Below, piece after piece: positions 1 through 64,000 of a DNA stretch of 64,000 bases. How positions within the stretch are numbered: the stretch's first letter is position 1; each line of letters starts with the position of its first letter. The stretch spans positions 2,666,001 through 2,730,000 of the forward strand of contig NZ_CP014263.1 of the NCBI RefSeq assembly GCF_001988955.1, written 5' to 3'. Origin of the DNA: Spirosoma montaniterrae. GTDB taxonomy: Bacteria > Bacteroidota > Bacteroidia > Cytophagales > Spirosomataceae. Position numbers and translations under genes: made by a program. The notes below the pieces were generated by a model. That model did not search any database. It saw nothing but the letters and a program-made list of their open reading frames with translations, and was not told the DNA's origin.

Positions 1-18
1 CCGGCGTAAGCGTTTTTA

Positions 19-56
19 GCCCCTCCCTTCTGGGGAGGGGTTGGGGTGGGGTATCA
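19..56. repeat. Family A GC-rich palindromic element (partial, A1)
   Basis: A short hairpin with arms CCCCTCCC/GGGGAGGGG is followed by the GGGGTGGGG terminus shared by the copies at 8583, 22789 and 46764. The terminal TATCAC holds, on the minus strand, the TGA stop of the sigma-factor gene. The left part may continue before the window. Confidence 0.7.
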
Positions 57-662
57 CCGAATCGGCAGCAAATGCAGCATGAGCATTGCCCACAAAACGC
101 CCGTCAGCAGTTCGCGCAGGGTATGCAGTGCCCGGTTGATGTGGTTCGTGACCGACTGGCCGTTGATTGCCATAATCTGGGCAATTTCCTGATGGCTGAA
201 TTGGTGGTAAAAGGCCAGCGTCAGGGCTTCGCGCTGCCGTTGCGGAAGTTGCTCAATGCATTGGCGCAGACGCAGTTGCACCCGATCGGATGTTTCCTGC
301 TCGGTAATTAACAAGTCGATGGCTGGAATGCCTATATCCTCTGCGTGTTCGGCCAGCGCGTGCGGATGGAGCAGCGGGTTGGTCCTGGTCGTTAGCTGCT
401 CCGACAACTGATTACGCAGTACCCGGAATAGGTAAAACCGAACCGTACCTAAATCGCGGAGGGTGGCCCGCCGTTTCCAGACTTCCACGAAAACATCCTG
501 CACCGCATCCTGCACCAGCGCGTGGTCGGCGCAAAGTCGTTTACCATAAGCGAGCAACGCCCGGCTATGCTGGTAGTATAACTGCTCGAACGCGCTGCAA
601 TCGCCCGCCCGGAAGGCGTTCCAGAGCGATGTATCATCTGAAAACGAGAGATGGTTTGCCAT
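54..662 (-). CDS. ECF-type RNA polymerase sigma factor
   Basis: This 202-residue protein has the two-domain layout of an extracytoplasmic-function sigma-70 factor. Region 2 lies near residues 25-90, with the -10-recognition helix around DAVQDVFVEVWKRR. Region 4 lies near residues 140-190, with LPQRQREALTLAF and an HTH around SHQEIAQIMAINGQSVTNH. In Bacteroidota such factors usually work with a FecR anti-sigma factor and control a TonB receptor/SusD pair; the expected downstream partner would lie left of the window. The last 15 or so residues (GVLWAMLMLHLLPIR) are hydrophobic, which is unusual for a soluble sigma factor and could favour membrane association. The stop codon falls in a GC-rich palindrome. 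The family is certain; the regulon is unknown. Confidence 0.9.
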   Translation of the reverse strand: MANHLSFSDDTSLWNAFRAGDCSAFEQLYYQHSRALLAYGKRLCADHALVQDAVQDVFVEVWKRRATLRDLGTVRFYLFRVLRNQLSEQLTTRTNPLLHPHALAEHAEDIGIPAIDLLITEQETSDRVQLRLRQCIEQLPQRQREALTLAFYHQFSHQEIAQIMAINGQSVTNHINRALHTLRELLTGVLWAMLMLHLLPIR

Positions 663-753
663 GATGACGTAAAGGAAGAGCTTCGCGGTACAACCAGAAA
701 TAAAACGAATCGTAGACAGGTTTTGCTTTTTTCAAGCCAAATTTCTTTTGTTC

Positions 754-2388
754 TTACAACGACACCCCGAACTGCCACGGAATGAAATCGTCCTGACCAA
801 GTTGCTGGGCTTTGGTTTGTACCTCGCCACTCGCCAGCCGAATCACGTATTCCAGCAGCGCATCGCCCGATTGCCCGATGGTTTGTTCACCCCGAACGAT
901 GGGGCCGCAGTCGAAGTCGATAATGTCAGGCATTTTCTGCGCCAGAGCCGTGTTGGTTGCCACTTTCGCTACGGGGCAGATGGGGTTTCCAGTGGGCGTG
1001 CCTAAACCAGTCGTAAACAGAATGATGGTTGCCCCGGCGGCTGCTTTGCCAGTGGTAGCCAGCACGTCGTTGCCGGGCGTACAAACCAGATGCAGACCGG
1101 GCTGCGTAGCTATCTCCGTGTAATTCAGCACGTCGACAATAGGAGCCGTACCGCCTTTTTTGGCCGCCCCCGCCGACTTGATGGCGTCGGTAATCAGGCC
1201 GTCTTTGATATTGCCGACCGATGGATTCATGTCGAAACCCGCGCCCACGGCTTCGGCTTTGGCTGCGTACTCGCGCATGAGCGTTTCAAATTTGCGGGCT
1301 TTTTCTTCACTTACGCAACGGTCGATCAGGTTTTGCTCGACGCCACAGAGTTCGGGAAATTCGGCCAGCAGGGTAGTGCCGCCCAGGGCTACCAGCACAT
1401 CGGAGAGGTACCCCAGCGCGGGGTTGGCCGAAATGCCCGAAAACCCATCCGAACCACCACATTTCAGCCCAACTACCAGCTTCGAGAGCGGAGCGGGTTG
1501 GCGCGTGAGTTTGTTGGTTTCGGTCAGGGCCGCAAACGTTTGGCCGATGGCGTCTGAAAGCATGGCAAACTCGGTGCCGTATTGTTGCTGCTCAAAAAAC
1601 AGGATGGGCTTATCGAAAGCCGGATTACGCTTCTGAATTTCGGTCAGCAGGTCGTCGTACTGCGTTTTCTGACAACCGAGGCTCAGCACCGTCAGCCCAG
1701 CCACGTTTGGGTGGTTGGCATAAGCCGCAAACAGAGCCGCCAGCAGAGCCGAATCCTGATTTGTGCCGCCACAACCCATCTCATGCGTCAGAAACTTGAT
1801 ACCGTCCACGTTCGCAAAATACGGCTTCGGCGCGGGGGCCGGAGCGTCGGGCAGGTTCGCCATCGACGCGCCCGTTTCGTACTGCAATCGCCATGCCCGC
1901 ACCTGTTGCTGGTAGGTATCGGGTTGGGCATAGCCCAGTTCGCGCTCGAAGGCATCCTTCAGTTTCTGAATGTTCCGGTTTTCGCAGAACACTAACGGCA
2001 GCACGAGCCAGTAGTTGGCCGTACCTACGCGCCCATCGGAGCGGTGATAGCCCATGAACGAGCGGCCCTGCCAGCGCAACACGTCGGGGGGCAACCACGG
2101 TTGCGGTTTGCGCCGGTCGGTCGAGTAAGGTTCGGCCTCGTGGCGGAGATTGAAGGTCGTAATTTGTTCGCCCTGCCCGATAGGCTGCGTGGCTTTACCA
2201 ACCAACACGCCGTACATAGTCACCGGGTCGCCGGGGGTCAGATCGTGCAGCACAAATTTATGTTTAGCCGGAATGCTTCGTGGCAACGTAAAGCTATGAC
2301 CGTTGGAGACGATGGGCGTTCCGGCGGGCAAATCCTGCAAGGCGACCAGCACCGTATCGGTCGGTTCGAGTTTAAGATATGTTTTCAT
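754..2388 (-). CDS. Altronate dehydratase family protein (UxaA-like)
   Basis: This 544-residue protein has the UxaA layout: an N-terminal SAF-like domain (about residues 10-85) followed by the large catalytic domain. Recognisable signatures are HEMGCGGTNQDS, LSLGCQKTQ and GLKCGGSDGFSGISANPALG, whose cysteines are expected to take part in metal binding. Altronate dehydratase turns D-altronate into 2-keto-3-deoxygluconate in hexuronate breakdown; related members act on galactarate or other sugar acids, so the exact substrate is not settled. It lies downstream of a FucP-type permease on the same strand, which fits uptake plus catabolism of a sugar or sugar acid. A hairpin repeat occupies the gap between them. 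Confidence 0.88.
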   Translation of the reverse strand: MKTYLKLEPTDTVLVALQDLPAGTPIVSNGHSFTLPRSIPAKHKFVLHDLTPGDPVTMYGVLVGKATQPIGQGEQITTFNLRHEAEPYSTDRRKPQPWLPPDVLRWQGRSFMGYHRSDGRVGTANYWLVLPLVFCENRNIQKLKDAFERELGYAQPDTYQQQVRAWRLQYETGASMANLPDAPAPAPKPYFANVDGIKFLTHEMGCGGTNQDSALLAALFAAYANHPNVAGLTVLSLGCQKTQYDDLLTEIQKRNPAFDKPILFFEQQQYGTEFAMLSDAIGQTFAALTETNKLTRQPAPLSKLVVGLKCGGSDGFSGISANPALGYLSDVLVALGGTTLLAEFPELCGVEQNLIDRCVSEEKARKFETLMREYAAKAEAVGAGFDMNPSVGNIKDGLITDAIKSAGAAKKGGTAPIVDVLNYTEIATQPGLHLVCTPGNDVLATTGKAAAGATIILFTTGLGTPTGNPICPVAKVATNTALAQKMPDIIDFDCGPIVRGEQTIGQSGDALLEYVIRLASGEVQTKAQQLGQDDFIPWQFGVSL

Positions 2389-2410
2389 TCGTTATACAAG
2401 TAAGGGGTTA

Positions 2411-2510
2411 TTACACAGAGACTCACGGAGCAGACACGGAGCTACACCGAGGATAATCTTAAAAAAAGCTCTGTGTATCTATTTTTCTCTTTGTGCATCT
2501 CTGTGTAATA
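2411..2510. repeat. Family B palindrome (B1)
   Basis: The arms TTACACAGAG and CTCTGTGTAA bound about 100 bp of imperfect inverted repeat built from CACAGAGA/CACGGAG units. The same family recurs at 62021 and 63126. It lies between the permease and dehydratase genes on the same strand and could form a strong hairpin in the shared transcript. Confidence 0.75.
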
Positions 2511-2528
2511 GCTGCAATGCCCCAAACG

Positions 2529-3782
2529 TTAGTGAGCCGCCTGCACGGTGATTTCTTCGCGGGCGGTGGTTTTTCGGGCAAAATAAAAGACAACGATAAA
2601 ACACAGAGCCGGTACAATGTAAGCCGTCTGGATGTTGCTGATGTCAGACACGCGGCCCATAACGACAGGAAATAAGGCCCCACCCGCAATAGCCATTATC
2701 ACCAGTGACGAACCCACTTTAGTTTGTGGTCCCAGCCCGTAGATGCTGAGTGAAAAAATCGTCGGAAACATAATTGACATAAAAAATTCGGTGCCGATGA
2801 GTGCGTACACCGCCACGGACCCCCCTGTGCCTACAGCCACCAACAGCAGTACAACGTTTATTAACGAGTAGATTCCCAGCAGTTTATACGGCGCAACATA
2901 CCGCATTAAAGCTGTACCGGCAAACCGGCCTAACATAAAACCCAGCAAGGCCACCGATAGATAAAAGGCCCCTGTTTTTTCGTCAATGCCAGCCGCCTGT
3001 TCTACAAATCGAATGAAAAAACTGGAAATGCAAACCTGCGCTCCAACGTAGAAAAACTGCGCCAGTACGCCCAGCATCAGGTTTCGCTGCTGCCACAGGT
3101 TATTCGTGTCGGTACTGACCAGTTCGTCGGCAGGTTCGGCAATGTCGGGCAGGCGGGTACGCCAGATGAGCACGGCCACCAGCAACACCACCACGCCAAT
3201 CACGATGTAGGGCATTTGCACCGCAGTTGCTTCCTGATCGAGCAGCCGGTCGACCTGATCGGGGGGCATTCCGGCCAGATCAGCTTCTGAGATGGCCCGG
3301 CCCGACAGAATAAACAATCCGCCAACCAGTGGAGCCAATGTGGCAGCCAACCCGTTGAACGACTGCGCCAGGTTGAGCCGCTGCGTGGCCGTACTCGGTT
3401 CGCCAAGCACCGTAACATAGGGGTTAGCGGCTGTTTCTAAAAACGTTAATCCACTGGCTATCACAAACAAAGCCAACAGGAAAAACCCAAATACGCGTGT
3501 ATCGGCGGCTGGATAAAACAGAAACGCGCCTACCGCAAATAGCAACAGCCCCGTCAGAATACCAGCTTTGTAGCCGTACCGCTTCATAAGCAACCCCGCC
3601 GGAATAGCCGTTACGAAGTAGCCAATAAAAAACGCCGAGTCGATCAGCGACGATTGCAGGTCGGACAACTGACAAGCTTTTTTCAGGTGTGGAATCAGAA
3701 TTGGATTCAGGTTATGGGCGAAACCCCACAGAAAAAAAAGAACGGTAATCAGAATGAGCGGAGTCCGATAGGGGTTGGACAT
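2529..3782 (-). CDS. Sugar MFS transporter, L-fucose:H+ symporter (FucP) family
   Basis: This 417-residue protein is strongly hydrophobic throughout, with about 12 predicted membrane segments. The opening is typical of FucP-like symporters in Bacteroidota (FFLWGFAHNLNPILIPHLKKA, then SSLIDSAFFIGYF), and FLETAANPYVTVLG is also characteristic of the family. These proteins import fucose, glucose/galactose or related sugars with protons across the inner membrane. The adjacent altronate-dehydratase gene suggests a sugar or sugar-acid substrate, but specificity cannot be read from sequence. Start at 3782 gives the expected N-terminus. Confidence 0.88.
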   Translation of the reverse strand: MSNPYRTPLILITVLFFLWGFAHNLNPILIPHLKKACQLSDLQSSLIDSAFFIGYFVTAIPAGLLMKRYGYKAGILTGLLLFAVGAFLFYPAADTRVFGFFLLALFVIASGLTFLETAANPYVTVLGEPSTATQRLNLAQSFNGLAATLAPLVGGLFILSGRAISEADLAGMPPDQVDRLLDQEATAVQMPYIVIGVVVLLVAVLIWRTRLPDIAEPADELVSTDTNNLWQQRNLMLGVLAQFFYVGAQVCISSFFIRFVEQAAGIDEKTGAFYLSVALLGFMLGRFAGTALMRYVAPYKLLGIYSLINVVLLLVAVGTGGSVAVYALIGTEFFMSIMFPTIFSLSIYGLGPQTKVGSSLVIMAIAGGALFPVVMGRVSDISNIQTAYIVPALCFIVVFYFARKTTAREEITVQAAH

Positions 3783-3924
3783 GAGTTCGTAGCGAGTGAG
3801 TTTACGAATAACAAAGTAGTAGGACTATATAAAGATTTTGTTTTATCTGTTTACCCAATCATACCACTATATTGGCAATAATTATTCGTGATTACCGATT
3901 TTTTAGCCAATATGCCGACAAAAG

Positions 3925-3964
3925 GAAAAAAAAGCCGCAACTACCAGACAGGCAATTGCGGCTT
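3925..3964 (-). terminator. Rho-independent terminator for the AAA+ ATPase gene
   Basis: On the minus strand a perfect 9-bp stem (AAGCCGCAA / TTGCGGCTT, 15-nt loop) is followed by a run of eight T. It lies 38 bp past the stop codon of the gene that ends at 4002. Confidence 0.85.
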
Positions 3965-4001
3965 ACCGTCGCACTCTCCCCAACGAAGAGCGGTGAGGTT
4001 A

Positions 4002-5537
4002 TTAGTACTTGTCGTCTTCGTCCTCCTCCTCATCTTCGTCGCCGAAGGCTTTGCCGGGGTTGAACATCGAGCCGAGCAGGTCTTTGAACTGCTGCCCGGT
4101 ATCCATCGGTGTTTTGCCCACCATTGAATGCTCAGCGAGACCGTGGAGCGCGAATTCCATCATGAACAACTTTTCGGCTTTGCTCAGGCGAGAATGGTAC
4201 TGATCAACCACGTCGTCAAGCCCGTCTATGGTACGGAGCCGGGCTTCGTAATCGCGATTGGTCAGGTCGTTGAGCATGTCCATCGTGTTGCCGTCGCCGA
4301 ACCAGTCGGTAATTTTTTTGTACGGATTGCCGCGCTTGTCTTTTTTTGCTTTTTCAGGATTCGGGAAGTAGTTCAGAAACTGATTCCGAATGGCTTTCCC
4401 GATCAGGTTCTGTGCTACGATTACCGGCCCTTCTACCTCGCCTTCGTACACCAATTCGACCTTGCCACAGATGGCCGGCACAGCACCGTAGAGATCGGCG
4501 ATGCGGACATACGTTTCCTTTTCGCCGTTCAGCAACGACCGCCGTTCAGCCGCCGACAGCAGGTTCTCGTAGGCCGATATGGTCATCCGGGCCGATACCC
4601 CACTTTTTGCGTCAACGTACTCACTTTCACGGGCTTCCATTGCCACCTGCTCAATCAGGTCGGCCACGAGGTCGTTGGTTTTTACCATGCCTTTCTGCTC
4701 CGTTTTCACGATGGCCTCCTGCATCGTAATCTTCTTACCGATGGAAATCGACTTCGGATAGTGGGTCACAATCTGACTGTCGATACGGTCTTTCAGGGGC
4801 GTCACGATGCTGCCCCGGTTGGTGTAATCTTCCGGGTTAGCGGTGAACACGAACTGAATATCGAGCGGCAGGCGCAGCTTGAAACCCCGAATCTGAATGT
4901 CGCCTTCCTGCAAAATATTGAACAGCGACACCTGAATACGCGCCTGTAAATCAGGCAGTTCGTTGATGACGAAGATACAGCGGTGCGAGCGCGGAATCAG
5001 CCCGAAGTGAATCGTCCGTTCGTCGGAATACGGCAGTTTGAGCGTTGCGGCTTTGATCGGGTCAACGTCGCCGATAAGATCAGCCACCGACACGTCGGGC
5101 GTAGCGAGTTTTTCGGTGTAGCGATCTGAGCGATGTAGCCACGAGATGGGCGTAGCGTCGCCTTTTTCGGCAATCAGGTCGTGAGCATAGCGCGAGAGCG
5201 GGTGGAGCGGATCGTCGTTGAGTTCCGAACCGGCCACAACAGGAATGTACTCATCGAGCAGATTCACCATCAGGCGGGCAATGCGGGTCTTAGCCTGCCC
5301 GCGCAGACCCAGCAGATTGATGTGGTGCATCGACAAGATAGCCCGTTCTACATCGGGAATAACCGTTTCTTCGTACCCCCAGATGCCGGGAAAAACAACC
5401 TCTTTTTCTTTGATGCGTTCGATGAGGTTGTCCCGCAGTTCCTGTTTAATCGAGCGAGGCTCATAGCCAGCGGCTTTCAGTTCGCCCAGGGTGTTAATTG
5501 TCAGTAAGCGTGATGGTTTCAGGCTGCGGTAGTTCAT
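4002..5537 (-). CDS. Magnesium-chelatase/MoxR-type AAA+ ATPase
   Basis: This 511-residue protein has an AAA+ core: a Walker A-like loop GLRGQAKT at residues 77-84, a Walker B-like strand ending in FVINELPDL near residue 190, and FTANPEDYTNRGSIVTPLKDRI as the sensor region. This matches the ChlI/MoxR/RavA group annotated as magnesium chelatase in Bacteroidota. Chlorophyll synthesis is not implied; MoxR-type ATPases usually act as chaperones with VWA-domain partners. No VWA gene is adjacent. The C-terminus is extremely acidic (DEDEEEDEDD). The gene is monocistronic, with a terminator downstream and a palindrome upstream. Confidence 0.85.
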   Translation of the reverse strand: MNYRSLKPSRLLTINTLGELKAAGYEPRSIKQELRDNLIERIKEKEVVFPGIWGYEETVIPDVERAILSMHHINLLGLRGQAKTRIARLMVNLLDEYIPVVAGSELNDDPLHPLSRYAHDLIAEKGDATPISWLHRSDRYTEKLATPDVSVADLIGDVDPIKAATLKLPYSDERTIHFGLIPRSHRCIFVINELPDLQARIQVSLFNILQEGDIQIRGFKLRLPLDIQFVFTANPEDYTNRGSIVTPLKDRIDSQIVTHYPKSISIGKKITMQEAIVKTEQKGMVKTNDLVADLIEQVAMEARESEYVDAKSGVSARMTISAYENLLSAAERRSLLNGEKETYVRIADLYGAVPAICGKVELVYEGEVEGPVIVAQNLIGKAIRNQFLNYFPNPEKAKKDKRGNPYKKITDWFGDGNTMDMLNDLTNRDYEARLRTIDGLDDVVDQYHSRLSKAEKLFMMEFALHGLAEHSMVGKTPMDTGQQFKDLLGSMFNPGKAFGDEDEEEDEDDKY

Positions 5538-5549
5538 TGTTTGTTAGTG

Positions 5550-5620
5550 ATAAGTGATGAGAGATGAACGATAAGTAATTAGAAGTAACTCATCACTCAT
5601 CGTTCATCTCTCATCACTTA
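5550..5620. repeat. Family C palindrome (C1)
   Basis: A perfect 22-bp inverted repeat, with arms 5550-5571 and 5599-5620 made of GTGATGAG and GATGAACGAT motifs. It lies in the divergent promoter region between the AAA+ ATPase and the IPT lipoprotein. A second copy overlaps the end of eboE at 20142. Confidence 0.85.
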
Positions 5621-5711
5621 TTGAACAGGCTTTCGGAAGAAATGGTTTTTAGACGCTGAAAATGGCTAATTTTACAGGCTATTAGTTGTGAGAGGGGTTG
5701 TTTTGCCAACT

Positions 5712-7511
5712 ATGAGATCACCTTTTTATTTCTTACTTATAAGTATCTTTCTGGCTTGTTTGTCGGCCTGCCGGGTGCAGAACAACCCGCCCGAACTGCT
5801 GAAAGTTTCGCCCAATACGGCTTACGTTGACCGCGAGGTAGCTCTGTCGGGTTATCAGTTTGGCAGCGAGCCGGTCGTAACGTTCGGTGAGGCTGCATCG
5901 CTCGTAACGGCCCGCATTCTTTCCAGCGATGATAACAACATCCGGGTCTCGGTGCCGTTTGCGCCCCCCGGCCCTACGCAGATTCGGGTTCGCAACGATC
6001 AGGGCGTTTCAGACCCGCTGCCGTTTACGGTGCAGCAGCCCGCCCCGGCCCTATCGGCAGTAACGCCTGCCAATGGTCTGCCAGGCACAACGGTCGTATT
6101 GACAGGTAATTACCTGAACCAACTGCTTTCGATAAAATTCAGCGATGCCGACGCCGTTATCCGCGACAGTACAGCCCAAAAACTAACGGTTGTTGTCCCG
6201 GAGAATCTACCGCGCGGCCCGCTGAGTATTGTAGTCGAAACAAAAGGCGGCCAACTGCTTATTCCATTTATCGTGGCCGATACGCCACAAATTACCAGTA
6301 TCAGCCCACGCTCTGTCCGACCCGGTGGCGAACTGCTTATTCAGGGCAAAAACCTGACCGATGGCATTGTTCGTATCAATGGTCTGCTTGTTTTTCCAAC
6401 CAATACGACCGTCAAAGACAATGAAATACGGGCAACGGTGCCAGCCAACGCCACATCGGGCGTAGTAACAGTCACTGTATTTGAGCGATTGATAGCCACT
6501 TCTGCCGATTCCGTGAAGATTGTTCAGCAACCGTCGGTAGCTAATTTAAGCCTGCGCGACGGTATTGCGGGCGATAAAATCATACTGAACGGCCTGAACC
6601 TGCGCGATGTAACGAGCGTGACGTTTGGCACTACAGCCGCTGCCTTCCGGGTATTGAGCGATTCACAGATCGAGACTACCGTACCAACGTTACCCGCACC
6701 TGTTCAATTGGCCGTTTCGGTCGGCAGCGTAGGCGGGACGTTTACGGCCACCGATCCGTTTTTCTATTACGTGGCTCCCGGTGCCATCACATTCAGTCCG
6801 ACGCGGGCACTGCGAAACGCGCAAATTATTATCACCGGCCAAAACCTGCACCGGATTACCGAGGTAAAAGTCAGTGGTTTTACAGAACCTATCATCGACC
6901 GAATAGAAGGGTCGCAACTGCGGGTCAGCGTACCGGCCAATGCACTGACGGGTGCCGTTACGGTTACGAACCGCGCGGGTTCGTCAACGGCGGCCCGGCA
7001 ATTGGTGGTGATTCAGCCACCAGTTGTTACCGAGATTATTCCGACAAAGGCGCGGCCCGGCGAACGCGTGGTGCTGAAAGGTAATTTTCTGCTGAACGCC
7101 CGTATTTTGTTTACTGGCACTGCCGTTGCCGCTGCCGATGGAGGTCGCACGGAAGACAATGAACGGTGGGTGCTGGTGCCTGCCGATGCGCAAAGTGGTG
7201 TTATTCGGCTAACCAACGAAGTGGGCGATGCCGTCACAACAGATGCGTTTACGGTACTCCGGCTGGCTGTAATTGCGGGGTTCGCTCCTCAAAGCGCGGT
7301 TGTTGGCGCCGACGTTACCATTACGGGCCAACACATGAGTTCGGTGAAAGAAGTGCGTTTTAACGGTGGAGCGTCTCTCCCGGCTCCGTTCCGGCTTTCG
7401 GGCAACGCGTTGATTGTCACCGTTCCTGGTTCGGCCACCACTGGTCAAATCTGCCTCACCACCGACGCAGGCGTGTCGTGTACAACAGGAAATTTTACAG
7501 TGGTCAGGTAG
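5712..7511 (+). CDS. IPT/TIG-repeat lipoprotein
   Basis: The ATG at 5712 gives a clean lipoprotein signal peptide ending in LSAC; an upstream GTG at 5688 is less likely. The mature part (about 580 residues) is a string of about seven IPT/TIG immunoglobulin-like repeats, each starting with a variant of SPxxxxPGxxVxLTGxNL (for example SPNTAYVDREVALSG, TPANGLPGTTVVLTG, SPRSVRPGGELLIQG, IPTKARPGERVVLKG). No catalytic domain is present. Such proteins are surface or periplasmic binding and adhesion modules. The TAG stop lies in the end of a family D palindrome that also supplies the stop of the convergent neighbour. Confidence 0.85.
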   Translation: MRSPFYFLLISIFLACLSACRVQNNPPELLKVSPNTAYVDREVALSGYQFGSEPVVTFGEAASLVTARILSSDDNNIRVSVPFAPPGPTQIRVRNDQGVSDPLPFTVQQPAPALSAVTPANGLPGTTVVLTGNYLNQLLSIKFSDADAVIRDSTAQKLTVVVPENLPRGPLSIVVETKGGQLLIPFIVADTPQITSISPRSVRPGGELLIQGKNLTDGIVRINGLLVFPTNTTVKDNEIRATVPANATSGVVTVTVFERLIATSADSVKIVQQPSVANLSLRDGIAGDKIILNGLNLRDVTSVTFGTTAAAFRVLSDSQIETTVPTLPAPVQLAVSVGSVGGTFTATDPFFYYVAPGAITFSPTRALRNAQIIITGQNLHRITEVKVSGFTEPIIDRIEGSQLRVSVPANALTGAVTVTNRAGSSTAARQLVVIQPPVVTEIIPTKARPGERVVLKGNFLLNARILFTGTAVAAADGGRTEDNERWVLVPADAQSGVIRLTNEVGDAVTTDAFTVLRLAVIAGFAPQSAVVGADVTITGQHMSSVKEVRFNGGASLPAPFRLSGNALIVTVPGSATTGQICLTTDAGVSCTTGNFTVVR

Positions 7512-7619
7512 AGACGCAAGATGTTGCGTCTCTGGCACCGGATGGCGTTTGCTGACGCATGCAAAGGCTGACGCATAAGGAGACGCAACATCTTGTCGCT
7601 CCGGCGCACCGGTCTCTAC
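7508..7619. repeat. Family D palindrome (D1) supplying two stop codons
   Basis: The element opens with GTAGAGACGCAAGATGTTGC and closes with GGTCTCTAC, with internal AGACGCAACATCTTG. Both genes converging on it use TAG from its ends: 7509-7511 on plus and 7616-7618 on minus. A second copy lies at 24686-24798. Confidence 0.8.
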
Positions 7620-8554
7620 AGGTTCATCAACTGTCGTACCAGCACTTCGTTGATTCTGACGTAACTTTCGTGTGTCCAGCCTGCGATATGGGGCGTCAGC
7701 ACTACCCGATCCGACTGCCGGAGGTAATCGAAGGCGGTTTGTTGTTCAGGGCTGAGCTTTGCTAACTTCTCGTTTTCGAGTACGTCTAAACCAACTCCGC
7801 GTAGTTTACTGCTTTTCAGGCCGCGCACAATGGCCGACAACGAGGCTATTTCGCCCCGCGATGCGTTGAGGAGATAAAACGGTTTTGCCATTTGTGCAAT
7901 GAATGCATCGCTGATGAGCATCCGGGTTTCGTCGGTCAGCGGAATGTGCAGACTCAGTACATCGGCTTCGGCCATAAGCTCTTCCATAGTGGCTTCCTGC
8001 GCGTAGGCATCGCCGTAATCGGTGCGGTATTTGTCGTGCGCCAGTACGCGGCATCCAAAGCCGCTGAGCCGCCGGGCCGTGGCACTTCCGTTGTTGCCAT
8101 ACCCAATCAAACCTACGGTCAGACTACCAAGTTCGTAGCCCCGGTTGCCTTCACGGTCCCAGATGCCCTGCCGTACCTCGCGGTCAGCTTTCAGGATGTT
8201 TGCCAGCAGCACCAGCAGCATGCCTACAACCTGTTCGGCCACGGCGTCGCGGTTGCCCTCGCCCGCATGAAAAACCCGAATACCGCGCCGGTTGGCAGCG
8301 TCGAGGTCGATCAGGTCAAGCCCGGCTCCAGCACGACCTATAAATTTCAGATGTGGGGCGTGGCTGAGTAGCTGCTCGTCAACGTTAGTTTTGCTTCGGA
8401 TAATGAGTCCGGTAAAGTCTGGAAGGCGGTTGAGTAAGTCGGTTCGGGTAATGGCAGGCTGGTAATCAAACGAGTAGCCGGCATTGGTCAGCATCGCAAA
8501 CAGCGACGGGTGCATTTCATCGGCAACGAGAATGGTGGGTGAAGTGGGAGACAT
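7616..8554 (-). CDS. D-isomer-specific 2-hydroxyacid dehydrogenase (SerA-like)
   Basis: This 312-residue protein has the two-domain D-2-hydroxyacid dehydrogenase fold. The Rossmann dinucleotide loop is GLIGYGNNGSATARRL near residue 148. The catalytic triad is visible: Arg in LNASRGE, Glu in GLDVLENE, and His in LTPHIAGW. NAD(H)-dependent oxidoreduction of a 2-hydroxyacid is secure. 3-Phosphoglycerate is the commonest substrate of close relatives but is not proven here, and the protein lacks the ACT domain of long SerA enzymes. It ends in a shared palindrome and is divergent from pdxA. An in-family role in serine or PLP metabolism next to pdxA is possible but only inferred. Confidence 0.85.
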   Translation of the reverse strand: MSPTSPTILVADEMHPSLFAMLTNAGYSFDYQPAITRTDLLNRLPDFTGLIIRSKTNVDEQLLSHAPHLKFIGRAGAGLDLIDLDAANRRGIRVFHAGEGNRDAVAEQVVGMLLVLLANILKADREVRQGIWDREGNRGYELGSLTVGLIGYGNNGSATARRLSGFGCRVLAHDKYRTDYGDAYAQEATMEELMAEADVLSLHIPLTDETRMLISDAFIAQMAKPFYLLNASRGEIASLSAIVRGLKSSKLRGVGLDVLENEKLAKLSPEQQTAFDYLRQSDRVVLTPHIAGWTHESYVRINEVLVRQLMNL

Positions 8555-8582
8555 CCGTATGGTTTTCGTAACTTGCGCGTTA

Positions 8583-8736
8583 TTAACCTCACCCCCGACC
8601 CCTCTCCTGAAATCAGGAGAGGGGAGAAAACCATCTGGGACTGCTCCGCCCTCCTGCTTTCAGAAGAGGGGAGAAAACCATCTGAGATTGCTCCCCCCTC
8701 TCCTGATTGCAGGAGAGGGGTCGGGGGTGAGGTTAA
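8583..8736. repeat. Family A composite palindrome (A2)
   Basis: A 154-bp element with matching ends TTAACCTCACCCCCGACCCC and GGGGTCGGGGGTGAGGTTAA. Inside are two hairpins and a direct repeat of GAGGGGAGAAAACCATCTG, so it looks like two nested or tandem units. It fills nearly all of the divergent promoter region between the dehydrogenase (start 8554) and pdxA (start 8758). Confidence 0.85.
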
Positions 8737-8757
8737 TGGCGAAACTAACGAAAGTAG

Positions 8758-10170
8758 ATGGAACAACGCCAATCCGATAATGTAAACGATACCCGCCCCG
8801 AACCGTCGGACAGCGAGCCGGTTGTTAATCAGCCAGTTAGTGAAGGCCCGGTCAGTAGCGGAAAAGCGGCACCCGAACAACGAAACAACCCACAGCATCG
8901 GCGTGACCGCGACAATCGGGAGAACCGTAACAATGGTACTAACCGCTCCAACGGCGGTCAGCCGCGCGAAGACCGGCCAAACGACCGGCGTGGCGAACCC
9001 AAAAACGGCGACGAATCCCGCCGACCCAGCCGGGAAGATCGCCCGAATCGCGATGAGCGCGAAAACCGGCAGCGCGACGACGACGGTAGCCCGCGCGGGA
9101 GCAATCGCAGCGAGGCACCGAGTCAGGAGAACACCGGGCGCGAAGATCGGTTGGTGATCGGCATTTCGCTGGGCGACTATAATGGCATTGGCCCTGAAGT
9201 CATCCTCAAAGCTCTGCAATACAACCGATTACAGAAAATTTGTACGCCCGTTATTTATGGCTCGATGCGGATTCTGAATCGATACCGCAACCTGCTGGAA
9301 ATGAAAGACTGGAACCTGAATGGGGCACAAACGATTGGTCAGATCAGCCATAAACTGACCAACGTTATCACCTGCTTCCCCGATCAAAATCAGGATATTC
9401 AGCCGGGGCAGGTAACGCCCGAAGCCGGGCAGGCCGCGCTGGCCTGTTTGCAACGTGCCGTCGACGACCTGAAAGACAACAAGTTAGATGCACTCGTCAC
9501 GGCTCCAATCAATAAATACAACATTCAGTCAGACGAGTTTAAGTTTCCGGGACATACTGAATTTCTGGCCGAACAATTTGGCGTACAGGACAATCTGATG
9601 TTCATGGTCAGCGAACGCCTGCGCGTGGGCGTTGTAACGGGACATATTCCGCTGGGTCGCGTTCGGCAGAACGTCACGCGCGAACGCATCTCGCAGAAGC
9701 TGACACTTATGATACGGTCGCTGAAGCAGGATTTTGGCATCGACAAACCCAAAATTGCCGTGCTGGGTTTGAACCCTCACGCGGGTGAAGAAGGGTTATT
9801 GGGCAACGAAGAGAACGACGTTATCAAGCCGCTGCTGGCCGAATGGCGCAACAAAGGGCATTTGGTATTTGGCCCCTACCCCGCCGATGGCTTCTTCGGT
9901 ACGCGCAGCTACGCTAAGTTCGATGCCGTGCTGGCGATGTACCACGATCAGGGGTTGATTCCGTTTAAAGCCATTGCCTTTGAAGAAGGCGTTAATTTCA
10001 CTGGCGGGATGTCTATAATACGTACCTCGCCCGACCACGGCACCGCCTACGACATTGCCGGGAAAAACCTCGCCGACGAAACGTCTATGCTGCAAGCCAT
10101 TTACACGGCTATCGACATTGCCCGCAAACGAAAAGAATTTTTAGAAACCGAAGCCAACGCACTGAAATGA
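8758..10170 (+). CDS. pdxA: 4-hydroxythreonine-4-phosphate dehydrogenase PdxA with long disordered N-terminal extension
   Basis: Residues 131-470 are a full-length PdxA, the NAD-dependent enzyme of the DXP-dependent pyridoxal phosphate pathway. Motifs include GISLGDYNGIGPEVI at the domain start, DALVTAPINKYNI, FPGHTEFLAEQFG, GLNPHAGEEGLLG and AMYHDQGLIPFKA, with metal-binding histidines in PGHTE, NPHAGE and YHDQG. Residues 1-130 are a low-complexity stretch rich in Arg, Asp, Glu, Asn and Gly (such as RRDRDNRENRNNG) that is not part of the usual roughly 330-residue enzyme. It resembles nucleic-acid-associated disordered tails. A TTG or GTG near 9149-9152 could start the bare domain, but the upstream frame is open for 130 codons. 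A tandem palindrome follows the stop directly. Confidence 0.92.
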   Translation: MEQRQSDNVNDTRPEPSDSEPVVNQPVSEGPVSSGKAAPEQRNNPQHRRDRDNRENRNNGTNRSNGGQPREDRPNDRRGEPKNGDESRRPSREDRPNRDERENRQRDDDGSPRGSNRSEAPSQENTGREDRLVIGISLGDYNGIGPEVILKALQYNRLQKICTPVIYGSMRILNRYRNLLEMKDWNLNGAQTIGQISHKLTNVITCFPDQNQDIQPGQVTPEAGQAALACLQRAVDDLKDNKLDALVTAPINKYNIQSDEFKFPGHTEFLAEQFGVQDNLMFMVSERLRVGVVTGHIPLGRVRQNVTRERISQKLTLMIRSLKQDFGIDKPKIAVLGLNPHAGEEGLLGNEENDVIKPLLAEWRNKGHLVFGPYPADGFFGTRSYAKFDAVLAMYHDQGLIPFKAIAFEEGVNFTGGMSIIRTSPDHGTAYDIAGKNLADETSMLQAIYTAIDIARKRKEFLETEANALK

Positions 10171-10277
10171 GTTGTAGAGTTGTAGGGTTATAGGGTTACA
10201 AAGTTGTCGGATGGCAGCGGAGTTAACTCTACAACTCTACAACTCTACAACTCTATAACTCTACAACTCTATAACCT
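10171..10277. repeat. Family H palindrome of GTTGTAGA/CTACAACT units
   Basis: The left side repeats GTTGTAGAGTTGTAGGG and the right side repeats ACTCTACA about six times, so the two halves can pair. It begins right after the pdxA stop and ends at the yicC start codon. Confidence 0.75.
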
Positions 10278-11165
10278 ATGCTTAAATCCATGACCGGTTT
10301 CGGTAACGCGACAATAGAGACCGAGAGTTTATCGGTAACTGCCGAAGTCAAGACCCTGAATTCTAAGTTCTTAGATATTTATTGTCGATTACCCCGGCAA
10401 TTTGCCGATAAAGAAATTGAGTTGCGGTCGTTGTTGACGCAGCAGCTTGAGCGCGGTAAAGTCGAAGTGTCGGTCAATGTTTCGCGCACGAATGCCGTGC
10501 GGCCCGGTGTGGTTATCAACCGCCCACTGGTGGCAGCCTACGTCAGCGACCTGAAAGAGACAGCCAACAGTATGCTGATGAGCATTCCCGACACCGACGT
10601 GCTGCAACTGGCTCTGCAACAACCCAATGCTTACCTAACCGACACACCCGAAACCACCGCCGATACCAACGAATACGCTACAGTACGGGCGGCAGTTGAA
10701 GAGGCTATTCGCCGGTGCGACGATTTTCGGCGGCAGGACGGAGCCGTACTCGAGCATAAGTTTCAGGAGTATATTCAGATTATCAGCGACCGGCTCGATG
10801 CCATTGAAGAACACGACGTCCGGCGCATTCCTGCCGTGCGCGACCGACTACGAAACTCGGTTCGCGAATTGCTCGAAAGCGAATCCTTCGACCAAAATCG
10901 CTTCGAGCAGGAACTGGTCTATTACGTCGAAAAATTTGACATTTCGGAAGAGAAAGTCCGGTTGAAAAACCACCTCGGTTACTTTCTGGAAGTGCTGTCG
11001 ACCGAAGAGGCCAATGGTAAAAAACTGAATTTTATTTCCCAGGAAATTGGCCGCGAAATCAACACCATCGGCTCGAAAGCCAACGACGCAACCATTCAGC
11101 GGTTTGTGGTGCAGATGAAAGATGAACTGGAGAAGATTAAAGAACAGACCATGAACGTGATATAG
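10278..11165 (+). CDS. YicC family endoribonuclease
   Basis: This 295-residue protein starts with the diagnostic MLKSMTGFG of the YicC family and ends with the conserved EIKEQTMNVI-type tail (LEKIKEQTMNVI). The family has an N-terminal YicC domain and a C-terminal DUF1732 domain (about residues 210-295, with LGYFLEVLSTEEANGKKLNFISQE in between). Some bacterial homologues are described as endoribonucleases affecting stationary-phase survival. The gene commonly precedes gmk, but here gmk is absent and a beta-lactamase gene follows after 40 bp. The whole region from repeat to start codon leaves almost no room for its own promoter, so it may be co-transcribed with pdxA. Confidence 0.88.
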   Translation: MLKSMTGFGNATIETESLSVTAEVKTLNSKFLDIYCRLPRQFADKEIELRSLLTQQLERGKVEVSVNVSRTNAVRPGVVINRPLVAAYVSDLKETANSMLMSIPDTDVLQLALQQPNAYLTDTPETTADTNEYATVRAAVEEAIRRCDDFRRQDGAVLEHKFQEYIQIISDRLDAIEEHDVRRIPAVRDRLRNSVRELLESESFDQNRFEQELVYYVEKFDISEEKVRLKNHLGYFLEVLSTEEANGKKLNFISQEIGREINTIGSKANDATIQRFVVQMKDELEKIKEQTMNVI

Positions 11166-11205
11166 CAGCACATTTGCGTACGTTAAAAACAGCCAAAATC
11201 TGAAA

Positions 11206-12114
11206 ATGATGAAAAAATCGGTTCAATTGGCAGCCTTGTTATTCGTTCTGATCGCCTACGAAACATCAGCCCAAACGACCGATGCGCTAAGGCAGAAACT
11301 ACAACAAATCATTTCGACCAAAAACGCCGTTGTTGGGGTTTCAATCATTGCCAATAATGGTAAAGATACCCTTTCACTACACGGGAACAGGCATTGCCCA
11401 ACGCAAAGTGTGTTTAAGTTTCATGCTGCGTTAGCCGTATTAGACCAAATTGACAAAGGAAAATTCTCGTTGGACCAGAAAGTAGCGGTACAGAAAAAAG
11501 ACTTATTACCCGGATTCTGGAGTCCTCTACGGGAAGAAAACCCTGACGGAGGAAGTTTCGCCATATCGAAACTGATCCAATACGCTGTTTCTCAAAGCGA
11601 CAACGTTGCCTGTGATGCTCTGTTGCGGCTACTGGGAGGGCCACAAGTCGTTGAAGGATACATCAGAGAAAACGGCATTAAGGATATATCCCTCAAATTC
11701 AACGAAGAAGATATGCAGGCGCAGTGGGATAACATGTTCCAGAATTGGACCACGCCCATAGCGGCAAGCGAGACGCTGAGAAAATTCTATGACACAGGTA
11801 ATCAACTACTTTCTCCAAAAAGCTATGCCTTTATCTGGCGAATAATGAAAGAAACAACAACCGGGGAAGGCAGACTAAAAGGGCTATTACCTAAAGGAAC
11901 GATTGTTGCGCACAAGACAGGTTCTTCGGGAACTAATAAAGAAGGTCTGACACCTGCCACCAATGATATAGGCATTGTGTTCCTGCCAAATGGGAATTAT
12001 TTTATCATTAGCGTCTTTGTGGCTAACTCTACAGAAAATGACCAGACGAATGAACGAATAATCGCCGAGATAGCCAAGGCAACCTGGGACCACTACGCTA
12101 CGGCGAAAAAATAA
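11206..12114 (+). CDS. Class A beta-lactamase, subclass A2-like
   Basis: This 302-residue serine beta-lactamase has a signal peptide ending about SAQ at residues 21-23. All class A motifs are present: SVFK at 68-71 (nucleophile Ser68, Lys71), SDN at 131-133, an omega-loop acid in KFNEED near 166-168, and KTG at 237-239 in HKTGSSG. The SVFKFHAAL and NEED patterns resemble subclass A2 enzymes of Bacteroidota (PER, CfxA and CepA type). It would hydrolyse penicillins or cephalosporins in the periplasm; the spectrum cannot be read. By eye the gene and the following grpB are less GC-rich than their neighbours, which may mean recent acquisition. No regulator is adjacent. Confidence 0.92.
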   Translation: MMKKSVQLAALLFVLIAYETSAQTTDALRQKLQQIISTKNAVVGVSIIANNGKDTLSLHGNRHCPTQSVFKFHAALAVLDQIDKGKFSLDQKVAVQKKDLLPGFWSPLREENPDGGSFAISKLIQYAVSQSDNVACDALLRLLGGPQVVEGYIRENGIKDISLKFNEEDMQAQWDNMFQNWTTPIAASETLRKFYDTGNQLLSPKSYAFIWRIMKETTTGEGRLKGLLPKGTIVAHKTGSSGTNKEGLTPATNDIGIVFLPNGNYFIISVFVANSTENDQTNERIIAEIAKATWDHYATAKK

Positions 12115-12126
12115 ACCTGTCCGACA

Positions 12127-12705
12127 ATGACGAATTTTATTGAGCCACATAAAAAAGAATGGAAAACTGAATTCGACAACCTGAGACGAGTTTTACTAAA
12201 AATACTTGACGGCTATGATGTAGACATTCAGCACGTAGGAAGTACGGCTATTTCAGGACTTCACGCCAAACCGATTTTAGATATTGACATCATAATTGAG
12301 AACAAACACCGTCTGGGCGAAATAGCTATTGAACTCGAAAAGGTTGGATACCAAAACAGGGGCGAGCAGGGTATTTCAGGTCGTTTTGCCTTCAGACAAA
12401 CTTCTACCTTGACGCCTAAAACTGACCATGCTAAGAAATGGCAAAAACACCACCTCTACGTGTGTTTTGCTGACAGTTTAGCCTTGAAAAATCATCTTTT
12501 ATTTCGTGACGCATTGTTGCTCGACGAAAAACTTGTCGAGCAATACTCGCTGCTGAAAATCAGGCTGACAAAAGAAAATGGAATGACCAGAGACAAGTAC
12601 ACCGAGCGAAAGACAGATTTTATTGTTTCTGTTCTGGAAAGTCTCGGATTGGACAAAAAGGAACTCCATAAAATCACAAGTGAAAACTGTACCGATAGGC
12701 TATGA
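12127..12705 (+). CDS. GrpB family protein (nucleotidyltransferase-fold)
   Basis: This 192-residue protein has the UPF0157/GrpB signature IQHVGSTAISGLHAKPILDID at residues 34-54, which places it in the nucleotidyltransferase superfamily with an aspartate pair (DID). HHLYVCFADSLALKNHLLFRD is also typical. No cellular role is firmly known; some members occur fused to CoaE. The gene is 12 bp after the beta-lactamase and shares its lower GC, so the two probably form one transcript and may have arrived together. Confidence 0.88.
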   Translation: MTNFIEPHKKEWKTEFDNLRRVLLKILDGYDVDIQHVGSTAISGLHAKPILDIDIIIENKHRLGEIAIELEKVGYQNRGEQGISGRFAFRQTSTLTPKTDHAKKWQKHHLYVCFADSLALKNHLLFRDALLLDEKLVEQYSLLKIRLTKENGMTRDKYTERKTDFIVSVLESLGLDKKELHKITSENCTDRL

Positions 12706-12807
12706 CCCGATTCTTTTTTCAGGTGGCAGTGAAGTTCTGACCGCTTATCCCATTCAGGTTTATTAAAAAAAGATCAGTCAGTAGTATTGCAGGAAATACG
12801 ACTGACC

Positions 12808-12879
12808 ATGGCGAACGAGCTATTTGATTTTATTGCCCGGTACATGCCTCTGACCGAGGGTGAAAAGCAGGTCATTTAA
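12808..12879 (+). pseudogene. N-terminal remnant of a Crp/Fnr-type regulator
   Basis: A 23-codon reading frame (MANELFDFIARYMPLTEGEK then QVI and stop) matches the usual start of Bacteroidota Crp/Fnr regulators, which begin with LFxYIxRxxPLTEEEKxxI. The cyclic-nucleotide-binding and HTH domains are missing. A near-perfect inverted repeat (GTCAGTAGTATT / AATACGACTGAC, 12777-12806) sits right before the ATG. A small unrelated frame with GVEAASFLAKVNELSRRL follows. This is probably a decayed gene; a tiny real peptide is less likely. Confidence 0.5.
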
Positions 12880-12964
12880 GCGGGTGCAGCAGAACGCTAA
12901 AGCATTGGTGTAGAAGCTGCTTCTTTCTTGGCGAAAGTCAACGAGTTGAGCCGTCGACTACACG

Positions 12965-12972
12965 TAGATTTG
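12965..12972 (+). promoter_or_regulatory. Candidate -7 promoter element (TAGATTTG)
   Basis: It matches the Bacteroidota TAnnTTTG -7 consensus, with a TTG at 12946-12948 as a possible -33 element (16-bp spacing, slightly short). It lies 8 bp before the oxidoreductase start codon, implying a very short leader. Confidence 0.35.
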
Positions 12973-12980
12973 CATCGATC

Positions 12981-13901
12981 ATGAAATCTGTTATTTACAA
13001 AGCCTACGGACCTCCATCGGTATTGCACCTCGCCGAGGTGGAGAAGCCCCAACCCAAGTCCAACGAGGTGCTTGTACAGGTCTATGCCTCAACCGTTACG
13101 TCGGGGGCAGTCTGGGTCCGGCAGGGGCGTTTCCCCGGTTCTTCGTTTTTTACGCTCGCGCTTCGGCTGATGTTCGGCATTACCAAACCCCGTCGGCCCA
13201 TTCTGGGCTTCGAGTTTTCGGGCATAGTAGAAGCGGTGGGACCGAACGTAACGCGCTTCCGTGCCGGCGATGCGGTGTACGGCACTACCACTGGCCTGCC
13301 CAATGGGGCGTATGCCGAGTACGTATGCGTGCCCGAACGCTGGTCGCAGGGGGTTATTGCGAAAAAACCAGCCCAACTGACGTTCGAGGAGGCTGCTGCG
13401 CTGCCCGTAGGTGGCATGACGGCCCTGCAACTGCTTGGCAAAACGCAATTACGGGCCGGGCAAAACATTCTGATCTACGGAGCTTCGGGCAGTGTCGGCA
13501 CTTACGCCGTTCAGTTGGCGAAGCATGTTGGCGCAACCGTTACGGGCGTATGCAGCACCGCCAACGTATCGTTCGTACAATCGCTGGGAGCCGATACAGT
13601 TATCGACTATACTTGCACCGATATCACGCAGTATGGAGGTCAGTTCGACGTAGTGTTCGATGCCGTTGGCAAGCTCCCTGCCGCTACGCTTAAAACTCTA
13701 TTGACCAACAACGGACGATACATATCGGTACGCTCCATGACCAACGAACGAACCGAACACCTCGATGCTCTCCATCAGATGATCGAAGCCGGGAAGCTAA
13801 GACCAGCCATCGACCGCACTTACCCACTCGAACAGATCGTCGATGCACACGAATACGTAGATACAGGCCGCAAGCGGGGCAACGTAGTGATATGTATTTG
13901 A
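12981..13901 (+). CDS. NAD(P)-dependent alcohol dehydrogenase, quinone-oxidoreductase-like (MDR superfamily)
   Basis: This 306-residue medium-chain dehydrogenase/reductase has a GroES-like N-terminal domain (GFEFSGIVEAVG, about residues 75-86) and a Rossmann domain with ILIYGASGSVGTYAVQLAK near 166-184. The zinc-ligand pattern of true alcohol dehydrogenases (GHE and the cysteine lobe) is absent, so it is of the zinc-independent quinone-oxidoreductase/enoyl-reductase type that uses NADPH. The substrate is unknown. The DUF1801 gene starts 41 bp downstream and is likely co-transcribed. Confidence 0.85.
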   Translation: MKSVIYKAYGPPSVLHLAEVEKPQPKSNEVLVQVYASTVTSGAVWVRQGRFPGSSFFTLALRLMFGITKPRRPILGFEFSGIVEAVGPNVTRFRAGDAVYGTTTGLPNGAYAEYVCVPERWSQGVIAKKPAQLTFEEAAALPVGGMTALQLLGKTQLRAGQNILIYGASGSVGTYAVQLAKHVGATVTGVCSTANVSFVQSLGADTVIDYTCTDITQYGGQFDVVFDAVGKLPAATLKTLLTNNGRYISVRSMTNERTEHLDALHQMIEAGKLRPAIDRTYPLEQIVDAHEYVDTGRKRGNVVICI

Positions 13902-13942
13902 GTCAGATACGAGTAGCTTCGCTTCCACCTAACATTGTTGGC

Positions 13943-14308
13943 ATGAAAACGCTCGATAATTTCTACGCAAGTCTGCCCGACGCTACACAAAGCTGTTTGC
14001 TCGCTCTGCGCGATCTGATTCTGGCCCAAAGCGAACGCCTGACCCCGGCCTGGAAATGGAATACGCCTTTCTTCGATTATAAAGGCCGGTACCTGTTCTA
14101 TCTTTCGGCCAGGCACAAGAAACTCGACTGCCCATACATCGGCGTTGTGAATGGTAATGAGTTCGACCACCCCGCCCTGACTCTGGGGAACCGAGCACAG
14201 ATAAAAATCATGTTTATCAATCCTGAAGAAGACCTGCCCGTTGAGCAAATCACAGAGGTACTTCAACTGGCTATGGCACAACGTGATCAGCCCAACAGCC
14301 GAACGTAA
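13943..14308 (+). CDS. DUF1801 domain-containing protein
   Basis: The ATG at 13943 gives a 121-residue protein beginning MKTLDNFYASLPDATQSCLL; an upstream frame overlapping the previous gene adds 17 unconvincing residues. The body matches DUF1801 (YdhG-like), with TPAWKWNTPFFDYKG and the central YLSARHKKLDCPYIGVVNG. DUF1801 proteins are small alpha/beta proteins; some relatives are iron chaperones, but no function can be assigned here. Confidence 0.78.
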   Translation: MKTLDNFYASLPDATQSCLLALRDLILAQSERLTPAWKWNTPFFDYKGRYLFYLSARHKKLDCPYIGVVNGNEFDHPALTLGNRAQIKIMFINPEEDLPVEQITEVLQLAMAQRDQPNSRT

Positions 14309-14385
14309 TTGTGCTGACCATTACAACCCTTTCAGCTTATAAGAAGTCTTTTACGTATTATTAACGCAACAAATACGCTACGTAC

Positions 14386-14604
14386 ATGAAGACGCTGCTA
14401 ATCTCTGCCCTGCTCGTGTCTCTGTTTGGCTGCTCGCAGGAATCTGTCGAGAGTGATTGTGTAGAGAAAATAAACCCCGATATTGCCTGCACCATGCAGT
14501 ATGATCCTGTGTGCGGGTGCAATGGAAAAACCTACGGAAACGCCTGTATAGCTGGTGCATCGGGCATACGTGTTGTAGCCAATGGCGATTGCAAAGCCAA
14601 CTAA
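14386..14604 (+). CDS. Kazal-type protease-inhibitor lipoprotein
   Basis: This 72-residue protein has a lipoprotein signal (LVSLFGC, Cys16) followed by one Kazal domain. Six further cysteines are spaced as expected around [20 protein letters not shown] and end in GDC. Kazal domains inhibit serine proteases by presenting a reactive loop near the second cysteine. As a lipoprotein it would be tethered to the outer membrane or exported to the surface. Its last 23 bp overlap the next gene, implying translational coupling. Confidence 0.82.
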
Positions 14605-15229
14605 CGCCCGACGCCTGCACTACTACGCCGGACTAACCATCGCGGTGTTTGTGGTGATGCACTTGATCAATCATCTCAGCAGCCTCTACGGGCCCGAGCG
14701 GCACATCGCCCTGATGCAAACGCTACGTAGCGTGTACCGCCATCCGGTGGCCGAAACGCTGCTACTGGGGGCCGTGCTGGTGCAGATTGGTTCGGGACTG
14801 CGGCTGTTTCGGGACACGCGCCACACGGCCACTACGTTCTTTGGGCGGATGCACCGCTGGACGGGGCTGTATCTGGCCATCTTCTTCGTCATTCATCTCA
14901 GCGCGGTGCTGGGTGGCCGCTGCGTACTGCACCTCGACACCAACTTTTACTTTGGCGTGGCTGGCCTGAATAGCTTTCCGTTCAACCTGTTTTTTGTACC
15001 CTACTACGGCCTCGCCATCCTGTCGTTTTTTGGGCACGTAGCGGCCATTCACCACAAAAAAATGAGCCGTACCGTAGCGGGTTTGTCGCCCACGGTTCAG
15101 GCCCGCGCCATCTTGTTGCTGGGCGCGGTCGTAACCCTGCTTATCGTCTACGGATTGACCAACGGCTTTCGGGGCGTAACGATCCCGGCGGAGTATGGAG
15201 TGCTGATTGGGAAGCCCATCGCGGAGTGA
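14582..15229 (+). CDS. Five-helix membrane protein resembling a succinate-dehydrogenase/fumarate-reductase cytochrome b subunit
   Basis: This 215-residue protein has about five hydrophobic helices and conserved-looking histidines in or near them ([41 protein letters not shown]). The helix and histidine layout recalls SdhC/FrdC-type di-haem anchors, but no flavoprotein or iron-sulfur subunit is nearby and the assignment is tentative. The gene starts inside the Kazal lipoprotein gene, so the two are probably translated together. Confidence 0.6.
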
Positions 15230-15324
15230 AAAGGCTATGCTATATGGACTGAAGCAAACGACCAGTGCTGTTTGCCAGCTATCAAGATAGCTAACCTTTC
15301 AACAAACAATAGCCGTATAAAATT

Positions 15325-15357
15325 AAATATTTATTGTTTTTCAATAAATATTTATTG
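15325..15357. promoter_or_regulatory. AT-rich inverted and direct repeat upstream of the DUF2975/HTH pair
   Basis: AAATATTTATTG (15325-15336) is followed after five T by its perfect reverse complement (15342-15353), and the same 12-mer recurs as a direct repeat at 15346-15357. It lies 33 bp before the DUF2975 start. It may be an operator for the HTH protein encoded two genes on, or a weak bidirectional terminator for the preceding gene. Confidence 0.45.
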
Positions 15358-15389
15358 ATGTTTGCTACACAATCAAACAAAATACGCAA

Positions 15390-15917
15390 ATGACAACCAC
15401 TAACACTACGGTGCTGAAGATCATGAATGTGTTCTTCTGGATCGTGTTCATTGGGCTTTGTATCAAGACCGGCGCGTTGCTGGTTTCTCTCTTCGTCAGC
15501 CTGTTTGTGAATCCGGCTGGTGCCAAAAACCTCTACATGGGCCTTGACCTTTCGAATGTGCAGACATACAGTCAAAGCTATTACGTTCATCTGGCGTCCC
15601 TGATTATTGCGTTGAACGGCCTGAAGGCTTTTATCGCCTACTTAGTGGTCAAAATTTTCCTGAAGTTCGACCTATCGAAGCCCTTCAACCACGACATTAC
15701 CGCGCTGATCAACACCATTAGCCATGTAGCATTAGGCGCGGGCATTGTAGCCATGATTGGGTCAGGGTCCAGTGACTGGCTGATGAAGCGAGGACACGTC
15801 GTGCCCATCAATTGGGGCGGGGGTGAGATTCTGTTCTTTGCGGGCGTGATTTATATTATCGCCATTGTATTTCAGAAAGGCACCGAGCTACAAACCGAGA
15901 ACGATCTAACCGTATAG
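15390..15917 (+). CDS. DUF2975 domain-containing membrane protein
   Basis: This 175-residue protein has four predicted membrane helices (around residues 10-35, 60-90, 105-130, 145-165) and the family-typical LKFDLSKPFN linker. DUF2975 proteins are almost always encoded directly before a small YozG-type HTH regulator, as here with a 3-bp gap. That suggests a membrane sensor or effector controlled by the partner. No biochemical role is established. Confidence 0.85.
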   Translation: MTTTNTTVLKIMNVFFWIVFIGLCIKTGALLVSLFVSLFVNPAGAKNLYMGLDLSNVQTYSQSYYVHLASLIIALNGLKAFIAYLVVKIFLKFDLSKPFNHDITALINTISHVALGAGIVAMIGSGSSDWLMKRGHVVPINWGGGEILFFAGVIYIIAIVFQKGTELQTENDLTV

Positions 15918-15920
15918 TCA

Positions 15921-16127
15921 ATGCCCATTATTGTGAACTTAGACGTGATGATGGCAAAACGAAAAATATCACTCAATGAGCTTTCGGCCAAAGTCGATTT
16001 GACGTTGTCTAATCTGTCGATTCTGAAAACCGGCAAAGCCAAAGCCATCCGGTTCAGTACGCTCGAAGCGATTTGCAATGCCCTGGACTGTCAACCGGGC
16101 GATATTCTGGAGTACAAACCAGACTAA
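15921..16127 (+). CDS. Small XRE-family HTH transcriptional regulator (YozG-like)
   Basis: This 68-residue protein is a single Cro/C1-type helix-turn-helix. The recognition part is SLNELSAKVDLTLSNLSILK, followed by the typical LEAICNALDCQPGDILEY ending. It is encoded 3 bp after the DUF2975 gene and probably regulates that pair. The AT-rich inverted repeat at 15325 is a plausible target. Confidence 0.88.
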   Translation: MPIIVNLDVMMAKRKISLNELSAKVDLTLSNLSILKTGKAKAIRFSTLEAICNALDCQPGDILEYKPD

Positions 16128-16153
16128 TCAAACAAAAGCCATTCGCTACCACA

Positions 16154-16720
16154 ATGACTACTCCTGCCCTTTCTCAGCCACCCGACCCCAAAGCACCCGA
16201 AACCATTGAGCAGGCGCAGCGCGACATGCGCCTGAGTTATGCTGCGGGAGCCGTCGGTATTTTTGTGTCGGGTACGGTATGGCTCGTTGCCGCGCTTGTG
16301 AATTTATACGTCTCCCCTCAACAGGCTATCTGGACGCTGTTGATTGGCGGAGCACTGATTCACCCGCTGAGTCTGCTGGTCTATAAAGTGCTGGGAATGA
16401 ACCAGCAACATCATCCGCAGAACCCACTGGCGAAACTGGCCATGGAGGGAACCGTTTGGATGCTCATGTGCATTCCGCTGGCTTATGTTCTTTCATTTCA
16501 GCGCACCGAATGGTTTTTTCAGGGTATGTTGCTCATTATCGGAGGGCGTTATCTCACCTTTGCAACGTTATACGGTATGCGTCTGTACTGGCTGCTGGGA
16601 GCCGTGCTGGGTATTGCGGCAAACGTACTGTTTGTATTACAAGCCAATGCCTTCGTGTCGGCCCTCGCTGGCTCACTAACCGAAATCTGTTTCGGTTTCG
16701 TCATCTACCGACGCCGTTGA
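16154..16720 (+). CDS. DUF7010-like integral membrane protein
   Basis: The ATG at 16154 gives 188 residues: a hydrophilic N-terminus (about 30 residues, AQRDMRLSYAAG at its end) and about six membrane helices. WTLLIGGALIHPLSLLVYKVLG and FQGMLLIIGGRYLTFATLYGMR are the most conserved-looking parts. It resembles small membrane proteins of the DUF7010 group; function is unknown. It follows the HTH gene by 26 bp and may belong to the same transcript. Confidence 0.65.
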   Translation: MTTPALSQPPDPKAPETIEQAQRDMRLSYAAGAVGIFVSGTVWLVAALVNLYVSPQQAIWTLLIGGALIHPLSLLVYKVLGMNQQHHPQNPLAKLAMEGTVWMLMCIPLAYVLSFQRTEWFFQGMLLIIGGRYLTFATLYGMRLYWLLGAVLGIAANVLFVLQANAFVSALAGSLTEICFGFVIYRRR

Positions 16721-16730
16721 CACGGCTGTG

Positions 16731-16790
16731 TCGTCCCTCCGGGACGCAACGTCGTGACCAGCCCCCGTCCCAGCGGGACGATACAGCGTA
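16731..16790. repeat. Family J short palindromes (GTCCCTCCGGGAC / CGTCCCAGCGGGACG)
   Basis: Two small hairpins centred on TCCCTCCGGGA and GTCCCAGCGGGAC lie between the membrane protein and the glycosylase genes. They look like a dispersed REP-type sequence, but I saw no second copy in this window. Confidence 0.5.
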
Positions 16791-16842
16791 GCGTCGGTAG
16801 CGCGATGATAACATCTGACCTGCCAGATTCGTTGAACGTTGT

Positions 16843-17481
16843 ATGCCGACCAAACTCCCGCTCTCGTTCTACGAGCAGCACGATACGCTGACGCTGGCGC
16901 AATTGCTGCTTGGCTGCGAACTCGTCCACGAATCGCCTGAAGGCCGCACGGCAGGAATTATCGTTGAGACCGAAGGATACATTACCGGCGACCCGGCCTG
17001 CCATGCCTACCGGCGCGAAACGAAGCGCAACGCGGCTATGTTTGGCCCGGCAGGTACGCTCTACGTCTATCAGATTTACAACCACTACAACTGCATCAAC
17101 GTCGTGACCGGCCCGGCAGGCGTGGGCGAAGCCGTCCTGATTCGCGCCCTCGAACCGACCGAAGGTATCGAGTTAATGGAAATGCGCCGAAACGAAGCGT
17201 TTAAGACCGGCTTTGAACGTTACCGCCTGAACACCATCGACGCGCAAACACCGGAAGGGTTCCGTAACCTCTGCAACGGCCCCGGCAAGCTCGTCATCGC
17301 GCTGGGTATCGACCGACATCGGCACAACTTTTCGTCGCTTACAACCGGGCCAATTTCCATCTGCGGGCCGGTTCTACACGACTTTGAGCTGGTTACGACC
17401 ACGCGCATTGGCATCAAATTCGGGGCCGATCTGCCTTACCGCTACTACATAAAAAGCAATCGGTTTGTCAGTAAAAAATAA
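16843..17481 (+). CDS. DNA-3-methyladenine glycosylase (AAG/MPG family)
   Basis: This 212-residue protein is of full length for the AAG family of base-excision repair enzymes. The hallmark block is present: the catalytic Glu in IVETEGYITGDPACHAYRR, then RNAAMFGPAGTLYVYQIYNHYNCINVV, GEAVLIRALEP and NLCNGPGKLVIALGI. It removes alkylated purines such as 3-methyladenine and hypoxanthine from DNA. It stands alone between two repeats. Confidence 0.93.
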   Translation: MPTKLPLSFYEQHDTLTLAQLLLGCELVHESPEGRTAGIIVETEGYITGDPACHAYRRETKRNAAMFGPAGTLYVYQIYNHYNCINVVTGPAGVGEAVLIRALEPTEGIELMEMRRNEAFKTGFERYRLNTIDAQTPEGFRNLCNGPGKLVIALGIDRHRHNFSSLTTGPISICGPVLHDFELVTTTRIGIKFGADLPYRYYIKSNRFVSKK

Positions 17482-17489
17482 ACTGTCAG

Positions 17490-17642
17490 AACCATCAGAA
17501 CCAGGATTAGCCGGGATTGGCAAGATTAAACAGGACTTATGCGCTGCACTTGTGTACAGACTGAAAGATTAGGTAAGCGCAGCGTAGAATCTTGTGGTAA
17601 TTTTGTCAATCTCGGCTAATCCTGGTTCAGACATCATGGTTC
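17490..17642. repeat. Family I palindrome
   Basis: Arms AACCATCAGAACCAGGATTA (from 17490) and TAATCCTGGTTC / CATGGTT (to 17642), with GCCGGGATTGGCAAGATT pairing imperfectly with AATCTTG and GTCAATCTCGGC. It separates the glycosylase gene from eboD. Confidence 0.75.
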
Positions 17643-17658
17643 AGATGGTTATGATTTG

Positions 17659-17666
17659 TATTTTTG
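17659..17666 (+). promoter_or_regulatory. Candidate -7 element for eboD (TATTTTTG)
   Basis: It matches TAnnTTTG 37 bp before the eboD ATG. No convincing TTG was found at the -33 position, so this is tentative. Confidence 0.3.
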
Positions 17667-17703
17667 GGAGACAAACGCAGCTACTCAATTGCCTTTGCTT
17701 TCC

Positions 17704-18864
17704 ATGACCTACCTCCAGCAGGATTTTAGCGTTCGGTTTTCGTATCGCGTCTTTTTTACCGAACAACTTTTTCAGATAGACAACCCAACGCTTGCCGATT
17801 TTTTTGCTCAACAGGCCAGTGAGACTACGTCTAAAAAAGCCCTGTTCGTACTTGACTCAGGGGTTGTCGAAGCATTTCCATCGCTGTTGGCTGACATACA
17901 AACCTATTTCGGTCAACAAGTTTTGGGCGTTGATCTAATACACGATATGCTGGTGCTGCCCGGTGGCGAAGCGGCTAAAAACGACCCAACGCTGGTTGAG
18001 CAGATTGTTGATGCCGTTGACCGGTATGGTATCGACCGGCACTCGTTTGTGGTAGCTGTGGGCGGAGGTTCGATTCTGGATCTGGTGGGCTACGCAGCCG
18101 CCATTTCGCACCGGGGCATTCGGCACATACGCATTCCGACAACGGTTCTGTCGCAGAATGATTCGGGCGTGGGCGTTAAAAATGGCGTTAATTATCGCGG
18201 AAAGAAAAACTTTCTTGGCACGTTTGCGCCCCCCGTGGCCGTATTCAACGACAGCCTTTTTCTGACCACGCTCGATGACCGCGACTGGCGGGCGGGCATC
18301 TCGGAAGCCATTAAAGTGGCCCTTATTAAAGACGCTCAATTTTTTGCCTGGGTAGAAGCCAATGCGGAAGCCCTCGCCCACCGCGACGCAGCCGCCATGC
18401 AGTACCTGATTCACCGCTGCGCCGACATGCATCTCCAGCACATTGCTGCGGGCGATCCGTTTGAGCAGGGGTCATCGCGCCCGCTCGATTTTGGCCACTG
18501 GAGCGCGCACAAACTCGAACAACTGACTGATTTTGAGATCCGTCATGGCGAAGCTGTTGCTACCGGCATTGCGCTCGACACGCTCTACTCGAACCAACTC
18601 GGCTGGCTTTCCGACACAGATACGAACCGGGTGCTAACCACGCTCCGAACCCTCGGCTTTGTGCTCTACCACCCCCAACTCGATGCCGACAACAGCGCGA
18701 CCATTCTGCGCGGCCTGTCTGAATTTCGCGAACATCTCGGCGGACAGTTAACCATTATGCTCCTACAGGCTATTGGTCGGGGCGTTGAAGTCCACGAAAT
18801 GGATGAAAATCGTATTCGGCAGGTCATTGCCGTGCTGAAAGAACAGGAATTGGTGAACATGTAA
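17704..18864 (+). CDS. eboD: EboD, 3-dehydroquinate-synthase-like sugar-phosphate cyclase
   Basis: The ATG at 17704 gives 386 residues. Dehydroquinate-synthase-family motifs are clear: GGEAAKNDP, the NAD-binding VVAVGGGSILDLVGYAA, IPTTVLSQNDSGVGVKNGVN, and metal-ligand regions LDFGHWSAHKLE and RHGEAVATGIALDT. Sugar-phosphate cyclases of this type convert a phosphorylated or free seven-carbon sugar to a cyclitol. The position directly before eboE identifies it as the EboD member of the ebo cluster rather than the shikimate-pathway AroB. The TAA stop is the second to fourth base of a palindrome. Confidence 0.85.
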   Translation: MTYLQQDFSVRFSYRVFFTEQLFQIDNPTLADFFAQQASETTSKKALFVLDSGVVEAFPSLLADIQTYFGQQVLGVDLIHDMLVLPGGEAAKNDPTLVEQIVDAVDRYGIDRHSFVVAVGGGSILDLVGYAAAISHRGIRHIRIPTTVLSQNDSGVGVKNGVNYRGKKNFLGTFAPPVAVFNDSLFLTTLDDRDWRAGISEAIKVALIKDAQFFAWVEANAEALAHRDAAAMQYLIHRCADMHLQHIAAGDPFEQGSSRPLDFGHWSAHKLEQLTDFEIRHGEAVATGIALDTLYSNQLGWLSDTDTNRVLTTLRTLGFVLYHPQLDADNSATILRGLSEFREHLGGQLTIMLLQAIGRGVEVHEMDENRIRQVIAVLKEQELVNM

Positions 18865-18919
18865 CGCGGGTGGGAACCCGCAGTAGTAAACTCACAATGC
18901 GGGTTCCCACCCGCGTTAC
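18861..18919. repeat. Family E palindrome (E1) supplying the eboD stop
   Basis: Perfect 22-bp arms at 18861-18882 and 18898-18919 (GTAACGCGGGTGGGAACCCG and complement). The TAA of the left arm is the eboD stop codon, and the right arm ends 4 bp before the eboE ATG. The related copy is at 27640. Confidence 0.88.
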
Positions 18920-18923
18920 GGTT

Positions 18924-20153
18924 ATGAAAACGCCTTTAGGCCATCTCGGCTATTGTACCAATATTCACCCCGGCGAGTCGTGGGCCGATCATTTCGCAGC
19001 TTTGCAACAGGCCGTGCCGGAACTGAAACAGCGACTATCGCCCGATGCACCGCTGGGGCTGGGGCTGCGACTCGCCAACGAAGCCAGTGAGGAGTTAGAA
19101 AAGCCCGAAAACTTAGTGGCGTTTCAGCAATGGCTGGCCGATACGGGCTGTTATATCTTCACAATGAACGGATTCCCGTTCGGTAGCTTTCACCATACGG
19201 TTGTAAAAGATCAGGTGCATAGCCCCGACTGGACCACTGAAGCGCGGGTTGACTACACCAAACGGCTATTCAGAATTTTGTCGGTGTTATTGCCTGTCGA
19301 TGAACTGGGTAATGCCATACCGGGTGGCCTTTCGACTTCGCCCCTCTCCTACCGCCATTGGTTCGAGTGGGAGCAGCCAGCCGCCCGCGACTATATTTTT
19401 TCGCAAACCACCCAGAACGTTCTCGAAGTGGTGGTAGAACTTATCCGGCTTCGGCAACAGACCGACCGGCTTATGCACCTCGACCTCGAACCAGAACCCG
19501 ACGGTATCATCGAAACCGCCGACGAGTTCATAGCCTGGTTTACTGACTACCTGCTGCCGATGGGTATCGAGCAACTGACCGACCAGTTTGGCCTGACCGA
19601 CGAAGCCGCTGAAGCTGCCATTTGCGAGCACGTTCGGCTTTGTTACGATGTTTGCCACTTCGCCGTGGGCTACGAACGCCCCGCCGAGGTGCTCGACAAG
19701 CTGAAAAACTACGGGCTTCGGGTCGGCAAAATTCAGATTAGCGCGGCTTTGAAAGCTGCTTTCCCGGTCGATGCCGACGGTCGTGAAGCGGTACGACAGG
19801 CGTTTGAACGGTTCAACGAACCAACATACCTGCATCAGGTAGTGGCCCGCACACATGATGGCTCGTTGTTACGTTTCACCGATCTGCCGAACGCGCTGGC
19901 AGCAGTAGACGACACTCATGCAGAGTGGCGGGCGCATTTCCACGTTCCGATTTTTGTACCAGATTATGGCGTCTTACAGTCTACGCAGGACGACATTCGG
20001 GAGGTGCTGCGGCTACAGGCCGAACGGGCATTTACCAATCAGATGGAAGTAGAAACCTACACCTGGGACGTACTGCCAGAAGGGTTGAAACTCGATTTAA
20101 TAGACTCAATCGAGCGGGAAATGAAGTGGGTACTTAATTTTAGTGATGAGTGA
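18924..20153 (+). CDS. eboE: Metabolite traffic protein EboE
   Basis: The ATG at 18924 gives 409 residues beginning MKTPLGHLGYCTNIHPGESW, the characteristic EboE start. The fold is a xylose-isomerase-like TIM barrel; LHLDLEPEPDGI, LCYDVCHFAVGYE and VETYTWDVLP carry likely metal-binding Glu, Asp and His residues. In cyanobacteria the ebo cluster is linked to moving a scytonemin precursor to the periplasm; its chemistry in Bacteroidota is unknown. The gene is flanked by different palindromes, the downstream one containing its TGA stop. Confidence 0.9.
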   Translation: MKTPLGHLGYCTNIHPGESWADHFAALQQAVPELKQRLSPDAPLGLGLRLANEASEELEKPENLVAFQQWLADTGCYIFTMNGFPFGSFHHTVVKDQVHSPDWTTEARVDYTKRLFRILSVLLPVDELGNAIPGGLSTSPLSYRHWFEWEQPAARDYIFSQTTQNVLEVVVELIRLRQQTDRLMHLDLEPEPDGIIETADEFIAWFTDYLLPMGIEQLTDQFGLTDEAAEAAICEHVRLCYDVCHFAVGYERPAEVLDKLKNYGLRVGKIQISAALKAAFPVDADGREAVRQAFERFNEPTYLHQVVARTHDGSLLRFTDLPNALAAVDDTHAEWRAHFHVPIFVPDYGVLQSTQDDIREVLRLQAERAFTNQMEVETYTWDVLPEGLKLDLIDSIEREMKWVLNFSDE

Positions 20154-20206
20154 TGAGTTTTGGGAGCGTCAGCAAACTCATCACTCATCGTTCATCACTC
20201 ATCACT
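20142..20206. repeat. Family C palindrome (C2) overlapping the eboE stop
   Basis: AGTGATGAGTGATGAGTTT (20142-20160) pairs with AAACTCATCACTCATC at 20174 onward, which continues with a second GTTCATCACTCATCACT. The eboE stop TGA (20151-20153) and its last three codons are inside the left arm. Confidence 0.85.
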
Positions 20207-20222
20207 ACCTACCATCACTTTT

Positions 20223-21623
20223 ATGAAAAAAACTGTTGTTCTCGACGTGGTGGGGTTGTCGTATTCGCTGATTGGCGAACATACGCCCTTTCTGAAACAG
20301 TGGTTTGCCGATAAGCAACAGGCCACCATTACCCCCATGCTGCCCGCCGTAACAACGTCAGTACAATCGACTTACGTAACGGGTAAATGGCCGTCGGAAA
20401 CGGGCATCGTTGGCAATGGCTGGTATGACCGCACCGACTGTGAAGTAAAGTTCTGGAAGCAGTCGAACAAGTTGGTGCAGGGGGAAAAGATTTGGGAAGC
20501 CGCTCGGCGTGAATTCGCTCGACAGGTTAATCCAGCTTTTACGGTCTCGAATATGTTCTGGTGGTACAACATGTACTCCAGTGCCGATTTTTCGGCCACG
20601 CCCCGCCCGCAGTACCCGTCGGACGGCATAAAACTTCCCGACTGCTACACCTACCCCGGCAACCTGCGCGACCGGCTCCAGCGCGAACTCGGCACGTTTC
20701 CGCTGTTTCAGTTCTGGGGGCCGCAAACCACCATCAAAAGCACCCGCTGGATTGCCGACGCCAGTATGCTGGTCGATCAGTGGCACAATCCTACACTGAC
20801 GCTCGTTTACCTGCCGCATCTGGATTATTGCCTGCAGAAATTCGGCCAAGACATTCCGAAGGTGGCGCAGGATTTGCGCGAGATCGACGATGTATGCCGC
20901 GACCTGATTCAGTTCTATGAACAGCGTGATGCTGAAGTGATTGTACTGTCGGAATACGGCATTACGACCGTTAGCAAACCTATTCACATCAACCGGATTC
21001 TGCGCGAAGCGGGCATGATTCGATACCGCGAAGAGCGCGGGCTTGAGTTGTTCGATGCCGGAGCCTCGCCCGCCTTCGCCACTGCCGATCATCAGATTGC
21101 CCACGTGTATGTCAACGAAAAGTCGGTGTATGATAAGGTTCGTGGGATTCTGGAAAACACGCCAGGCATTGATCTGGTGCTGGATAAAGAGCAACAACGG
21201 GCTTGCCACATCAATCATGAACGCTCCGGCGATTTCGTGGTTGTGGCCGACGCGGATAGCTGGTTTACGTACTACTACTGGCTCGACGATGCCCATGCGC
21301 CTGATTTTGCCCGGTTGGTGGCTATTCACCAGAAACCCGGCTACGACCCCGTTGAGCTATTTATGGACCAGACAAATCCGTTTATTAAGCTGAAGGCGGG
21401 CTATAAACTGGCACGCAAACTGGTCGGTTTCCGGTATCTGATGAACGTCATTTCGCTTGATGCAACGCTGGTAAAAGGGTCGCACGGGCGATTAGAAAGC
21501 AATCCGCAGTTCCAACCCGTATTTGTGAGCCGACAGAATATCGCCAAACAACTTGCGGCTACGGATGTCTATCACCAGATTTGGGCGACGCTTATGGCGG
21601 AAAAAACAGTGGTGCGGCAGTAG
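20223..21623 (+). CDS. Alkaline-phosphatase-superfamily protein of the ebo cluster (nucleotide pyrophosphatase/phosphodiesterase fold)
   Basis: The ATG at 20223 gives 466 residues starting MKKTVVLDVVGLSYSLIG. The metal-binding and nucleophile regions of type I phosphodiesterase/nucleotide pyrophosphatases are visible: VVLDVVG, PMLPAVTTSVQSTYVTGKWP with the likely nucleophilic Thr, VLSEYGI, and DATLVKGSHGR. It has no signal peptide. A protein of this family is the usual last member of longer ebo clusters (sometimes called EboF), acting on an unidentified phosphate ester. Order and strand support an eboD-eboE-phosphatase unit. Confidence 0.82.
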   Translation: MKKTVVLDVVGLSYSLIGEHTPFLKQWFADKQQATITPMLPAVTTSVQSTYVTGKWPSETGIVGNGWYDRTDCEVKFWKQSNKLVQGEKIWEAARREFARQVNPAFTVSNMFWWYNMYSSADFSATPRPQYPSDGIKLPDCYTYPGNLRDRLQRELGTFPLFQFWGPQTTIKSTRWIADASMLVDQWHNPTLTLVYLPHLDYCLQKFGQDIPKVAQDLREIDDVCRDLIQFYEQRDAEVIVLSEYGITTVSKPIHINRILREAGMIRYREERGLELFDAGASPAFATADHQIAHVYVNEKSVYDKVRGILENTPGIDLVLDKEQQRACHINHERSGDFVVVADADSWFTYYYWLDDAHAPDFARLVAIHQKPGYDPVELFMDQTNPFIKLKAGYKLARKLVGFRYLMNVISLDATLVKGSHGRLESNPQFQPVFVSRQNIAKQLAATDVYHQIWATLMAEKTVVRQ

Positions 21624-21656
21624 CAGTTATGGAGATAAGTTGTTAACTTCATAATT

Positions 21657-22214
21657 ATGAAGCCACTATACGCCCTCTTGCTGCTTCTTTCGGCCTGCAC
21701 CACAAACCGGCCACCGGCTATTAATGCCCCCGCCGACGAGTCGGAATATTACCAGCCGAATCAGCCAACGTACATGGCGCAGCGTCGGCTTTATCCCGAC
21801 CCGCACGGTGGCCTCGGCCACTCGCAGGACCCCGACATTCGGGTAACGGATATAAAGCTGACAGCCGCCTACACGGTGCTGTACCTGACCTATGCCAAAG
21901 ACCGCAACGAGCGCAACAGCGGCTATTTCGGCCCCGGCACCAATGCTATTTCGTTCAATCCCGAAGCCAAATTGGTTTCGCGCGATGGCAAACAGACGTA
22001 TAAACTGCTTAAAGCCACCGGCATTCCTATGACGCCCGACAGCCGGGAAGTACGCAACGACGAAACGGTAACGTTTGTGCTGTATTTCGAGCGGTTGGAT
22101 AAAGGCGTTGAATCGTTCGATTTGTTCGAGTGCAAAAGCGACAGCCAGAGTTCATGCTTCAACGTGGAAGGCATGAACATCGAAAATCCGGCTGACACGG
22201 CAAAGGCGAATTGA
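21657..22214 (+). CDS. Lipoprotein of unknown function
   Basis: A 185-residue protein with a clear lipoprotein signal (LLLLLSAC, Cys14). The rest is a soluble, probably beta-rich domain with ITDIKLTAAYTVLYLTYA-like strands and two late cysteines (FECKSDSQSSCF). I do not recognise a named family. It begins 33 bp after the ebo phosphatase and may be co-transcribed with it. Confidence 0.65.
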   Translation: MKPLYALLLLLSACTTNRPPAINAPADESEYYQPNQPTYMAQRRLYPDPHGGLGHSQDPDIRVTDIKLTAAYTVLYLTYAKDRNERNSGYFGPGTNAISFNPEAKLVSRDGKQTYKLLKATGIPMTPDSREVRNDETVTFVLYFERLDKGVESFDLFECKSDSQSSCFNVEGMNIENPADTAKAN

Positions 22215-22293
22215 CAATTGGCTGGCAACAAATCTGAAAACGCTACGTTATCGGATAGTCTATAGTCTTTATCAATTAGCGTTTCAACTCGTT

Positions 22294-22788
22294 TTGCAGT
22301 ATCTCCGTAACGTCCGTTTCACCTCTTTTCTGGTCATTGGTTTCTTTGTCAGTCTTGCTGTTTTAGGGCAGGAAAACCTAAAACACCGGCTTTTGCACGG
22401 CTACCTTCTAAGTACCGATGCACCTGTTGTCAAAGGGAAACCAACCCTGTTCGTCTTTGAATTAGCCGATACGTTCGGCGAGGTTTTCAAAGCAGCGTCC
22501 TCACAAAGCAAGCAGCCCGATGCTATCAATTTCGAGAAAGAGATGGTGATTGGTGTTGCCTTACCAGCCACCAACAAGCCGCCTAAACTATCGATCAGCC
22601 GGGTGTTTGTGCAGGACTCAACGCTCACTGTGCGGTATATCAGGATGACGGATAGTGCTGTCGTTAAATCGCCACTCGCTACCCCAATACAACCCACACT
22701 GCTCATCGCCATTCCCAAACAAACGGTTTTGAAAACCAGATTAATTGAGAACGGCAAGGTTATGCAAACCTTGAAAAAAGACATTTAA
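22294..22788 (+). CDS. Hypothetical secreted or membrane-anchored protein
   Basis: A 164-residue frame with an N-terminal hydrophobic segment (FTSFLVIGFFVSLAVLGQ) that reads as a signal peptide, then a small soluble domain. The only in-frame start before the signal is TTG at 22294. No family recognised. Base composition fits its neighbours. The TAA stop touches a family A palindrome. Confidence 0.5.
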   Translation: MQYLRNVRFTSFLVIGFFVSLAVLGQENLKHRLLHGYLLSTDAPVVKGKPTLFVFELADTFGEVFKAASSQSKQPDAINFEKEMVIGVALPATNKPPKLSISRVFVQDSTLTVRYIRMTDSAVVKSPLATPIQPTLLIAIPKQTVLKTRLIENGKVMQTLKKDI

Positions 22789-22879
22789 CCCCACCCCCGT
22801 CCCCTCCCCGTTAGGGAGGGGCAAGCCTGAAAAGCTTCGCGCTCCTCCCTAACGGGGAGGGGACGGGGGTGGGGTGTCA
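22789..22879. repeat. Family A palindrome (A3) at a convergent junction
   Basis: CCCCACCCCCGTCCCCTCCC pairs with GGGAGGGGACGGGGGTGGGG around an inner CCGTTAGGGA/TCCCTAACGG hairpin. It fills the gap between two convergent genes. The TAA of the left gene abuts it and the TGA of the right gene (22877-22879) is in its TGTCAC end. It may also act as a two-way terminator. Confidence 0.85.
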
Positions 22880-24670
22880 CGCAAAATAATACATAATCCA
22901 GACCATTGCGCCCGTGAGTAATCCGGCATAAAAAATGTCGGATTGGTAAAATACCGGGCGTTCTGTTTGCCGCCGTTCGTACCATCCAAACAGGCCAAGC
23001 GTAACTAATGCCGCCGGAAGCGCAGCGGTTTGCGGGCTGATTACGTCGGCAAAAACAAGTAGTAGAATTGGCACCTGCAAGGCTGCAAAACGCAGCAACG
23101 CCCCACCAATACCGCTGAACGTTATGGTCAGGTCGTCGTGGTCGCGGCTCTGAACGCTGCGTTTGTTGAAATACACGCTCAAAGCGGCAATCAGACCGGA
23201 GCCAATCACAAAAATCAAAAATACGCGGTACAGAAAATTCAGCGTTTCGCCGAATGTATCGCGCACAAACGCGCTCTGTGCCAGCCAGTTGTTGTATACA
23301 AAGTCGCAGCCAAAACCAATCAGGGGCGAGCATACCAGCACAATTACGGCGGCAATTGGGTTAGTTTTCTTCCACAACACACCCCAGAAAAACGCAACAA
23401 CCAAACCCGGTTTGATGTAGGACGTTTGGTTGGCAAGAATCAGAAAAAAGTTGTCGGATGAGGTAGGATCGTAGGTGGTGTAGGCCAGCAGCACGGCTAC
23501 GGCGCACATCAGAAAGACGCCCAACTGCCCAAACCGCACCGTGGCCGAATCAGTGGCATTCGGTCGGATGTACTTACGAAATACGTCATAAGCCAGCATA
23601 GTCGAGACGGAGTTCATCATGGAGTAGATGGCTGAAAAAATGGCGCACATCAACCCCGCCAGAATCAGCCCCACCAGCCCGTAACCCACCGGTACAACCG
23701 TTCTGAGCAGGGTCAGAAACGTATCGTCGGGCTTGACCACATCGGCCCCGAAACGGCTGGTAAACAGGTAGTAAGCCGCCGAACCGGCTCCGATGGAAAA
23801 GAACGGAATCAGCAGTTTCAGGAAGCCAGCCGCCAGTGACCCTAACCGGGCGTCGTACTCGGTCTGGGCGGCCAATACGCGTTGCACCTGATATTGGTTG
23901 GTAGTCCAGTAAAAAAAATTCAGAATAGTAAGCCCTGTAAAAATGCCGAGCCAGGGTAGTTTGGGGTGGTTGGCAGGCAGGTATAGGTGCATCTTGTTGG
24001 CTCCGGCCTTATCGATGGCAAGCAGTCCGCTCAGACCACCTATTTCGGGCTGGAGGTAGGTTAGCGTCCCCATTGTCAGTACGGCGATAATCATGATGAC
24101 AGTCAGAATGTTATCAGCAATCACCACAGACTCCATGCCGCCGAAGACGGTAAATACAATCGTCACACCCGCAATTACCAGAATACCTTGCAAGTACGTT
24201 GGCTCGAACGATGTACCATCGAGCAAAATACCCAGCGTTCGGCTCCCGATGTAAAACCCGCCGATAAGCTGAATCATGATAAACGCCAGCATCAGCACCG
24301 TGTAAACCAACCGGGTATGCTCGTTATAGCGATTTTCAAGAAACTGCGAAAGGGTAAAAAACTGCCGTTTCCGATAAATGGGGATAAACACATACACCAG
24401 CACCAGAATAGCAGGCACGGCCCATACCTCGTAATGGCTCTGGGCAAATCCAATCGAGTAGCCGATGCCCATCATGCCGATAATTTGCTGGGCATGAATA
24501 TTCGTACCAAAAATCGACCCTGCCACCGAGTACCATTTCAGCGAGTGCCCAGCCATGAAATACTCATCGGAACTCTTCTTCTTCAGGCTGGAATACATAC
24601 TGGCTATTACCAAAAAAAGTAATAGTAATATCACAACAGCCAAATCGACGGTGGATAGGGATTGGAGCAT
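22877..24670 (-). CDS. Sodium:solute symporter (SSS family)
   Basis: This 597-residue protein has about 14 membrane helices and the SSS family pattern: SSLKKKSSDEYFMAGHSLKW after the first helix, WYSVAGSIFGTNIHAQQIIG, and YWTTNQYQVQRVLAA, the signature region. It couples sodium to import of a sugar or other small solute across the inner membrane. The substrate is unknown. It is the last gene on the minus strand of the proposed organosulfonate locus, separated from the monooxygenase by a family D palindrome, so it could be the inner-membrane importer or an unrelated sugar carrier. Confidence 0.88.
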   Translation of the reverse strand: MLQSLSTVDLAVVILLLLFLVIASMYSSLKKKSSDEYFMAGHSLKWYSVAGSIFGTNIHAQQIIGMMGIGYSIGFAQSHYEVWAVPAILVLVYVFIPIYRKRQFFTLSQFLENRYNEHTRLVYTVLMLAFIMIQLIGGFYIGSRTLGILLDGTSFEPTYLQGILVIAGVTIVFTVFGGMESVVIADNILTVIMIIAVLTMGTLTYLQPEIGGLSGLLAIDKAGANKMHLYLPANHPKLPWLGIFTGLTILNFFYWTTNQYQVQRVLAAQTEYDARLGSLAAGFLKLLIPFFSIGAGSAAYYLFTSRFGADVVKPDDTFLTLLRTVVPVGYGLVGLILAGLMCAIFSAIYSMMNSVSTMLAYDVFRKYIRPNATDSATVRFGQLGVFLMCAVAVLLAYTTYDPTSSDNFFLILANQTSYIKPGLVVAFFWGVLWKKTNPIAAVIVLVCSPLIGFGCDFVYNNWLAQSAFVRDTFGETLNFLYRVFLIFVIGSGLIAALSVYFNKRSVQSRDHDDLTITFSGIGGALLRFAALQVPILLLVFADVISPQTAALPAALVTLGLFGWYERRQTERPVFYQSDIFYAGLLTGAMVWIMYYFA

Positions 24671-24685
24671 TTACAGTGTGTTTTA

Positions 24686-24798
24686 GTAGAGACGCAAGAT
24701 TTTGCGTCTCCTCTGCCGGATGGTTTTTATAAAATGGCTGGCGCACGAGAAGACGTAACGGCTGGCGCACGAGGAGACGCAAAGGGTTGCGTCTCTAC
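24686..24798. repeat. Family D palindrome (D2) supplying the monooxygenase stop
   Basis: The ends GTAGAGACGCAAGATTTTGC and GGTTGCGTCTCTAC mirror the copy at 7508. Inside, GGCTGGCGCACGAG occurs twice as a direct repeat. The right end provides the TAG stop (24795-24797) of the minus-strand monooxygenase gene. Confidence 0.82.
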
Positions 24799-25964
24799 GT
24801 GAATATACCTGTCGTCAACGGTGTGCTGGGCGTGGTAGCGGGTGTGCGCCCCTGTTCGACAGATAGTTTCACGTTTGGTAAGTGGGGCAGTAGGTGCTTG
24901 CCAAACAGTTCACACTCGTCAATCAGCGGATACCCCGACAATATGAACGCCCGGATGCCCATGTCCATGTACCGGTGCATTTTTTCCAGAATCTGGTCGG
25001 GCGTACCAACGATAGCCCCACCGCAACCCGACCGGGCGCGACCGATGCCCGTCCAGAGCATTGGCTCAATGAAATCATCGGGGTCGGCCTGTTTACGAAA
25101 CTCATCCTGCCGCAGTACGCCCGCCGATTTAGAATCCTGGGTGCGGTGTTTAAGGTGTTCGGCCACTTCGGCATCGAACTTCGACATCAGCGTTTTGGTA
25201 TAGGCGCGGGCTTCTTCTTCGGTCTCGCGCACAATGACGTGAATACGCAAACCAAAATCGATGGTGCGGCCATGCCGGGCGGCCCGTTCGCTCATGTCCT
25301 GCATGGTTTCGTAGATGCTATCTTCGGGTTCGGGCCACATCAGAAACACATCGCAATATTTGGCGCATACTTCTTTGGAACCGGGCGAGATGCCACCAAA
25401 ATAGAGTAGCGGTCCGCCGTTTTGCTGATAAGGTTTTACGGGACCGGCGGGCAGGCTGATCTTGCCGTAAATGTCGCCCTCAAACTCGATGCGCTCCTGT
25501 GTCCAGGCTTGCTTGAGGATTTCGATAACCTCTTCGCAACGTTTGTAGCGCATCTCGTGATCTTCTTTCAAACCCGGCAAATCGGAGTTGATGATATTGA
25601 TCGTCAGCCGTCCTTCCAGCATATGGTCGAGCGTGGCGAGGTGCCGGGCCAGCATGGGGGGGTGAATTTCGCCGGTTCGAATGGCCGTCAGCATCGAAAT
25701 GTTTTTCACCTGCGGAGCCATAGCCCCCGCAAACGGCAGCACCTCCTGCCCTACCACATAGGACGTAGGCAGCAGAATATTCTGAAAGCCCAGCCGGTCG
25801 GCAGTTTTCATGATGTCGGCACAATGGGCGTAATCACTGCGCCGGGCGGGGTCGATGGTGCCGAGGTAGGCCGTGTCGCCCCCGCAAAGGTCATCGAACC
25901 ACGCGACCTCGCAAACGCGCTTCTCCGTGCGGATAGCTACGGCTTGAATGGGTTCTGTTAACAT
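24795..25964 (-). CDS. LLM-class flavin-dependent monooxygenase, alkanesulfonate monooxygenase (SsuD)-like
   Basis: This 389-residue luciferase-like monooxygenase matches SsuD in length and layout. Typical segments are [51 protein letters not shown] in two parts, [16 protein letters not shown], and [15 protein letters not shown]. SsuD uses reduced FMN and oxygen to cleave alkanesulfonates to an aldehyde and sulfite. The substrate may differ. A flavin reductase (SsuE) is not in the window. It follows the cytochrome c gene by 15 bp and the sulfite-oxidase gene, which would consume the sulfite released. Confidence 0.88.
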
Positions 25965-25979
25965 AAAATTGTGTCTTTG

Positions 25980-26387
25980 CTACTGTTCAAGTTGATACCA
26001 CTGCACGTTTTTCAGGGGTGCCCGGCGGAGCGTGTTACTGAATCGTGCGGTTTGAGGGCCGTAATACTTTTCCAGATAATCGAGTACTACTTTTTCCGAT
26101 TCGCCCAAGTCCCAGAGTTTGTGGTATTTCTGCATCCAGCGGATACGCTCCTGCCAGCCGTCGCGCGTGAATCGGTGCTGTAAAATCAGTTTGCTCGAAT
26201 GGCAGGCGGTGCATTGCGCCTTCACCAGCATCAGGTTAGTATCGTCGACCAGCCCGGTTTCGGCGTCAACTTTCAGCGTATCGGCCACTGTTGCCCAACC
26301 GTTCGGCGCGGGCCGTTTGCCCGTTCGGAAGCCGACTAATGCTACAAACAAAACCGCCGTGAGAGCGAGGAGTTGAATGGGTTTCAT
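25980..26387 (-). CDS. Monohaem cytochrome c, SorB-like
   Basis: This 135-residue protein has a signal or anchor segment (LLALTAVLFVALVGF) and one haem-binding site CTACH (residues 59-63), with a plausible axial Met in IRWMQKYH. It lies 13 bp after sorA and 15 bp before the monooxygenase on the same strand. In SorAB-type sulfite dehydrogenases a small cytochrome c accepts electrons from the molybdenum subunit; that role is inferred from position. It would act in the periplasm and pass electrons to a terminal oxidase. Confidence 0.82.
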   Translation of the reverse strand: MKPIQLLALTAVLFVALVGFRTGKRPAPNGWATVADTLKVDAETGLVDDTNLMLVKAQCTACHSSKLILQHRFTRDGWQERIRWMQKYHKLWDLGESEKVVLDYLEKYYGPQTARFSNTLRRAPLKNVQWYQLEQ

Positions 26388-26400
26388 CCTTCTTTTTTCT

Positions 26401-27636
26401 TTATACCGCCTTTATAGCAATGCGATGGCAGGCATTGTTGAGATAACCACCGGGGTTCCACTGGGGAATCACCATCGGCTGCGACACGCCGGCATCGTCG
26501 GTGGCGCGTACCCAGACTTCGTAGTAGCCCGCTTTTGGAAACGCGATTTCAGTTTGCCAGTGCTGCCAGGCGAGCCGGTTTTTGGGAGCCTGCAACTTGC
26601 ACGGTTGCCAGGTTGCCCCGTAGTCAATCGACGTGTGTACGTTTGCCACGGCGCGGTCGCCCGCCCACGCATGACCACGCAGAGCCAGCTTCGTTTTCAG
26701 ATCGAACATGGCTCCGCTCTGAGGGTACGTAATCAGTGATTTGACGGGCATCGACTCGATGATGCGGAAATTTTCGGGCGTTTCGGCAATCTTTTCGCCG
26801 GGCTGAACGGGCCGGACCGGCATTCGGTAACTGTGGCCTTCCATTTTGGCTCCGTCATGCTCTTTGTTGCGCACCGCAATGGTATGCAGCCACTTACCCG
26901 ACACCGACGCAGGCCACCCACCCACTACCAATCGCAGCGGGTAGCCATGCACGAGTGGAATATCATTGCCATTCACAGCCCAGGCCAGCAACGTTTCGTT
27001 TTCGAGAGCTTTCTTTATCGGTACTCCGCGCGAGATCGCCACTTTGGCCGGGTCCTGGCTCAGATGCAGGTCTTTGCCGTAATAACCAATGTACACGGCG
27101 TCGTCTTTCAGGCCCACGTCGGCCAGCACGTCTTTTAGCCGCACGCCCATCCACTCGGCGCAGCTAACGGCTCCCTGATCCCAGGGGTTGCCAGATGTCT
27201 GCGGCTCAAACCCCGACCGTCCATTACCGCCACATTCCAGCACTACCTGATACGTATAGGATTTAAACCGCTTCTTCAGTTCGGTCAGGGTATAGGTTTT
27301 TGGTGCTTTTACCGATTCACCGTTGATCGTCAGTGTCCAGGCGTTTGGGTCGATTGGCTGCGATGGCAGAAGGCCGTTGTTCCGAATAAACATTTTCTCA
27401 ACGGGCGTAATGGCATCGTCGAGCCGGTGAATGGGCGTTTCCACGTTCCAGGGTTTATCGCCCAGCACCTTCATGTCGGGGATTTTACCCTTCATCGGAT
27501 CAATGTCGAAACCCAGCGGCACGTAGTTCGGCGGCATGTGTTCGGCGAAAACAACTTCCGCGCCAACCATTGCCGCAAGTGCAGCCAAAGCACTTTTCCG
27601 CAAAAATCCCCGCCGGTTATGCAAATCGTTTTTCAT
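26401..27636 (-). CDS. Sulfite oxidase-type molybdopterin oxidoreductase (SorA-like)
   Basis: The ATG at 27636 gives 411 residues with a twin-arginine leader (NRRGFLRKSALAALAAMVGA), so it is exported folded. The Mo-binding domain carries the ligand Cys135 in VVLECGGNGRSGF, plus VPLVHGYPLRLVVGGWPA and the GKWL motif. The C-terminal Mo-co dimerisation domain starts near residue 290. Enzymes of this class oxidise sulfite to sulfate; SoxC-like thiosulfate enzymes are a less likely alternative since no sox genes are near. The cytochrome gene follows directly, consistent with a SorAB pair. Confidence 0.9.
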   Translation of the reverse strand: MKNDLHNRRGFLRKSALAALAAMVGAEVVFAEHMPPNYVPLGFDIDPMKGKIPDMKVLGDKPWNVETPIHRLDDAITPVEKMFIRNNGLLPSQPIDPNAWTLTINGESVKAPKTYTLTELKKRFKSYTYQVVLECGGNGRSGFEPQTSGNPWDQGAVSCAEWMGVRLKDVLADVGLKDDAVYIGYYGKDLHLSQDPAKVAISRGVPIKKALENETLLAWAVNGNDIPLVHGYPLRLVVGGWPASVSGKWLHTIAVRNKEHDGAKMEGHSYRMPVRPVQPGEKIAETPENFRIIESMPVKSLITYPQSGAMFDLKTKLALRGHAWAGDRAVANVHTSIDYGATWQPCKLQAPKNRLAWQHWQTEIAFPKAGYYEVWVRATDDAGVSQPMVIPQWNPGGYLNNACHRIAIKAV

Positions 27637-27639
27637 ATA

Positions 27640-27727
27640 GTAACGCGGGTGGAAACCCGCATGGTGTAGTAAGGCGGGTAAAAACCCGCACTCTGAGTTT
27701 ATCACTGCGGGTTTCCACCCGCCTTAC
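27640..27727. repeat. Family E palindrome (E2) supplying the yeiH stop
   Basis: Three related arms (GTAACGCGGGTGGAAACCCG, GTAAGGCGGGTAAAAACCCG, and the complement GCGGGTTTCCACCCGCCTTA) at 27640, 27668 and 27706. The TAA stop of the upstream minus-strand gene (27724-27726) is in the right arm, and the left arm begins 4 bp before the sorA start codon. Confidence 0.85.
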
Positions 27728-28641
27728 ACATACATCACAAATAACAACGCCGAGATGCTGACCACAACCCAGAGTAGTACGGCTTGCAAAAGTACAGCCC
27801 CGCCCACGGCTTTCAGCGAGCTGAGTGACAAATTGGAACCAATCAAAAACAAACTTACTACCATTGTCTGCTTGGCCGCTGTGTATAGAGGTTTCGCGAG
27901 TGGCTGTATCGCCGGTACGAAACTATACAGACACGACGCCAGCACAAACCCCACAATAAACATCGGAATCTTAAACGATTCGCGGTTTTCGGCAAATCCC
28001 ACCACCAATAGCAACGACACCGGAATAATCCAGAGTATCCGCAGCATTTTGGTAATCGACGCTACGTGCAGGGCTGTATCGCCATACCGCGCCGACGCGC
28101 CCACCACCGAGCTTGTATCGTGAATGGCAATGGCTGCCCACGTTCCAAACTGCTCTTGCGTTAAACCGAGTGCATGTCCCATCGCCGGAAATACGAACAG
28201 GGCCACGGCATTAAGCAGAAATACCACGCCTGTCGCCATCGACAGTTGACTGGGGTTAGCCTTCATCACCGATCCCACGGCGGCAATGGCACTCCCCCCG
28301 CAAATGGCCGTTCCGACTGCAACCAGCAGGCCCGTGAGCCGGTCGATGCCCAGCAGCCGTCCCAACAGCAGACCCAACGCCAGCACGCTCAGCACAAAGA
28401 TGGTAGTGGTGCCGATATTAGCCTGCCCTGCTTTGATAAGTACATGCATATTGATGCCAAAACCCAACCCAATTACCGATGCTTTCAGCAGATAACCGCC
28501 CCACCGACCCGCCTGCTCCTTAAACGGATTGCCCACTATCAGCGCGAAAGCCAGCCCCAGCAGTAAAGACCCCGATGATGTTATCACCGGCAGAAAACAC
28601 ACAACCGCCGTGAATACATACAACGCTTTTTTGCCATTCAT
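27724..28641 (-). CDS. YeiH-family putative sulfate exporter (UPF0324)
   Basis: This 305-residue protein has about ten membrane helices and the conserved family blocks VGTAICGGSAIAAV (near residue 113) and WAAIAIHDTSSVVGASARYG (near 168). UPF0324 members are annotated as putative sulfate exporters and often sit next to sulfite oxidation and organosulfonate genes controlled by LysR proteins. Here it lies between a LysR gene and sorA, which supports export of sulfate or sulfite. The stop is in a palindrome. Confidence 0.88.
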   Translation of the reverse strand: MNGKKALYVFTAVVCFLPVITSSGSLLLGLAFALIVGNPFKEQAGRWGGYLLKASVIGLGFGINMHVLIKAGQANIGTTTIFVLSVLALGLLLGRLLGIDRLTGLLVAVGTAICGGSAIAAVGSVMKANPSQLSMATGVVFLLNAVALFVFPAMGHALGLTQEQFGTWAAIAIHDTSSVVGASARYGDTALHVASITKMLRILWIIPVSLLLVVGFAENRESFKIPMFIVGFVLASCLYSFVPAIQPLAKPLYTAAKQTMVVSLFLIGSNLSLSSLKAVGGAVLLQAVLLWVVVSISALLFVMYV

Positions 28642-28646
28642 GCTGG

Positions 28647-28654
28647 CAAAGCTA
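28647..28654 (-). promoter_or_regulatory. Candidate -7 element for yeiH (TAGCTTTG)
   Basis: On the minus strand TAGCTTTG matches TAnnTTTG only 5 bp before the yeiH ATG. If used, the transcript would be leaderless or nearly so. A palindrome-like ATTTTTCTTAGGAAAAAT lies just upstream and could be an operator. Confidence 0.3.
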
Positions 28655-28698
28655 TTTGTCTATTTTTCCTAAGAAAAATGATGTTTTTTGATACTCGA

Positions 28699-29595
28699 TT
28701 ACTTTTTGTTATATTGACGCATGGCAAATCGCATAAATGTGGTCGATACGCCATCGGGTTGTCCGAGCAGGTGAATAAACGAGAACTTGCGCATAATCCG
28801 AAAGCCGTTGATTGGTAGAATCGTTAGTTCACCGTAGGCAATCTCCTTCTGAATAGCCCGGATCGACACAAACGAAACGGAGTTGGAATTTTCTAAAAAC
28901 GACTTAATGCTCTCAGTACTACCCAAATGCATAATAACGGGCAACGACGACAGCTTTACGTTCTGCTCTTTCAATGCACTTTCCAGCACCTCGAGCGTAC
29001 CCGACCCACGTTCGCGCAGTACGAGTGGCATAGTAGCTAAATCACTCAAATTAACCTGACTTTTTCGGGCAAACTGACTCTTACTGTTCGTGACCAGTAC
29101 CAGTTCGTCGGACGTGAAATCGACGTATTTGAGACCGGGGTGATGGCGTTTACCTTCCACAATACCCAAACTAATGGATTTGGACAAAACTGAATTTTCA
29201 ATAATCTCAGAGTTTCCGTTGAGCAGACTGAGTTGAATCTGCGGAAATTTTTCATGGAATGACGCCAGAACCGGCGAAATCAGGTACTGTGCGATGGTAG
29301 TGCTGGCCCCCAGCCGAAACTCGCCCGACAGTTGGTCGCGCATGGCTCCTAATTCAAATTGAATACCCTGGTATAACGTAAAAATCTCATTGGCGTACCG
29401 CAGCACAACGGCCCCTTCGGGCGTGGTGAGAATGGTGTTGCCTTTCCGGTCGAACAGGCGGGCACCAAGCAGGTCTTCCAAATTTTTAATTTGCTTGGTA
29501 ACTGCCGGCTGACTCAGCGATAACTCGGCGGCTGCTCTGGTAAAGCTTTGATTACGGGCTACGGCGGCAAACACTTTGAGCCGAAAATCTTCCAT
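28699..29595 (-). CDS. LysR-family transcriptional regulator
   Basis: The ATG at 29595 gives 298 residues starting MEDFRLKVFAAVARNQSFTR; the longer frame adds 18 hydrophobic residues and is unlikely. The N-terminal winged HTH is AAAELSLSQPAVTKQIKNLE (about 18-38), and the effector domain starts near 90 (LRLGAST-like, GEFRLGASTTIAQYLISPVL). It resembles CysB/Cbl-like and YeiE-like regulators by context. Placed before yeiH-sorA-sorB-monooxygenase and divergent from the TonB receptor, it is the likely activator of this locus. Confidence 0.9.
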   Translation of the reverse strand: MEDFRLKVFAAVARNQSFTRAAAELSLSQPAVTKQIKNLEDLLGARLFDRKGNTILTTPEGAVVLRYANEIFTLYQGIQFELGAMRDQLSGEFRLGASTTIAQYLISPVLASFHEKFPQIQLSLLNGNSEIIENSVLSKSISLGIVEGKRHHPGLKYVDFTSDELVLVTNSKSQFARKSQVNLSDLATMPLVLRERGSGTLEVLESALKEQNVKLSSLPVIMHLGSTESIKSFLENSNSVSFVSIRAIQKEIAYGELTILPINGFRIMRKFSFIHLLGQPDGVSTTFMRFAMRQYNKK

Positions 29596-29934
29596 ACGAA
29601 TGGGGGCTAATACGTACAGCGGCAAGTAAAGCAAAAACAGAGTAATCACATAACTTTTGGTAATACTTTATAAAAAACTGTGATTTCTCTTTTCATAAAG
29701 CTGATGCTTTCTTTGTTCAAATTTTTGTTGGAATTGTTTTACTTTTGCCACCCGCTCGTATGCCACCATCGGTACTATGTCTGCTAATTTTTCTGCTTGC
29801 AGTAGTAGAATTTGCAGCATTGGCTGTATGTTTGCAAAAATCTACCAATTCAATAGAATAAGTACTATACTCTATCTAACACCGGGAGAATAGTACACAC
29901 GTCGTTCTTTTTTCACATACCCACTTCGCTGTTT
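29596..29934. promoter_or_regulatory. Divergent LysR/TonB-receptor promoter region
   Basis: This 339-bp AT-rich gap has no gene. TACTTTTG at 29740-29747 matches the -7 consensus for the TonB-receptor direction, with TTTG at 29712-29715 as a somewhat distant -33. ATAACTTTTGGTAATACTTT near 29650-29670 contains T-N11-A-like spacing that LysR proteins can bind. There is no palindrome of the families seen elsewhere. Confidence 0.4.
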
Positions 29935-32832
29935 ATGAGGCACATTTTTCTAACAACCTGGCTCGCCGTACTTTGTCTGACTCAAACATTCGCTCAAACC
30001 GTGCTGACCGGCACTGTCACAGAAGTTGGCACTAACAGCCCCATTCCGGGCGTGAACATCACAGTAAAAGGCACTAACATCGGTACAGCCACCAACCGTG
30101 ACGGTAAATACCAGCTTGCCGTTCCGGGTCCCTTTCCGCTCACGCTCGTGGCCTCGTTTGTAGGCTATGCCCGGCAGGAAATTGTGGTCAATAACGGCAC
30201 CAGCGTCCTGAATTTCAGTTTGGCCGAATCGGCAATTGTGGCCGATGAGGTAGTGGTATCGGCCAGCCGGGTCGAAGAAAGCATCACCAAAGCCGCCGTG
30301 ACCGTTGAGCGGCTCGGTGCCCGCCAGTTTGCCAACTCCCCGGCAGCCAACCCCTTCGATGCCCTCCAGAACCTCAAAGGCGTCGACCTGCTCACCCAGA
30401 GCCTGACCTTCAAATCGGTAAACCTGCGCGGTTTTGGGGCTAATAACAACAACCGCTTCGTGCAACTCACCGATGGCATGGACAATCGCTCGCCGGGCTT
30501 AGGCTTCGGTTTTGGCAACGTGGCGGGCATTTCCGACCTCGACATCGAAAGCATCGAACTGATTCCGGGGGCGTCGTCGGCGTTGTACGGGCCAGATGCG
30601 TTGCAGGGGCTGATGCTGACCACCAGCAAGAATCCATTCACATACCAGGGGTTGAGCGCACAGGTAAAAGTTGGTGCCAACAACGTTGGCAAAGCTAACT
30701 TCGGTCCCAAAGGCTACTACGACGTAGCGATTCGGTACGCTAAACAATTCGGTACACGCTTTGCGTTTAAAGTGAATTTTCAGCGGCTCGATGGCACTGA
30801 TTTTATTGCCGATGATTATAACGACCGTTCGACAAGTGCCAGAACCAATTTCTGGGCCGTCGACCCGAACCGGGGGAATGTGGCAACGGGTGTCGGCTAC
30901 GTGCCGAACAGCAACCGCAACGCCAATTTCGAATACGACGGGGTGAATATCTACGGCGATGACATCAACGCGGGCGGGGCGTTCCGGTTTCCGGCCAACT
31001 TCACCAATGCGGCCCTGCAAAATCGCTTGGTAACCCGCACGGGATACACCGAACTCGACGTACTGGGTAATAATGGTAAGGTGTTTAACAACCGCGCCAA
31101 CGTCTCGCTGCATTACAAACTGGGCCGCAATGTAGAAGCGTCGCTCGGTTGGTATTACGGCAACGGAAACCTCATCCGTACTGCCGGTTTCCGTGAATAT
31201 TTCCCGAACTACATCCGGCATCAGTTCCGGGCCGAAATCAAAGGCGAAAACTTTTTTGTGCGGGCTTACACCACACGCCAGAATGCCGAAGGCTGGAACA
31301 TCGGGCAAACGGCTGCGGCTATCAACAACGCCTGGAAACCCCTCGGAACGGCCACGACGGGTTGGGCAGGTGATTTTGCAGCCGCTTTTGCCGCTAACGG
31401 TGGGCAACTCGAAGCCGCTCGCCAAGCTGCCAATCAGGGGCGTTTCATGCCCGGTTCGAGCCAGTTTAACGATATTCGCGACCAGTTGGCGAACACGTAT
31501 AATAACGTGCGAATTGCCAGTTTAGGCCGGAATGGGGTGCGTTTCAAAGACAATTCGACTATGAACCACTTCGAGGGAATGTACAATTTCACGAAGCATA
31601 TTAAAATAGCTGAGTTGATTGTGGGTGGTAGTTTCCGCCGATTCCTCCTTGCTACAGGCGGCACGGCCTTACCGCTCAATGCCGATGGTTCGGAATACAC
31701 CATCAACGAATACGGAGCGTATGCGCAGTTGTCGAAGGAGTTCCGCTTAGGGTCGATTGGTCTGACCCGTCAGCCCATCACGTTCAAACCGACAGTAGCC
31801 GTTCGATACGACAAGAACCAGTATTTTCAGGGTGGTTTCACCCCACGCGCATCGGGTGTGCTGAGTGTTGGGCCACACAACTTCCGGGGATCGTGGCAGT
31901 CGGCATTCCGTAACCCCTCGCCGGGGCAGTTGTTCGCCGTGCCACCGACCGGGCAGGGTGGCGAAGTAGGTGGTTCGAGTGTTGCCGCCGACCGCGCCGG
32001 GCTGAACACCAACCGCGCCTTTTTGGGTGCCGATGTGAACGACTACGTAGCCGGACGCATCACTGCCGACCAGCTAACGGCCCGCGCCTACGACCCATCT
32101 CGTTTTACAACCGAAAAAATCAATACCTGGGAAGTAGGCTATAAGACGCTGATTAATAACAAGTTGTTTATCGATGGCTTTTACTTTCATAGCCGCTACA
32201 CCGATTTTATTGCGGCCCAGAGTTTCTTCCAGTTGCTGACGCCGGGCGGTGGTCCCGATGCGTTCCGAACGCCGTCGAACTACCGCACGTTGCAGGTTAA
32301 CTTCAATAACTTCAACGAGATATTTGTAAACGGCTGGGGCTTTGGTGCCGAATATGTGCTGGGTCGGGGCTTCGCGCTGAGTGGCAACTACGCCCGGCAG
32401 GTGGGTAGCATCACGCTCCGCGACGCGCAGGGCAACGTGCGCAACAACCGCGCTGGCGAACCCATCGTGAACCGGCGCATGAGCGACCCCGACGTGGCTC
32501 AACTGGGCCGTAACTTCTTTATCTCGCCCGAAAATCGCTACAACATCAGTCTTGCCAACCCACGCATCAACGGCGGCAATCTCGGCTTCAACATTACCTA
32601 CCGATGGACCGACAAGATGTGGGTAGAACAGGGTACCACAGCGGGTGACATCTGGCTACCAAGCTGGACATCGCTCGACGCGCAGGTGAGCTATCGTCTG
32701 CCAGTCGCCAAATCGGTTGTAAAATTCGGTGGAGCTAACATCCTGAATAAGTACTATTCGCAGGGCTACGGCCTGGCTCAGATTGGCGGATTGTATTACG
32801 TAGCCCTGACGTTTGATGAGTTATTCCGTTAA
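29935..32832 (+). CDS. TonB-dependent outer-membrane receptor
   Basis: This 965-residue receptor has a signal peptide ending TFAQ (about residue 21), a carboxypeptidase-like regulatory domain (VLTGTVTEVGTNSPIPGVNI, about 23-100), a plug domain (EVVVSASRVEESITKAAVTV onward, with NLRGFGANNNNRF and IELIPGASSALYGPDALQG) and a long beta barrel ending in ALTFDELFR. No SusD gene follows, so it is more like a classical TonB receptor than a SusC/SusD pair. The divergent LysR gene suggests it is part of the sulfur locus and imports its substrate, but this is inference. Its stop lies in a short tandem repeat before a strong terminator. Confidence 0.9.
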   Translation: MRHIFLTTWLAVLCLTQTFAQTVLTGTVTEVGTNSPIPGVNITVKGTNIGTATNRDGKYQLAVPGPFPLTLVASFVGYARQEIVVNNGTSVLNFSLAESAIVADEVVVSASRVEESITKAAVTVERLGARQFANSPAANPFDALQNLKGVDLLTQSLTFKSVNLRGFGANNNNRFVQLTDGMDNRSPGLGFGFGNVAGISDLDIESIELIPGASSALYGPDALQGLMLTTSKNPFTYQGLSAQVKVGANNVGKANFGPKGYYDVAIRYAKQFGTRFAFKVNFQRLDGTDFIADDYNDRSTSARTNFWAVDPNRGNVATGVGYVPNSNRNANFEYDGVNIYGDDINAGGAFRFPANFTNAALQNRLVTRTGYTELDVLGNNGKVFNNRANVSLHYKLGRNVEASLGWYYGNGNLIRTAGFREYFPNYIRHQFRAEIKGENFFVRAYTTRQNAEGWNIGQTAAAINNAWKPLGTATTGWAGDFAAAFAANGGQLEAARQAANQGRFMPGSSQFNDIRDQLANTYNNVRIASLGRNGVRFKDNSTMNHFEGMYNFTKHIKIAELIVGGSFRRFLLATGGTALPLNADGSEYTINEYGAYAQLSKEFRLGSIGLTRQPITFKPTVAVRYDKNQYFQGGFTPRASGVLSVGPHNFRGSWQSAFRNPSPGQLFAVPPTGQGGEVGGSSVAADRAGLNTNRAFLGADVNDYVAGRITADQLTARAYDPSRFTTEKINTWEVGYKTLINNKLFIDGFYFHSRYTDFIAAQSFFQLLTPGGGPDAFRTPSNYRTLQVNFNNFNEIFVNGWGFGAEYVLGRGFALSGNYARQVGSITLRDAQGNVRNNRAGEPIVNRRMSDPDVAQLGRNFFISPENRYNISLANPRINGGNLGFNITYRWTDKMWVEQGTTAGDIWLPSWTSLDAQVSYRLPVAKSVVKFGGANILNKYYSQGYGLAQIGGLYYVALTFDELFR

Positions 32833-32872
32833 GTTAAGTTGAGTTAAGTTAAGTTGAGTTGAGTTGAGTTGA
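32828..32872. repeat. GTTAA/GTTGA tandem repeat containing the receptor stop codon
   Basis: Nine 5-bp units alternate between GTTAA and GTTGA. The TAA at 32830-32832 in the first unit is the stop of the TonB receptor, and several in-frame and out-of-frame stops follow. Confidence 0.75.
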
Positions 32873-32884
32873 ATTCGTTTTCTC

Positions 32885-32917
32885 AGTCGCCCGGCAACGT
32901 TGTCGGGCGACTTTTTT
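32885..32917 (+). terminator. Rho-independent terminator after the TonB receptor
   Basis: A stem AGTCGCCCG / CGGGCGACT with a short loop is followed by a run of six T, 53 bp past the receptor stop. Confidence 0.9.
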
Positions 32918-32968
32918 GTGGAGTGACAATGGGCAAATCCGTGCGTCTAAGTTGCATTTTAACTATCA

Positions 32969-33952
32969 ATGCCCACCCAGCCCGACAATCCACACGACCG
33001 ATTTTTTAAGGCAACATTTTCGCAGCCACTCATTTTTGCCGATTTCGCGCAGGCGTTCATGCCCCGCGACGTGTTTGAACGACTCGATCTTGGCACACTT
33101 GTTCGGGAAACCGATTCGTTTATCGATGAGCAACTAAGCGAACATTTTGCCGATCTGCTCTTTTCGGTACAGTACGGCAAAAAGCCTCTGCGTATTGCTC
33201 TGCTGCTCGAACACAAAAGTTACCCGGTCAGGTATCCGCATTTGCAGCTAAATCAATACCTGCTCAATTACTGGACGCACCAGATACGGCAGAAACAACG
33301 CCCCGTGCCAATTATTCCGATTGTTGTTTATCACGGTAGAACCCGCTGGAATCAACGACCGTTTGCCGCTTATTTTACCGAAGCTGATACTTCCTTACAT
33401 CGATTTCTACCCGCATTCGATTATCTACTGTTCGATTTGTCGACCGTTCAGACAGGCGATTTGATGCCGCTCAAAACGAGTTTCGGGAAGCTTACGGCTA
33501 AGTTATTGAAAAACATTCGGCACAAGCACGCACTCCAGCGTATGTTTGTCGAGTATGCTTCTTTGATTCGGCAATTACTGGATGAACCGGAAGGGCAGCA
33601 ATTTCTGGGAACGGCGTACATCTACATGAGCTGGTCGTCGGGCTTGACAACCCCGGAAATCGTGCATATTTTTGGTCAGGTTTCGTATCACGCAAAAGAT
33701 ATAGCTATGTCGGCAGCAGAAATTTTAATTCAGGAAGGGTTAAAAAAAGGCATTCAACGAGGCATCGAAGAAGGTCGCCAAATAGGCATACAACTTGGCA
33801 AACAGGAAGGTGTTCAGAGCATGCTCGTGCAAACAGTGCAAGCGATGCTGAAACTCAACATGGACATTCACACCATCGCGGTGGTGGTAGGTCGACCGGA
33901 AGCCGAAGTAGAAACGATTATTGCGGATATTACCCGTTCGGGCGAGTCTTAG
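32969..33952 (+). CDS. Rpn family recombination-promoting nuclease / putative transposase
   Basis: This 327-residue protein matches the Rpn/YhgA-like PD-(D/E)XK family: HDRFFKATFSQPLIFADFAQ at the N-terminus, the active-site pair ADLLFSV and LLLEHKS (Asp and Glu-x-Lys), and PIIPIVVYHG. The C-terminal part (from about residue 250) has glycine-spaced repeats such as GIQRGIEEGRQIGIQLGKQ. Rpn proteins are DNA endonucleases reported to promote RecA-independent recombination in E. coli. It is a single gene between two terminators, with no flanking inverted repeats, so it is not itself an insertion sequence. Confidence 0.88.
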   Translation: MPTQPDNPHDRFFKATFSQPLIFADFAQAFMPRDVFERLDLGTLVRETDSFIDEQLSEHFADLLFSVQYGKKPLRIALLLEHKSYPVRYPHLQLNQYLLNYWTHQIRQKQRPVPIIPIVVYHGRTRWNQRPFAAYFTEADTSLHRFLPAFDYLLFDLSTVQTGDLMPLKTSFGKLTAKLLKNIRHKHALQRMFVEYASLIRQLLDEPEGQQFLGTAYIYMSWSSGLTTPEIVHIFGQVSYHAKDIAMSAAEILIQEGLKKGIQRGIEEGRQIGIQLGKQEGVQSMLVQTVQAMLKLNMDIHTIAVVVGRPEAEVETIIADITRSGES

Positions 33953-33980
33953 ATTCCTTCAGCCTTTTCGTCTTTTATAC

Positions 33981-34009
33981 AAGCGAACCCGGCAGGTTCG
34001 CTTTTTTGT
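33981..34009 (+). terminator. Rho-independent terminator after the Rpn gene
   Basis: A perfect 9-bp stem AAGCGAACC / GGTTCGCTT with a 5-nt loop runs into six T, about 30 bp past the stop codon. Confidence 0.88.
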
Positions 34010-34045
34010 TAGCTACTGAACAGGAATCTTGATCGACTCAAACCG

Positions 34046-34072
34046 TTGGGCCGTGCGGTTACTGTATCTTTG
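34046..34072 (+). promoter_or_regulatory. Candidate ileS promoter
   Basis: TATCTTTG at 34065-34072 matches the TAnnTTTG -7 consensus, with TTG at 34046-34048 as a possible -33 element (16-bp spacing). It lies just before the ATG at 34086 and argues for that start over the upstream one at 34029. Confidence 0.4.
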
Positions 34073-34085
34073 CCGAAATTTTCTA

Positions 34086-37000
34086 ATGCAGTCAGGCGTG
34101 AACTACCAGCAATATGAATCCCTCGACTACGCGCAACTTGCCGCCGAGGTGTTAACGTACTGGAATCAGAACCAGGTTTTTGAACGGTCGGTCAGTACCC
34201 GCGAGGGGGCCGAAACGTTTACGTTTTATGAAGGACCACCGTCGGCCAATGGTACGCCGGGCATTCACCACGTCATGGCCCGGACCATCAAAGATATTTT
34301 TTGCCGGTACAAAACACTACGCGGCTTTCAGGTAGCACGTAAAGGTGGTTGGGACACGCACGGCCTGCCCATAGAATTGCAGGTTGAAAAAGAGCTTGGC
34401 ATCACTAAAGATGACATTGGCAAAACCATTAGTGTTGAAGACTATAACCGCAGATGCCGCGAAACGGTGATGCGGTTTACCGACCAATGGAACGACCTCA
34501 CCCAGAAAATGGGCTACTGGGTTGATCTCGAAAATCCGTATATCACCTACAAAAACGAGTATATCGAGTCGGTCTGGAACCTGTTGAAACGGCTCTATGA
34601 CCAGAATTTGCTCTATAAAGGCTACACCATTCAGCCTTACTCACCTAAAGCTGGCACGGGATTAAGTTCGCACGAACTGAATCAGCCCGGCACCTACCGC
34701 GACGTGCGCGACACAACCGTGGTGGCGCAGTTTAAAGTAAGACCCAGTGGTAAATCGGGCTTTCTGTTTTTCGACTCCGGCGATCAGGATGTTCATATTC
34801 TGGCCTGGACCACTACGCCCTGGACCCTGCCCGCCAACTCGGCCCTGACGGTTGGCGCAAACATTGATTATGTGCTCGTAAAGACATTCAACGCCTACAC
34901 GCATCAGCCCATCAACGTGGTACTGGCGAAAGCGTTGGTCGGTCGGTGGTTCAATGAAAAAGGCCGGCAGGATGGGCCTGGAAGCCCGGCTTTCGATGCC
35001 TATCTGCCAAATGATAAACTGATTCCATGGGCAATTCTTTCGGAGTTCAAAGGCGCGCACCTCGAAGGCATCGAGTATGAGCAACTATTGCCTTACGTGC
35101 AGCCTTCTCCCTCCCTCGACGGGGAGGGCCGGGGTGGGGTTGCCTTCCGGGTTATTCTGGGCGATTTTGTAACGACCGAAGATGGTACGGGCGTCGTACA
35201 CACCTCGCCGACGTTCGGAGCCGACGACTTCCGGGTGGCGCAGGCCGCTGGCATTCCGCCCATTATGGTGAAAGACGACACCGGCAAAGACGTGCCCATT
35301 GTTGACAAACAAGGGCGGTTTGTGCAGGAGATTACCGACTTCGCCGGTCGGTATGTGAAAGAAGAATATTACAGCGACGACGAACGCGCCGACCCCAACT
35401 TCAGGCCAACCGACGTACTGATTGCCATCAAACTGAAAGAAGAAAACAAGGCATTTCGGGTCGAAAAGTACGAACACCCCTACCCCCACTGCTGGCGCAC
35501 CGACAAGCCCATACTCTATTACCCGCTCGATAGCTGGTTTATTCGTACAACGGCTAAAAAAGACCGGCTGGTTGAGCTGAACAAGACCATCAACTGGCAC
35601 CCCGAAAGCACCGGAACGGGACGTTTCGGCAACTGGCTCGAAAATCTCGTAGACTGGAACCTGAGCCGCAGCCGCTTCTGGGGAACGCCCCTGCCCATCT
35701 GGCGGAGCGAATCAGGCGAAGAGGTTTGTGTGGGTTCAGTAGCTGAACTGGTGTCAATGATTGAATTAGCGAATGACAGACTGATTGAATGGGTTCGGGA
35801 AGGTAAGACCCAATATCAAACCTACATCGACGCCAACAATTCGTTCATTCAATCAGTCAACAAGTCAACCTTTGACCTACACCGGCCTTATACCGACGAA
35901 ATTTACTTTGTTTCGGAGAGCGGTCAACTGATGCAGCGCGAACCCGACCTGATCGACGTGTGGTTCGATTCGGGCGCGATGCCGTATGCACAGTGGCATT
36001 ATCCGTTTGAGAATCAGGACGTGTTTGGCAAGGCGTTCCCGGCAGACTTTATCTCGGAGGGTGTTGATCAGACGCGGGGGTGGTTCTTTACGCTCCACGC
36101 CATCGCCGGGCTGCTGTTCGATTCGGTGGCGTTCAAAAACGTGGTTTCGACCGGGCTGGTACTCGATAAGAACGGTAACAAAATGTCGAAGCGGCTGGGC
36201 AATGCCATCGACCCATTCAAAACGCTCGAACAATATGGCCCCGACGCTACGCGCTGGTACATGATTACCAACGCCGAACCGTGGGACAACCTCAAGTTCA
36301 ACCTCGATGGCGTGGGTGAAGTACAACGCCGATTCTTTGGCACCCTGTTCAACACCTACAACTTCTTCGCGCTCTACGCCAACTTAGACGGCTACAAAAT
36401 CAACCAGTTCGACCGGGTGCCGCGCGAACAACTGCCCGAACTTGACCGCTGGATTTTGTCGAAGCTGAACACGCTGGTACGCGAGGTAACGGAGGAGTAC
36501 GAAGCCTACAACCCCACCAAAGCCGGACGACTGATTCAGGACTTCGTGAACGATCAGCTTTCAAACTGGTATGTGCGGCTGTCGCGTCGGCGGTTCTGGA
36601 GTACCACCCCTAACCCCTCTCCTGATTCAGGAGAAGGGGGAATGCCGCAGGACAAGCGGGCCGCTTACGAAACGCTTCAACATTGTTTAGCCGCCGTAGC
36701 GCAACTGATGTCGCCCATTGCGCCGTTCTTCGGCGATTGGCTGTACCGAAATCTGACCGATTGCGTTCGGGAAGAATCTATTGAGAGAAGCACACCATTC
36801 CAGCACGATTCGGTACACCTGTCCAACTGGCATCCGGTCGAAGAAAACTGGATTGACGCCGACCTGGAACGGTCGATGGAACTGGCACAGCAGGTGTCAT
36901 CGCTGGTGCATTCGCTGCGGAAAGGCCATAAACTTAAGGTGCGGCAACCGTTGAGCCGGGTGCTGGTGCCGGTGTTGAATGCCGACACCCGCCGACAGCT

Positions 37001-37619
37001 TGAACACGTTGCGCCCATTATTATGTCGGAAGTAAACGTGAAAGCCGTTGAGTTTGTGGATGATACAAGTGGCATCCTGAAGAAGCGGGTGAAGCCAAAC
37101 TTCAAAACGCTCGGCCCCAAATTCGGCAAGCAGATGAAAGACGTAGCAGCCGCTATCTCAGCCATGACCGATGAGGAGCTTCGTGGTTTGGAGCAGTCGG
37201 GCGAATTTTTCATTCAGGCACTCAATCAGTCAATCATTCTATCCGACGTCGAGATTCTGACCGAAGACATTCCGGGCTGGTTAGTAGCCAGCGAAGGTGG
37301 CCTGACCGTAGCCCTCGACGTAACCGTGACCGACGAGTTGCGTCGGGAAGGCATTGCCCGCGACGTAGTGAACCGGATTCAGAACCTGCGTAAAGACCGG
37401 GGCTTTGACGTTACGGATAAAATCAGCATTCAACTCGAACGCAATAATTTCCTGTTGGCAGAAGCCGTTGAAAAGCATAAAGACACCATTCAGCAGGAAG
37501 TGCAGGCCGTTTCACTCGATTTAGTCGATGGTCTGAACGGCGAAGCGTCCGAATCCACGGCGGCTGACATTGAGATGGATGAGTTTACGTTACGCGTGAA
37601 AGTTAATGTAGTGAGATAG
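34086..37619 (+). CDS. ileS: Isoleucine-tRNA ligase
   Basis: The ATG at 34086 gives 1177 residues. Class I signatures are present: PSANGTPGIHHVMAR (HIGH-like), the editing-domain motif DGTGVVHTSPTFGADD, DVWFDSGAMPYAQWHYPF, and KMSKRLGNAIDP. It charges tRNA-Ile and edits mischarged valine. The protein is somewhat long because it carries segments that look inserted: PSPSLDGEGRGGV at about residue 340, just before the editing motif; a stretch around 565-595 flanked by a 13-bp inverted repeat; and TTPNPSPDSGEGGM at about 839 in the anticodon-binding region. The first and third are in-frame copies of the family A palindrome. The enzyme is essential, so these must be tolerated. Confidence 0.96.
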   Translation: MQSGVNYQQYESLDYAQLAAEVLTYWNQNQVFERSVSTREGAETFTFYEGPPSANGTPGIHHVMARTIKDIFCRYKTLRGFQVARKGGWDTHGLPIELQVEKELGITKDDIGKTISVEDYNRRCRETVMRFTDQWNDLTQKMGYWVDLENPYITYKNEYIESVWNLLKRLYDQNLLYKGYTIQPYSPKAGTGLSSHELNQPGTYRDVRDTTVVAQFKVRPSGKSGFLFFDSGDQDVHILAWTTTPWTLPANSALTVGANIDYVLVKTFNAYTHQPINVVLAKALVGRWFNEKGRQDGPGSPAFDAYLPNDKLIPWAILSEFKGAHLEGIEYEQLLPYVQPSPSLDGEGRGGVAFRVILGDFVTTEDGTGVVHTSPTFGADDFRVAQAAGIPPIMVKDDTGKDVPIVDKQGRFVQEITDFAGRYVKEEYYSDDERADPNFRPTDVLIAIKLKEENKAFRVEKYEHPYPHCWRTDKPILYYPLDSWFIRTTAKKDRLVELNKTINWHPESTGTGRFGNWLENLVDWNLSRSRFWGTPLPIWRSESGEEVCVGSVAELVSMIELANDRLIEWVREGKTQYQTYIDANNSFIQSVNKSTFDLHRPYTDEIYFVSESGQLMQREPDLIDVWFDSGAMPYAQWHYPFENQDVFGKAFPADFISEGVDQTRGWFFTLHAIAGLLFDSVAFKNVVSTGLVLDKNGNKMSKRLGNAIDPFKTLEQYGPDATRWYMITNAEPWDNLKFNLDGVGEVQRRFFGTLFNTYNFFALYANLDGYKINQFDRVPREQLPELDRWILSKLNTLVREVTEEYEAYNPTKAGRLIQDFVNDQLSNWYVRLSRRRFWSTTPNPSPDSGEGGMPQDKRAAYETLQHCLAAVAQLMSPIAPFFGDWLYRNLTDCVREESIERSTPFQHDSVHLSNWHPVEENWIDADLERSMELAQQVSSLVHSLRKGHKLKVRQPLSRVLVPVLNADTRRQLEHVAPIIMSEVNVKAVEFVDDTSGILKKRVKPNFKTLGPKFGKQMKDVAAAISAMTDEELRGLEQSGEFFIQALNQSIILSDVEILTEDIPGWLVASEGGLTVALDVTVTDELRREGIARDVVNRIQNLRKDRGFDVTDKISIQLERNNFLLAEAVEKHKDTIQQEVQAVSLDLVDGLNGEASESTAADIEMDEFTLRVKVNVVR
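35104..35140. repeat. Family A palindrome inserted in frame in ileS (A4)
   Basis: CTCCCTCCCTCGACGGGGAG then GGCCGGGGTGGGG reproduces the half-element seen at 19-51. It is translated as PSPSLDGEGRGG and keeps the ileS frame open. Confidence 0.75.
35779..35858. repeat. 13-bp inverted repeat inside ileS
   Basis: GACTGATTGAATG (35779-35791) and its perfect complement CATTCAATCAGTC (35846-35858) flank 54 bp. Part of the arm (TCAATCAGTCAA) occurs again at about 37222-37233 in the same gene. It may be a third inserted repeat. Confidence 0.5.
36604..36641. repeat. Family A palindrome inserted in frame in ileS (A5)
   Basis: CCACCCCTAACCCCTCTCCT GATT CAGGAGAAGGGG is a close relative of the arm at 8587. 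It is translated as TPNPSPDSGEGG between RRRFW and the DKRAAYETL helix. Confidence 0.78.
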
Positions 37620-37735
37620 GCAGAATCGCGGCTATATCAGTGCAAATAGTGGCATGAATCTTGTAAGTAGTGGAGAAGAACGGATTACATACCTTTTGGT
37701 AATAAACCTATCATCACTCCTAAACAAGTACAGCC

Positions 37736-38137
37736 TTGCTTGATTCTCTACTTTCTTCACTGCACACCTTTGCCAATAATTATCAGGCCGTTATGTGGCG
37801 ACTGCGTGAATGCGCACTCAACGACGAACAGTTGGGTGCTGCTTTGGGCGTTAGCGGCAATGCCATCCGCAATCGGCGTGCCAAACCTGATTTATGGAAA
37901 CTGTCTGATGTCGAACGGCTGGCATCGCATTTTTCTCTGCCGACGACAGCCTGCACCCACCTCGACCGTGACCTGAAAGAGTTCCCCAATCGGTTGCGTA
38001 GTATGCCGCCCGATGAACGCCGACGAATGGAGCGGCTACTACTGCTCAAGATAGCTCAGTTCGAGTCGTATAACAAAAACGACTGGCCCGTTCGTTATTT
38101 GCTGCGTATGCACCGGGCCTTACTGAATGGCAGTTAA
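37736..38137 (+). CDS. Hypothetical protein with a helix-turn-helix-like segment
   Basis: The frame is 133 residues from a TTG at 37736, or 114 from the ATG at 37793 (MWRLRECALNDEQLGAALGV). LNDEQLGAALGVSGNAIRNRR looks like a helix-turn-helix, followed by LWKLSDVERLASHFSLP. No known family recognised. It may be a small DNA-binding protein. The start is uncertain: a TTTG at 37769-37772 resembles a degenerate -7 box, which would favour the ATG. Confidence 0.5.
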   Translation: MLDSLLSSLHTFANNYQAVMWRLRECALNDEQLGAALGVSGNAIRNRRAKPDLWKLSDVERLASHFSLPTTACTHLDRDLKEFPNRLRSMPPDERRRMERLLLLKIAQFESYNKNDWPVRYLLRMHRALLNGS

Positions 38138-38209
38138 TGTAGCAGCAACAAATACGCAGGAGAATCGGCAGAGCATCCGTATTTTTATGGTTTCGGCAGA
38201 TACCCTATT

Positions 38210-40528
38210 ATGCGCTATTTCTCTACGCTTATTTTCCTGCTTTTTTTCGGCTACGCACATGCCCAAACGCCACTTATTACGCGTGGCCCGTACTGGCAGG
38301 TCATAACACCCAACTCGGCCTTTGTGCGCTGGCGCACCGATCAGCCCACAACGGGCCGAATATGGTTCGGTACGGATGCTGCCCAACTAACCAACAGCCA
38401 GCGCGAAAGTCAGCCCAGCCAGGAACATAGCCTGACCCTCACGGGCCTGCAACCCAACACACGCTACACCTACGCCGTAGGCTACGACGACACCCGGCTG
38501 GCATCCGGTGCGGATTATTACATTAAAACAGCCCCGCCCACGGGTAGTACGCAGCCGTTTCGACTATGGGTGCTGGGCGATTTTGGCTTCCCCGGCAACC
38601 GGCAGATTCAGACGTATCAGGCGTATCGCAGTGCCATCAGCAGCCGACCAGCAGATGCCTGGTTGTGGCTCGGCGATAACGCGTACTGCTGTGGCACAGA
38701 AGATCAGTATCAGCGATATGTATTCGATGTATACGGGCCAACTTTTCGAAATACGCCTATTATTCCCAGCCCCGGCAATCATGACTATAATGACAGTAAC
38801 ACCAATTTCGACGTTGCTTACTACCGGTTGTTTTCAATGCCCCAGCGCGGAGAAGCGGGGGGCGTAGCGTCGGGCAAGCCTACTTATTTTTCAGTTGATT
38901 ACGGTAATCTGCATATTGTTTCGCTCGACTCGCAGGGCCAGCAAACTGACGATAACAAACGCGTTTATGATACAACCAGTGTGCAGATTCAATGGCTCAA
39001 ACGCGATCTGACCGCCAACCGTCTGCCGTGGACAATCGTTATTTTTCACCATCCGCCTTATACCAAAGGCACTCATGATTCCGACACGCAGGAGCAGTTG
39101 CGCCTGATCCGGCAAAACCTGACACCCATTTTTGAGCAGTATGGCGTCGACCTCGTCCTGAACGGCCATAGTCACGTTTATGAACGCTTTTACCGAATGC
39201 GGGGTCATACGGGCCTGGCTAATTCGTTCGACCCAACCCGCCATATCGCTGAATCGACGACGGCCCGCTATGATGGTTCCCCTAATTCGTGCCCCATACT
39301 AACAAAAGGTCAGGGTACGGTATATGTTGTGAACGGTGCCGGTGGCGCACCGGGTGGGCAACGAGCCAGCTACCCAATGCCTGCCATGCTGGTAGGCAAT
39401 ACCGTTCTGGGTGGTTCGATGTTGGTCGATGTGAACGATAATCGGCTGGATGCTCAGTATATTTTAGAAGATGGCAGCGTATTCGACCGCTTTACTGTTC
39501 TCAAAAACGTGAACAAAACAGCCTCGCTCACCGCCGAATTTGCCGACACGCTGCAATTATTGGCCTCATGGCCGGGCGAATACCGCTGGACCAACGGGCA
39601 AACGGGCCGCAGCATCCGGTACATCGCCAATCAGGCGGGCACCTTCCCGGTAGCCGTCACCGACAACCGGCAATGCCTGAACGACCAGTTTAACCTAACC
39701 GTACAGGCCGCGCCCAAAATAACTACCCGCTCGTTGGCAGTACCTGCGGTGTGCGTGGGTAGCACCGTTTCACTGACTGCCACGCCCGAAAACACGACCA
39801 AAGCCGCTGGCTGGCAATACGATGTGCTGTTGTCGGATGCAGCGGGCAACTTTGCTGCCGAGCGGGTAGTTGGTTCGGGCAGCTTGACCACGCTGTCGGC
39901 TACCATTCCGGCAACGGTTTCGGCAGGAACGGGCTACCGGCTACGTGTTCGGCCACGCGGCATCAGCTACGCCGAGTTGATTCCATCAGCCGCGTTTGCT
40001 GTCAGACCACTGCCAACGGCTACCCTGTCGGGTACAGCTACAGTACTGATTGGCGAACCTGCATCCGTAACGGCCACGTTTACGGGCGATGCTCCCTGGC
40101 AGGCTACGCTCTCGGACGGAACAGCGTTCACGGCTCATACCAGCCCCAGCGTACTGACAATCAAGCCACTACGCACGGATACGTATACCATTCAAACCAT
40201 TGAGAATGCCTGCGGCAAAGGCACTGCGACTGGCCAGGCCAACATTATAGTCCTGTTTCCAACCGCCACGCAGGGAGCCACCGACGGGCGGCTGCTCGTA
40301 TACCCAAACCCAACACGTGATGTCATCGTTGTGGAATTGGCATTAACCCAACGGCAAGCCGTTAGACTGAACCTAACTAATACGCAGGGGAAAACCGTTT
40401 TTCAAAAACAAACGGGCGTTACACAGTCCGTTAATGAGTCGATTAAACTGCCCGCAACTGCCGGAACGTATTTATTGACGGTTCAAATCGGTAGCGAAAC
40501 CCTGACGCGAAAAGTAGTGCGGGAGTAA
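38210..40528 (+). CDS. Secreted purple acid phosphatase-like metallophosphoesterase with T9SS sorting domain
   Basis: This 772-residue protein has a signal peptide (ending AHAQ), an N-terminal fibronectin-like domain (ITRGPYWQVITPNSAFVRW, about 20-105), and a metallophosphatase core with all metal motifs in order: GDFGFPG, GDNAY, GNHDY, HHPPY, GHSHVYER. Long Ig-like regions follow, and the last about 75 residues (LLVYPNPTRDVIVVEL to LTRKVVRE) form a type A type IX secretion signal. It should be released or displayed at the cell surface to free phosphate from organic esters. It converges with menA with one base between stops and no terminator. Confidence 0.92.
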   Translation: MRYFSTLIFLLFFGYAHAQTPLITRGPYWQVITPNSAFVRWRTDQPTTGRIWFGTDAAQLTNSQRESQPSQEHSLTLTGLQPNTRYTYAVGYDDTRLASGADYYIKTAPPTGSTQPFRLWVLGDFGFPGNRQIQTYQAYRSAISSRPADAWLWLGDNAYCCGTEDQYQRYVFDVYGPTFRNTPIIPSPGNHDYNDSNTNFDVAYYRLFSMPQRGEAGGVASGKPTYFSVDYGNLHIVSLDSQGQQTDDNKRVYDTTSVQIQWLKRDLTANRLPWTIVIFHHPPYTKGTHDSDTQEQLRLIRQNLTPIFEQYGVDLVLNGHSHVYERFYRMRGHTGLANSFDPTRHIAESTTARYDGSPNSCPILTKGQGTVYVVNGAGGAPGGQRASYPMPAMLVGNTVLGGSMLVDVNDNRLDAQYILEDGSVFDRFTVLKNVNKTASLTAEFADTLQLLASWPGEYRWTNGQTGRSIRYIANQAGTFPVAVTDNRQCLNDQFNLTVQAAPKITTRSLAVPAVCVGSTVSLTATPENTTKAAGWQYDVLLSDAAGNFAAERVVGSGSLTTLSATIPATVSAGTGYRLRVRPRGISYAELIPSAAFAVRPLPTATLSGTATVLIGEPASVTATFTGDAPWQATLSDGTAFTAHTSPSVLTIKPLRTDTYTIQTIENACGKGTATGQANIIVLFPTATQGATDGRLLVYPNPTRDVIVVELALTQRQAVRLNLTNTQGKTVFQKQTGVTQSVNESIKLPATAGTYLLTVQIGSETLTRKVVRE

Positions 40529-40529
40529 A

Positions 40530-41438
40530 TCAGATGGCTTGCCCGACGCCGAACAGGATAACGAACAGCAGGGTGGTAAGGGCGAGTTGACCCAATCGGG
40601 GATTCAATTCGGTGGGGTGTTTGTGCGTGGCTACGGCTCGGCCATTCAGCACAAACAGCGGAAATGTAAGCAGGTAGAGATACGAAATCAGTTTGGCGTC
40701 GGTCAGGAACGAGTATGCCACAGCACAGGTCATGCCCGCCAGCAGCAAACCCCAATGATAACGAATTGCCAGCGTTCGGCCCAGCCGCACCGGAATGGAG
40801 CGTTTGCCGGTCTGTGCGTCGGTTTCTATGTCGCGTATGTTGTTGATATTCAGCACACCCGTGGCAAACAAACCCACCGCCGTGGCAGGCAGCAGCAGCA
40901 AGGGCCGAAAGTCGAGCGTATGCAGAAAGTATGTACCCAATACACCAACCCAGCCAAAAAACAGCAGCACGGCAATGTCGCCGAAACCTGCGTAGCCGTA
41001 AGGTCGTCTGCCGTTGGTGTACCCTACCGCAGCCGCAATGCTAAGCAACCCAAGTATCAGCATTCCATAGAAAAAGCCCGGTGCATTGAGCGTCCAGTCG
41101 GCATCGAACAGCGACACTACCAGCAGCCAGACGCCCGATATGAACGCCAGAACGCCCGTCACCACAATGCCGCGCAACATAGTCTCCCGGCTTATATCGC
41201 CGGTTGACACAGCCCGACGCGGCCCGACCCGCGCTTCGGTGTCTTTGCCCGACACGGCATCACCGTAGTCGTTGGCAAAATTCGACAGCACTTGCAGGAA
41301 AATAGTAGTCAATACAGCCAGCAAAGCTATTTCCCAGCTAAAGTGCCGGTCGGCAATTGCCAGAAAACAGCCAAGAATAATGCTCGCCAATGCCAGCGGC
41401 AACGTTCGCGGTCGAGCCGCAGCAATCCAGGATTTCAT
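40530..41438 (-). CDS. menA: 1,4-dihydroxy-2-naphthoate polyprenyltransferase MenA
   Basis: The ATG at 41438 gives 302 residues (MKSWIAAARPRTLPLALASI). It is a UbiA-superfamily prenyltransferase with about nine helices and the two Asp-rich motifs: NFANDYGDAVSGKD near residue 60 and NNIRDIETDAQTGKRSIPVR near 185. The GPRRAVSTGDIS segment is typical of MenA rather than UbiA or EboC. It prenylates DHNA to demethylmenaquinone in the inner membrane. A longer frame upstream runs through a repeat and should not be used. Confidence 0.92.
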   Translation of the reverse strand: MKSWIAAARPRTLPLALASIILGCFLAIADRHFSWEIALLAVLTTIFLQVLSNFANDYGDAVSGKDTEARVGPRRAVSTGDISRETMLRGIVVTGVLAFISGVWLLVVSLFDADWTLNAPGFFYGMLILGLLSIAAAVGYTNGRRPYGYAGFGDIAVLLFFGWVGVLGTYFLHTLDFRPLLLLPATAVGLFATGVLNINNIRDIETDAQTGKRSIPVRLGRTLAIRYHWGLLLAGMTCAVAYSFLTDAKLISYLYLLTFPLFVLNGRAVATHKHPTELNPRLGQLALTTLLFVILFGVGQAI

Positions 41439-41439
41439 A

Positions 41440-41535
41440 AAAGAGCGAAAGAGTGAAAGAGCGAAAGAGCGAAAGCGTGACAACCTGGAGTTGGGTTGGG
41501 GCATTCTTTCACTCTTTCGCTCTTTCACTCTTTAA
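41440..41535. repeat. Family G palindrome of GAAAGAGC/GAAAGAGT units
   Basis: Left half AAAGAGCGAAAGAGTGAAAG, right half CTTTCACTCTTTCGCTCTTT and TTCACTCTTT, separated by CAACCTGGAGTTGGGTTGGG. It lies exactly between the glutathione-peroxidase stop (41537-41539) and the menA ATG, so it is in the leader of menA. Confidence 0.85.
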
Positions 41536-41536
41536 T

Positions 41537-42157
41537 TTAAATGCCTACGGCTTTCTTAAACTCGACATCGTCGGGTTTTACGCCCGAAGCGAAGAAATTG
41601 GTCAGTTCGCCTTTTTCGTTGATGACGTATTTGCAGAAATTCCAGGTCGGAGCTTTGTCGTTCCAACCATTCATCGACTTGGTGCTGAGCCATTTATAGA
41701 GCGGAGACTGATCGTCGCCTACTACGGACACTTTCTCGAACATGGGAAACGAGACGCCGTAATTTTTCTGACAAAACGTAGCAATCTCATCATTACTGCC
41801 CGACTCCTGATTGGCAAAGTTGTTGGCCGGGAAACCCAGTACTACAATTTTGTCGCCATGCGCTTTGTAGAATTTTTCCCAGTCGGCGTATTGGGGCGTG
41901 AAACCGCACTTGGAGGCTACGTTCAGCACAACCACTTTTTTACCTTTGAAACCACTCAGGGCTACGGGTTTTCCGTCAATGCTTTTTACGGTGAAATCGT
42001 ACAGCGATTTGGTGGGAGCTTCTGCATTGGCCGGGGCCGCAGCCGAGGCTTTTTTGTCGCTGAAAATACCTTTAACGAGGGTTGATAATGACATAAAGCT
42101 GGTGAGCGCAACCACAACGGCCACGCCAGTTAGGGTGAGAATGAGGGGCTTTTTCAT
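41537..42157 (-). CDS. Glutathione peroxidase family protein (thiol peroxidase)
   Basis: This 206-residue protein has an N-terminal membrane anchor or signal (about residues 5-30), a short Ala-rich linker, then a glutathione-peroxidase domain. The peroxidatic Cys is in NVASKCGFTPQYADW. The second motif reads LGFPANNFANQESG where most members have FPCNQF, so the usual second cysteine is replaced by Ala; another Cys (ATFCQKN) may take its role. WNFCKY carries the conserved Trp. It probably reduces peroxides with thioredoxin-like donors outside the cytoplasm. One base separates it from argS upstream. Confidence 0.9.
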   Translation of the reverse strand: MKKPLILTLTGVAVVVALTSFMSLSTLVKGIFSDKKASAAAPANAEAPTKSLYDFTVKSIDGKPVALSGFKGKKVVVLNVASKCGFTPQYADWEKFYKAHGDKIVVLGFPANNFANQESGSNDEIATFCQKNYGVSFPMFEKVSVVGDDQSPLYKWLSTKSMNGWNDKAPTWNFCKYVINEKGELTNFFASGVKPDDVEFKKAVGI

Positions 42158-42158
42158 A

Positions 42159-43961
42159 TTACATTTTCTCCGGGACTTCGATACCCAGTAAACCCATTGT
42201 TTGCTGAATAGTTTTCGCCACCAAATCCGACAGAACCAGGCGGGTTATCAATTTATCCGCATCAGTTTCTTTCAGAATCGGTAGTTTATCATAAAACTGA
42301 TTGAACGTTTTTGCCAGGTCATACGCATACTGTGCCATGTATGAGGGTGCATAATCTGTACCCGCTTCGCGCAATCGCTGAGGATATTGGCTCAGCAGAA
42401 AAATCAGTTGCTGCTCAATCGGGTCAAGCGAGGTTGCCAACTGTCCACTGCCGACTGCCCACTGCCCACTTTCCTGGGCCTTTCGCAGCACCGACCGAAT
42501 CCGGGCGTGAACGTATTGAATGTACGGGCCGGTATTACCATGCAGATCGACCGACTCGGCGGGGTTGAACTGCATTCGTTTCTGCGGGTCTACTTTCAGC
42601 AAATAATACTTCAACGCGCCTAAGCCCAGCATATGAAACAGGTTCGCTTTTTCGGCAGCACTAAACTCATCGAGTTTGCCTTTGGCAGCTTCATCGGCGG
42701 CAGTGGCGGCTGCTTCGGTGGTTTCGGCAATCAAATCATCGGCATCGACCACCGTACCCTCGCGCGATTTCATCTTGCCCGTTGGCAAATCGACCATGCC
42801 GTAGCTGAGGTGATACAGCCCACCAGCGTAGGGCCGACCCAACCGTGCCAGGATGGCAAACAGCACGTTGAAATGGTAATCCTGCTCGTTGCCCACGACC
42901 CATATTTGCCGGTCGGTGCCGAAGTCGGCGTACTTCATGTCGGTGGTGCCGAGGTCCTGCGTCATGTACACCGACGTACCATCGGAGCGTAGCACGAGTT
43001 TCTGGTCGAGGCCCGCGTCGGTCAGGTCAATCCAGACCGAACCCCGACCGGATGGTCCGTCGTCTTTGCGGAAGAATACGCCCTTTTCCAGCCCTTCGTC
43101 TACCACTTCTTTACCAAGCAGGTAGGTTTGCGACTCGTAATACGTTTTATCAAAGCTGACGCCGATGGCCTTGTATGTCTGGTCGAAACCGGCGTAGACC
43201 CAATTATTGAGCTTTTGCCAGAGGGCTACCGTTTCGGGGTCGCCCTGTTCCCAGAGCCGAAGCATCTGCTGTACTTCCTGCATAAGCGGAGCCGTTTTCT
43301 CTGCTTCTTCCTTCGGCTGACCGGCGGCCACCATCTCCTCAACCTGCGCTTTATACGCCTTGTCGAACAGTACGTAATACTTGCCAATCAGGTGATCGCC
43401 CTTCATACCCGACGACTCCGGCGTTTCATCACTACCGAACATCCGGTACGCCAGCATTGATTTGCAGATGTGAACGCCCCGGTCGTTGACGATGCAGGTT
43501 TTAACCACGTCGTAACCGTTGGCGTTCAGAATCCGGCTCATCGAGTCGCCTAAGAAATTATTGCGTAAATGGCCGAGATGCAGCGGCTTATTGGTATTGG
43601 GCGACGAAAACTCAACCATCACCGACTCACCCCGTTTCGGCAGCGTTCCGAAATTGGGGTTTTGGGCCATGTCGTTCAGTACGGTAAGCCAGGCGGCATC
43701 GGCAATGCTGATGTTCAGAAACCCCTGCACCACGTTGAAGCCACTCACCACTTCGCTGTTTTCAACCAACCACGCGCCAATAGCCTGCCCGATTTGCGCG
43801 GGCGGTTGCCGCAACGTTTTCGTGAGCGGGAATGTAACGAACGTGTACAACCCGTCGAACTCTTTTTTGGTGGGTTGCAGCGTTACCTCGCTGATTTCCT
43901 GTTGGTATAACTCGGCGATGGCCCGCTGAATGGCACTACTAACGGCTTCCTGAATATCCAT
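42159..43961 (-). CDS. argS: Arginine-tRNA ligase
   Basis: This 600-residue class Ic synthetase has the N-terminal tRNA-recognition domain, the HIGH-equivalent SPNTNKPLHLGHLRN near residue 120, the KMSK-equivalent TGKMKSREGTVV near 390, and the C-terminal DALR anticodon domain (LARFNQFYDKLPIL-like segment near 565). Between YVHARIRSVLRKAQ and LDPIEQQLIFLLSQYP there is an extra SGQWAVGSGQLATS encoded by a 7-bp tandem repeat, not expected in the family. It is upstream of the peroxidase with one base between them. Confidence 0.95.
   Translation of the reverse strand: MDIQEAVSSAIQRAIAELYQQEISEVTLQPTKKEFDGLYTFVTFPLTKTLRQPPAQIGQAIGAWLVENSEVVSGFNVVQGFLNISIADAAWLTVLNDMAQNPNFGTLPKRGESVMVEFSSPNTNKPLHLGHLRNNFLGDSMSRILNANGYDVVKTCIVNDRGVHICKSMLAYRMFGSDETPESSGMKGDHLIGKYYVLFDKAYKAQVEEMVAAGQPKEEAEKTAPLMQEVQQMLRLWEQGDPETVALWQKLNNWVYAGFDQTYKAIGVSFDKTYYESQTYLLGKEVVDEGLEKGVFFRKDDGPSGRGSVWIDLTDAGLDQKLVLRSDGTSVYMTQDLGTTDMKYADFGTDRQIWVVGNEQDYHFNVLFAILARLGRPYAGGLYHLSYGMVDLPTGKMKSREGTVVDADDLIAETTEAAATAADEAAKGKLDEFSAAEKANLFHMLGLGALKYYLLKVDPQKRMQFNPAESVDLHGNTGPYIQYVHARIRSVLRKAQESGQWAVGSGQLATSLDPIEQQLIFLLSQYPQRLREAGTDYAPSYMAQYAYDLAKTFNQFYDKLPILKETDADKLITRLVLSDLVAKTIQQTMGLLGIEVPEKM
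42436..42470. repeat. 7-bp tandem repeat inside argS
   Basis: On the minus strand five units of AGTGGGC and variants (AGTCGGC, AGTGGAC, AGTTGGC) lie end to end and encode the SGQWAVGSGQLA stretch. It looks like a dispersed simple repeat captured in frame. Confidence 0.72.
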
Positions 43962-44000
43962 GAACGACTGTTACCGCGCATACGGGCGGTTTTGCGGGGG

Positions 44001-44008
44001 CAAAGGTA
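44001..44008 (-). promoter_or_regulatory. Candidate -7 element for argS (TACCTTTG)
   Basis: On the minus strand TACCTTTG matches TAnnTTTG 39 bp before the argS ATG. A TTTG-like -33 at the right distance was not found. Confidence 0.4.
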
Positions 44009-44035
44009 CGAAAACTCGCCAAACGCGGTTTGCTA

Positions 44036-45145
44036 CTACCGCGCCGAGAATTTATATACCGTCGTTGACTGAAACGTTTGGCCGGGGCGGAGTACCGTTG
44101 TTGGGAAATTGGGTTGATTGGGCGAGTCGGGGAAGTGCTGCGTTTCTAAACAAAACCCGAACCGACGCCCGTAGGCAATACCTTCTTTACCAGTGAATTT
44201 GCCGTTCAGGTGATTGCCCGTGTACAGTTGTACGCCCGGCTCGGTGGTGTACATCTCCAGCACACGCCCGCTCGTAGGTTCGTAGGCCACCGCGCCTAAT
44301 TTCAGCGACTTGTCATTATCAGCAAACACCCAGCAATGATCGTAGCCGTAACCGTATTTGATCTGCACATCGGTAGTATCATTAATGCGATTGCCGATGG
44401 GCGTCGGCCTGCGAAAATCGAACGGTGTTCCGGCTACGGGGCGCAGTTCGCCGGTCGGGATTTGTTTGGGCGTGGTGGGCAGGTAGCGGTCGGCGTTGAT
44501 TTGCAGTTCGGTATTCAGCACGTCGCGTTTCATGCCACTCAGGTTGAAATAGGCGTGATTGGTCAGGTTGAGTACAGTCGGTTTGTCGGTGGTAGCGCGG
44601 TAGCCGATACGGAGGGCATTGTCGCGCTGAAGTGTGTAGCTGACCTCTACCGACAGATTGCCGGGATACCCTTCTTCACCATCGGGCGAGGTATATTGCA
44701 GTTTCAGCGTTGGTTCCTCACCGTCGATGACAGAGACCGACCAGTGTTTTTTGTCGAATCCGCCGGGGCCACCGTGAATGTGGTTGGTGCCATTGTTAGC
44801 GGCCAGCGTGTAGGTTTTGCCATCGAGCGTAAACGACGCGTTGGCGATGCGGTTGCCGTAGCGGCCAATCACCGGCCCAAAACTGGGCGTACCTTTCAGA
44901 TAATCGGCAAACGTCGGCACGCCGAGCGTAACAGCTTCGAGTTTGCCGGTTCGGTCCGGCGTCCGTATCGCGACGATGTAGGCTCCGTAGTTCGTAATTT
45001 GTACTTCCATGCCCGATGCGTTGCGGAGCGTAAATAGGTCAACGGGCCGACCGTCGGGCATCTGACCGAACGGTGTTTTTTCGATGCCCGGTTTGAGCGG
45101 AGCAGGTACTTGAACTAAGAGCATAATGAGTAAGAGCGTTTGCAT
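44036..45145 (-). CDS. Galactose mutarotase (aldose 1-epimerase)
   Basis: This 369-residue protein has an N-terminal hydrophobic segment, so it is probably exported, and a full aldose-1-epimerase domain. Catalytic and binding motifs are NNGTNHIHGGPGGFDK (His), LNLTNHAYFNLSG (His), GYGYDHCWVF and FCLETQHFPDSPNQ with the catalytic Glu. It interconverts alpha and beta anomers of galactose and related sugars. It is 14 bp past the acylase stop on the same strand and ends the hydrolase-acylase-mutarotase unit. Confidence 0.92.
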   Translation of the reverse strand: MQTLLLIMLLVQVPAPLKPGIEKTPFGQMPDGRPVDLFTLRNASGMEVQITNYGAYIVAIRTPDRTGKLEAVTLGVPTFADYLKGTPSFGPVIGRYGNRIANASFTLDGKTYTLAANNGTNHIHGGPGGFDKKHWSVSVIDGEEPTLKLQYTSPDGEEGYPGNLSVEVSYTLQRDNALRIGYRATTDKPTVLNLTNHAYFNLSGMKRDVLNTELQINADRYLPTTPKQIPTGELRPVAGTPFDFRRPTPIGNRINDTTDVQIKYGYGYDHCWVFADNDKSLKLGAVAYEPTSGRVLEMYTTEPGVQLYTGNHLNGKFTGKEGIAYGRRFGFCLETQHFPDSPNQPNFPTTVLRPGQTFQSTTVYKFSAR

Positions 45146-45159
45146 AGTTTTCGGAGGGT

Positions 45160-46788
45160 TTACTTTAACACCGTCGTGCTTTCAGCTACGGCGCGGATTT
45201 TCTCTTTCGAGAAAAAGACTGGAAAATAACCGTTTTCGGCCCAGAGCGGAAACAGGTCGGCGTAATGGGGGCCATCGGGATTGCCCGACTGGCCGGGGCT
45301 GTTGATACCGAGCGTTTTATCCCAGTCTTCGGTATCGACCAGAATACGAAACGATGCCCCATGGGTCTGGTTGAGGTCGTTGGCCGTGGCATTCACGGTT
45401 TCGCCGTAGCCACCCCGCGCCACCGGGCCGAGGTTGATGCGCTGCTGCATAGCCTTATCGACCAGCTTGCTGAGCGGGTGCGTGATGGTGATGTGTTTGT
45501 TTTTACGCTGCCCGTAGCTCCAGTCGTCCATGTCATTGCCGAGCCGTTCAGTTAGTTCCGCTACGGCCCGGTCGAGGCAGGTTAGCAATAGCTCGTCGCG
45601 GAGGGTGGTGCCGCCCTGTGGCGTTACTAACCAGTCGATTACCCGTTTGCTGGGTAGGCTTCGGAGGTAAGGCCGGGCGTTTTGCGGCACGTTGGTTTCA
45701 TACAGTGCCTTCTTCAACTGCCCTTCCCAGGCGACGTAAATAGCTGCCGCCACCGATTCGGGTTTAAGCTGAAAATTCCACCGGCGCAGGTAGGTCAACG
45801 CCTGTTCCGTGCGGCTGTTGGGCGACGACAGATTTTGCAGCAACGGCACAAGCGTTCGCGCCGGAATGCTCAGATAGTCGGTCTGCAAGGCCATGAAATC
45901 GACTAAATTTTTGCGTGTCCCATCCGACAATACTTCTTCGATGCGGTGCGCCCGGCTTGGCCCGGCCCAGGTCCAGCCGATGGCGTTGCGGTTTGGAAAA
46001 TTACTGGGCGTGAGGTTGTTATTGGCTGTTACGACATAGCCTTCGGGCGGATTCAGTTTGCTGGGCAGTTGCTGGATGGGCAGGTAGCCGCCCCACTCGA
46101 ACCGCCCATCGCCCGGCACCGGCACCAAGCCCGAAAAATTCTTTCGGATAGGTGAAATGCCTACTGCCTGCCAGCCGATGGTGCCGGTTTTATCCGCCCA
46201 CACCATGTTCTCGCCCGGAATCCGGCTGAACGAACATGCCTGCCGGAACTCGGCCCAGTTGCGGGCCTGATTCATCCGCAAACTGGCTAAATACGGCGCA
46301 CAGCCCGTTTCGAGCCAGCCCGCCCGCACGGCGTAAGCTTTGTGATTCGGGGCGTCTTCAAACACCACCGGCCCGTGGTGGGTGTATTTCAACGTTGCCC
46401 GAACGGGTTGCCCGCCCTTTACCACAATCGTCTCGGCCAGTACGCGCATCGGCACCCAACGGCCTTTATACCGGTATTGATTCGGGTTTTTCGGGTTGGT
46501 ATCATATACCAGCAGGTCTTCATTGTCGGTCTCGAAAATCGTCAGCCCCCACGCGCCGTAGTCGTTGTGCCCGATAGAAATACCCGGCAGCGTCGGTTCA
46601 CCCGCGCCGACCACGTTCCAGCCGGGCGCGTTCAAATGCACCCAATACCGCAGCGAGGGCGTACTCTGCGCCCGGTGCGGGTCGTTTGCCAGCATGGGGT
46701 AGCCGCTGCTGGTTTTCCGACTCGACAGCACCCAGTTGTTCGAGCCTTCGTCTTCTGCGTTCGCCCTCACCCCCGGCCCCTCTCCCAA
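45160..46788 (-). CDS. Penicillin acylase family protein, beta-chain part (frame-separated from the alpha part)
   Basis: A 542-codon frame corresponding to the beta chain of an Ntn-hydrolase acylase. The nucleophilic serine is the S of EGSNNWVLS, which in the mature enzyme becomes the N-terminus after self-cleavage. The rest aligns with the family: NDPHRAQSTPSLRYWVHLN, LPGISIGHNDYGAWGLT, and the late HGASFRILVDTEDW. The only start is a TTG inside the repeat (46788), and there is no signal peptide, so on its own it would stay in the cytoplasm. The frame differs by one from that of the alpha part upstream. It is either inactivated by the repeat or needs a frameshift. Confidence 0.75.
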   Translation of the reverse strand: MGEGPGVRANAEDEGSNNWVLSSRKTSSGYPMLANDPHRAQSTPSLRYWVHLNAPGWNVVGAGEPTLPGISIGHNDYGAWGLTIFETDNEDLLVYDTNPKNPNQYRYKGRWVPMRVLAETIVVKGGQPVRATLKYTHHGPVVFEDAPNHKAYAVRAGWLETGCAPYLASLRMNQARNWAEFRQACSFSRIPGENMVWADKTGTIGWQAVGISPIRKNFSGLVPVPGDGRFEWGGYLPIQQLPSKLNPPEGYVVTANNNLTPSNFPNRNAIGWTWAGPSRAHRIEEVLSDGTRKNLVDFMALQTDYLSIPARTLVPLLQNLSSPNSRTEQALTYLRRWNFQLKPESVAAAIYVAWEGQLKKALYETNVPQNARPYLRSLPSKRVIDWLVTPQGGTTLRDELLLTCLDRAVAELTERLGNDMDDWSYGQRKNKHITITHPLSKLVDKAMQQRINLGPVARGGYGETVNATANDLNQTHGASFRILVDTEDWDKTLGINSPGQSGNPDGPHYADLFPLWAENGYFPVFFSKEKIRAVAESTTVLK

Positions 46789-46861
46789 AACGGGAGAGGG
46801 TGCAGTGTACCCGGATGGCTCTCCCCTCTCCCCGTTTTGGGAGAGGGGCTGGGGGTGAGGG
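46764..46861. repeat. Family A palindrome splitting the acylase gene (A6)
   Basis: CCCTCACCCCCGGCCCCTCT and AGAGGGGCTGGGGGTGAGGG are the outer arms, with inner CCCAAAACGGGAGAGGG and CTCTCCCCGTTTTGGGA hairpins. The insert lies between codons for TPNRPG and NAEDEGSNNW and shifts the frame. Confidence 0.85.
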
Positions 46862-47606
46862 AAGGGCCGGGGCGGTTCGGCGTTCCCATGAAGGCCGCTT
46901 CGTCTTCATCGGCTTTGGTGGCCTGGCCCTGAAATTTGAGCGGCAACCGGAATGCTTCGTACAGGTCAAGAATGGGTTGAAACAGTTGGTCGCCGTTGAC
47001 GTGCAGTGTCAGATCGGGTTCGGTGGGCTTCGTGGTCGGATGAAACCAGCTTAGCTCGCGGAGTTTTTCGGGACCGATGAGTTTCACCAACCGCCCGTAG
47101 TTCAGTTCGTCGCGGACATTGCCGAGCAAACCCTGATGGCGGCTGATAACGACGTCGGGCGTCCAGAAACCCGGCTTCATGTCGAGCACCCGAAACTCGA
47201 ACGGTAGGTTTTCGGGTGTTTTCAGAATCTCGGCGATGTAGGCGTTGATGCCCTCCACAAACGCCCGCACAATCTGCGGCCCACGTGGGTGATAGTGCAG
47301 CAATTCTTTGTTCAGGTTGCCACGGAAGCGAAACAGCCGCGTCCCCACGTCGCGCTTCACTTCCTGCGGACCGAGCAGTTCGGCAACGGTGCCGGTGGCC
47401 TGCCTGCGCCAGATTTCCAACTGAAACAGCCGGTCCTGCGCGGCCTGATAGCCCTGCGCCCAGAACAAATCGTGTTCGTTTTTGGCGTAGATATGATTCA
47501 CCCCCCACTGGTCGCGAATGACCTCAACGGGCTGTTGCAGCCGCTGGGCGGTAATGGAGTGAAAAATTAAAAGTGAAAAGTTAAGAGTAAGGGCGAGTTG
47601 GCGCAT
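46767..47606 (-). CDS. Penicillin acylase family protein, alpha-chain part (ends in the inserted palindrome)
   Basis: A 279-codon frame with a signal peptide (ALTLNFSLLIFHSITA) followed by an acylase alpha chain: VEVIRDQWGVNHIYAKNEHD, the conserved LFWAQGYQAAQDRLFQLE and WRRQATGTVAELLGP. From about residue 247 it runs into the family A palindrome and ends 33 residues later at a TGA within it. Members of this family hydrolyse acyl-amide bonds of penicillins or acyl-homoserine lactones in the periplasm. It starts one base after the upstream serine-hydrolase stop. Whether any active enzyme is made is doubtful. Confidence 0.75.
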   Translation of the reverse strand: MRQLALTLNFSLLIFHSITAQRLQQPVEVIRDQWGVNHIYAKNEHDLFWAQGYQAAQDRLFQLEIWRRQATGTVAELLGPQEVKRDVGTRLFRFRGNLNKELLHYHPRGPQIVRAFVEGINAYIAEILKTPENLPFEFRVLDMKPGFWTPDVVISRHQGLLGNVRDELNYGRLVKLIGPEKLRELSWFHPTTKPTEPDLTLHVNGDQLFQPILDLYEAFRLPLKFQGQATKADEDEAAFMGTPNRPGPSLTPSPSPKTGRGESHPGTLHPLPFWERGRG

Positions 47607-47607
47607 A

Positions 47608-49149
47608 TTAGTGCGGTTCGGGGTGTTCGAGGGTGAACGTTACGGCTGGCAAACGCCCGCCGTTGGCTTGCCGGGCACGGCTATAGGCCCGAGCTACGAA
47701 CGTGGTAATATCGGTGCCGTCGTTGCTCGGAAACCGGCCCGTTTGGCGGTGCAGCGCGTTGGTAAACAGCACAACGGTCATATTATCAGGCAGTTTCATC
47801 CAGATGGTGCGGAAGCCGTAATACGGCACGATATTATTGAAATACCACCAGCCGTCGTGATACGCGAAGTTGCCGAGATTAGATGATATGCGAAAACAGC
47901 CCATGTTGTTGAGCAGCAATGAATCTTTAAACGCCGTTGACAATACCGACTGATCGGGCGACGATAGCACGGTGGCGTAGAGCGTTCCGGCTTCGCGGGG
48001 CGTCATGTACCAGCCGTAGGCCCCAACAGTCGAAGAGAAATTGCCTGGATTCCAGCCTGCTGCCCCCGTGTGCGGATACGAATAGCCGTAAGTAATGTTG
48101 CCCGATGGGAACGTAGGTACAATATTCGTTAGCCCCACTTTTTCCAGTACGTTTTGCTGAATGTAGGCTACGTACCGTTGTTGCGTCTGCTGATCGTCGG
48201 TAGCGTCGGTGCCCGTGAAGGTATAGCCCGTCAGAGCCGGAATCAGCACCCGAAACAATCCGACGTTGGCGTTCTGGTAGCAATATTGCCCCCGGTTGGC
48301 TGCGGTTACTCCTTTGGCAATCAGTTGCTTCAGGCCCGTATAAATATTTTCTGAAAAGGCTCCATTCACGCAGTTGTTGCCCAATCCTATGATACCACTG
48401 CGGTGAGTCAGCAACTCGCGAAACGTAATCTGGTCGACGTTCGGGCCTTTAGGCCAGGAGGGCGGCAGATAGGCCGCAATCCGGTCGGTTGAGCGAATGC
48501 CTTTCTGCGCCATCAGTTGCACAAACGCCATAGCAGTCAGTGTCTTACTCATACTGGCCATGTGCATTTTCGAGTCGATTGTGTAAGGTCGTTGTCCTTC
48601 GGGGTCAGTCGTCCGCGACTGAAAACCGCCCGTACCCGATGCGGCCAGTGTATTGCCCTGAAAAATGGTAAAACCGTAGCCAATGTCTTTGTTTTGAAGC
48701 GAATCGGTCAGAGCCTGTGCAAAGAGCCTCGCCAGCGTTATATTCATCTGAAACGATACCACCGGGCCGTAAGTCGTGTTGCTACCAACCGTGACGTAGG
48801 CGCGGGCATAGTAGGTCGCGCCGTTGTCGAGACCCGTAAGCGTGGTTGTCAAACTCGCAGGCAGAGCCGTCAGGCTGAGCGTCTGCGTCGTTTTGTTATC
48901 GGTTAGCGTTGGCTGTGCATTCATTTTCGACCAGACGTATCCGACCGTAAGGGCCTGCCCCGTCGGTGCCGAGGTTAGCGTTGACGACACAAACGCCGTG
49001 GTCGTACTGCGCGGTTCGCCGATGGCCGACGGGCCGAATGTGATTATCACGGGTGGGGCGGGTTCGTCCTGTTCGCGCTTACAGCTATAAATAAGCAACA
49101 GACATACGCTTAACAGGGCGAGGTACGTAGTAAAACGTGCTAAATTCAT
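47608..49149 (-). CDS. Serine hydrolase of the beta-lactamase class C/esterase family, lipoprotein
   Basis: This 513-residue lipoprotein (signal ending LLIYSC, Cys near 23) has a fibronectin-like domain (about 35-135: FGPSAIGEPRSTTTAFVSST) and a penicillin-binding-protein-like hydrolase domain. The nucleophile motif is SMSK in HMASMSKTLTAM, and a YxN motif is likely in YCYQNANVG. Such proteins are D-aminopeptidases, esterases or PBP-like enzymes, and substrate cannot be read. One base separates its stop from the acylase start. Confidence 0.85.
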   Translation of the reverse strand: MNLARFTTYLALLSVCLLLIYSCKREQDEPAPPVIITFGPSAIGEPRSTTTAFVSSTLTSAPTGQALTVGYVWSKMNAQPTLTDNKTTQTLSLTALPASLTTTLTGLDNGATYYARAYVTVGSNTTYGPVVSFQMNITLARLFAQALTDSLQNKDIGYGFTIFQGNTLAASGTGGFQSRTTDPEGQRPYTIDSKMHMASMSKTLTAMAFVQLMAQKGIRSTDRIAAYLPPSWPKGPNVDQITFRELLTHRSGIIGLGNNCVNGAFSENIYTGLKQLIAKGVTAANRGQYCYQNANVGLFRVLIPALTGYTFTGTDATDDQQTQQRYVAYIQQNVLEKVGLTNIVPTFPSGNITYGYSYPHTGAAGWNPGNFSSTVGAYGWYMTPREAGTLYATVLSSPDQSVLSTAFKDSLLLNNMGCFRISSNLGNFAYHDGWWYFNNIVPYYGFRTIWMKLPDNMTVVLFTNALHRQTGRFPSNDGTDITTFVARAYSRARQANGGRLPAVTFTLEHPEPH

Positions 49150-49300
49150 ACGAGTCAGGTCCAGGATGCCGGAATATAGTATAAATACGGCTGATTAGTC
49201 GTTTTTAATGCGTTTCTAACAAAGTCTAATCGCCTTTTAATGAACGGAATCTTTTCTATTTTTTATTTAGAGCTATCAAGCTAATCCCAACTCAATCGCC

Positions 49301-49822
49301 ATGAAACCGCTCTTACTCCTTCTTTGCTGTGCGCTGCTCGGCACTGGCTGCGTTAATATGCAGTCGAACGTAAAACGCGATGCTGTTCCGCAATTCAAGC
49401 GCATTCTGGTTGTCACCAAAAGCCGGAAGGCTTTGGATACATACGCACGTTCATTTCTGCGGGTTTTTCCAAGCAACTACGAAGTATGCTCAGTAGCCGT
49501 CAGTCAGCTTGCGTTCGATGAGAAAGAGACCATTCGCAAACAGGCCGATTTATGCCAGAGTGACGTAGTTTTATTGGTCGATGTTGTTCACGCTGGCGAC
49601 GCTTTACCGTGGAATCCTACGGGCGATGGCATGTCACAGTTGAATCTGGAAATGCGCCCGGTCAACTCCGATCAGCCGTTCTGGAAAGCTATCGTGTCTA
49701 TGTCGCGTACTTTGGGCGAACGGGTGCCACCCGAGCGGGTTGCCCGTCAGTTAGCCAAAGATGGCATCATCTCCGGTCAACTCCCATCAGCCGCGCAATC
49801 GGAACTACAGGCTCTCAATTGA
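49301..49822 (+). CDS. Lipoprotein of unknown function
   Basis: A 173-residue protein with a lipoprotein signal (LLLLLCCALLGTGC, Cys17). The domain after it starts with a beta strand FKRILVVTKSRKALDTYARS, recalling small Rossmann-like periplasmic proteins. No named family recognised. It converges on the next gene and their 3' ends overlap by 18 bp. Confidence 0.62.
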   Translation: MKPLLLLLCCALLGTGCVNMQSNVKRDAVPQFKRILVVTKSRKALDTYARSFLRVFPSNYEVCSVAVSQLAFDEKETIRKQADLCQSDVVLLVDVVHAGDALPWNPTGDGMSQLNLEMRPVNSDQPFWKAIVSMSRTLGERVPPERVARQLAKDGIISGQLPSAAQSELQALN

Positions 49823-50620
49823 GTACAAATCAATTGTCGTATTCTGGAAGTTGCGGACGCGGGCAAACACCGCCGTGCCGTTGTTGCTACCCCGCGAGTC
49901 GGTGTTGCCCTCGATGGTCTCGATTACGTCGCCCGACCGGCTGATGATTAGCCCCGCATGAAACCAGTCGTTATTGGCCGGATTGCGGATCAGAAACACA
50001 TCGCCGGGTTTGATACGGCCCGGATTGTTCCGCAGCGTAGCCGAGCGGGTGAGTCGACCGTTGGCCTGCCCGCCCTGCGCCAGTATGTCGCAACTGAGCG
50101 TCTGGGGCATGATGTCTGTAAACCGACGCCCAAACACCGACGCCACCTGATCGAGTACGGCCTGCAAAAAACCCACACACCATTTGAACGGCGAACCGTC
50201 GTTACTGTCGCAGTAGGCCCGCACCCAGGGACCGAGGTTCTGGGCATCGTCGGTCTGGAGTTCGGCGGCCCGTTGTTTCAGATGAAGCTGAGCAATTTGT
50301 ACAACTGCCTTCCGAACGTCGGTGCCGGTAGGTGCGGTCTGAAACGCCGTAGCCATCGGTCGGCAAAGTTCGGCGAAGAGAGCGGGCGTAACGATACCCG
50401 TTCGCGGCACCCGAATAGCCCGCTGAAAATTACGAACAGCCTGCTGCGTAGCGGGGCCAAAATCGCTGTCGAGGGCGGTAATCAGCGATGCGTTCGGGAA
50501 GCGGAGAGCGTTCAGACACAACCACTCCTGCACCCGCCGAACGTTGGGGCCAACGTCGCCCCGCTGCACGGTGGTGGTAAAACGCAGTTCGGTTTGAAAG
50601 TCGTTTTTAAGCATGGCCAA
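49805..50620 (-). CDS. Peptidoglycan-binding domain and CHAP/NlpC-like amidase-fold protein
   Basis: This 271-residue protein has an N-terminal PG_binding_1 domain (RGDVGPNVRRVQEWLCLNAL and FGPATQQAVRNFQRAIRVPR to about residue 85) and a C-terminal domain with a Cys/His pattern of a CHAP-type amidase: FKWCVGFLQAVLDQV (Cys near 147) and NDWFHAGLIISRSGDVIETIEGN (His near 218). No signal peptide is seen. It is probably a cell-wall hydrolase or a binding protein; catalytic identity is not certain. Start may be the Met at codon 3 (MLKNDFQ). Confidence 0.72.
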   Translation of the reverse strand: MAMLKNDFQTELRFTTTVQRGDVGPNVRRVQEWLCLNALRFPNASLITALDSDFGPATQQAVRNFQRAIRVPRTGIVTPALFAELCRPMATAFQTAPTGTDVRKAVVQIAQLHLKQRAAELQTDDAQNLGPWVRAYCDSNDGSPFKWCVGFLQAVLDQVASVFGRRFTDIMPQTLSCDILAQGGQANGRLTRSATLRNNPGRIKPGDVFLIRNPANNDWFHAGLIISRSGDVIETIEGNTDSRGSNNGTAVFARVRNFQNTTIDLYSIESL

Positions 50621-50726
50621 CAGGTTAGCTGAATTAGTTAAGTTGCCATCTGGCGCGAGCCTTACGAAGGTCTGAAAACTGAGTCAACATTGCTATCTTC
50701 CGGCCCGGATTCTTCCCCCCGCACAC

Positions 50727-53036
50727 ATGCCTTTGATTATTCGGTTCACTCTCTTCCTGTTTCTGACAATACCAGCCACCGCACAGCCATTTCAGGCACT
50801 CTGGCTTTCGACCTCGCCCGGCCCCACCACGCCCAATAGCTGGCATTGTTTCCGGCACAGCACCACGCTCACCGCCCTACCCAAACGTGCTTTGGCCCGC
50901 ATCGCTGTCGATAGCAAATACTGGCTCTGGGTCAACGGCAAACAGGTGGTGTATGAGGGCGGGCTGAAACGAGGCCCCAACCCACGCGATACGTACTACG
51001 ACGAAGTTGACCTCGCGCCCTACCTGCAACCGGGCCGTAACAGCGTAGCCGTGCTGGTGTGGTTCTGGGGCGGCAAAGGGTTTTCGCACAACAACAGCGG
51101 ACAGGCGGGGCTGATCTTTGACTGCGAAACCGACAGCGGGCCGCTGTTTCCGAAGTTTGGCTGGAAGGCTCAGCCGCACCCGGCCTACGAACCGTCGCAG
51201 CTACCCAAACCCAACTTCCGACTTTCAGAACCCAACATCCGATTCAACGCCCAGCATGATGTACCCGGCTGGCAAACCGCCACTTACGACGATAATGCCT
51301 GGCCCCGTGCGCTGATTGTAGGCCGGGCCGGAACCGCGCCCTGGGGCCTGCTTGCCCCGCGCCCGATTCCGCTTTTCAGGAATTACGGTCTGAAAAACTA
51401 TGTCCGCACCGTTCGCAAATCAGGGCAGGCCGGTAAACCCGATACGCTGGTAGCCACGCTGCCGTATGATTGCCACGCATCGCCCGTGCTAACGGTGAAA
51501 GCCGCTGCCGGTCAGCGGATTACAATTGGCTCCGATACGTATTACATGGGGGCTATGGGGCAGGATTCGCTGTACACCAACGGGGCCGAGTACATTACGC
51601 GGGCGGGGTTGCAAACCTACGAATCGCTCGGCTGGCTGTCGGGGCACGAAATCCGGTACGCGCTGCCAAAAGGCGTAGAGGTCGTGAACGTGCAGTACCG
51701 CGAAACAGGCTACAATGCCGCCTTTGCCGGGTCGTTTCGGTGCAACGACCCGCTGCTGAACCGGTTGTGGCAGAAAGCGCAACGGACGCTCTACCTCAAT
51801 ATGCGCGACAATTTTATGGACTGCCCCGACCGCGAACGGGCGCAGTGGGCGGGCGACGCGGCCCTGCAAATGGGGCAGACGTTTTACGCCCTCGACAGCA
51901 ACGCCACCGCCTTAGGCCGCAAGCTGTATCTGAACCTCGCCGACTGGCAGCGGCCCGACAGTGTGATCTACAACCCCGTACCCGAATCCGACTGGAAAAA
52001 CGAACTGCCCGTTCATTCGCTTATGCCACTATTTGAAAGCTGGCGGTATTTCCGGCACACCCGCGACACGGCCACGCTGCGGCATATTTATCCCGCCATG
52101 CGCCGGTATCTGGCCCTCTGGAAACCCGACTCGACCGGACGGCTCAACTACCGCAAAGGTGGCTGGGACTGGGGCGACTGGGGAACCAATCAGGATATGG
52201 TGCTGATTCAGCATGGCTGGTACGTACTGGCTCTGCAAACGGCCATGCACACAGCAGACCTGCTTCGCCAACCCACCCACCGCGCCGAATACCAGCAAAA
52301 GCACGACCGCATCGTAACGTTCCTGAACAGCCCCGCCTGCTGGAACGGACAAGCCTACCGCGACTCGGCCAGTCGCCAACCCACCGACGACCGCGCCAAC
52401 GCGCTGATGGTTCTGGCGGGCGTGGCCGACTCTGCGAAGTACAGTGCTCTGAGTCGCGTATTTGCCACACAGCAGTATGCCAGTCCCTACATGGAAAAAT
52501 TTGTACTCGAAAGCCTGATTCAGATGAACCGGCTCCCGCAGGCCATCGCCCGCATGAAGGCGCGTTACAAAGCCATGACTAACAGCCGATTAAGCACACT
52601 TTGGGAGCTTTGGGAATACGATGACCGACCCGGCGTGGCCCACGGCAACAGCGGCTACAACCACGGCTGGTCGGGCGGGCCGCTGCTGTTGCTGTCGGAG
52701 TACGTGGCCGGTCTCTCGCCTGGCGAGCGTTTGGGAACGTACCGAATTTTCCCGCAGCTTGGTGGCCTGACGAGCGTTTCGGCGTCCATGCCCGCCACTT
52801 CGGGGCTGCTTGCTATGCAACTCAACAAAACGCCAGCGGCTCTGACCATGACCGTGACGGTTCCGGCGCGGGTTTCGGCTACCGTTGGCGTACCGCTGTC
52901 GGGTCTGGCAGGCAAACGGGTGCTGTGTAACGGCAAGCCCCTCGCGGAAACGCCCGCCGTTCGGTTTGTCGAAAAAAACAGCCGGTACTACATCGTCGAA
53001 GTACCGGCTGGAACGTATCGGTTTGGGGTAATGTAG
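50727..53036 (+). CDS. Alpha-L-rhamnosidase (GH78 family)
   Basis: This 769-residue secreted protein (signal peptide to about TAQ at 19) has N-terminal beta domains (LARIAVDSKYWLWVNGKQV), then an alpha/alpha six-hairpin catalytic domain. The GH78 hallmark DNFMDCPDRERAQWAGD is at about 360 and holds the likely general-acid region; W-rich GGWDWGDWGTNQDM and the GYNHGWSGGPLLLLSEY near 650 are also typical. It removes L-rhamnose from plant or bacterial polysaccharides. No carbohydrate transporter is directly adjacent. The stop is 3 bp from a palindrome. Confidence 0.88.
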   Translation: MPLIIRFTLFLFLTIPATAQPFQALWLSTSPGPTTPNSWHCFRHSTTLTALPKRALARIAVDSKYWLWVNGKQVVYEGGLKRGPNPRDTYYDEVDLAPYLQPGRNSVAVLVWFWGGKGFSHNNSGQAGLIFDCETDSGPLFPKFGWKAQPHPAYEPSQLPKPNFRLSEPNIRFNAQHDVPGWQTATYDDNAWPRALIVGRAGTAPWGLLAPRPIPLFRNYGLKNYVRTVRKSGQAGKPDTLVATLPYDCHASPVLTVKAAAGQRITIGSDTYYMGAMGQDSLYTNGAEYITRAGLQTYESLGWLSGHEIRYALPKGVEVVNVQYRETGYNAAFAGSFRCNDPLLNRLWQKAQRTLYLNMRDNFMDCPDRERAQWAGDAALQMGQTFYALDSNATALGRKLYLNLADWQRPDSVIYNPVPESDWKNELPVHSLMPLFESWRYFRHTRDTATLRHIYPAMRRYLALWKPDSTGRLNYRKGGWDWGDWGTNQDMVLIQHGWYVLALQTAMHTADLLRQPTHRAEYQQKHDRIVTFLNSPACWNGQAYRDSASRQPTDDRANALMVLAGVADSAKYSALSRVFATQQYASPYMEKFVLESLIQMNRLPQAIARMKARYKAMTNSRLSTLWELWEYDDRPGVAHGNSGYNHGWSGGPLLLLSEYVAGLSPGERLGTYRIFPQLGGLTSVSASMPATSGLLAMQLNKTPAALTMTVTVPARVSATVGVPLSGLAGKRVLCNGKPLAETPAVRFVEKNSRYYIVEVPAGTYRFGVM

Positions 53037-53039
53037 ATT

Positions 53040-53138
53040 GGAACACAGATTGTACGGATGCTACGGATGAACACGATTTTCCTTCGTACACAAAAAGAAA
53101 TCCGTGTTCATCCGTAGCATCCGTACAATCTGTGTTCC
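53040..53138. repeat. Family F palindrome with perfect 36-bp arms
   Basis: GGAACACAGATTGTACGGAT and GCTACGGATGAACACG (53040-53075) pair perfectly with 53103-53138. It fills the gap between two convergent genes and could work as a two-way terminator, though there is no T-run. Confidence 0.9.
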
Positions 53139-53141
53139 CCT

Positions 53142-55550
53142 TTAATCGTCCGTGTCCATTACATTCAGGAATGCACCCCGGCGCGGGGCAGGCATCACGG
53201 CGTTTTCGCCTTTCACAGCTTTCCAGATGATTTCGCTGAACAGCCGGTCGTCAATTTTGTCGGCGTAACGCAGGTCGAGTTTTTCCGACTGCCGGGCGGG
53301 TTCGGTCATGGCCGTGTTTTTGGTCTCAAGGTCGATGTTGGCCGGAATGTGGGTGTAGGGCGTCAGATCGGCTTTATTCGTAAAGCAGGCGTACATGGGC
53401 CGCGCCCCAGCGTCGTATTGACTCATCGGCGGTAAACCCAGAATCAACTCCATCGTGCGCAACATCCCCGACGTCGAATACATGGTATGGTCCACGTGCC
53501 GCCGTTTGGTGTAGGGGCTGATAACGAGCGCGGGCGACCGGTGTGCATCGACGTGGTCGGGGCCGTTCTGGGCGTCGTCTTCGAGTACAAACACCGCCGA
53601 TTCTTTCCAGATGGGGCTTTTCGACAGGTATTCAACGAACCGACCAACGGCTAAGTCGTTATCGGCAACGTGGGCGGCTGGCGTGGGCGCACCGATGCGG
53701 GCACCGCTCGTGTGGTCGTTGCCGAGCCGGATGCTGCTGAAATGTGGCACAGCCTCGCGGGTAATGAGCGAATCGAGGTCTTTTTTCCAGATTTCAACCC
53801 GGTCGATGTCTTTCACGTTCAGGTCATAATCGGGGTAGTTGGGCGCAAACCGACCGTCGAGGGCCGAACCTTTGCGTCGGGCGTAGGCTTCAAACTCGCC
53901 GTAGCTGCGGTAGCGCAGGCCCGCCCGCTGGCAATAGTCCCAGATGAATCCTTTTTTGGGATACGCCACAGGCCGCGAGCCTTCGTAATCGTAGCTGCCG
54001 CCCCGACCGCCGTAGCTGGTGGGCCAGGTTTTTTCGACGTAATCGTTAGCGTAGGCTGCCATGCTCCAGTTATGCCCGTCGGCACTCACCTCGGCATCGA
54101 CGTAGAAGTTATCCAACAGCACAAACTCGCGGGCCAGTGCGTGCTGATTGGGCGTAATTTTTTCGGGAAACAAACACAGCGACGTGTCGCCGTTACCACC
54201 GGGCATATCGCCAAACACCTGATCGTAGGTACGGTTTTCCTTGATGATGTAAAAGACATATTTAATCTGCGCTGACTTCTGCCCTACCTGCTTCGGAATG
54301 GGCGAATCGGCGGGCCAATCGGTGCCAATGGCCGTTTTTTCGCGTTCTTTCGTGTAAGGTGTATTGCCGTACACCAATTTCGTCAGGCTGGCAAGTTCAG
54401 CCGCTTTGGGCATCTCGAACACCGACAGCGTACCCTTGAACAAACCGCCTATATACTCCGTACCAACTTCGCGACGCTTGTAGGGATTTGGCCCTTTCGG
54501 GTTGGCTTTTGATGAGAACCCTTTGCCATTGGCAACCATCACTTTCCGGTCAGCTATCTTCACTGACGTTGGATACCAGCCCGTTGGAATGAACCCCAGC
54601 GAACGGCTTTTGGGCGGTTTGCCCGCCGTTACTGCCGACACGTCGAACACCGCTAAACAGTTATTATCGGCGTTGGCAACGAGCAGTGTTTTGGCGTCGG
54701 CAGTCAGGGCGAGGCCGTTGGGCGTGCTGCCCGCCGGAGCGTCGGGATAGAGGGCCGTATTCAGCGTTTCAGTTACTTTTCTGGCCCTTACGTCAATGAC
54801 CGACACGGCGTTTTCGTTGGCGCACGCCACGAACAGGTATCGCCCGTTTGGGGTGAATACCAGATCATTCGGATGGTCTGCCGTAGCAATTTCACCGCTA
54901 AGCTTTTGTTGCTTCGGATCGTAAACAACTACTTTTGCGCCACCCCAAACGGTGATAAAAAGCTCGTCGCCCACCGGCGAACGCAGGCAGGTATAGGGTT
55001 CGGCAGGCAGTTTGATACGCTGCGAAACCTGCTTCGTAGTCAGGTCGCACACGTAAAGCGAACTATCGTCTTTGGTTACGGCGTAGAGCGTTTGCCCGCT
55101 GCGGTCGGTCTCGACGCCCGCCACCGATATACGCGGAGTCATGGCCTTGCCCAGCACGACCGAATCGATTTTTACCAACTTATCGCCCGACACGTCGTAA
55201 ATCAGCACCCGGTTATCGTTGCCACCTGAGGCCAGCAGCCGTTTGCCATCGGGCATGAAGCGCAGCCCCACCCACGATTTTTTGATTTCAACCTCATCCA
55301 ATACACCGCCCGACACGTCGATCAGTTGAATCGACTGGGTGCTTTGGCCGTTGTTGGTTACGGCGAGCCGGGTGTTTTTGGGGTTGAGTGCCATGTTGAG
55401 CGGCAAATCGCCGAGGGGTAGCGACCGGCCCGTGGGCGTCAGGCTCCAGCCGTTGGGCAGAGTAACGCGCGGGGCTGTTTGGGGCGTTTGGGCAACTGAC
55501 GCTGCACAGCAAACGAGCGTGAAAAAGGCAAGGATTTTGAGGAAGCGCAT
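53142..55550 (-). CDS. Bifunctional YncE-like beta-propeller / alkaline-phosphatase-type phosphoesterase
   Basis: From the ATG at 55550 the protein is 802 residues with a signal peptide (LAFFTLVCCAASVAQ). Residues about 40-390 form a YncE-type beta propeller with blades such as RLAVTNNGQSTQSIQLIDVS and GRYLFVACANENAVSVIDVR. The C-terminal half is a phosphoesterase of the phospholipase C/AcpA type: FYIIKENRTYDQVFGD, SADGHNWSMAA and VLEDDAQNGPDHVDAHRSPA with metal-binding Glu, Asp and His. It is probably periplasmic; the substrate is unknown. Such fusions are common in Bacteroidota. Confidence 0.88.
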   Translation of the reverse strand: MRFLKILAFFTLVCCAASVAQTPQTAPRVTLPNGWSLTPTGRSLPLGDLPLNMALNPKNTRLAVTNNGQSTQSIQLIDVSGGVLDEVEIKKSWVGLRFMPDGKRLLASGGNDNRVLIYDVSGDKLVKIDSVVLGKAMTPRISVAGVETDRSGQTLYAVTKDDSSLYVCDLTTKQVSQRIKLPAEPYTCLRSPVGDELFITVWGGAKVVVYDPKQQKLSGEIATADHPNDLVFTPNGRYLFVACANENAVSVIDVRARKVTETLNTALYPDAPAGSTPNGLALTADAKTLLVANADNNCLAVFDVSAVTAGKPPKSRSLGFIPTGWYPTSVKIADRKVMVANGKGFSSKANPKGPNPYKRREVGTEYIGGLFKGTLSVFEMPKAAELASLTKLVYGNTPYTKEREKTAIGTDWPADSPIPKQVGQKSAQIKYVFYIIKENRTYDQVFGDMPGGNGDTSLCLFPEKITPNQHALAREFVLLDNFYVDAEVSADGHNWSMAAYANDYVEKTWPTSYGGRGGSYDYEGSRPVAYPKKGFIWDYCQRAGLRYRSYGEFEAYARRKGSALDGRFAPNYPDYDLNVKDIDRVEIWKKDLDSLITREAVPHFSSIRLGNDHTSGARIGAPTPAAHVADNDLAVGRFVEYLSKSPIWKESAVFVLEDDAQNGPDHVDAHRSPALVISPYTKRRHVDHTMYSTSGMLRTMELILGLPPMSQYDAGARPMYACFTNKADLTPYTHIPANIDLETKNTAMTEPARQSEKLDLRYADKIDDRLFSEIIWKAVKGENAVMPAPRRGAFLNVMDTDD

Positions 55551-55893
55551 AAAGAGAAACGTTTTTAGCAAATGTACGCCCGTTTCAGATGCCCGGTGTT
55601 ACGGGGGTATTAAGACCGAAGGGATATTTGGGAGCCGTTGCAGGCAGTTGGGGTTCTGTAATGCGTTACCCGAAAGCCTACATCATATAAAAACCTATTT
55701 TCTTAAAAAATTTATCTTTTTTCCTAAAACAGGTCTATTTCACGACTAATCTGTTAGAAAATAGTAAGAATTGAATTAGAATTGGATTAGAATCAATAGT
55801 GGTTGAAAACTAAGTTTTTCCGAATAAAGTTTGGCTTTATGACTCAACTGCATGAGTCTCAACCGTATTTTTTAATTTTTACAATATTTTATT
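55551..55893. promoter_or_regulatory. Divergent promoter region upstream of the outer-membrane protein
   Basis: A 343-bp AT-rich gap without genes. TTG at 55803-55805 and TAAAGTTTG at 55825-55833 (19-bp spacing) give a near-consensus Bacteroidota promoter with one extra base in the -7 box, about 60 bp before the start at 55894. I see nothing else clear. Confidence 0.4.
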
Positions 55894-56649
55894 ATGAAAA
55901 AGTTCAATTATCTACCACTTGTATTTTTTGTTGTGGTTTCGCTATCAGCGCAGGCTCAGACGCCCCGTAAGTCGAACTACAGCATCAGCCTGAATCAGGA
56001 CAGCTTCTTCGGGTTTTACCCCACCATCAACGGTAGCCTGCAACTGAACAGCAAAACTGACTGGACATTCTACGGCATTTTCTGGACAACGCCTTCCTTT
56101 GGCACGGGCGGGGGTGGTGGTCTCTGGACGGAGGTAGGCACGGGCATTAATGTCAACACGCTGAACGGTGCGCTGAAAATTAACCCGCAGATTGGCTTCA
56201 CCAACGGCAAGTTGCTCTCGAACGGTGCTTTCCCGATGTTTGCCGAAGGACTTGTGCCCAGCCTGACTGCCAATCTGAACACCAAGCGGCTGGAGGGTCA
56301 GTATTACCTCGGCTACTACGCAGCCATCCGCAAAGGGCAGATACCATCTCCCGACCAAAGCCAGCGGCTAATTAATGCACCTTCGCAGAACAACTTCCTG
56401 CACTGGTGGGTAAACGCAGGCTACAAAGTCTCGTCGGTAGTATCGCTGGGCGCACATTACGAACACCTGCGCTCGAACCCCAGCGTGGGCAATTCGAGCA
56501 ACGTCTACAAATGGGCCGGGCCATACGTACAGGCCGCATTGCCCAACGGTCTGACACTCCGCTTCACGGGTGGCTCAAACGTGCTCGACCGCCCGGCAAC
56601 CGACGGTAACAACTCATTCTACAAAATGACGGCTTCTTTCGGGTTTTAA
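55894..56649 (+). CDS. Outer-membrane beta-barrel protein (DUF6733-like)
   Basis: A 251-residue secreted protein (signal ending SAQAQ). Alternating hydrophobic strands and glycine/aromatic spacing (DWTFYGIFWTTPSF, LEGQYYLGYYAAI, WVNAGYKVSSVVSLGAHYEH), ending in aromatic FYKMTASFGF, indicate a beta barrel of about 10 strands. It resembles uncharacterised barrels annotated as DUF6733. A transport or structural role is possible. A small terminator follows. Confidence 0.7.
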   Translation: MKKFNYLPLVFFVVVSLSAQAQTPRKSNYSISLNQDSFFGFYPTINGSLQLNSKTDWTFYGIFWTTPSFGTGGGGGLWTEVGTGINVNTLNGALKINPQIGFTNGKLLSNGAFPMFAEGLVPSLTANLNTKRLEGQYYLGYYAAIRKGQIPSPDQSQRLINAPSQNNFLHWWVNAGYKVSSVVSLGAHYEHLRSNPSVGNSSNVYKWAGPYVQAALPNGLTLRFTGGSNVLDRPATDGNNSFYKMTASFGF

Positions 56650-56674
56650 TTTTTCTCTCCTGTACACCTCTTTT

Positions 56675-56710
56675 CAGGGCTGCTTCGGTAACGGAGCGGC
56701 CCTGTTGACT
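56675..56710 (+). terminator. Probable terminator after the outer-membrane protein
   Basis: CAGGGCTGCTTC pairs with GAGCGGCCCTG (one mismatch), followed by TTGACTTTT. It starts about 25 bp past the stop codon; the T-run is weak. Confidence 0.5.
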
Positions 56711-56765
56711 TTTATCGGTATCTTCAATCAATTTTGTGAACCCAATCATCCAAATTATAACCCAC

Positions 56766-57098
56766 ATGACCAAACAAATACTTCTCTTCGCGCTGCTGCT
56801 ACCGAATCTGCTTCTGGCGCAAAAAGCCAAAAAAGCGGCCACACCCGCGCCCGACAAAGACAAACAAACGGCCATTGCCAGCCTCGACAGCCGCTTTTCG
56901 GACTACGCGGGCATCTCGAAACAAATCTGGGATTTCGCCGAACTCGGCTACATGGAAGAAAAAAGTTCGGCCCTGTTGCAGGAGCAGCTTCGCAAAGAAG
57001 GCTTCACCGTGTCGGCGGGCGTGGCGGGCATTCCAACGGCGTTTGTCGCTACGTTGTCAGTTAAGATCCCTATATGCTTTATAATAAATGTGTGGTAG
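56766..57098 (+). pseudogene. Truncated 5' copy of an M20 amidohydrolase gene
   Basis: The ATG at 56766 starts a signal peptide (MTKQILLFALLLPNLLLAQ) and about 75 residues of the same mature sequence as the intact gene at 60530, then breaks after FVAT at 57052. The last 15 residues (LSVKIPICFIINVW) come from the AT-rich island and the frame stops at 57098, one base from the stop of the island's ATPase gene. From 56844 to 57052 the DNA differs from 60608-60816 by only five synonymous changes, but the signal peptides differ. All catalytic residues are missing. Confidence 0.85.
56844..57052 (+). repeat. 209-bp near-identical direct repeat flanking the island (second copy 60608-60816)
   Basis: Aligned without gaps at an offset of 3764 bp, the two copies differ at five third-codon positions by my reading. 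Similarity falls off upstream in the signal-peptide region and stops abruptly at 57052 on the left copy. Confidence 0.88.
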
Positions 57099-57099
57099 G

Positions 57100-58611
57100 C
57101 TAATCTACTTTGTAAGATAATCTTAGCAAATTATCTTTTATTAATTTGATAGTGTCAGGATCAAATTTATGAGTGACAGAATATGCTTTCCACTCGGCTA
57201 CTCCGTCATAAGCACACTGTCTAATAAATTGCACTATTTCACTTACTCCGCTGAGTTGTGACCAATAGGGATGCGATCTGTTCAGTATCACTATGACTTT
57301 ATCTAAGTAAGCTGTTGACTGAATCAATACATATGGCTCGTAAGGAGACATATTTTCATCTATATATAGTTTTACTCTGAGGCCACCTATCATTATGTCG
57401 AAGGTTGGTTCAGTTCTTTTCTCTACAGACTTTATTACAATTTCATTGGCACCTTTTATAACTTCCTCATCAGGTATCTCGAACGTATTAAGGAATGTTT
57501 CAACATAGGTTGAACTCAATTCCTCCTCAACAGTTTGTATAGCTACTTTAAAGTCAACATTTGATGGTTGCCTTTCATCAACATTGCGATTAGAATTTTT
57601 TGGCCGTAGAGCCAAAGCCCTCAAATCTCCACATTGCTCTTGCAGCTTAGCTTCTAATAATTCTTGTTCATCTCCTTTAAAGAGTACCTCATCTTTAGTA
57701 TGACTAACATCGAAGCCATCTAAATACAGTTCTCCAACTAACCTTTGGTTTACCAAATCATTCGATCCTCCCTCCTGCGGGCCAAATAACGTTTCGGGAC
57801 GATAAGATGAAGGCCAACCTTTTATCACTCTATCAGCTTGAATAATTGAGAAGCCAGCATCTGCCCGGCTGCCTTTTGCGAGAACTCCTGCCCAACCCGT
57901 GACTCGTTTGTCGTCCACAGAGAAATCTATGTTTCTAATCAATGGCTCTCCTTCTTGCTTAATCAGACGATTAAACAGCTCTTGACTGCTCCAAGTTAAT
58001 TTTTCCTCCGACCAAAATAAAGAAAGAATACCTTTGTCTATATCTTTCCTATACATTGATCTCAAATATCTCTTTGTTTTATCTATTGTTCTGCCGTAAA
58101 ATTTTTGGTTTAACTTCTGAATTTGAATAATAGTGTAGTGTTCCTCGGTTGGCAAATCCTTTTTTACAGTATAGTAAAGGGCCTTGTCCCCATTGGCTAT
58201 TTTTTCTGCATTCACTTCCACAAAGTGTTCCTCAGTTTCCCCAAGTTTTTTTGTTCTAATACTCCAAAAATTGCCCAACCAAAAAGAAGCCGTTTTCATA
58301 CCGAGACCGTATTTGGAGCGGCCCGATGTAATAATTGGAGGACGGCCAATTATTACAGAATTCTGTAACTCTTCATATGTCATTCCAATTGAATTATCAG
58401 AAACGGTAATCAATCCATCTGGGTAAGTACTATCGTAATTAATTTTGACAATTAACTCCTGGCCATTCTTCTCGAAAATGGCGTCTAACAATTCTCGATT
58501 ATTATAATACGCTTGGGTAGAGTTATCAACAAACTCCGCAAGGGCATACCAAAGCGTATATGAAAGACGCTTGTATGAGCTAATTATTTCAAGGCCAAGT
58601 TGTAACTCCAT
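57100..58611 (-). CDS. MORC/MutL-like GHKL ATPase of a restriction-modification system
   Basis: This 503-residue protein has the Bergerat ATP-binding fold with all motifs: the N box AEFVDNSTQ (Glu26, Asp29, Asn30), SDNSIGMTYEE (Asp72, Gly76) and SGRSKYGLGMKTASFW (about 97-111, with GLGMKT). This is the HATPase_c_3 type found in MORC proteins. A second domain of S5-like character follows (about 200-330), then a C-terminal domain of unknown type. Prokaryotic MORC/MutL relatives have been noted in R-M operons (Iyer, Abhiman and Aravind 2008). It is the last gene of the operon, 7 bp after the nuclease. Role as a DNA-loading clamp or translocase-like partner is inferred. Confidence 0.85.
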   Translation of the reverse strand: MELQLGLEIISSYKRLSYTLWYALAEFVDNSTQAYYNNRELLDAIFEKNGQELIVKINYDSTYPDGLITVSDNSIGMTYEELQNSVIIGRPPIITSGRSKYGLGMKTASFWLGNFWSIRTKKLGETEEHFVEVNAEKIANGDKALYYTVKKDLPTEEHYTIIQIQKLNQKFYGRTIDKTKRYLRSMYRKDIDKGILSLFWSEEKLTWSSQELFNRLIKQEGEPLIRNIDFSVDDKRVTGWAGVLAKGSRADAGFSIIQADRVIKGWPSSYRPETLFGPQEGGSNDLVNQRLVGELYLDGFDVSHTKDEVLFKGDEQELLEAKLQEQCGDLRALALRPKNSNRNVDERQPSNVDFKVAIQTVEEELSSTYVETFLNTFEIPDEEVIKGANEIVIKSVEKRTEPTFDIMIGGLRVKLYIDENMSPYEPYVLIQSTAYLDKVIVILNRSHPYWSQLSGVSEIVQFIRQCAYDGVAEWKAYSVTHKFDPDTIKLIKDNLLRLSYKVD

Positions 58612-58618
58612 CTCGATT

Positions 58619-59416
58619 TTAGTTAAATTCGATATGATACCTATCGAAGGAATCTTTTCGAATTATATAATCTTTTCCCACAGGAAGTTTATTAACGGAC
58701 ATCCCAACGCTCTTCAGATGCATTTTACCTTTAGCGAAAAAAACCTCCCACTTGGTCATTTGCTCTTTAAAAACCAATTCCAACTCATCGCCGGAAACGA
58801 AAGAGTCAAGTATTTCGGGGTTTATTACTTCAAGAGTATTAACCATACCACTTACCATTCTGCAATGGGCATCTCCTGTATATATATACGGATATTCTCC
58901 GTTTATTCTATATAATTCTAAACCATGATTATTTTTAAACACTTGAAAAACACATAGCTTGGTATTATAGTTAGCGAGATCACGTTTCCAACTGTCTTTA
59001 GGTTGGTCTACGATTACAAGCACTTTAGGCCTTTCGTTTCTGATTAAATTTAAAACTTTTTTTTCGTCCAGTGAGGAGTTTTGCTGAATAATATATTTCG
59101 ATGTCTCGATAGCGTTCAATTCAGCATTGCTAAATACCTCAACTTGGCCCAAAACATGTTCGATCGGATGATCAGCTTTCTCAACTTCGACCACCCACCA
59201 ATCTTCGTAGCTTTTCCTTACCATAACTAAATCAGGCGTGGAAGTTTTTCCATGAGCTGTATGCATCACTTTTTTGTATTTCATAACATAATAATCAGGA
59301 AATACAAACGCAGCATGGGATATAACTTTATGTTCAAACTGGCTCTCATAATAATATGATACTAACGACAGTTCTTCATACCAAGTAGAATCAACAGTTG
59401 CTAAAATTCTTGCCAT
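58619..59416 (-). CDS. PD-(D/E)XK-like nuclease, probable restriction subunit
   Basis: The ATG at 59416 gives 265 residues (MARILATVDSTWYEELS); a longer frame overlaps the methyltransferase. The likely active site is PDLVMVRKSYEDWWVVEVEK (Asp62, then Glu77-Val-Glu79-Lys80), a PD...ExE/K pattern as in restriction enzymes with a D/ExE/K site. HVLGQVEVFSNAEL after it resembles the helix that follows the site in related nucleases. The rest is unrecognised. Position between a methyltransferase and a GHKL ATPase points to a restriction endonuclease; cleavage is not proven. Confidence 0.72.
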   Translation of the reverse strand: MARILATVDSTWYEELSLVSYYYESQFEHKVISHAAFVFPDYYVMKYKKVMHTAHGKTSTPDLVMVRKSYEDWWVVEVEKADHPIEHVLGQVEVFSNAELNAIETSKYIIQQNSSLDEKKVLNLIRNERPKVLVIVDQPKDSWKRDLANYNTKLCVFQVFKNNHGLELYRINGEYPYIYTGDAHCRMVSGMVNTLEVINPEILDSFVSGDELELVFKEQMTKWEVFFAKGKMHLKSVGMSVNKLPVGKDYIIRKDSFDRYHIEFN

Positions 59417-59441
59417 ACACCCGAATATATACGTTTGATAT

Positions 59442-60392
59442 TTACTTGAATCGAAGAGTAGATTGATATGCATAATCTTCACTAATTTCAATACTAAACC
59501 ATCTACGATTCATCATTTCAGCAATATATCCAGTTGTGTTGCTACCTGCAAAGGGATCGAGTATTAAATCGCCTTTGTTTGTCAAAAAATCGACAAAAAA
59601 ACTTATCAAACCTCCTGACATTCGCGCTGGATGAGGGACAATACCTTCCTCGCGGCATTTTTGCGAGAATACATCATTAGAAGAAGTATTGGAGAAGCTT
59701 AGAACATTATGAGGTAAACGCACCTCTCTATTATGTTCAATCTGTTCCACTTCAAATAAATTGTGTGCTATACTGCCTCCATGATTCTTGAAAAACCCAT
59801 TAGCACTTATATTATGCTCAGAGGGCCTCTTGCCAGCGTTATACTTCTGCTTTTTTAATAGTTGGAGCATACTCTTGCTATAGGGTCTCAGCACTTTTGA
59901 GTTGTCAGCTTTCGGATAATCGGATTTAGCCATCCACCAAACATGTGTATAGCTATCAACTGTTCTTATTCTATTGACAGTAACCCATTGGGCCGGAGAA
60001 GGCAGACGCGAAGGGTTGTAACAAATAAACTCTTGAATTAAACGCAAGTCAGCGTCTGAGTTTTTCACAAAACCTAAAAGACTTTCGAGATGTAATAACG
60101 ATTGAACAGGCCTATCAGGCTCCCATGAATTACCAATTTCTATTACAAGGGAGCCAGTTGGGGATAGGAGGTCAGAAAACAGAGGAGCAAGGCTTGTAAA
60201 CCAATCTTTATACTTGTCTCCTGTCAAGTTTCCATATTTTTTCTTCGCGTTTAGTGGAAAAGGGGGGGAAGTTATAATAAGGTCGAACTTTCCCTTTAAG
60301 ACATCAATATTATTAGACAAAACTTCTTCTGTTTTGCCTATAATTAATTGACCTAAATCGGTGGAAAAATAAGTCTCAGCTACAAGAGGCAT
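59442..60392 (-). CDS. Site-specific DNA methyltransferase (beta class)
   Basis: This 316-residue amino-methyltransferase has catalytic motif IV TSPPF at residues 41-45 near the N-terminus and the SAM-binding motif I DPFAGSNTTG at 279-288 near the C-terminus. That IV-to-I order is the beta class, and TSPPF favours N4-cytosine methylation, although N6-adenine cannot be excluded. The middle part (about 100-240) would hold target recognition. It is the first gene of the operon, 25 bp before the nuclease start. The recognised sequence cannot be predicted. Confidence 0.9.
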   Translation of the reverse strand: MPLVAETYFSTDLGQLIIGKTEEVLSNNIDVLKGKFDLIITSPPFPLNAKKKYGNLTGDKYKDWFTSLAPLFSDLLSPTGSLVIEIGNSWEPDRPVQSLLHLESLLGFVKNSDADLRLIQEFICYNPSRLPSPAQWVTVNRIRTVDSYTHVWWMAKSDYPKADNSKVLRPYSKSMLQLLKKQKYNAGKRPSEHNISANGFFKNHGGSIAHNLFEVEQIEHNREVRLPHNVLSFSNTSSNDVFSQKCREEGIVPHPARMSGGLISFFVDFLTNKGDLILDPFAGSNTTGYIAEMMNRRWFSIEISEDYAYQSTLRFK

Positions 60393-60485
60393 TATATCTT
60401 AGATTGATTTTATTAACACGCTCTGCAATTATAGACAATGTAACAGCAATAGCATAATAGATGTAAAAACTTTCTTCTACAATCA

Positions 60486-60493
60486 TAAATTTG
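60486..60493 (+). promoter_or_regulatory. Candidate -7 element for the intact amidohydrolase (TAAATTTG)
   Basis: It matches TAnnTTTG 36 bp before the ATG at 60530. It lies at the edge of the AT-rich island, so the island may have left or supplied the promoter of the intact gene. Confidence 0.4.
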
Positions 60494-60529
60494 TCTCATC
60501 ACAACACGACCCAATCACATACCGAACCA

Positions 60530-61999
60530 ATGCGAATACTATTCCTTGCCCTCACGCTACTCCTGCCCGGGCTGACTCTCGCACAAAAGCCTAAAAAAAC
60601 CGCTACCCCCGCGCCCGACAAAGACAAACAAACGGCCATTGCCAGCCTCGACAGCCGCTTTTCGGACTACGCAGGCATCTCAAAACAAATCTGGGATTTC
60701 GCCGAACTCGGCTACATGGAAGAAAAAAGTTCGGCCCTGTTGCAGGAGCAGCTTCGTAAAGAAGGTTTCACTGTGTCGGCGGGCGTGGCGGGCATTCCAA
60801 CGGCGTTTGTCGCTACTTACGGCACCGGAAAACCCGTGATCGGCATTCTGGGCGAGTACGACGCGCTGCCCGGCCTTGCCACCGAAGCCAAACCCGATTT
60901 CACACCCATTGCCGGGCAGAAAGGCGGTCATGGATGCGGGCATAACCTGTTCGGCACGGCGTCGATGGCGGCTGCGGTCGAGGTTAAAAACTGGCTGAAA
61001 GCGTCGGGGAGGCCCGGCACGGTCAAGATTTACGGCTGTCCGGCTGAAGAGGGCGGCTCCGGCAAAGTGTACATGGTGCGCGAAGGACTCTTTAACGACA
61101 CCGACGTAGTGCTGCACTGGCACCCCGGTTCGCAGAATGGTGCCGACGCCGGTACGTCGCTGGCAAACAAGAACGCCAAATTCCGGTTTCGGGGTATTGC
61201 CGCCCACGCAGCAGCCTCGCCCGAACGGGGTCGGTCGGCTCTGGATGGCGTAGAAGCCATGAACTACATGGTGAACATGATGCGCGAACACGTCCCGTCG
61301 GACACGCGCATTCACTACGTGATTACGAAAGGGGGCGACGCACCAAATGTGGTGCCGGCCTTTGCGGAGGTATATTATTACGCCCGTCACAAAGACCGCG
61401 AGGTGCTGCAAAGCGTCTGGAAGCGCATCGAAAATGCGGCTGAGGGCGCGGCCAAAGGCACTGGCACAAAGGTAGAATGGGAAGTGCTGGGCGGGGTGTA
61501 CAACATTCTGCCCAACGTGTCGCTGGCCGAGGTCATGCACCAGAATCTGAAACTTGTTGGGGGTGTGACCTACACCGCCGACGAAACCGCCTTTGCCGAA
61601 AAAATCAGCCAGACTTTTGGCGAGGGGCAGAAAGTACCCATTACCAACGCGGCCCTTGTAAAAGACTTCCGCGATCAGAGCGATAGCCCGACGAGTGGCG
61701 GCTCGACCGACGTGGGCGACGTAAGCTGGGCCGTTCCAACGGTGGGTTTGCAGACCGCTACGTGGGTGCCGGGTTCATCGGCGCATAGCTGGCAATCGAC
61801 GGCGGCAAGCGGCATGAGCATCGGGCAGAAAGGCATGATGGTGGCGGCTAAGACGCTGACATGCACCGCGCTCGACCTCTACAAAAACCCCGCGCTCATC
61901 GAAAAAGCCCGCGCCGAATGGCTGCAAAAACGAGGGGCCGATTTCAAGTACGAAGCCCTGCTCGGCGACCGCAAACCGGCATTGGATTACCGGAAATAA
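60530..61999 (+). CDS. M20-family amidohydrolase (aminoacylase/peptidase-like), secreted
   Basis: From the ATG at 60530 this is 489 residues with a signal peptide (ALTLLLPGLTLAQ). M20D motifs are clear: the metal-binding GGHGCGHNLFG near residue 140, CPAEEGGSGKVYM with the catalytic Glu pair, and the ligand His in VVLHWHPGSQNGAD. The dimerisation domain is about 220-340. Family members remove acyl groups from amino acids or cleave peptides; AbgB-like p-aminobenzoyl-glutamate hydrolases have the same length. Its 5' part is duplicated at 56766. A family B palindrome follows. Confidence 0.9.
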   Translation: MRILFLALTLLLPGLTLAQKPKKTATPAPDKDKQTAIASLDSRFSDYAGISKQIWDFAELGYMEEKSSALLQEQLRKEGFTVSAGVAGIPTAFVATYGTGKPVIGILGEYDALPGLATEAKPDFTPIAGQKGGHGCGHNLFGTASMAAAVEVKNWLKASGRPGTVKIYGCPAEEGGSGKVYMVREGLFNDTDVVLHWHPGSQNGADAGTSLANKNAKFRFRGIAAHAAASPERGRSALDGVEAMNYMVNMMREHVPSDTRIHYVITKGGDAPNVVPAFAEVYYYARHKDREVLQSVWKRIENAAEGAAKGTGTKVEWEVLGGVYNILPNVSLAEVMHQNLKLVGGVTYTADETAFAEKISQTFGEGQKVPITNAALVKDFRDQSDSPTSGGSTDVGDVSWAVPTVGLQTATWVPGSSAHSWQSTAASGMSIGQKGMMVAAKTLTCTALDLYKNPALIEKARAEWLQKRGADFKYEALLGDRKPALDYRK

Positions 62000-62020
62000 G
62001 AGGGGTTATGACATAAAAGG

Positions 62021-62132
62021 GTTATGACACAGAGACACGCAGAGATAGCACTGAGATACACTGAGACTATTGTGAGCTAATAAAAACTCTGTGTATCTCC
62101 GTATTTCCTCCGAGTATCTCTGTGTCACAACC
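62021..62132. repeat. Family B palindrome (B2)
   Basis: GTTATGACACAGAGACACGC on the left pairs with CTCTGTGTCACAACC on the right; the arms contain several CACAGAGA/ACTGAGATAC units. It lies between the amidohydrolase and the PfkB gene, and its right end holds a GTG that extends the PfkB frame artificially. Confidence 0.78.
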
Positions 62133-62145
62133 TTTCAACAACCTT

Positions 62146-63174
62146 ATGCTCAAAATCACAACGCTTTTCAGTCGCATCGCCAACCTCCGCGTGGCCGTTA
62201 TCGGCGATTTCGCGCTGGATTTATACGCAACCGTAGAGACACAAACCGGCGAACGGTCGATAGAAACCGGGCAGACAGTGTTCTGGGGTCGTCGGCCACG
62301 GGCGTCGCTGGGGGGCGCGGGCAATGTGGTGCAGAATCTCGCTACGCTGGGCGTTGGGGACATACGGGTTGCTGGCTGCGTAGGCGATGATTTGTTCGGG
62401 CGCGAAATGCGGCAGTTGTTCGGGCGGGCGGGCGTCGACACCACCCATTTGCACACGCCCGAAGGCTGGGATACCTGCGTGTATGCCAAGCCATTCGTGA
62501 ACGGGCAGGAAGCCAACCGCCTGGACTTCGGCACCCATAATGCGCTGGCAGACGCTGATTTTCAGAAGCTTTTAGATGCGCTGGCAAGCAACCTGCCCAA
62601 TCTTGACCTGCTGATTATCAACCAGCAATTTCCCAACCCACTGCTTACGGCATCGCGCACCGAGCAGCTAAACAGCCTGCTCGAACGCTTTCCAACCGTT
62701 TGCTGCGTGGCCGACATGCGCGACATGGGCCACCACATCAGCCACGCTACCCTGAAAGTGAACACCGCCGAACTGGCCCGGCTGCTACACACCGACCTGC
62801 CCGCGCAACCCGACTACGACTGGTGCGTTCGAGCCGGTCAACAACTCAGCCAACACCGTAACGGGCCGGTTGTGCTAACGCGGGGCGAAGCGGGCATTTT
62901 GTACGTGAACGGTGAGCAGACCGAATCGGTAGAAGCCGTGCCACTGCGGGCCGAAATTGATACCGTTGGCGCGGGCGATACGGTCGTGGCCGCGTTCGGG
63001 GCCTGCGTGGGGACTGGTGCCTCGCCCGCCGATGCCATCGACGTGGCGAATCTGGCCGCTGCCGTTACGGTGCAAAAACTCCGGCAAACCGGCACGGCGA
63101 GTCTGGAGGAGATTTTAGCTTTACTTTATGACACAGAGATGCACGGAGGAGACACAGAGATACACAGAGGTTAA
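62146..63174 (+). CDS. PfkB-family carbohydrate kinase (RfaE/HldE-like)
   Basis: The ATG at 62146 gives 342 residues. Ribokinase-fold motifs: VAVIGDFALDLYATVE near the start, ASLGGAGNVVQNLATLG (about 55-71) as the sugar-binding loop, and the ATP/anion-hole motif DTVGAGDTVVAAFGA near residue 280. The GGAGNV pattern resembles heptose-7-phosphate kinases, but the nucleotidyltransferase half of HldE is absent. It phosphorylates an unidentified sugar. The last 15 or so residues (YDTEMHGGDTEIHRG) are translated palindrome. The adjacent AGE epimerase suggests amino-sugar or disaccharide use. Confidence 0.85.
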   Translation: MLKITTLFSRIANLRVAVIGDFALDLYATVETQTGERSIETGQTVFWGRRPRASLGGAGNVVQNLATLGVGDIRVAGCVGDDLFGREMRQLFGRAGVDTTHLHTPEGWDTCVYAKPFVNGQEANRLDFGTHNALADADFQKLLDALASNLPNLDLLIINQQFPNPLLTASRTEQLNSLLERFPTVCCVADMRDMGHHISHATLKVNTAELARLLHTDLPAQPDYDWCVRAGQQLSQHRNGPVVLTRGEAGILYVNGEQTESVEAVPLRAEIDTVGAGDTVVAAFGACVGTGASPADAIDVANLAAAVTVQKLRQTGTASLEEILALLYDTEMHGGDTEIHRG

Positions 63175-63226
63175 TGTATTTCTCTGCGTATCTCTGTGTC
63201 TCCTCCGTGCATCTCTGTGTCATAAC
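63126..63226. repeat. Family B palindrome (B3) overlapping the pfkB end
   Basis: TTATGACACAGAGATGCACG with GAGGAGACACAGAGATACAC forms a nearly perfect palindrome with GTATCTCTGTGTCTCCTCCG and GTGCATCTCTGTGTCATAA (arms about 44 bp). The pfkB stop TAA (63172-63174) is in the loop. Confidence 0.9.
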
Positions 63227-63252
63227 TTACCTCCATGTGTAACAACTCACCC

Positions 63253-64000
63253 ATGAACCGCGAAATCTTCCAACACCACCGGCAGGAACTGCATACGCAC
63301 CTGACCGCCGAACTACTACCCTTCTGGACAAGCCGAACCGCCGACCGCGAACACGGCGGATTTATCACCCATTTCGACCAGTACGGCCATGATTCGGGGG
63401 AGGACGAAAAATCGCTTATTGCCCAGACCCGGTCGATTTATACCTACTCGTCAGCGCACCGGGCGGGCTATGGCAACGGCGCGTTGGCCGATTTGGCGCG
63501 GCATGGGGTCGATTATTTGCTGAGTCGGCTGTGGGACGAGGAGCATGGCGGTTTTTACTGGATGACCAATCGCCGGGGCGAGGTGCGCAACGACCAGAAA
63601 ATTGTGTACGGCCAGAGTTTCGCCATCTACTGCCTGAGCGAATACACCCTGGCAACCGGCGACCCGCGTGGCCTCGACTACGCCCAGCGCACGTTTGACC
63701 TGCTCCAGAAACACGCGACCGACACGCGGCACGGCGGCTATTTCGAGATGTTCGGGCGCGACTGGTCGCTGAAGGGGCCGGGCGCAGCCGGGGGCGACCG
63801 CAAAACACTCGACGCGCACATGCACCTGATGGAAGCATTCACGAGTCTTTACGAAGCCAGTCAGCATCCGCTCCACCGCCGTAAACTGCTCGAAATCATC
63901 GACTTGTTAGTTACCAAAATCATGCACCCGGAGTTCGGCACCGGCATTCCGCAGTTCTGGGCCGACTGGCGCGTGGCTCCGCAAATCAAGTTTGACGTAA
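63253..64000 (+). CDS. AGE family epimerase (N-acylglucosamine 2-epimerase/cellobiose epimerase-like), partial
   Basis: The frame from the ATG at 63253 (alternatively 63235) runs open to the window end: 249 codons of an expected roughly 390-400. The sequence matches the (alpha/alpha)6 barrel of the AGE superfamily: LPFWTSRTADREHGGFITHF, LIAQTRSIYTYSSAHRAG with the conserved Arg, WDEEHGGFYW, YGQSFAIYCLSEY and DAHMHLMEAFTSLYEAS. Whether it acts on N-acetylglucosamine/mannosamine or on beta-1,4 disaccharides cannot be decided from this part. It is 78 bp after the PfkB gene with a palindrome between. Confidence 0.85.
   Translation, partial: MNREIFQHHRQELHTHLTAELLPFWTSRTADREHGGFITHFDQYGHDSGEDEKSLIAQTRSIYTYSSAHRAGYGNGALADLARHGVDYLLSRLWDEEHGGFYWMTNRRGEVRNDQKIVYGQSFAIYCLSEYTLATGDPRGLDYAQRTFDLLQKHATDTRHGGYFEMFGRDWSLKGPGAAGGDRKTLDAHMHLMEAFTSLYEASQHPLHRRKLLEIIDLLVTKIMHPEFGTGIPQFWADWRVAPQIKFDV

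Follow-up and report, generated by a model that had tools for sequence, protein, structure and literature searches.

Stop codons and palindromic elements at gene ends in Spirosoma montaniterrae

Do palindromes that hold the stop codons of flanking genes provide these stops, or do they share gene ends that already existed? The question is raised by a stretch of 64,000 nucleotides from Spirosoma montaniterrae (hereafter "the window"), in which an initial annotation had placed nine stop codons inside or at the end of palindromes of several unrelated families. It had proposed that these elements supply the stops, whether through preferential insertion at gene ends, through survival of only those insertions that provide a stop quickly, or as combined stop/terminator cassettes.

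Palindromes and stop codons in the window

We computed distances to stop codons for each of 19 elements in the 64-kb window. Of the nine stops named, a palindrome head or arm holds six, a loop holds that of pfkB, and the other two fall 1 bp outside an arm; the reported placement was thus confirmed in part, most of the named positions being real. Pfam confirmed the gene names IPT/TIG, dehydrogenase, and pfkB only; the others used here (ECF sigma, eboD, eboE, monooxygenase, and yeiH) are those of the initial annotation.

In a GTAG-head repeat pair between convergent genes (7508..7618), the TAG of the left GTAGAGACG head is the IPT/TIG stop (7509-7511), and the CTA of the degenerate right GTAGAGACC head is the dehydrogenase stop (7616-7618), the latter being a by-eye reading with the automatically found arm ending at 7595. 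Another GTAG-head pair (24686..24798) carries the monooxygenase stop (24795-24797) as the TAG of its right GTAGAGACG head. The TAA of a GTAACGCGG head in a GTAACGCGGGT repeat pair (18861..18919) is the eboD stop (18862-18864), and the TAA of the right, GTAAGGCGG head at a site with GTAACGCGGGT and GTAAGGCGGGT repeats (27640..27727) is the yeiH stop (27724-27726). The eboE frame runs 13 nt into a GTGATGA tandem-arm palindrome (20141..20207; arm 20141-20156), ending at its stop (20151-20153), so that the element encodes the last eboE residues. Similarly, the pfkB frame crosses the whole left arm (63126-63169) of a ACACAGAG palindrome (63126..63225) to a stop in the loop (63172-63174), which makes the ~16 last residues element-coded; the comparison with relatives covers the end points of the pfkB alignments. 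The two stops outside an arm border CCCCACCCC-type palindromes: the minus-strand ECF sigma stop (54-56) lies 1 bp past the end of one that continues beyond the window, while stop 22877-22879 lies 1 nt outside another (22788..22875), located between convergent genes.

Some contacts were absent from the initial annotation. Stops 10168-10170 and 22786-22788 overlap arms by 1-2 nt, i.e., 2 nt for an ORF ending at 10170 beside a GTTGTAGA tandem-arm palindrome (10169..10275) and 1 nt for the CCCCACCCC palindrome between convergent genes, and the frame of a minus-strand gene (46767-47606) enters a CCCTCACCCC palindrome (46764..46861) for 95 nt.

Placement of elements relative to genes

Scanning 1.66 Mb, or 29% of the genome, with a custom gene caller and a custom inverted-repeat finder yielded 352 inverted-repeat elements after merging, some elements with gapped arms being merged or missed by the finder. 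A shuffled control, run on 400 kb, confirmed that the palindromes are real (125 inverted repeats per 400 kb vs 1 after shuffling). Many palindrome families occupy short spacers 3′ of genes in this genome: REP-type repeats (GTAG- or GTAA-headed), ordinary hairpins, and long hairpins whose arms consist of tandem words.

Elements contacted 109 of 372 3′ flanks vs 23 of 272 5′ flanks, with 123 of the 352 elements classed as "other" in this count, and for unidirectional pairs the contact was 45/197 on the 3′ side vs 7/197 on the 5′ side (Fisher P ~9e-9). Start (5′) overlap was seen for 10 of 247 elements, when relocation with a 15-nt tolerance gave an expectation of 52. For stops, uniform relocation within the same spacer, with the observed spacer taken as given and families pooled, predicted 36, 62, 79, 91, 106, and 126 overlaps at tolerances of 3, 6, 10, 15, 20, and 30 nt, and we observed 35, 63, 73, 80, 88, and 99, respectively (245 to 312 of 322 intergenic elements used, those overlapping by more than the tolerance being dropped). 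The total stop overlap in this 29% of the genome is thus not raised, which is the outcome that the initial annotation had itself named as speaking against its pattern, and a general stop enrichment is ruled out for the total at all six tolerances, GTAG/GTAA heads excepted. Elements avoid the start side, and the total stop overlap amounts to short-spacer packing; spacer length minus the element has a median of 38 nt, vs 45 nt in element-free spacers. Elements falling at random within short spacers, but barred from the start side, would account for the total, so that the proposed general insertion preference for gene ends is unnecessary.

One subset departs from random placement. Among 48 GTAG/GTAA heads, a set that omits 17 heads >100 bp away and 8 inside genes, the head TAG or TAA is exactly the stop in 19, vs 0.49 expected from relocation, and heads near gene ends are found in stop phase 19 times and in read-through phase twice.

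Protein ends compared with relatives

For the genes with a stop in a head, 8 of the 19 were tried and 7 had usable orthologue data (B2 363634 being judged from alignment ends and open-frame lengths only); in 5 of these 7, the protein end is the same as, or consistent with, that of relatives. In the wider comparison, matches were kept at ≥60% identity, ≥60% coverage, and an unaligned tail ≤25, leaving 134 of 516: 84 controls, 26 with an element 0–20 nt after the stop, 19 (from 11 genes) whose stop lies within an element, and 5 in which the element is >20 nt away. The end was the same in 23 of the 26 comparisons with an element just after the stop, vs half of the 84 controls. When the stop was inside an element, the length was exactly the same in 7 of the 19 comparisons, made for the 11 genes with two close relatives, below the half seen in controls; the other 12 were longer (6) or shorter (6) by 1–2 residues, and agreement within one residue was 74% vs 68% in controls. 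The yeiH-like gene was uninformative (6 relatives matched, i.e., 7/36 genomes including its own, at 45–47% identity), and the ABC transporter gene B3 249634, whose end is shorter than that of relatives, was rejected for its poor alignments, one of its 7 relative loci being truncated at the end of a contig and another reading as out of frame.

A convergent LysM/DUF481 junction could be followed further. There, the terminal residue of the first protein is homologous in 22/22 genomes and that of the second in 20/22, i.e., in all where the second was found. A palindrome scoring ≥13 occupies the junction in 14 of 20 genomes; by eye, most of these differ from one another, those of G008 and G015 being similar. 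Overlap with the second stop, by 3–12 nt, occurs in 8 of the 14. The other 6 genomes are without a long palindrome, three of them having a short hairpin. Hence both protein ends are fixed in 20/20 genomes while the palindromes differ. If the explanation favored below is right, the junction offers a test bed for the origin of bacterial 3′ hairpins, with turnover traceable over 20 genomes at fixed ends. For uvrC, the terminal residue is the same in 15 of 20 relatives, with a GTAA-head hairpin 0–3 nt after the stop in ~7 of 20 (by eye).

In the resolved head-stop and junction cases, the protein end is common to relatives without the element or with another one. "Supply" therefore looks wrong for these best-resolved cases, though not throughout, given the 1–2-residue shifts (12/19) and the pfkB tail. 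Where resolution is best, the alignments suggest a gene end that came first and hairpins that come, go, and copy this end, with only some creating a new stop.

The explanation we favor, as probable although well short of assured, combines spacer packing, mostly pre-existing gene ends, three routes by which a stop comes to lie in a palindrome, and hairpins that are useful or harmless. Along the first route, the TAG or TAA of a REP head would fall on the stop that the gene already had, the repeat having been inserted at the same short GTAG/GTAA word or having collapsed onto it. Along the second, an arm would copy the adjacent gene end including its stop by template switching, and the end would thereby join the hairpin. 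Along the third, likely a minority route, a frame would enter an element and gain a new tail and stop. At the RNA level, a hairpin directly behind the stop would be useful (end formation, protection, or termination) or harmless, which might be why the hairpins persist. If true, this separates repeats giving genes new ends from repeats adopting old ends, two things often merged.

REP-type repeats and the stop as a possible insertion target

GTAGAGACGC repeats match GTAG REP/REPIN sequences in forming a hairpin with an unpaired GTAG head and in occurring in high copy number and in inverted pairs. With ≤2 mismatches allowed, the genome has 162 forward matches and 152 reverse ones, some hairpins counting in both, and the exact GTAGAGACGC pattern is present in 29/36 genomes of the genus. 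The initial annotation knew of no description of stops placed in this way for this group; a description for GTAG repeats has existed since 2013, when the termini of GTAG REPs were reported to often give the TAG stop to flanking ORFs (Di Nocera 2013, PMC3733652). As in the repeats portrayed there, GTAG-head hairpins, often in inverted pairs, lie near 3′ ends with the head TAG as the stop. Unlike in that account, whose listings place GTAG repeats in other phyla and assign CGTC repeats to Bacteroidetes, the host here belongs to the Bacteroidetes. The stop-sharing cases are here examined by a phase count and an orthologue test, which the passages on stop sharing in that account do not contain.

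If the favored explanation holds, GTAG-type stop sharing also reaches a genus of the Bacteroidetes, as well as a family with GTAA heads that has a transposase-like gene of its own. This gene (L083), a 208-aa ORF with a PF01797 match (Y1 transposase-like), has inverted GTAACGCGGGT copies on both sides, as a RAYT would. Bertels and Rainey are said to have treated REP/REPIN sequences together with RAYT in 2011. As in the REP/RAYT systems covered by Nunvar et al. 2010 (PMC2817692), GTAACGCGGGT flanks a Y1 transposase-like gene and occurs as inverted pairs, i.e., it works like a REP; unlike the GTAG or GTGG heads in the Table 1 rows compared from that source, its head is GTAA, and we do not place it in the GTAG/GTGG class. 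The tandem-arm, CCCC, and ACACAGAG families, with long repeated-word or C-run arms and no constant GTAG-type head in the copies inspected, do not qualify as REP/REPIN.

IS200/IS605 elements insert 3′ of their tetranucleotide. A REP transposase inserting 3′ of a pre-existing GTAG or GTAA, for which gene ends reading G+TAG/TAA are sites, would turn the stop into an insertion target, a possibility that we entertain but do not expect to hold. It would account for the spike at exactly −4 (the 19/48 heads), for the unchanged protein ends, for the Y1 transposase-like gene with GTAA-family copies to either side, and for the repeat-free junction of G005, which reads G-TAA and G-TAG at the two stops that a GTAG repeat occupies in this genome. 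However, two repeat pairs bear both stops of convergent genes, which is not explained by one insertion at one site. In addition, at B1 44970 the TAA stop of the relative G004 is preceded by A instead of G, the uvrC genes of several relatives have the repeat after rather than on the stop, and the ~1.3 kb inspected around each of the genome's 3 Y1 transposase matches contain no GTAGAGACGC/GTAGAGACG-family repeat.

Stop density and a possible survival filter

Alternatively, elements may land at random in the last codons and persist only when they stop the frame quickly, the stop being truly new. Read-through phases are rarer than unselected entry gives (2 vs 19), which favors such a filter. Across 14 families, inward-stop density tends to follow stop overlap (Spearman 0.53, P 0.051): the tandem-arm families TTGAATGA, AGTGAAAA, and GTGATGA have 0.15–0.23 inward stops per triplet and a ≥3-nt stop overlap in 18/30, 7/26, and 9/18 flanks, respectively, vs 1/18 for ACACAGAG. 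Element-coded tails in pfkB, eboE, and a AGTGAAAA case (B1|20265) point the same way. However, CAACAGC overlaps stops in 6/8 flanks despite 0.063 inward stops per triplet, the total stop overlap is not raised, and a filter predicts truncation or extension where 5/7 head-stop genes have an end that is unchanged or consistent with unchanged. The proposed survival of quick stops thus retains some support from phases and the family trend but not from the best-resolved cases, and we regard it as unlikely, slightly more so than an insertion target.

Elements touching no stop carry 515 inward stops vs 195 on the reverse complement (374 arms). As a universal rule, this asymmetry is ruled out by the count over families (11 vs 3, P 0.057) and by 45 single elements (12 vs 11, no difference); being absent in single elements, it is a trait of some families only (TTGAATGA, AGTGAAAA, GTGATGA, and GTTGTAGA).

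Finally, it seems quite improbable that stop and hairpin form one cassette that selection maintains as a unit for termination or translation control. In its favor, a long palindrome is present at the LysM/DUF481 junction of 14/20 genomes despite replaced sequence, and ribosome stalling is reported for E. coli REPs ≤15 nt from stops (an earlier study cited in PMC12306157). Against it, 6/20 genomes lack a long palindrome there, three having a short hairpin, and packing explains placement. Like these E. coli REPs, the hairpins here sit beside stops, and an effect on translation is possible; unlike the REPs as presented in that source, they belong to many unrelated families and often overlap the stop.

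Hairpin change in a close species pair

For the favored explanation, in which palindromes mostly meet pre-existing gene ends, template switching would provide the second route. In a close species pair, 31 shared hairpins (stems selected as paired in G004; 21/52 with length changes set aside) displayed 41 double changes, of which 38 were still paired vs 6.2 expected. Of 25 loops, 2 were flipped by a strict rule, 11 were direct, and 12 were undecided by this rule. Co-change of arms and a few flipped loops match what template switching predicts, and the stems alone would equally fit selection for pairing. Multiple paired stem changes, flipped loops (only the 2/25 by the strict rule), and arm homogenization are shared with the hairpins that template switching generates and maintains according to PMC8794818 and PMC8604942; unlike those, the hairpins here are bacterial intergenic palindromes reaching gene ends, with a cause suggested by the pattern. 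Beyond the middle 200 kb, G004/G005 synteny is broken, and no more than ~36 and ~78 kb could be aligned. In the pair, the insertion of a complete palindrome left the stop unchanged in two cases (by eye), and one insertion alters the protein end. A 4-bp target duplication was suspected by eye at two insertions, too few to claim.

A broader and more tentative proposal is that post-gene spacers in Spirosoma are rewritten palindromes, in which template switching would copy the neighbor's last codons and stop and could alter the end of a convergent partner, and in which some tandem-arm palindromes, being stop-dense inward and stop-poor on the other strand, would be tolerable at any gene end. At the LysM/DUF481 junction, the DUF481 protein ends in Q, not K, in G001, G014, and G021, matching the end of the opposite LysM protein.

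Palindromes avoid gene starts and tolerate gene ends

The genome, a single contig of 5.80 Mb, was studied over 1.6 Mb besides the window (C1:2666001-2730000), with genes called by a purpose-made scorer and inverted repeats searched in the same sequence. The first 400 kb held 125 inverted repeats, against 1 after shuffling within 100-bp blocks. Merging left 352 elements, 322 of them intergenic and 30 inside called genes. These include hairpins with a GTAG or a GTAA head, further families (CCCCACCCC, ACACAGAG, ACGGAT, and CAGGATTAGCC), and long palindromes whose arms are built of tandem words (TTGAATGA, AGTGAAAA, GTGATGA, and GTTGTAGA). By eye, loop words such as CCGGATGG and GCGTCAGC are common to unrelated families, e.g., at window positions 7508, 10169, and 46764. 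Searched as an exact pattern, the GTAGAGACGCAA hairpin matches this genome 99 times forward and 90 times in reverse; none of 35 other genus genomes searched has more than 46 matches.

Elements overlapped 109 of the 372 gene 3′ ends that they face, compared to 23 of 272 5′ ends. To obtain a null, each element was relocated at random within the spacer it occupies and was allowed to reach into genes by a set number of nucleotides. At 3′ ends the overlap was as expected (63 observed vs. 62.2 expected at 6 nt; 80 vs. 90.9 at 15 nt), while at 5′ ends it fell far below expectation (6 vs. 32.4 and 10 vs. 52.3, respectively); therefore, gene starts are avoided and ends are not. Spacers are also short: the median spacer minus its element is 38 nt, and element-free spacers of the same orientation measure 45 nt. 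The initial annotation, which had placed palindromes of several families at gene ends, was largely right as an observation and overstated as a general rule.

Hairpin heads as stop codons

Among 48 GTAGAGACG and GTAA[CG]GCGG heads located ≤100 bp from a same-strand stop, the head's own TAG or TAA was the gene stop in 19 (0.49 expected). Both stops of a convergent gene pair fall within a single repeat pair at two sites outside the window and, by eye, at 7508–7618. Two entries near gene ends are read through, both in the frame GTA GAG ACG, 45 and 96 nt ahead of the ORF end, and a few more hairpins lie deep within ORFs. Stop sharing by GTAG repeats is described in section 15 of Di Nocera 2013 (PMC3733652), and this part of the pattern is already known. 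The GTAGAGACG hairpins deep in called ORFs (at about C1:1273820, C1:3481923, and C1:3742322) may be in-frame insertions or merged gene calls; those on the same strand all share one reading phase.

Protein lengths were compared with two relatives, G004 and G005, at ≥60% protein identity. Lengths were equal in 23 of 26 comparisons when an element lay 0–20 nt after the stop, in half of 84 for element-free genes, and in 7 of 19 when the stop lay inside an element (6 longer and 6 shorter, by 1–2 residues each). For in-element stops, exact identity was lower than in element-free controls, and agreement within one residue was similar (74% vs. 68%).

Seven genes whose stop is a hairpin head had usable orthologues. 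The ends of B1 44970 (vs. G004), B4 244754, and B4 245752 are unchanged, and for B2 363634, 31 of 33 relatives align to the last or next-to-last residue, consistent with no change of protein end. Of 20 relatives fetched for uvrC, 15 share its end and 5 have one residue more; by eye, about 7 of the 20, including G010, G027, and G005, carry a GTAA-head hairpin 0–3 nt after the stop, and in S. montaniterrae head and stop are merged. The eboD protein is one or two residues shorter than in relatives, and an ABC protein several residues shorter, with a poor alignment.

Gene ends probably first, palindromes after

The convergent LysM/DUF481 junction was followed across 22 genomes. The last LysM residue is homologous in all 22 and the DUF481 end (YE[KR][KQ]*) in all 20 genomes where that gene was found, with none found within 400 bp in the other two. 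The palindrome between them is, by eye, unlike between most genomes, those of G008 and G015 being alike; it scores ≥13 in 14 of 20 genomes, the other 6 having a short hairpin or none. Its arm spans 3–12 nt of the DUF481 gene end in 8 of the 14. In G013 the arm includes the last three DUF481 codons and the stop, and its inverted copy sits behind the opposite, LysM gene. Conservation of the protein end makes it most likely that copying went from the gene to the arm and not in the opposite direction.

G004 and G005, about 93% identical and colinear across most of the middle 200 kb, offer a closer comparison. G004 yielded 52 hairpins. After removal of 21 that had changed in length, the remaining 31 gave 653 comparable stem pairs, of which 567 were unchanged, 45 changed on one side, and 41 on both (6.2 expected from divergence), 38 of these 41 still pairing. 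Under a looser finding rule, 25 hairpins had long enough loops (10 more lacked a counterpart): 2 were flipped by a strict rule, 11 direct, and 12 unclear. Two unclear loops appear flipped in the stem-comparison alignments. The double stem changes and the flipped loops are marks of template switching, which leaves paired stem changes and inverted loops (PMC8794818), although selection for pairing can be an alternative cause of the double changes. By eye, two complete palindromes in G005 lie 2–4 nt past a stop that is the same codon in G004; one other insertion in this pair alters the last residues (ASLL* to ASLHY*).

The proposal that palindromes supply stop codons appears reversed in the best-resolved cases, with gene ends first and palindromes after.

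Element-coded tails and insertion survival

The proposal does hold for two window genes, pfkB and eboE, in which elements appear to have genuinely supplied the gene end. Of 29 relatives that match pfkB (342 residues), one does so only in part, and the alignments of the other 28 end at residue 326–336. The element encodes roughly the final 16 residues of pfkB. The last eboE residues are likewise element-coded; this protein matches 29 loci of named genomes, 18 of them named Spirosoma, Fibrisoma, or Spirosomataceae (76–88% identity).

Stop overlap of at least 3 nt was rare for ACACAGAG (1/18) and CCCC (3/35) and common for TTGAATGA (18/30) and GTGATGA (9/18). Across 14 families, overlap correlated with inward stop density (0.53, P = 0.051), with CAACAGC among the exceptions (6/8 at low density). 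Given the element-coded tails and this correlation, a survival filter, whereby insertions persist if they quickly provide a stop, probably acts in part.

Among the papers listed by the literature searches (15 of 1,379 in one case, with few subscription papers covered), none is an earlier account of such repeats in Spirosoma. The LysM/DUF481 junction record, the stop-dense tandem arms, and the GTAA-headed repeats that flank a transposase-like gene extend what is known.

A GTAA family beside a Y1 transposase-like gene

Pairs of GTAACGCGGGT repeats lie on both sides of a 208-aa Y1 transposase-like ORF (L083, C1:3915248-3915523). By this arrangement, the family behaves like a REP system whose head is GTAA, and the repeats at 18861 and 27640 in the window probably derive from L083. 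Two further Y1 transposases, L081 and L082, adjoin other palindromes, with the words GTCGCGTTAGCGAC and GTCCCTACGGGAC.
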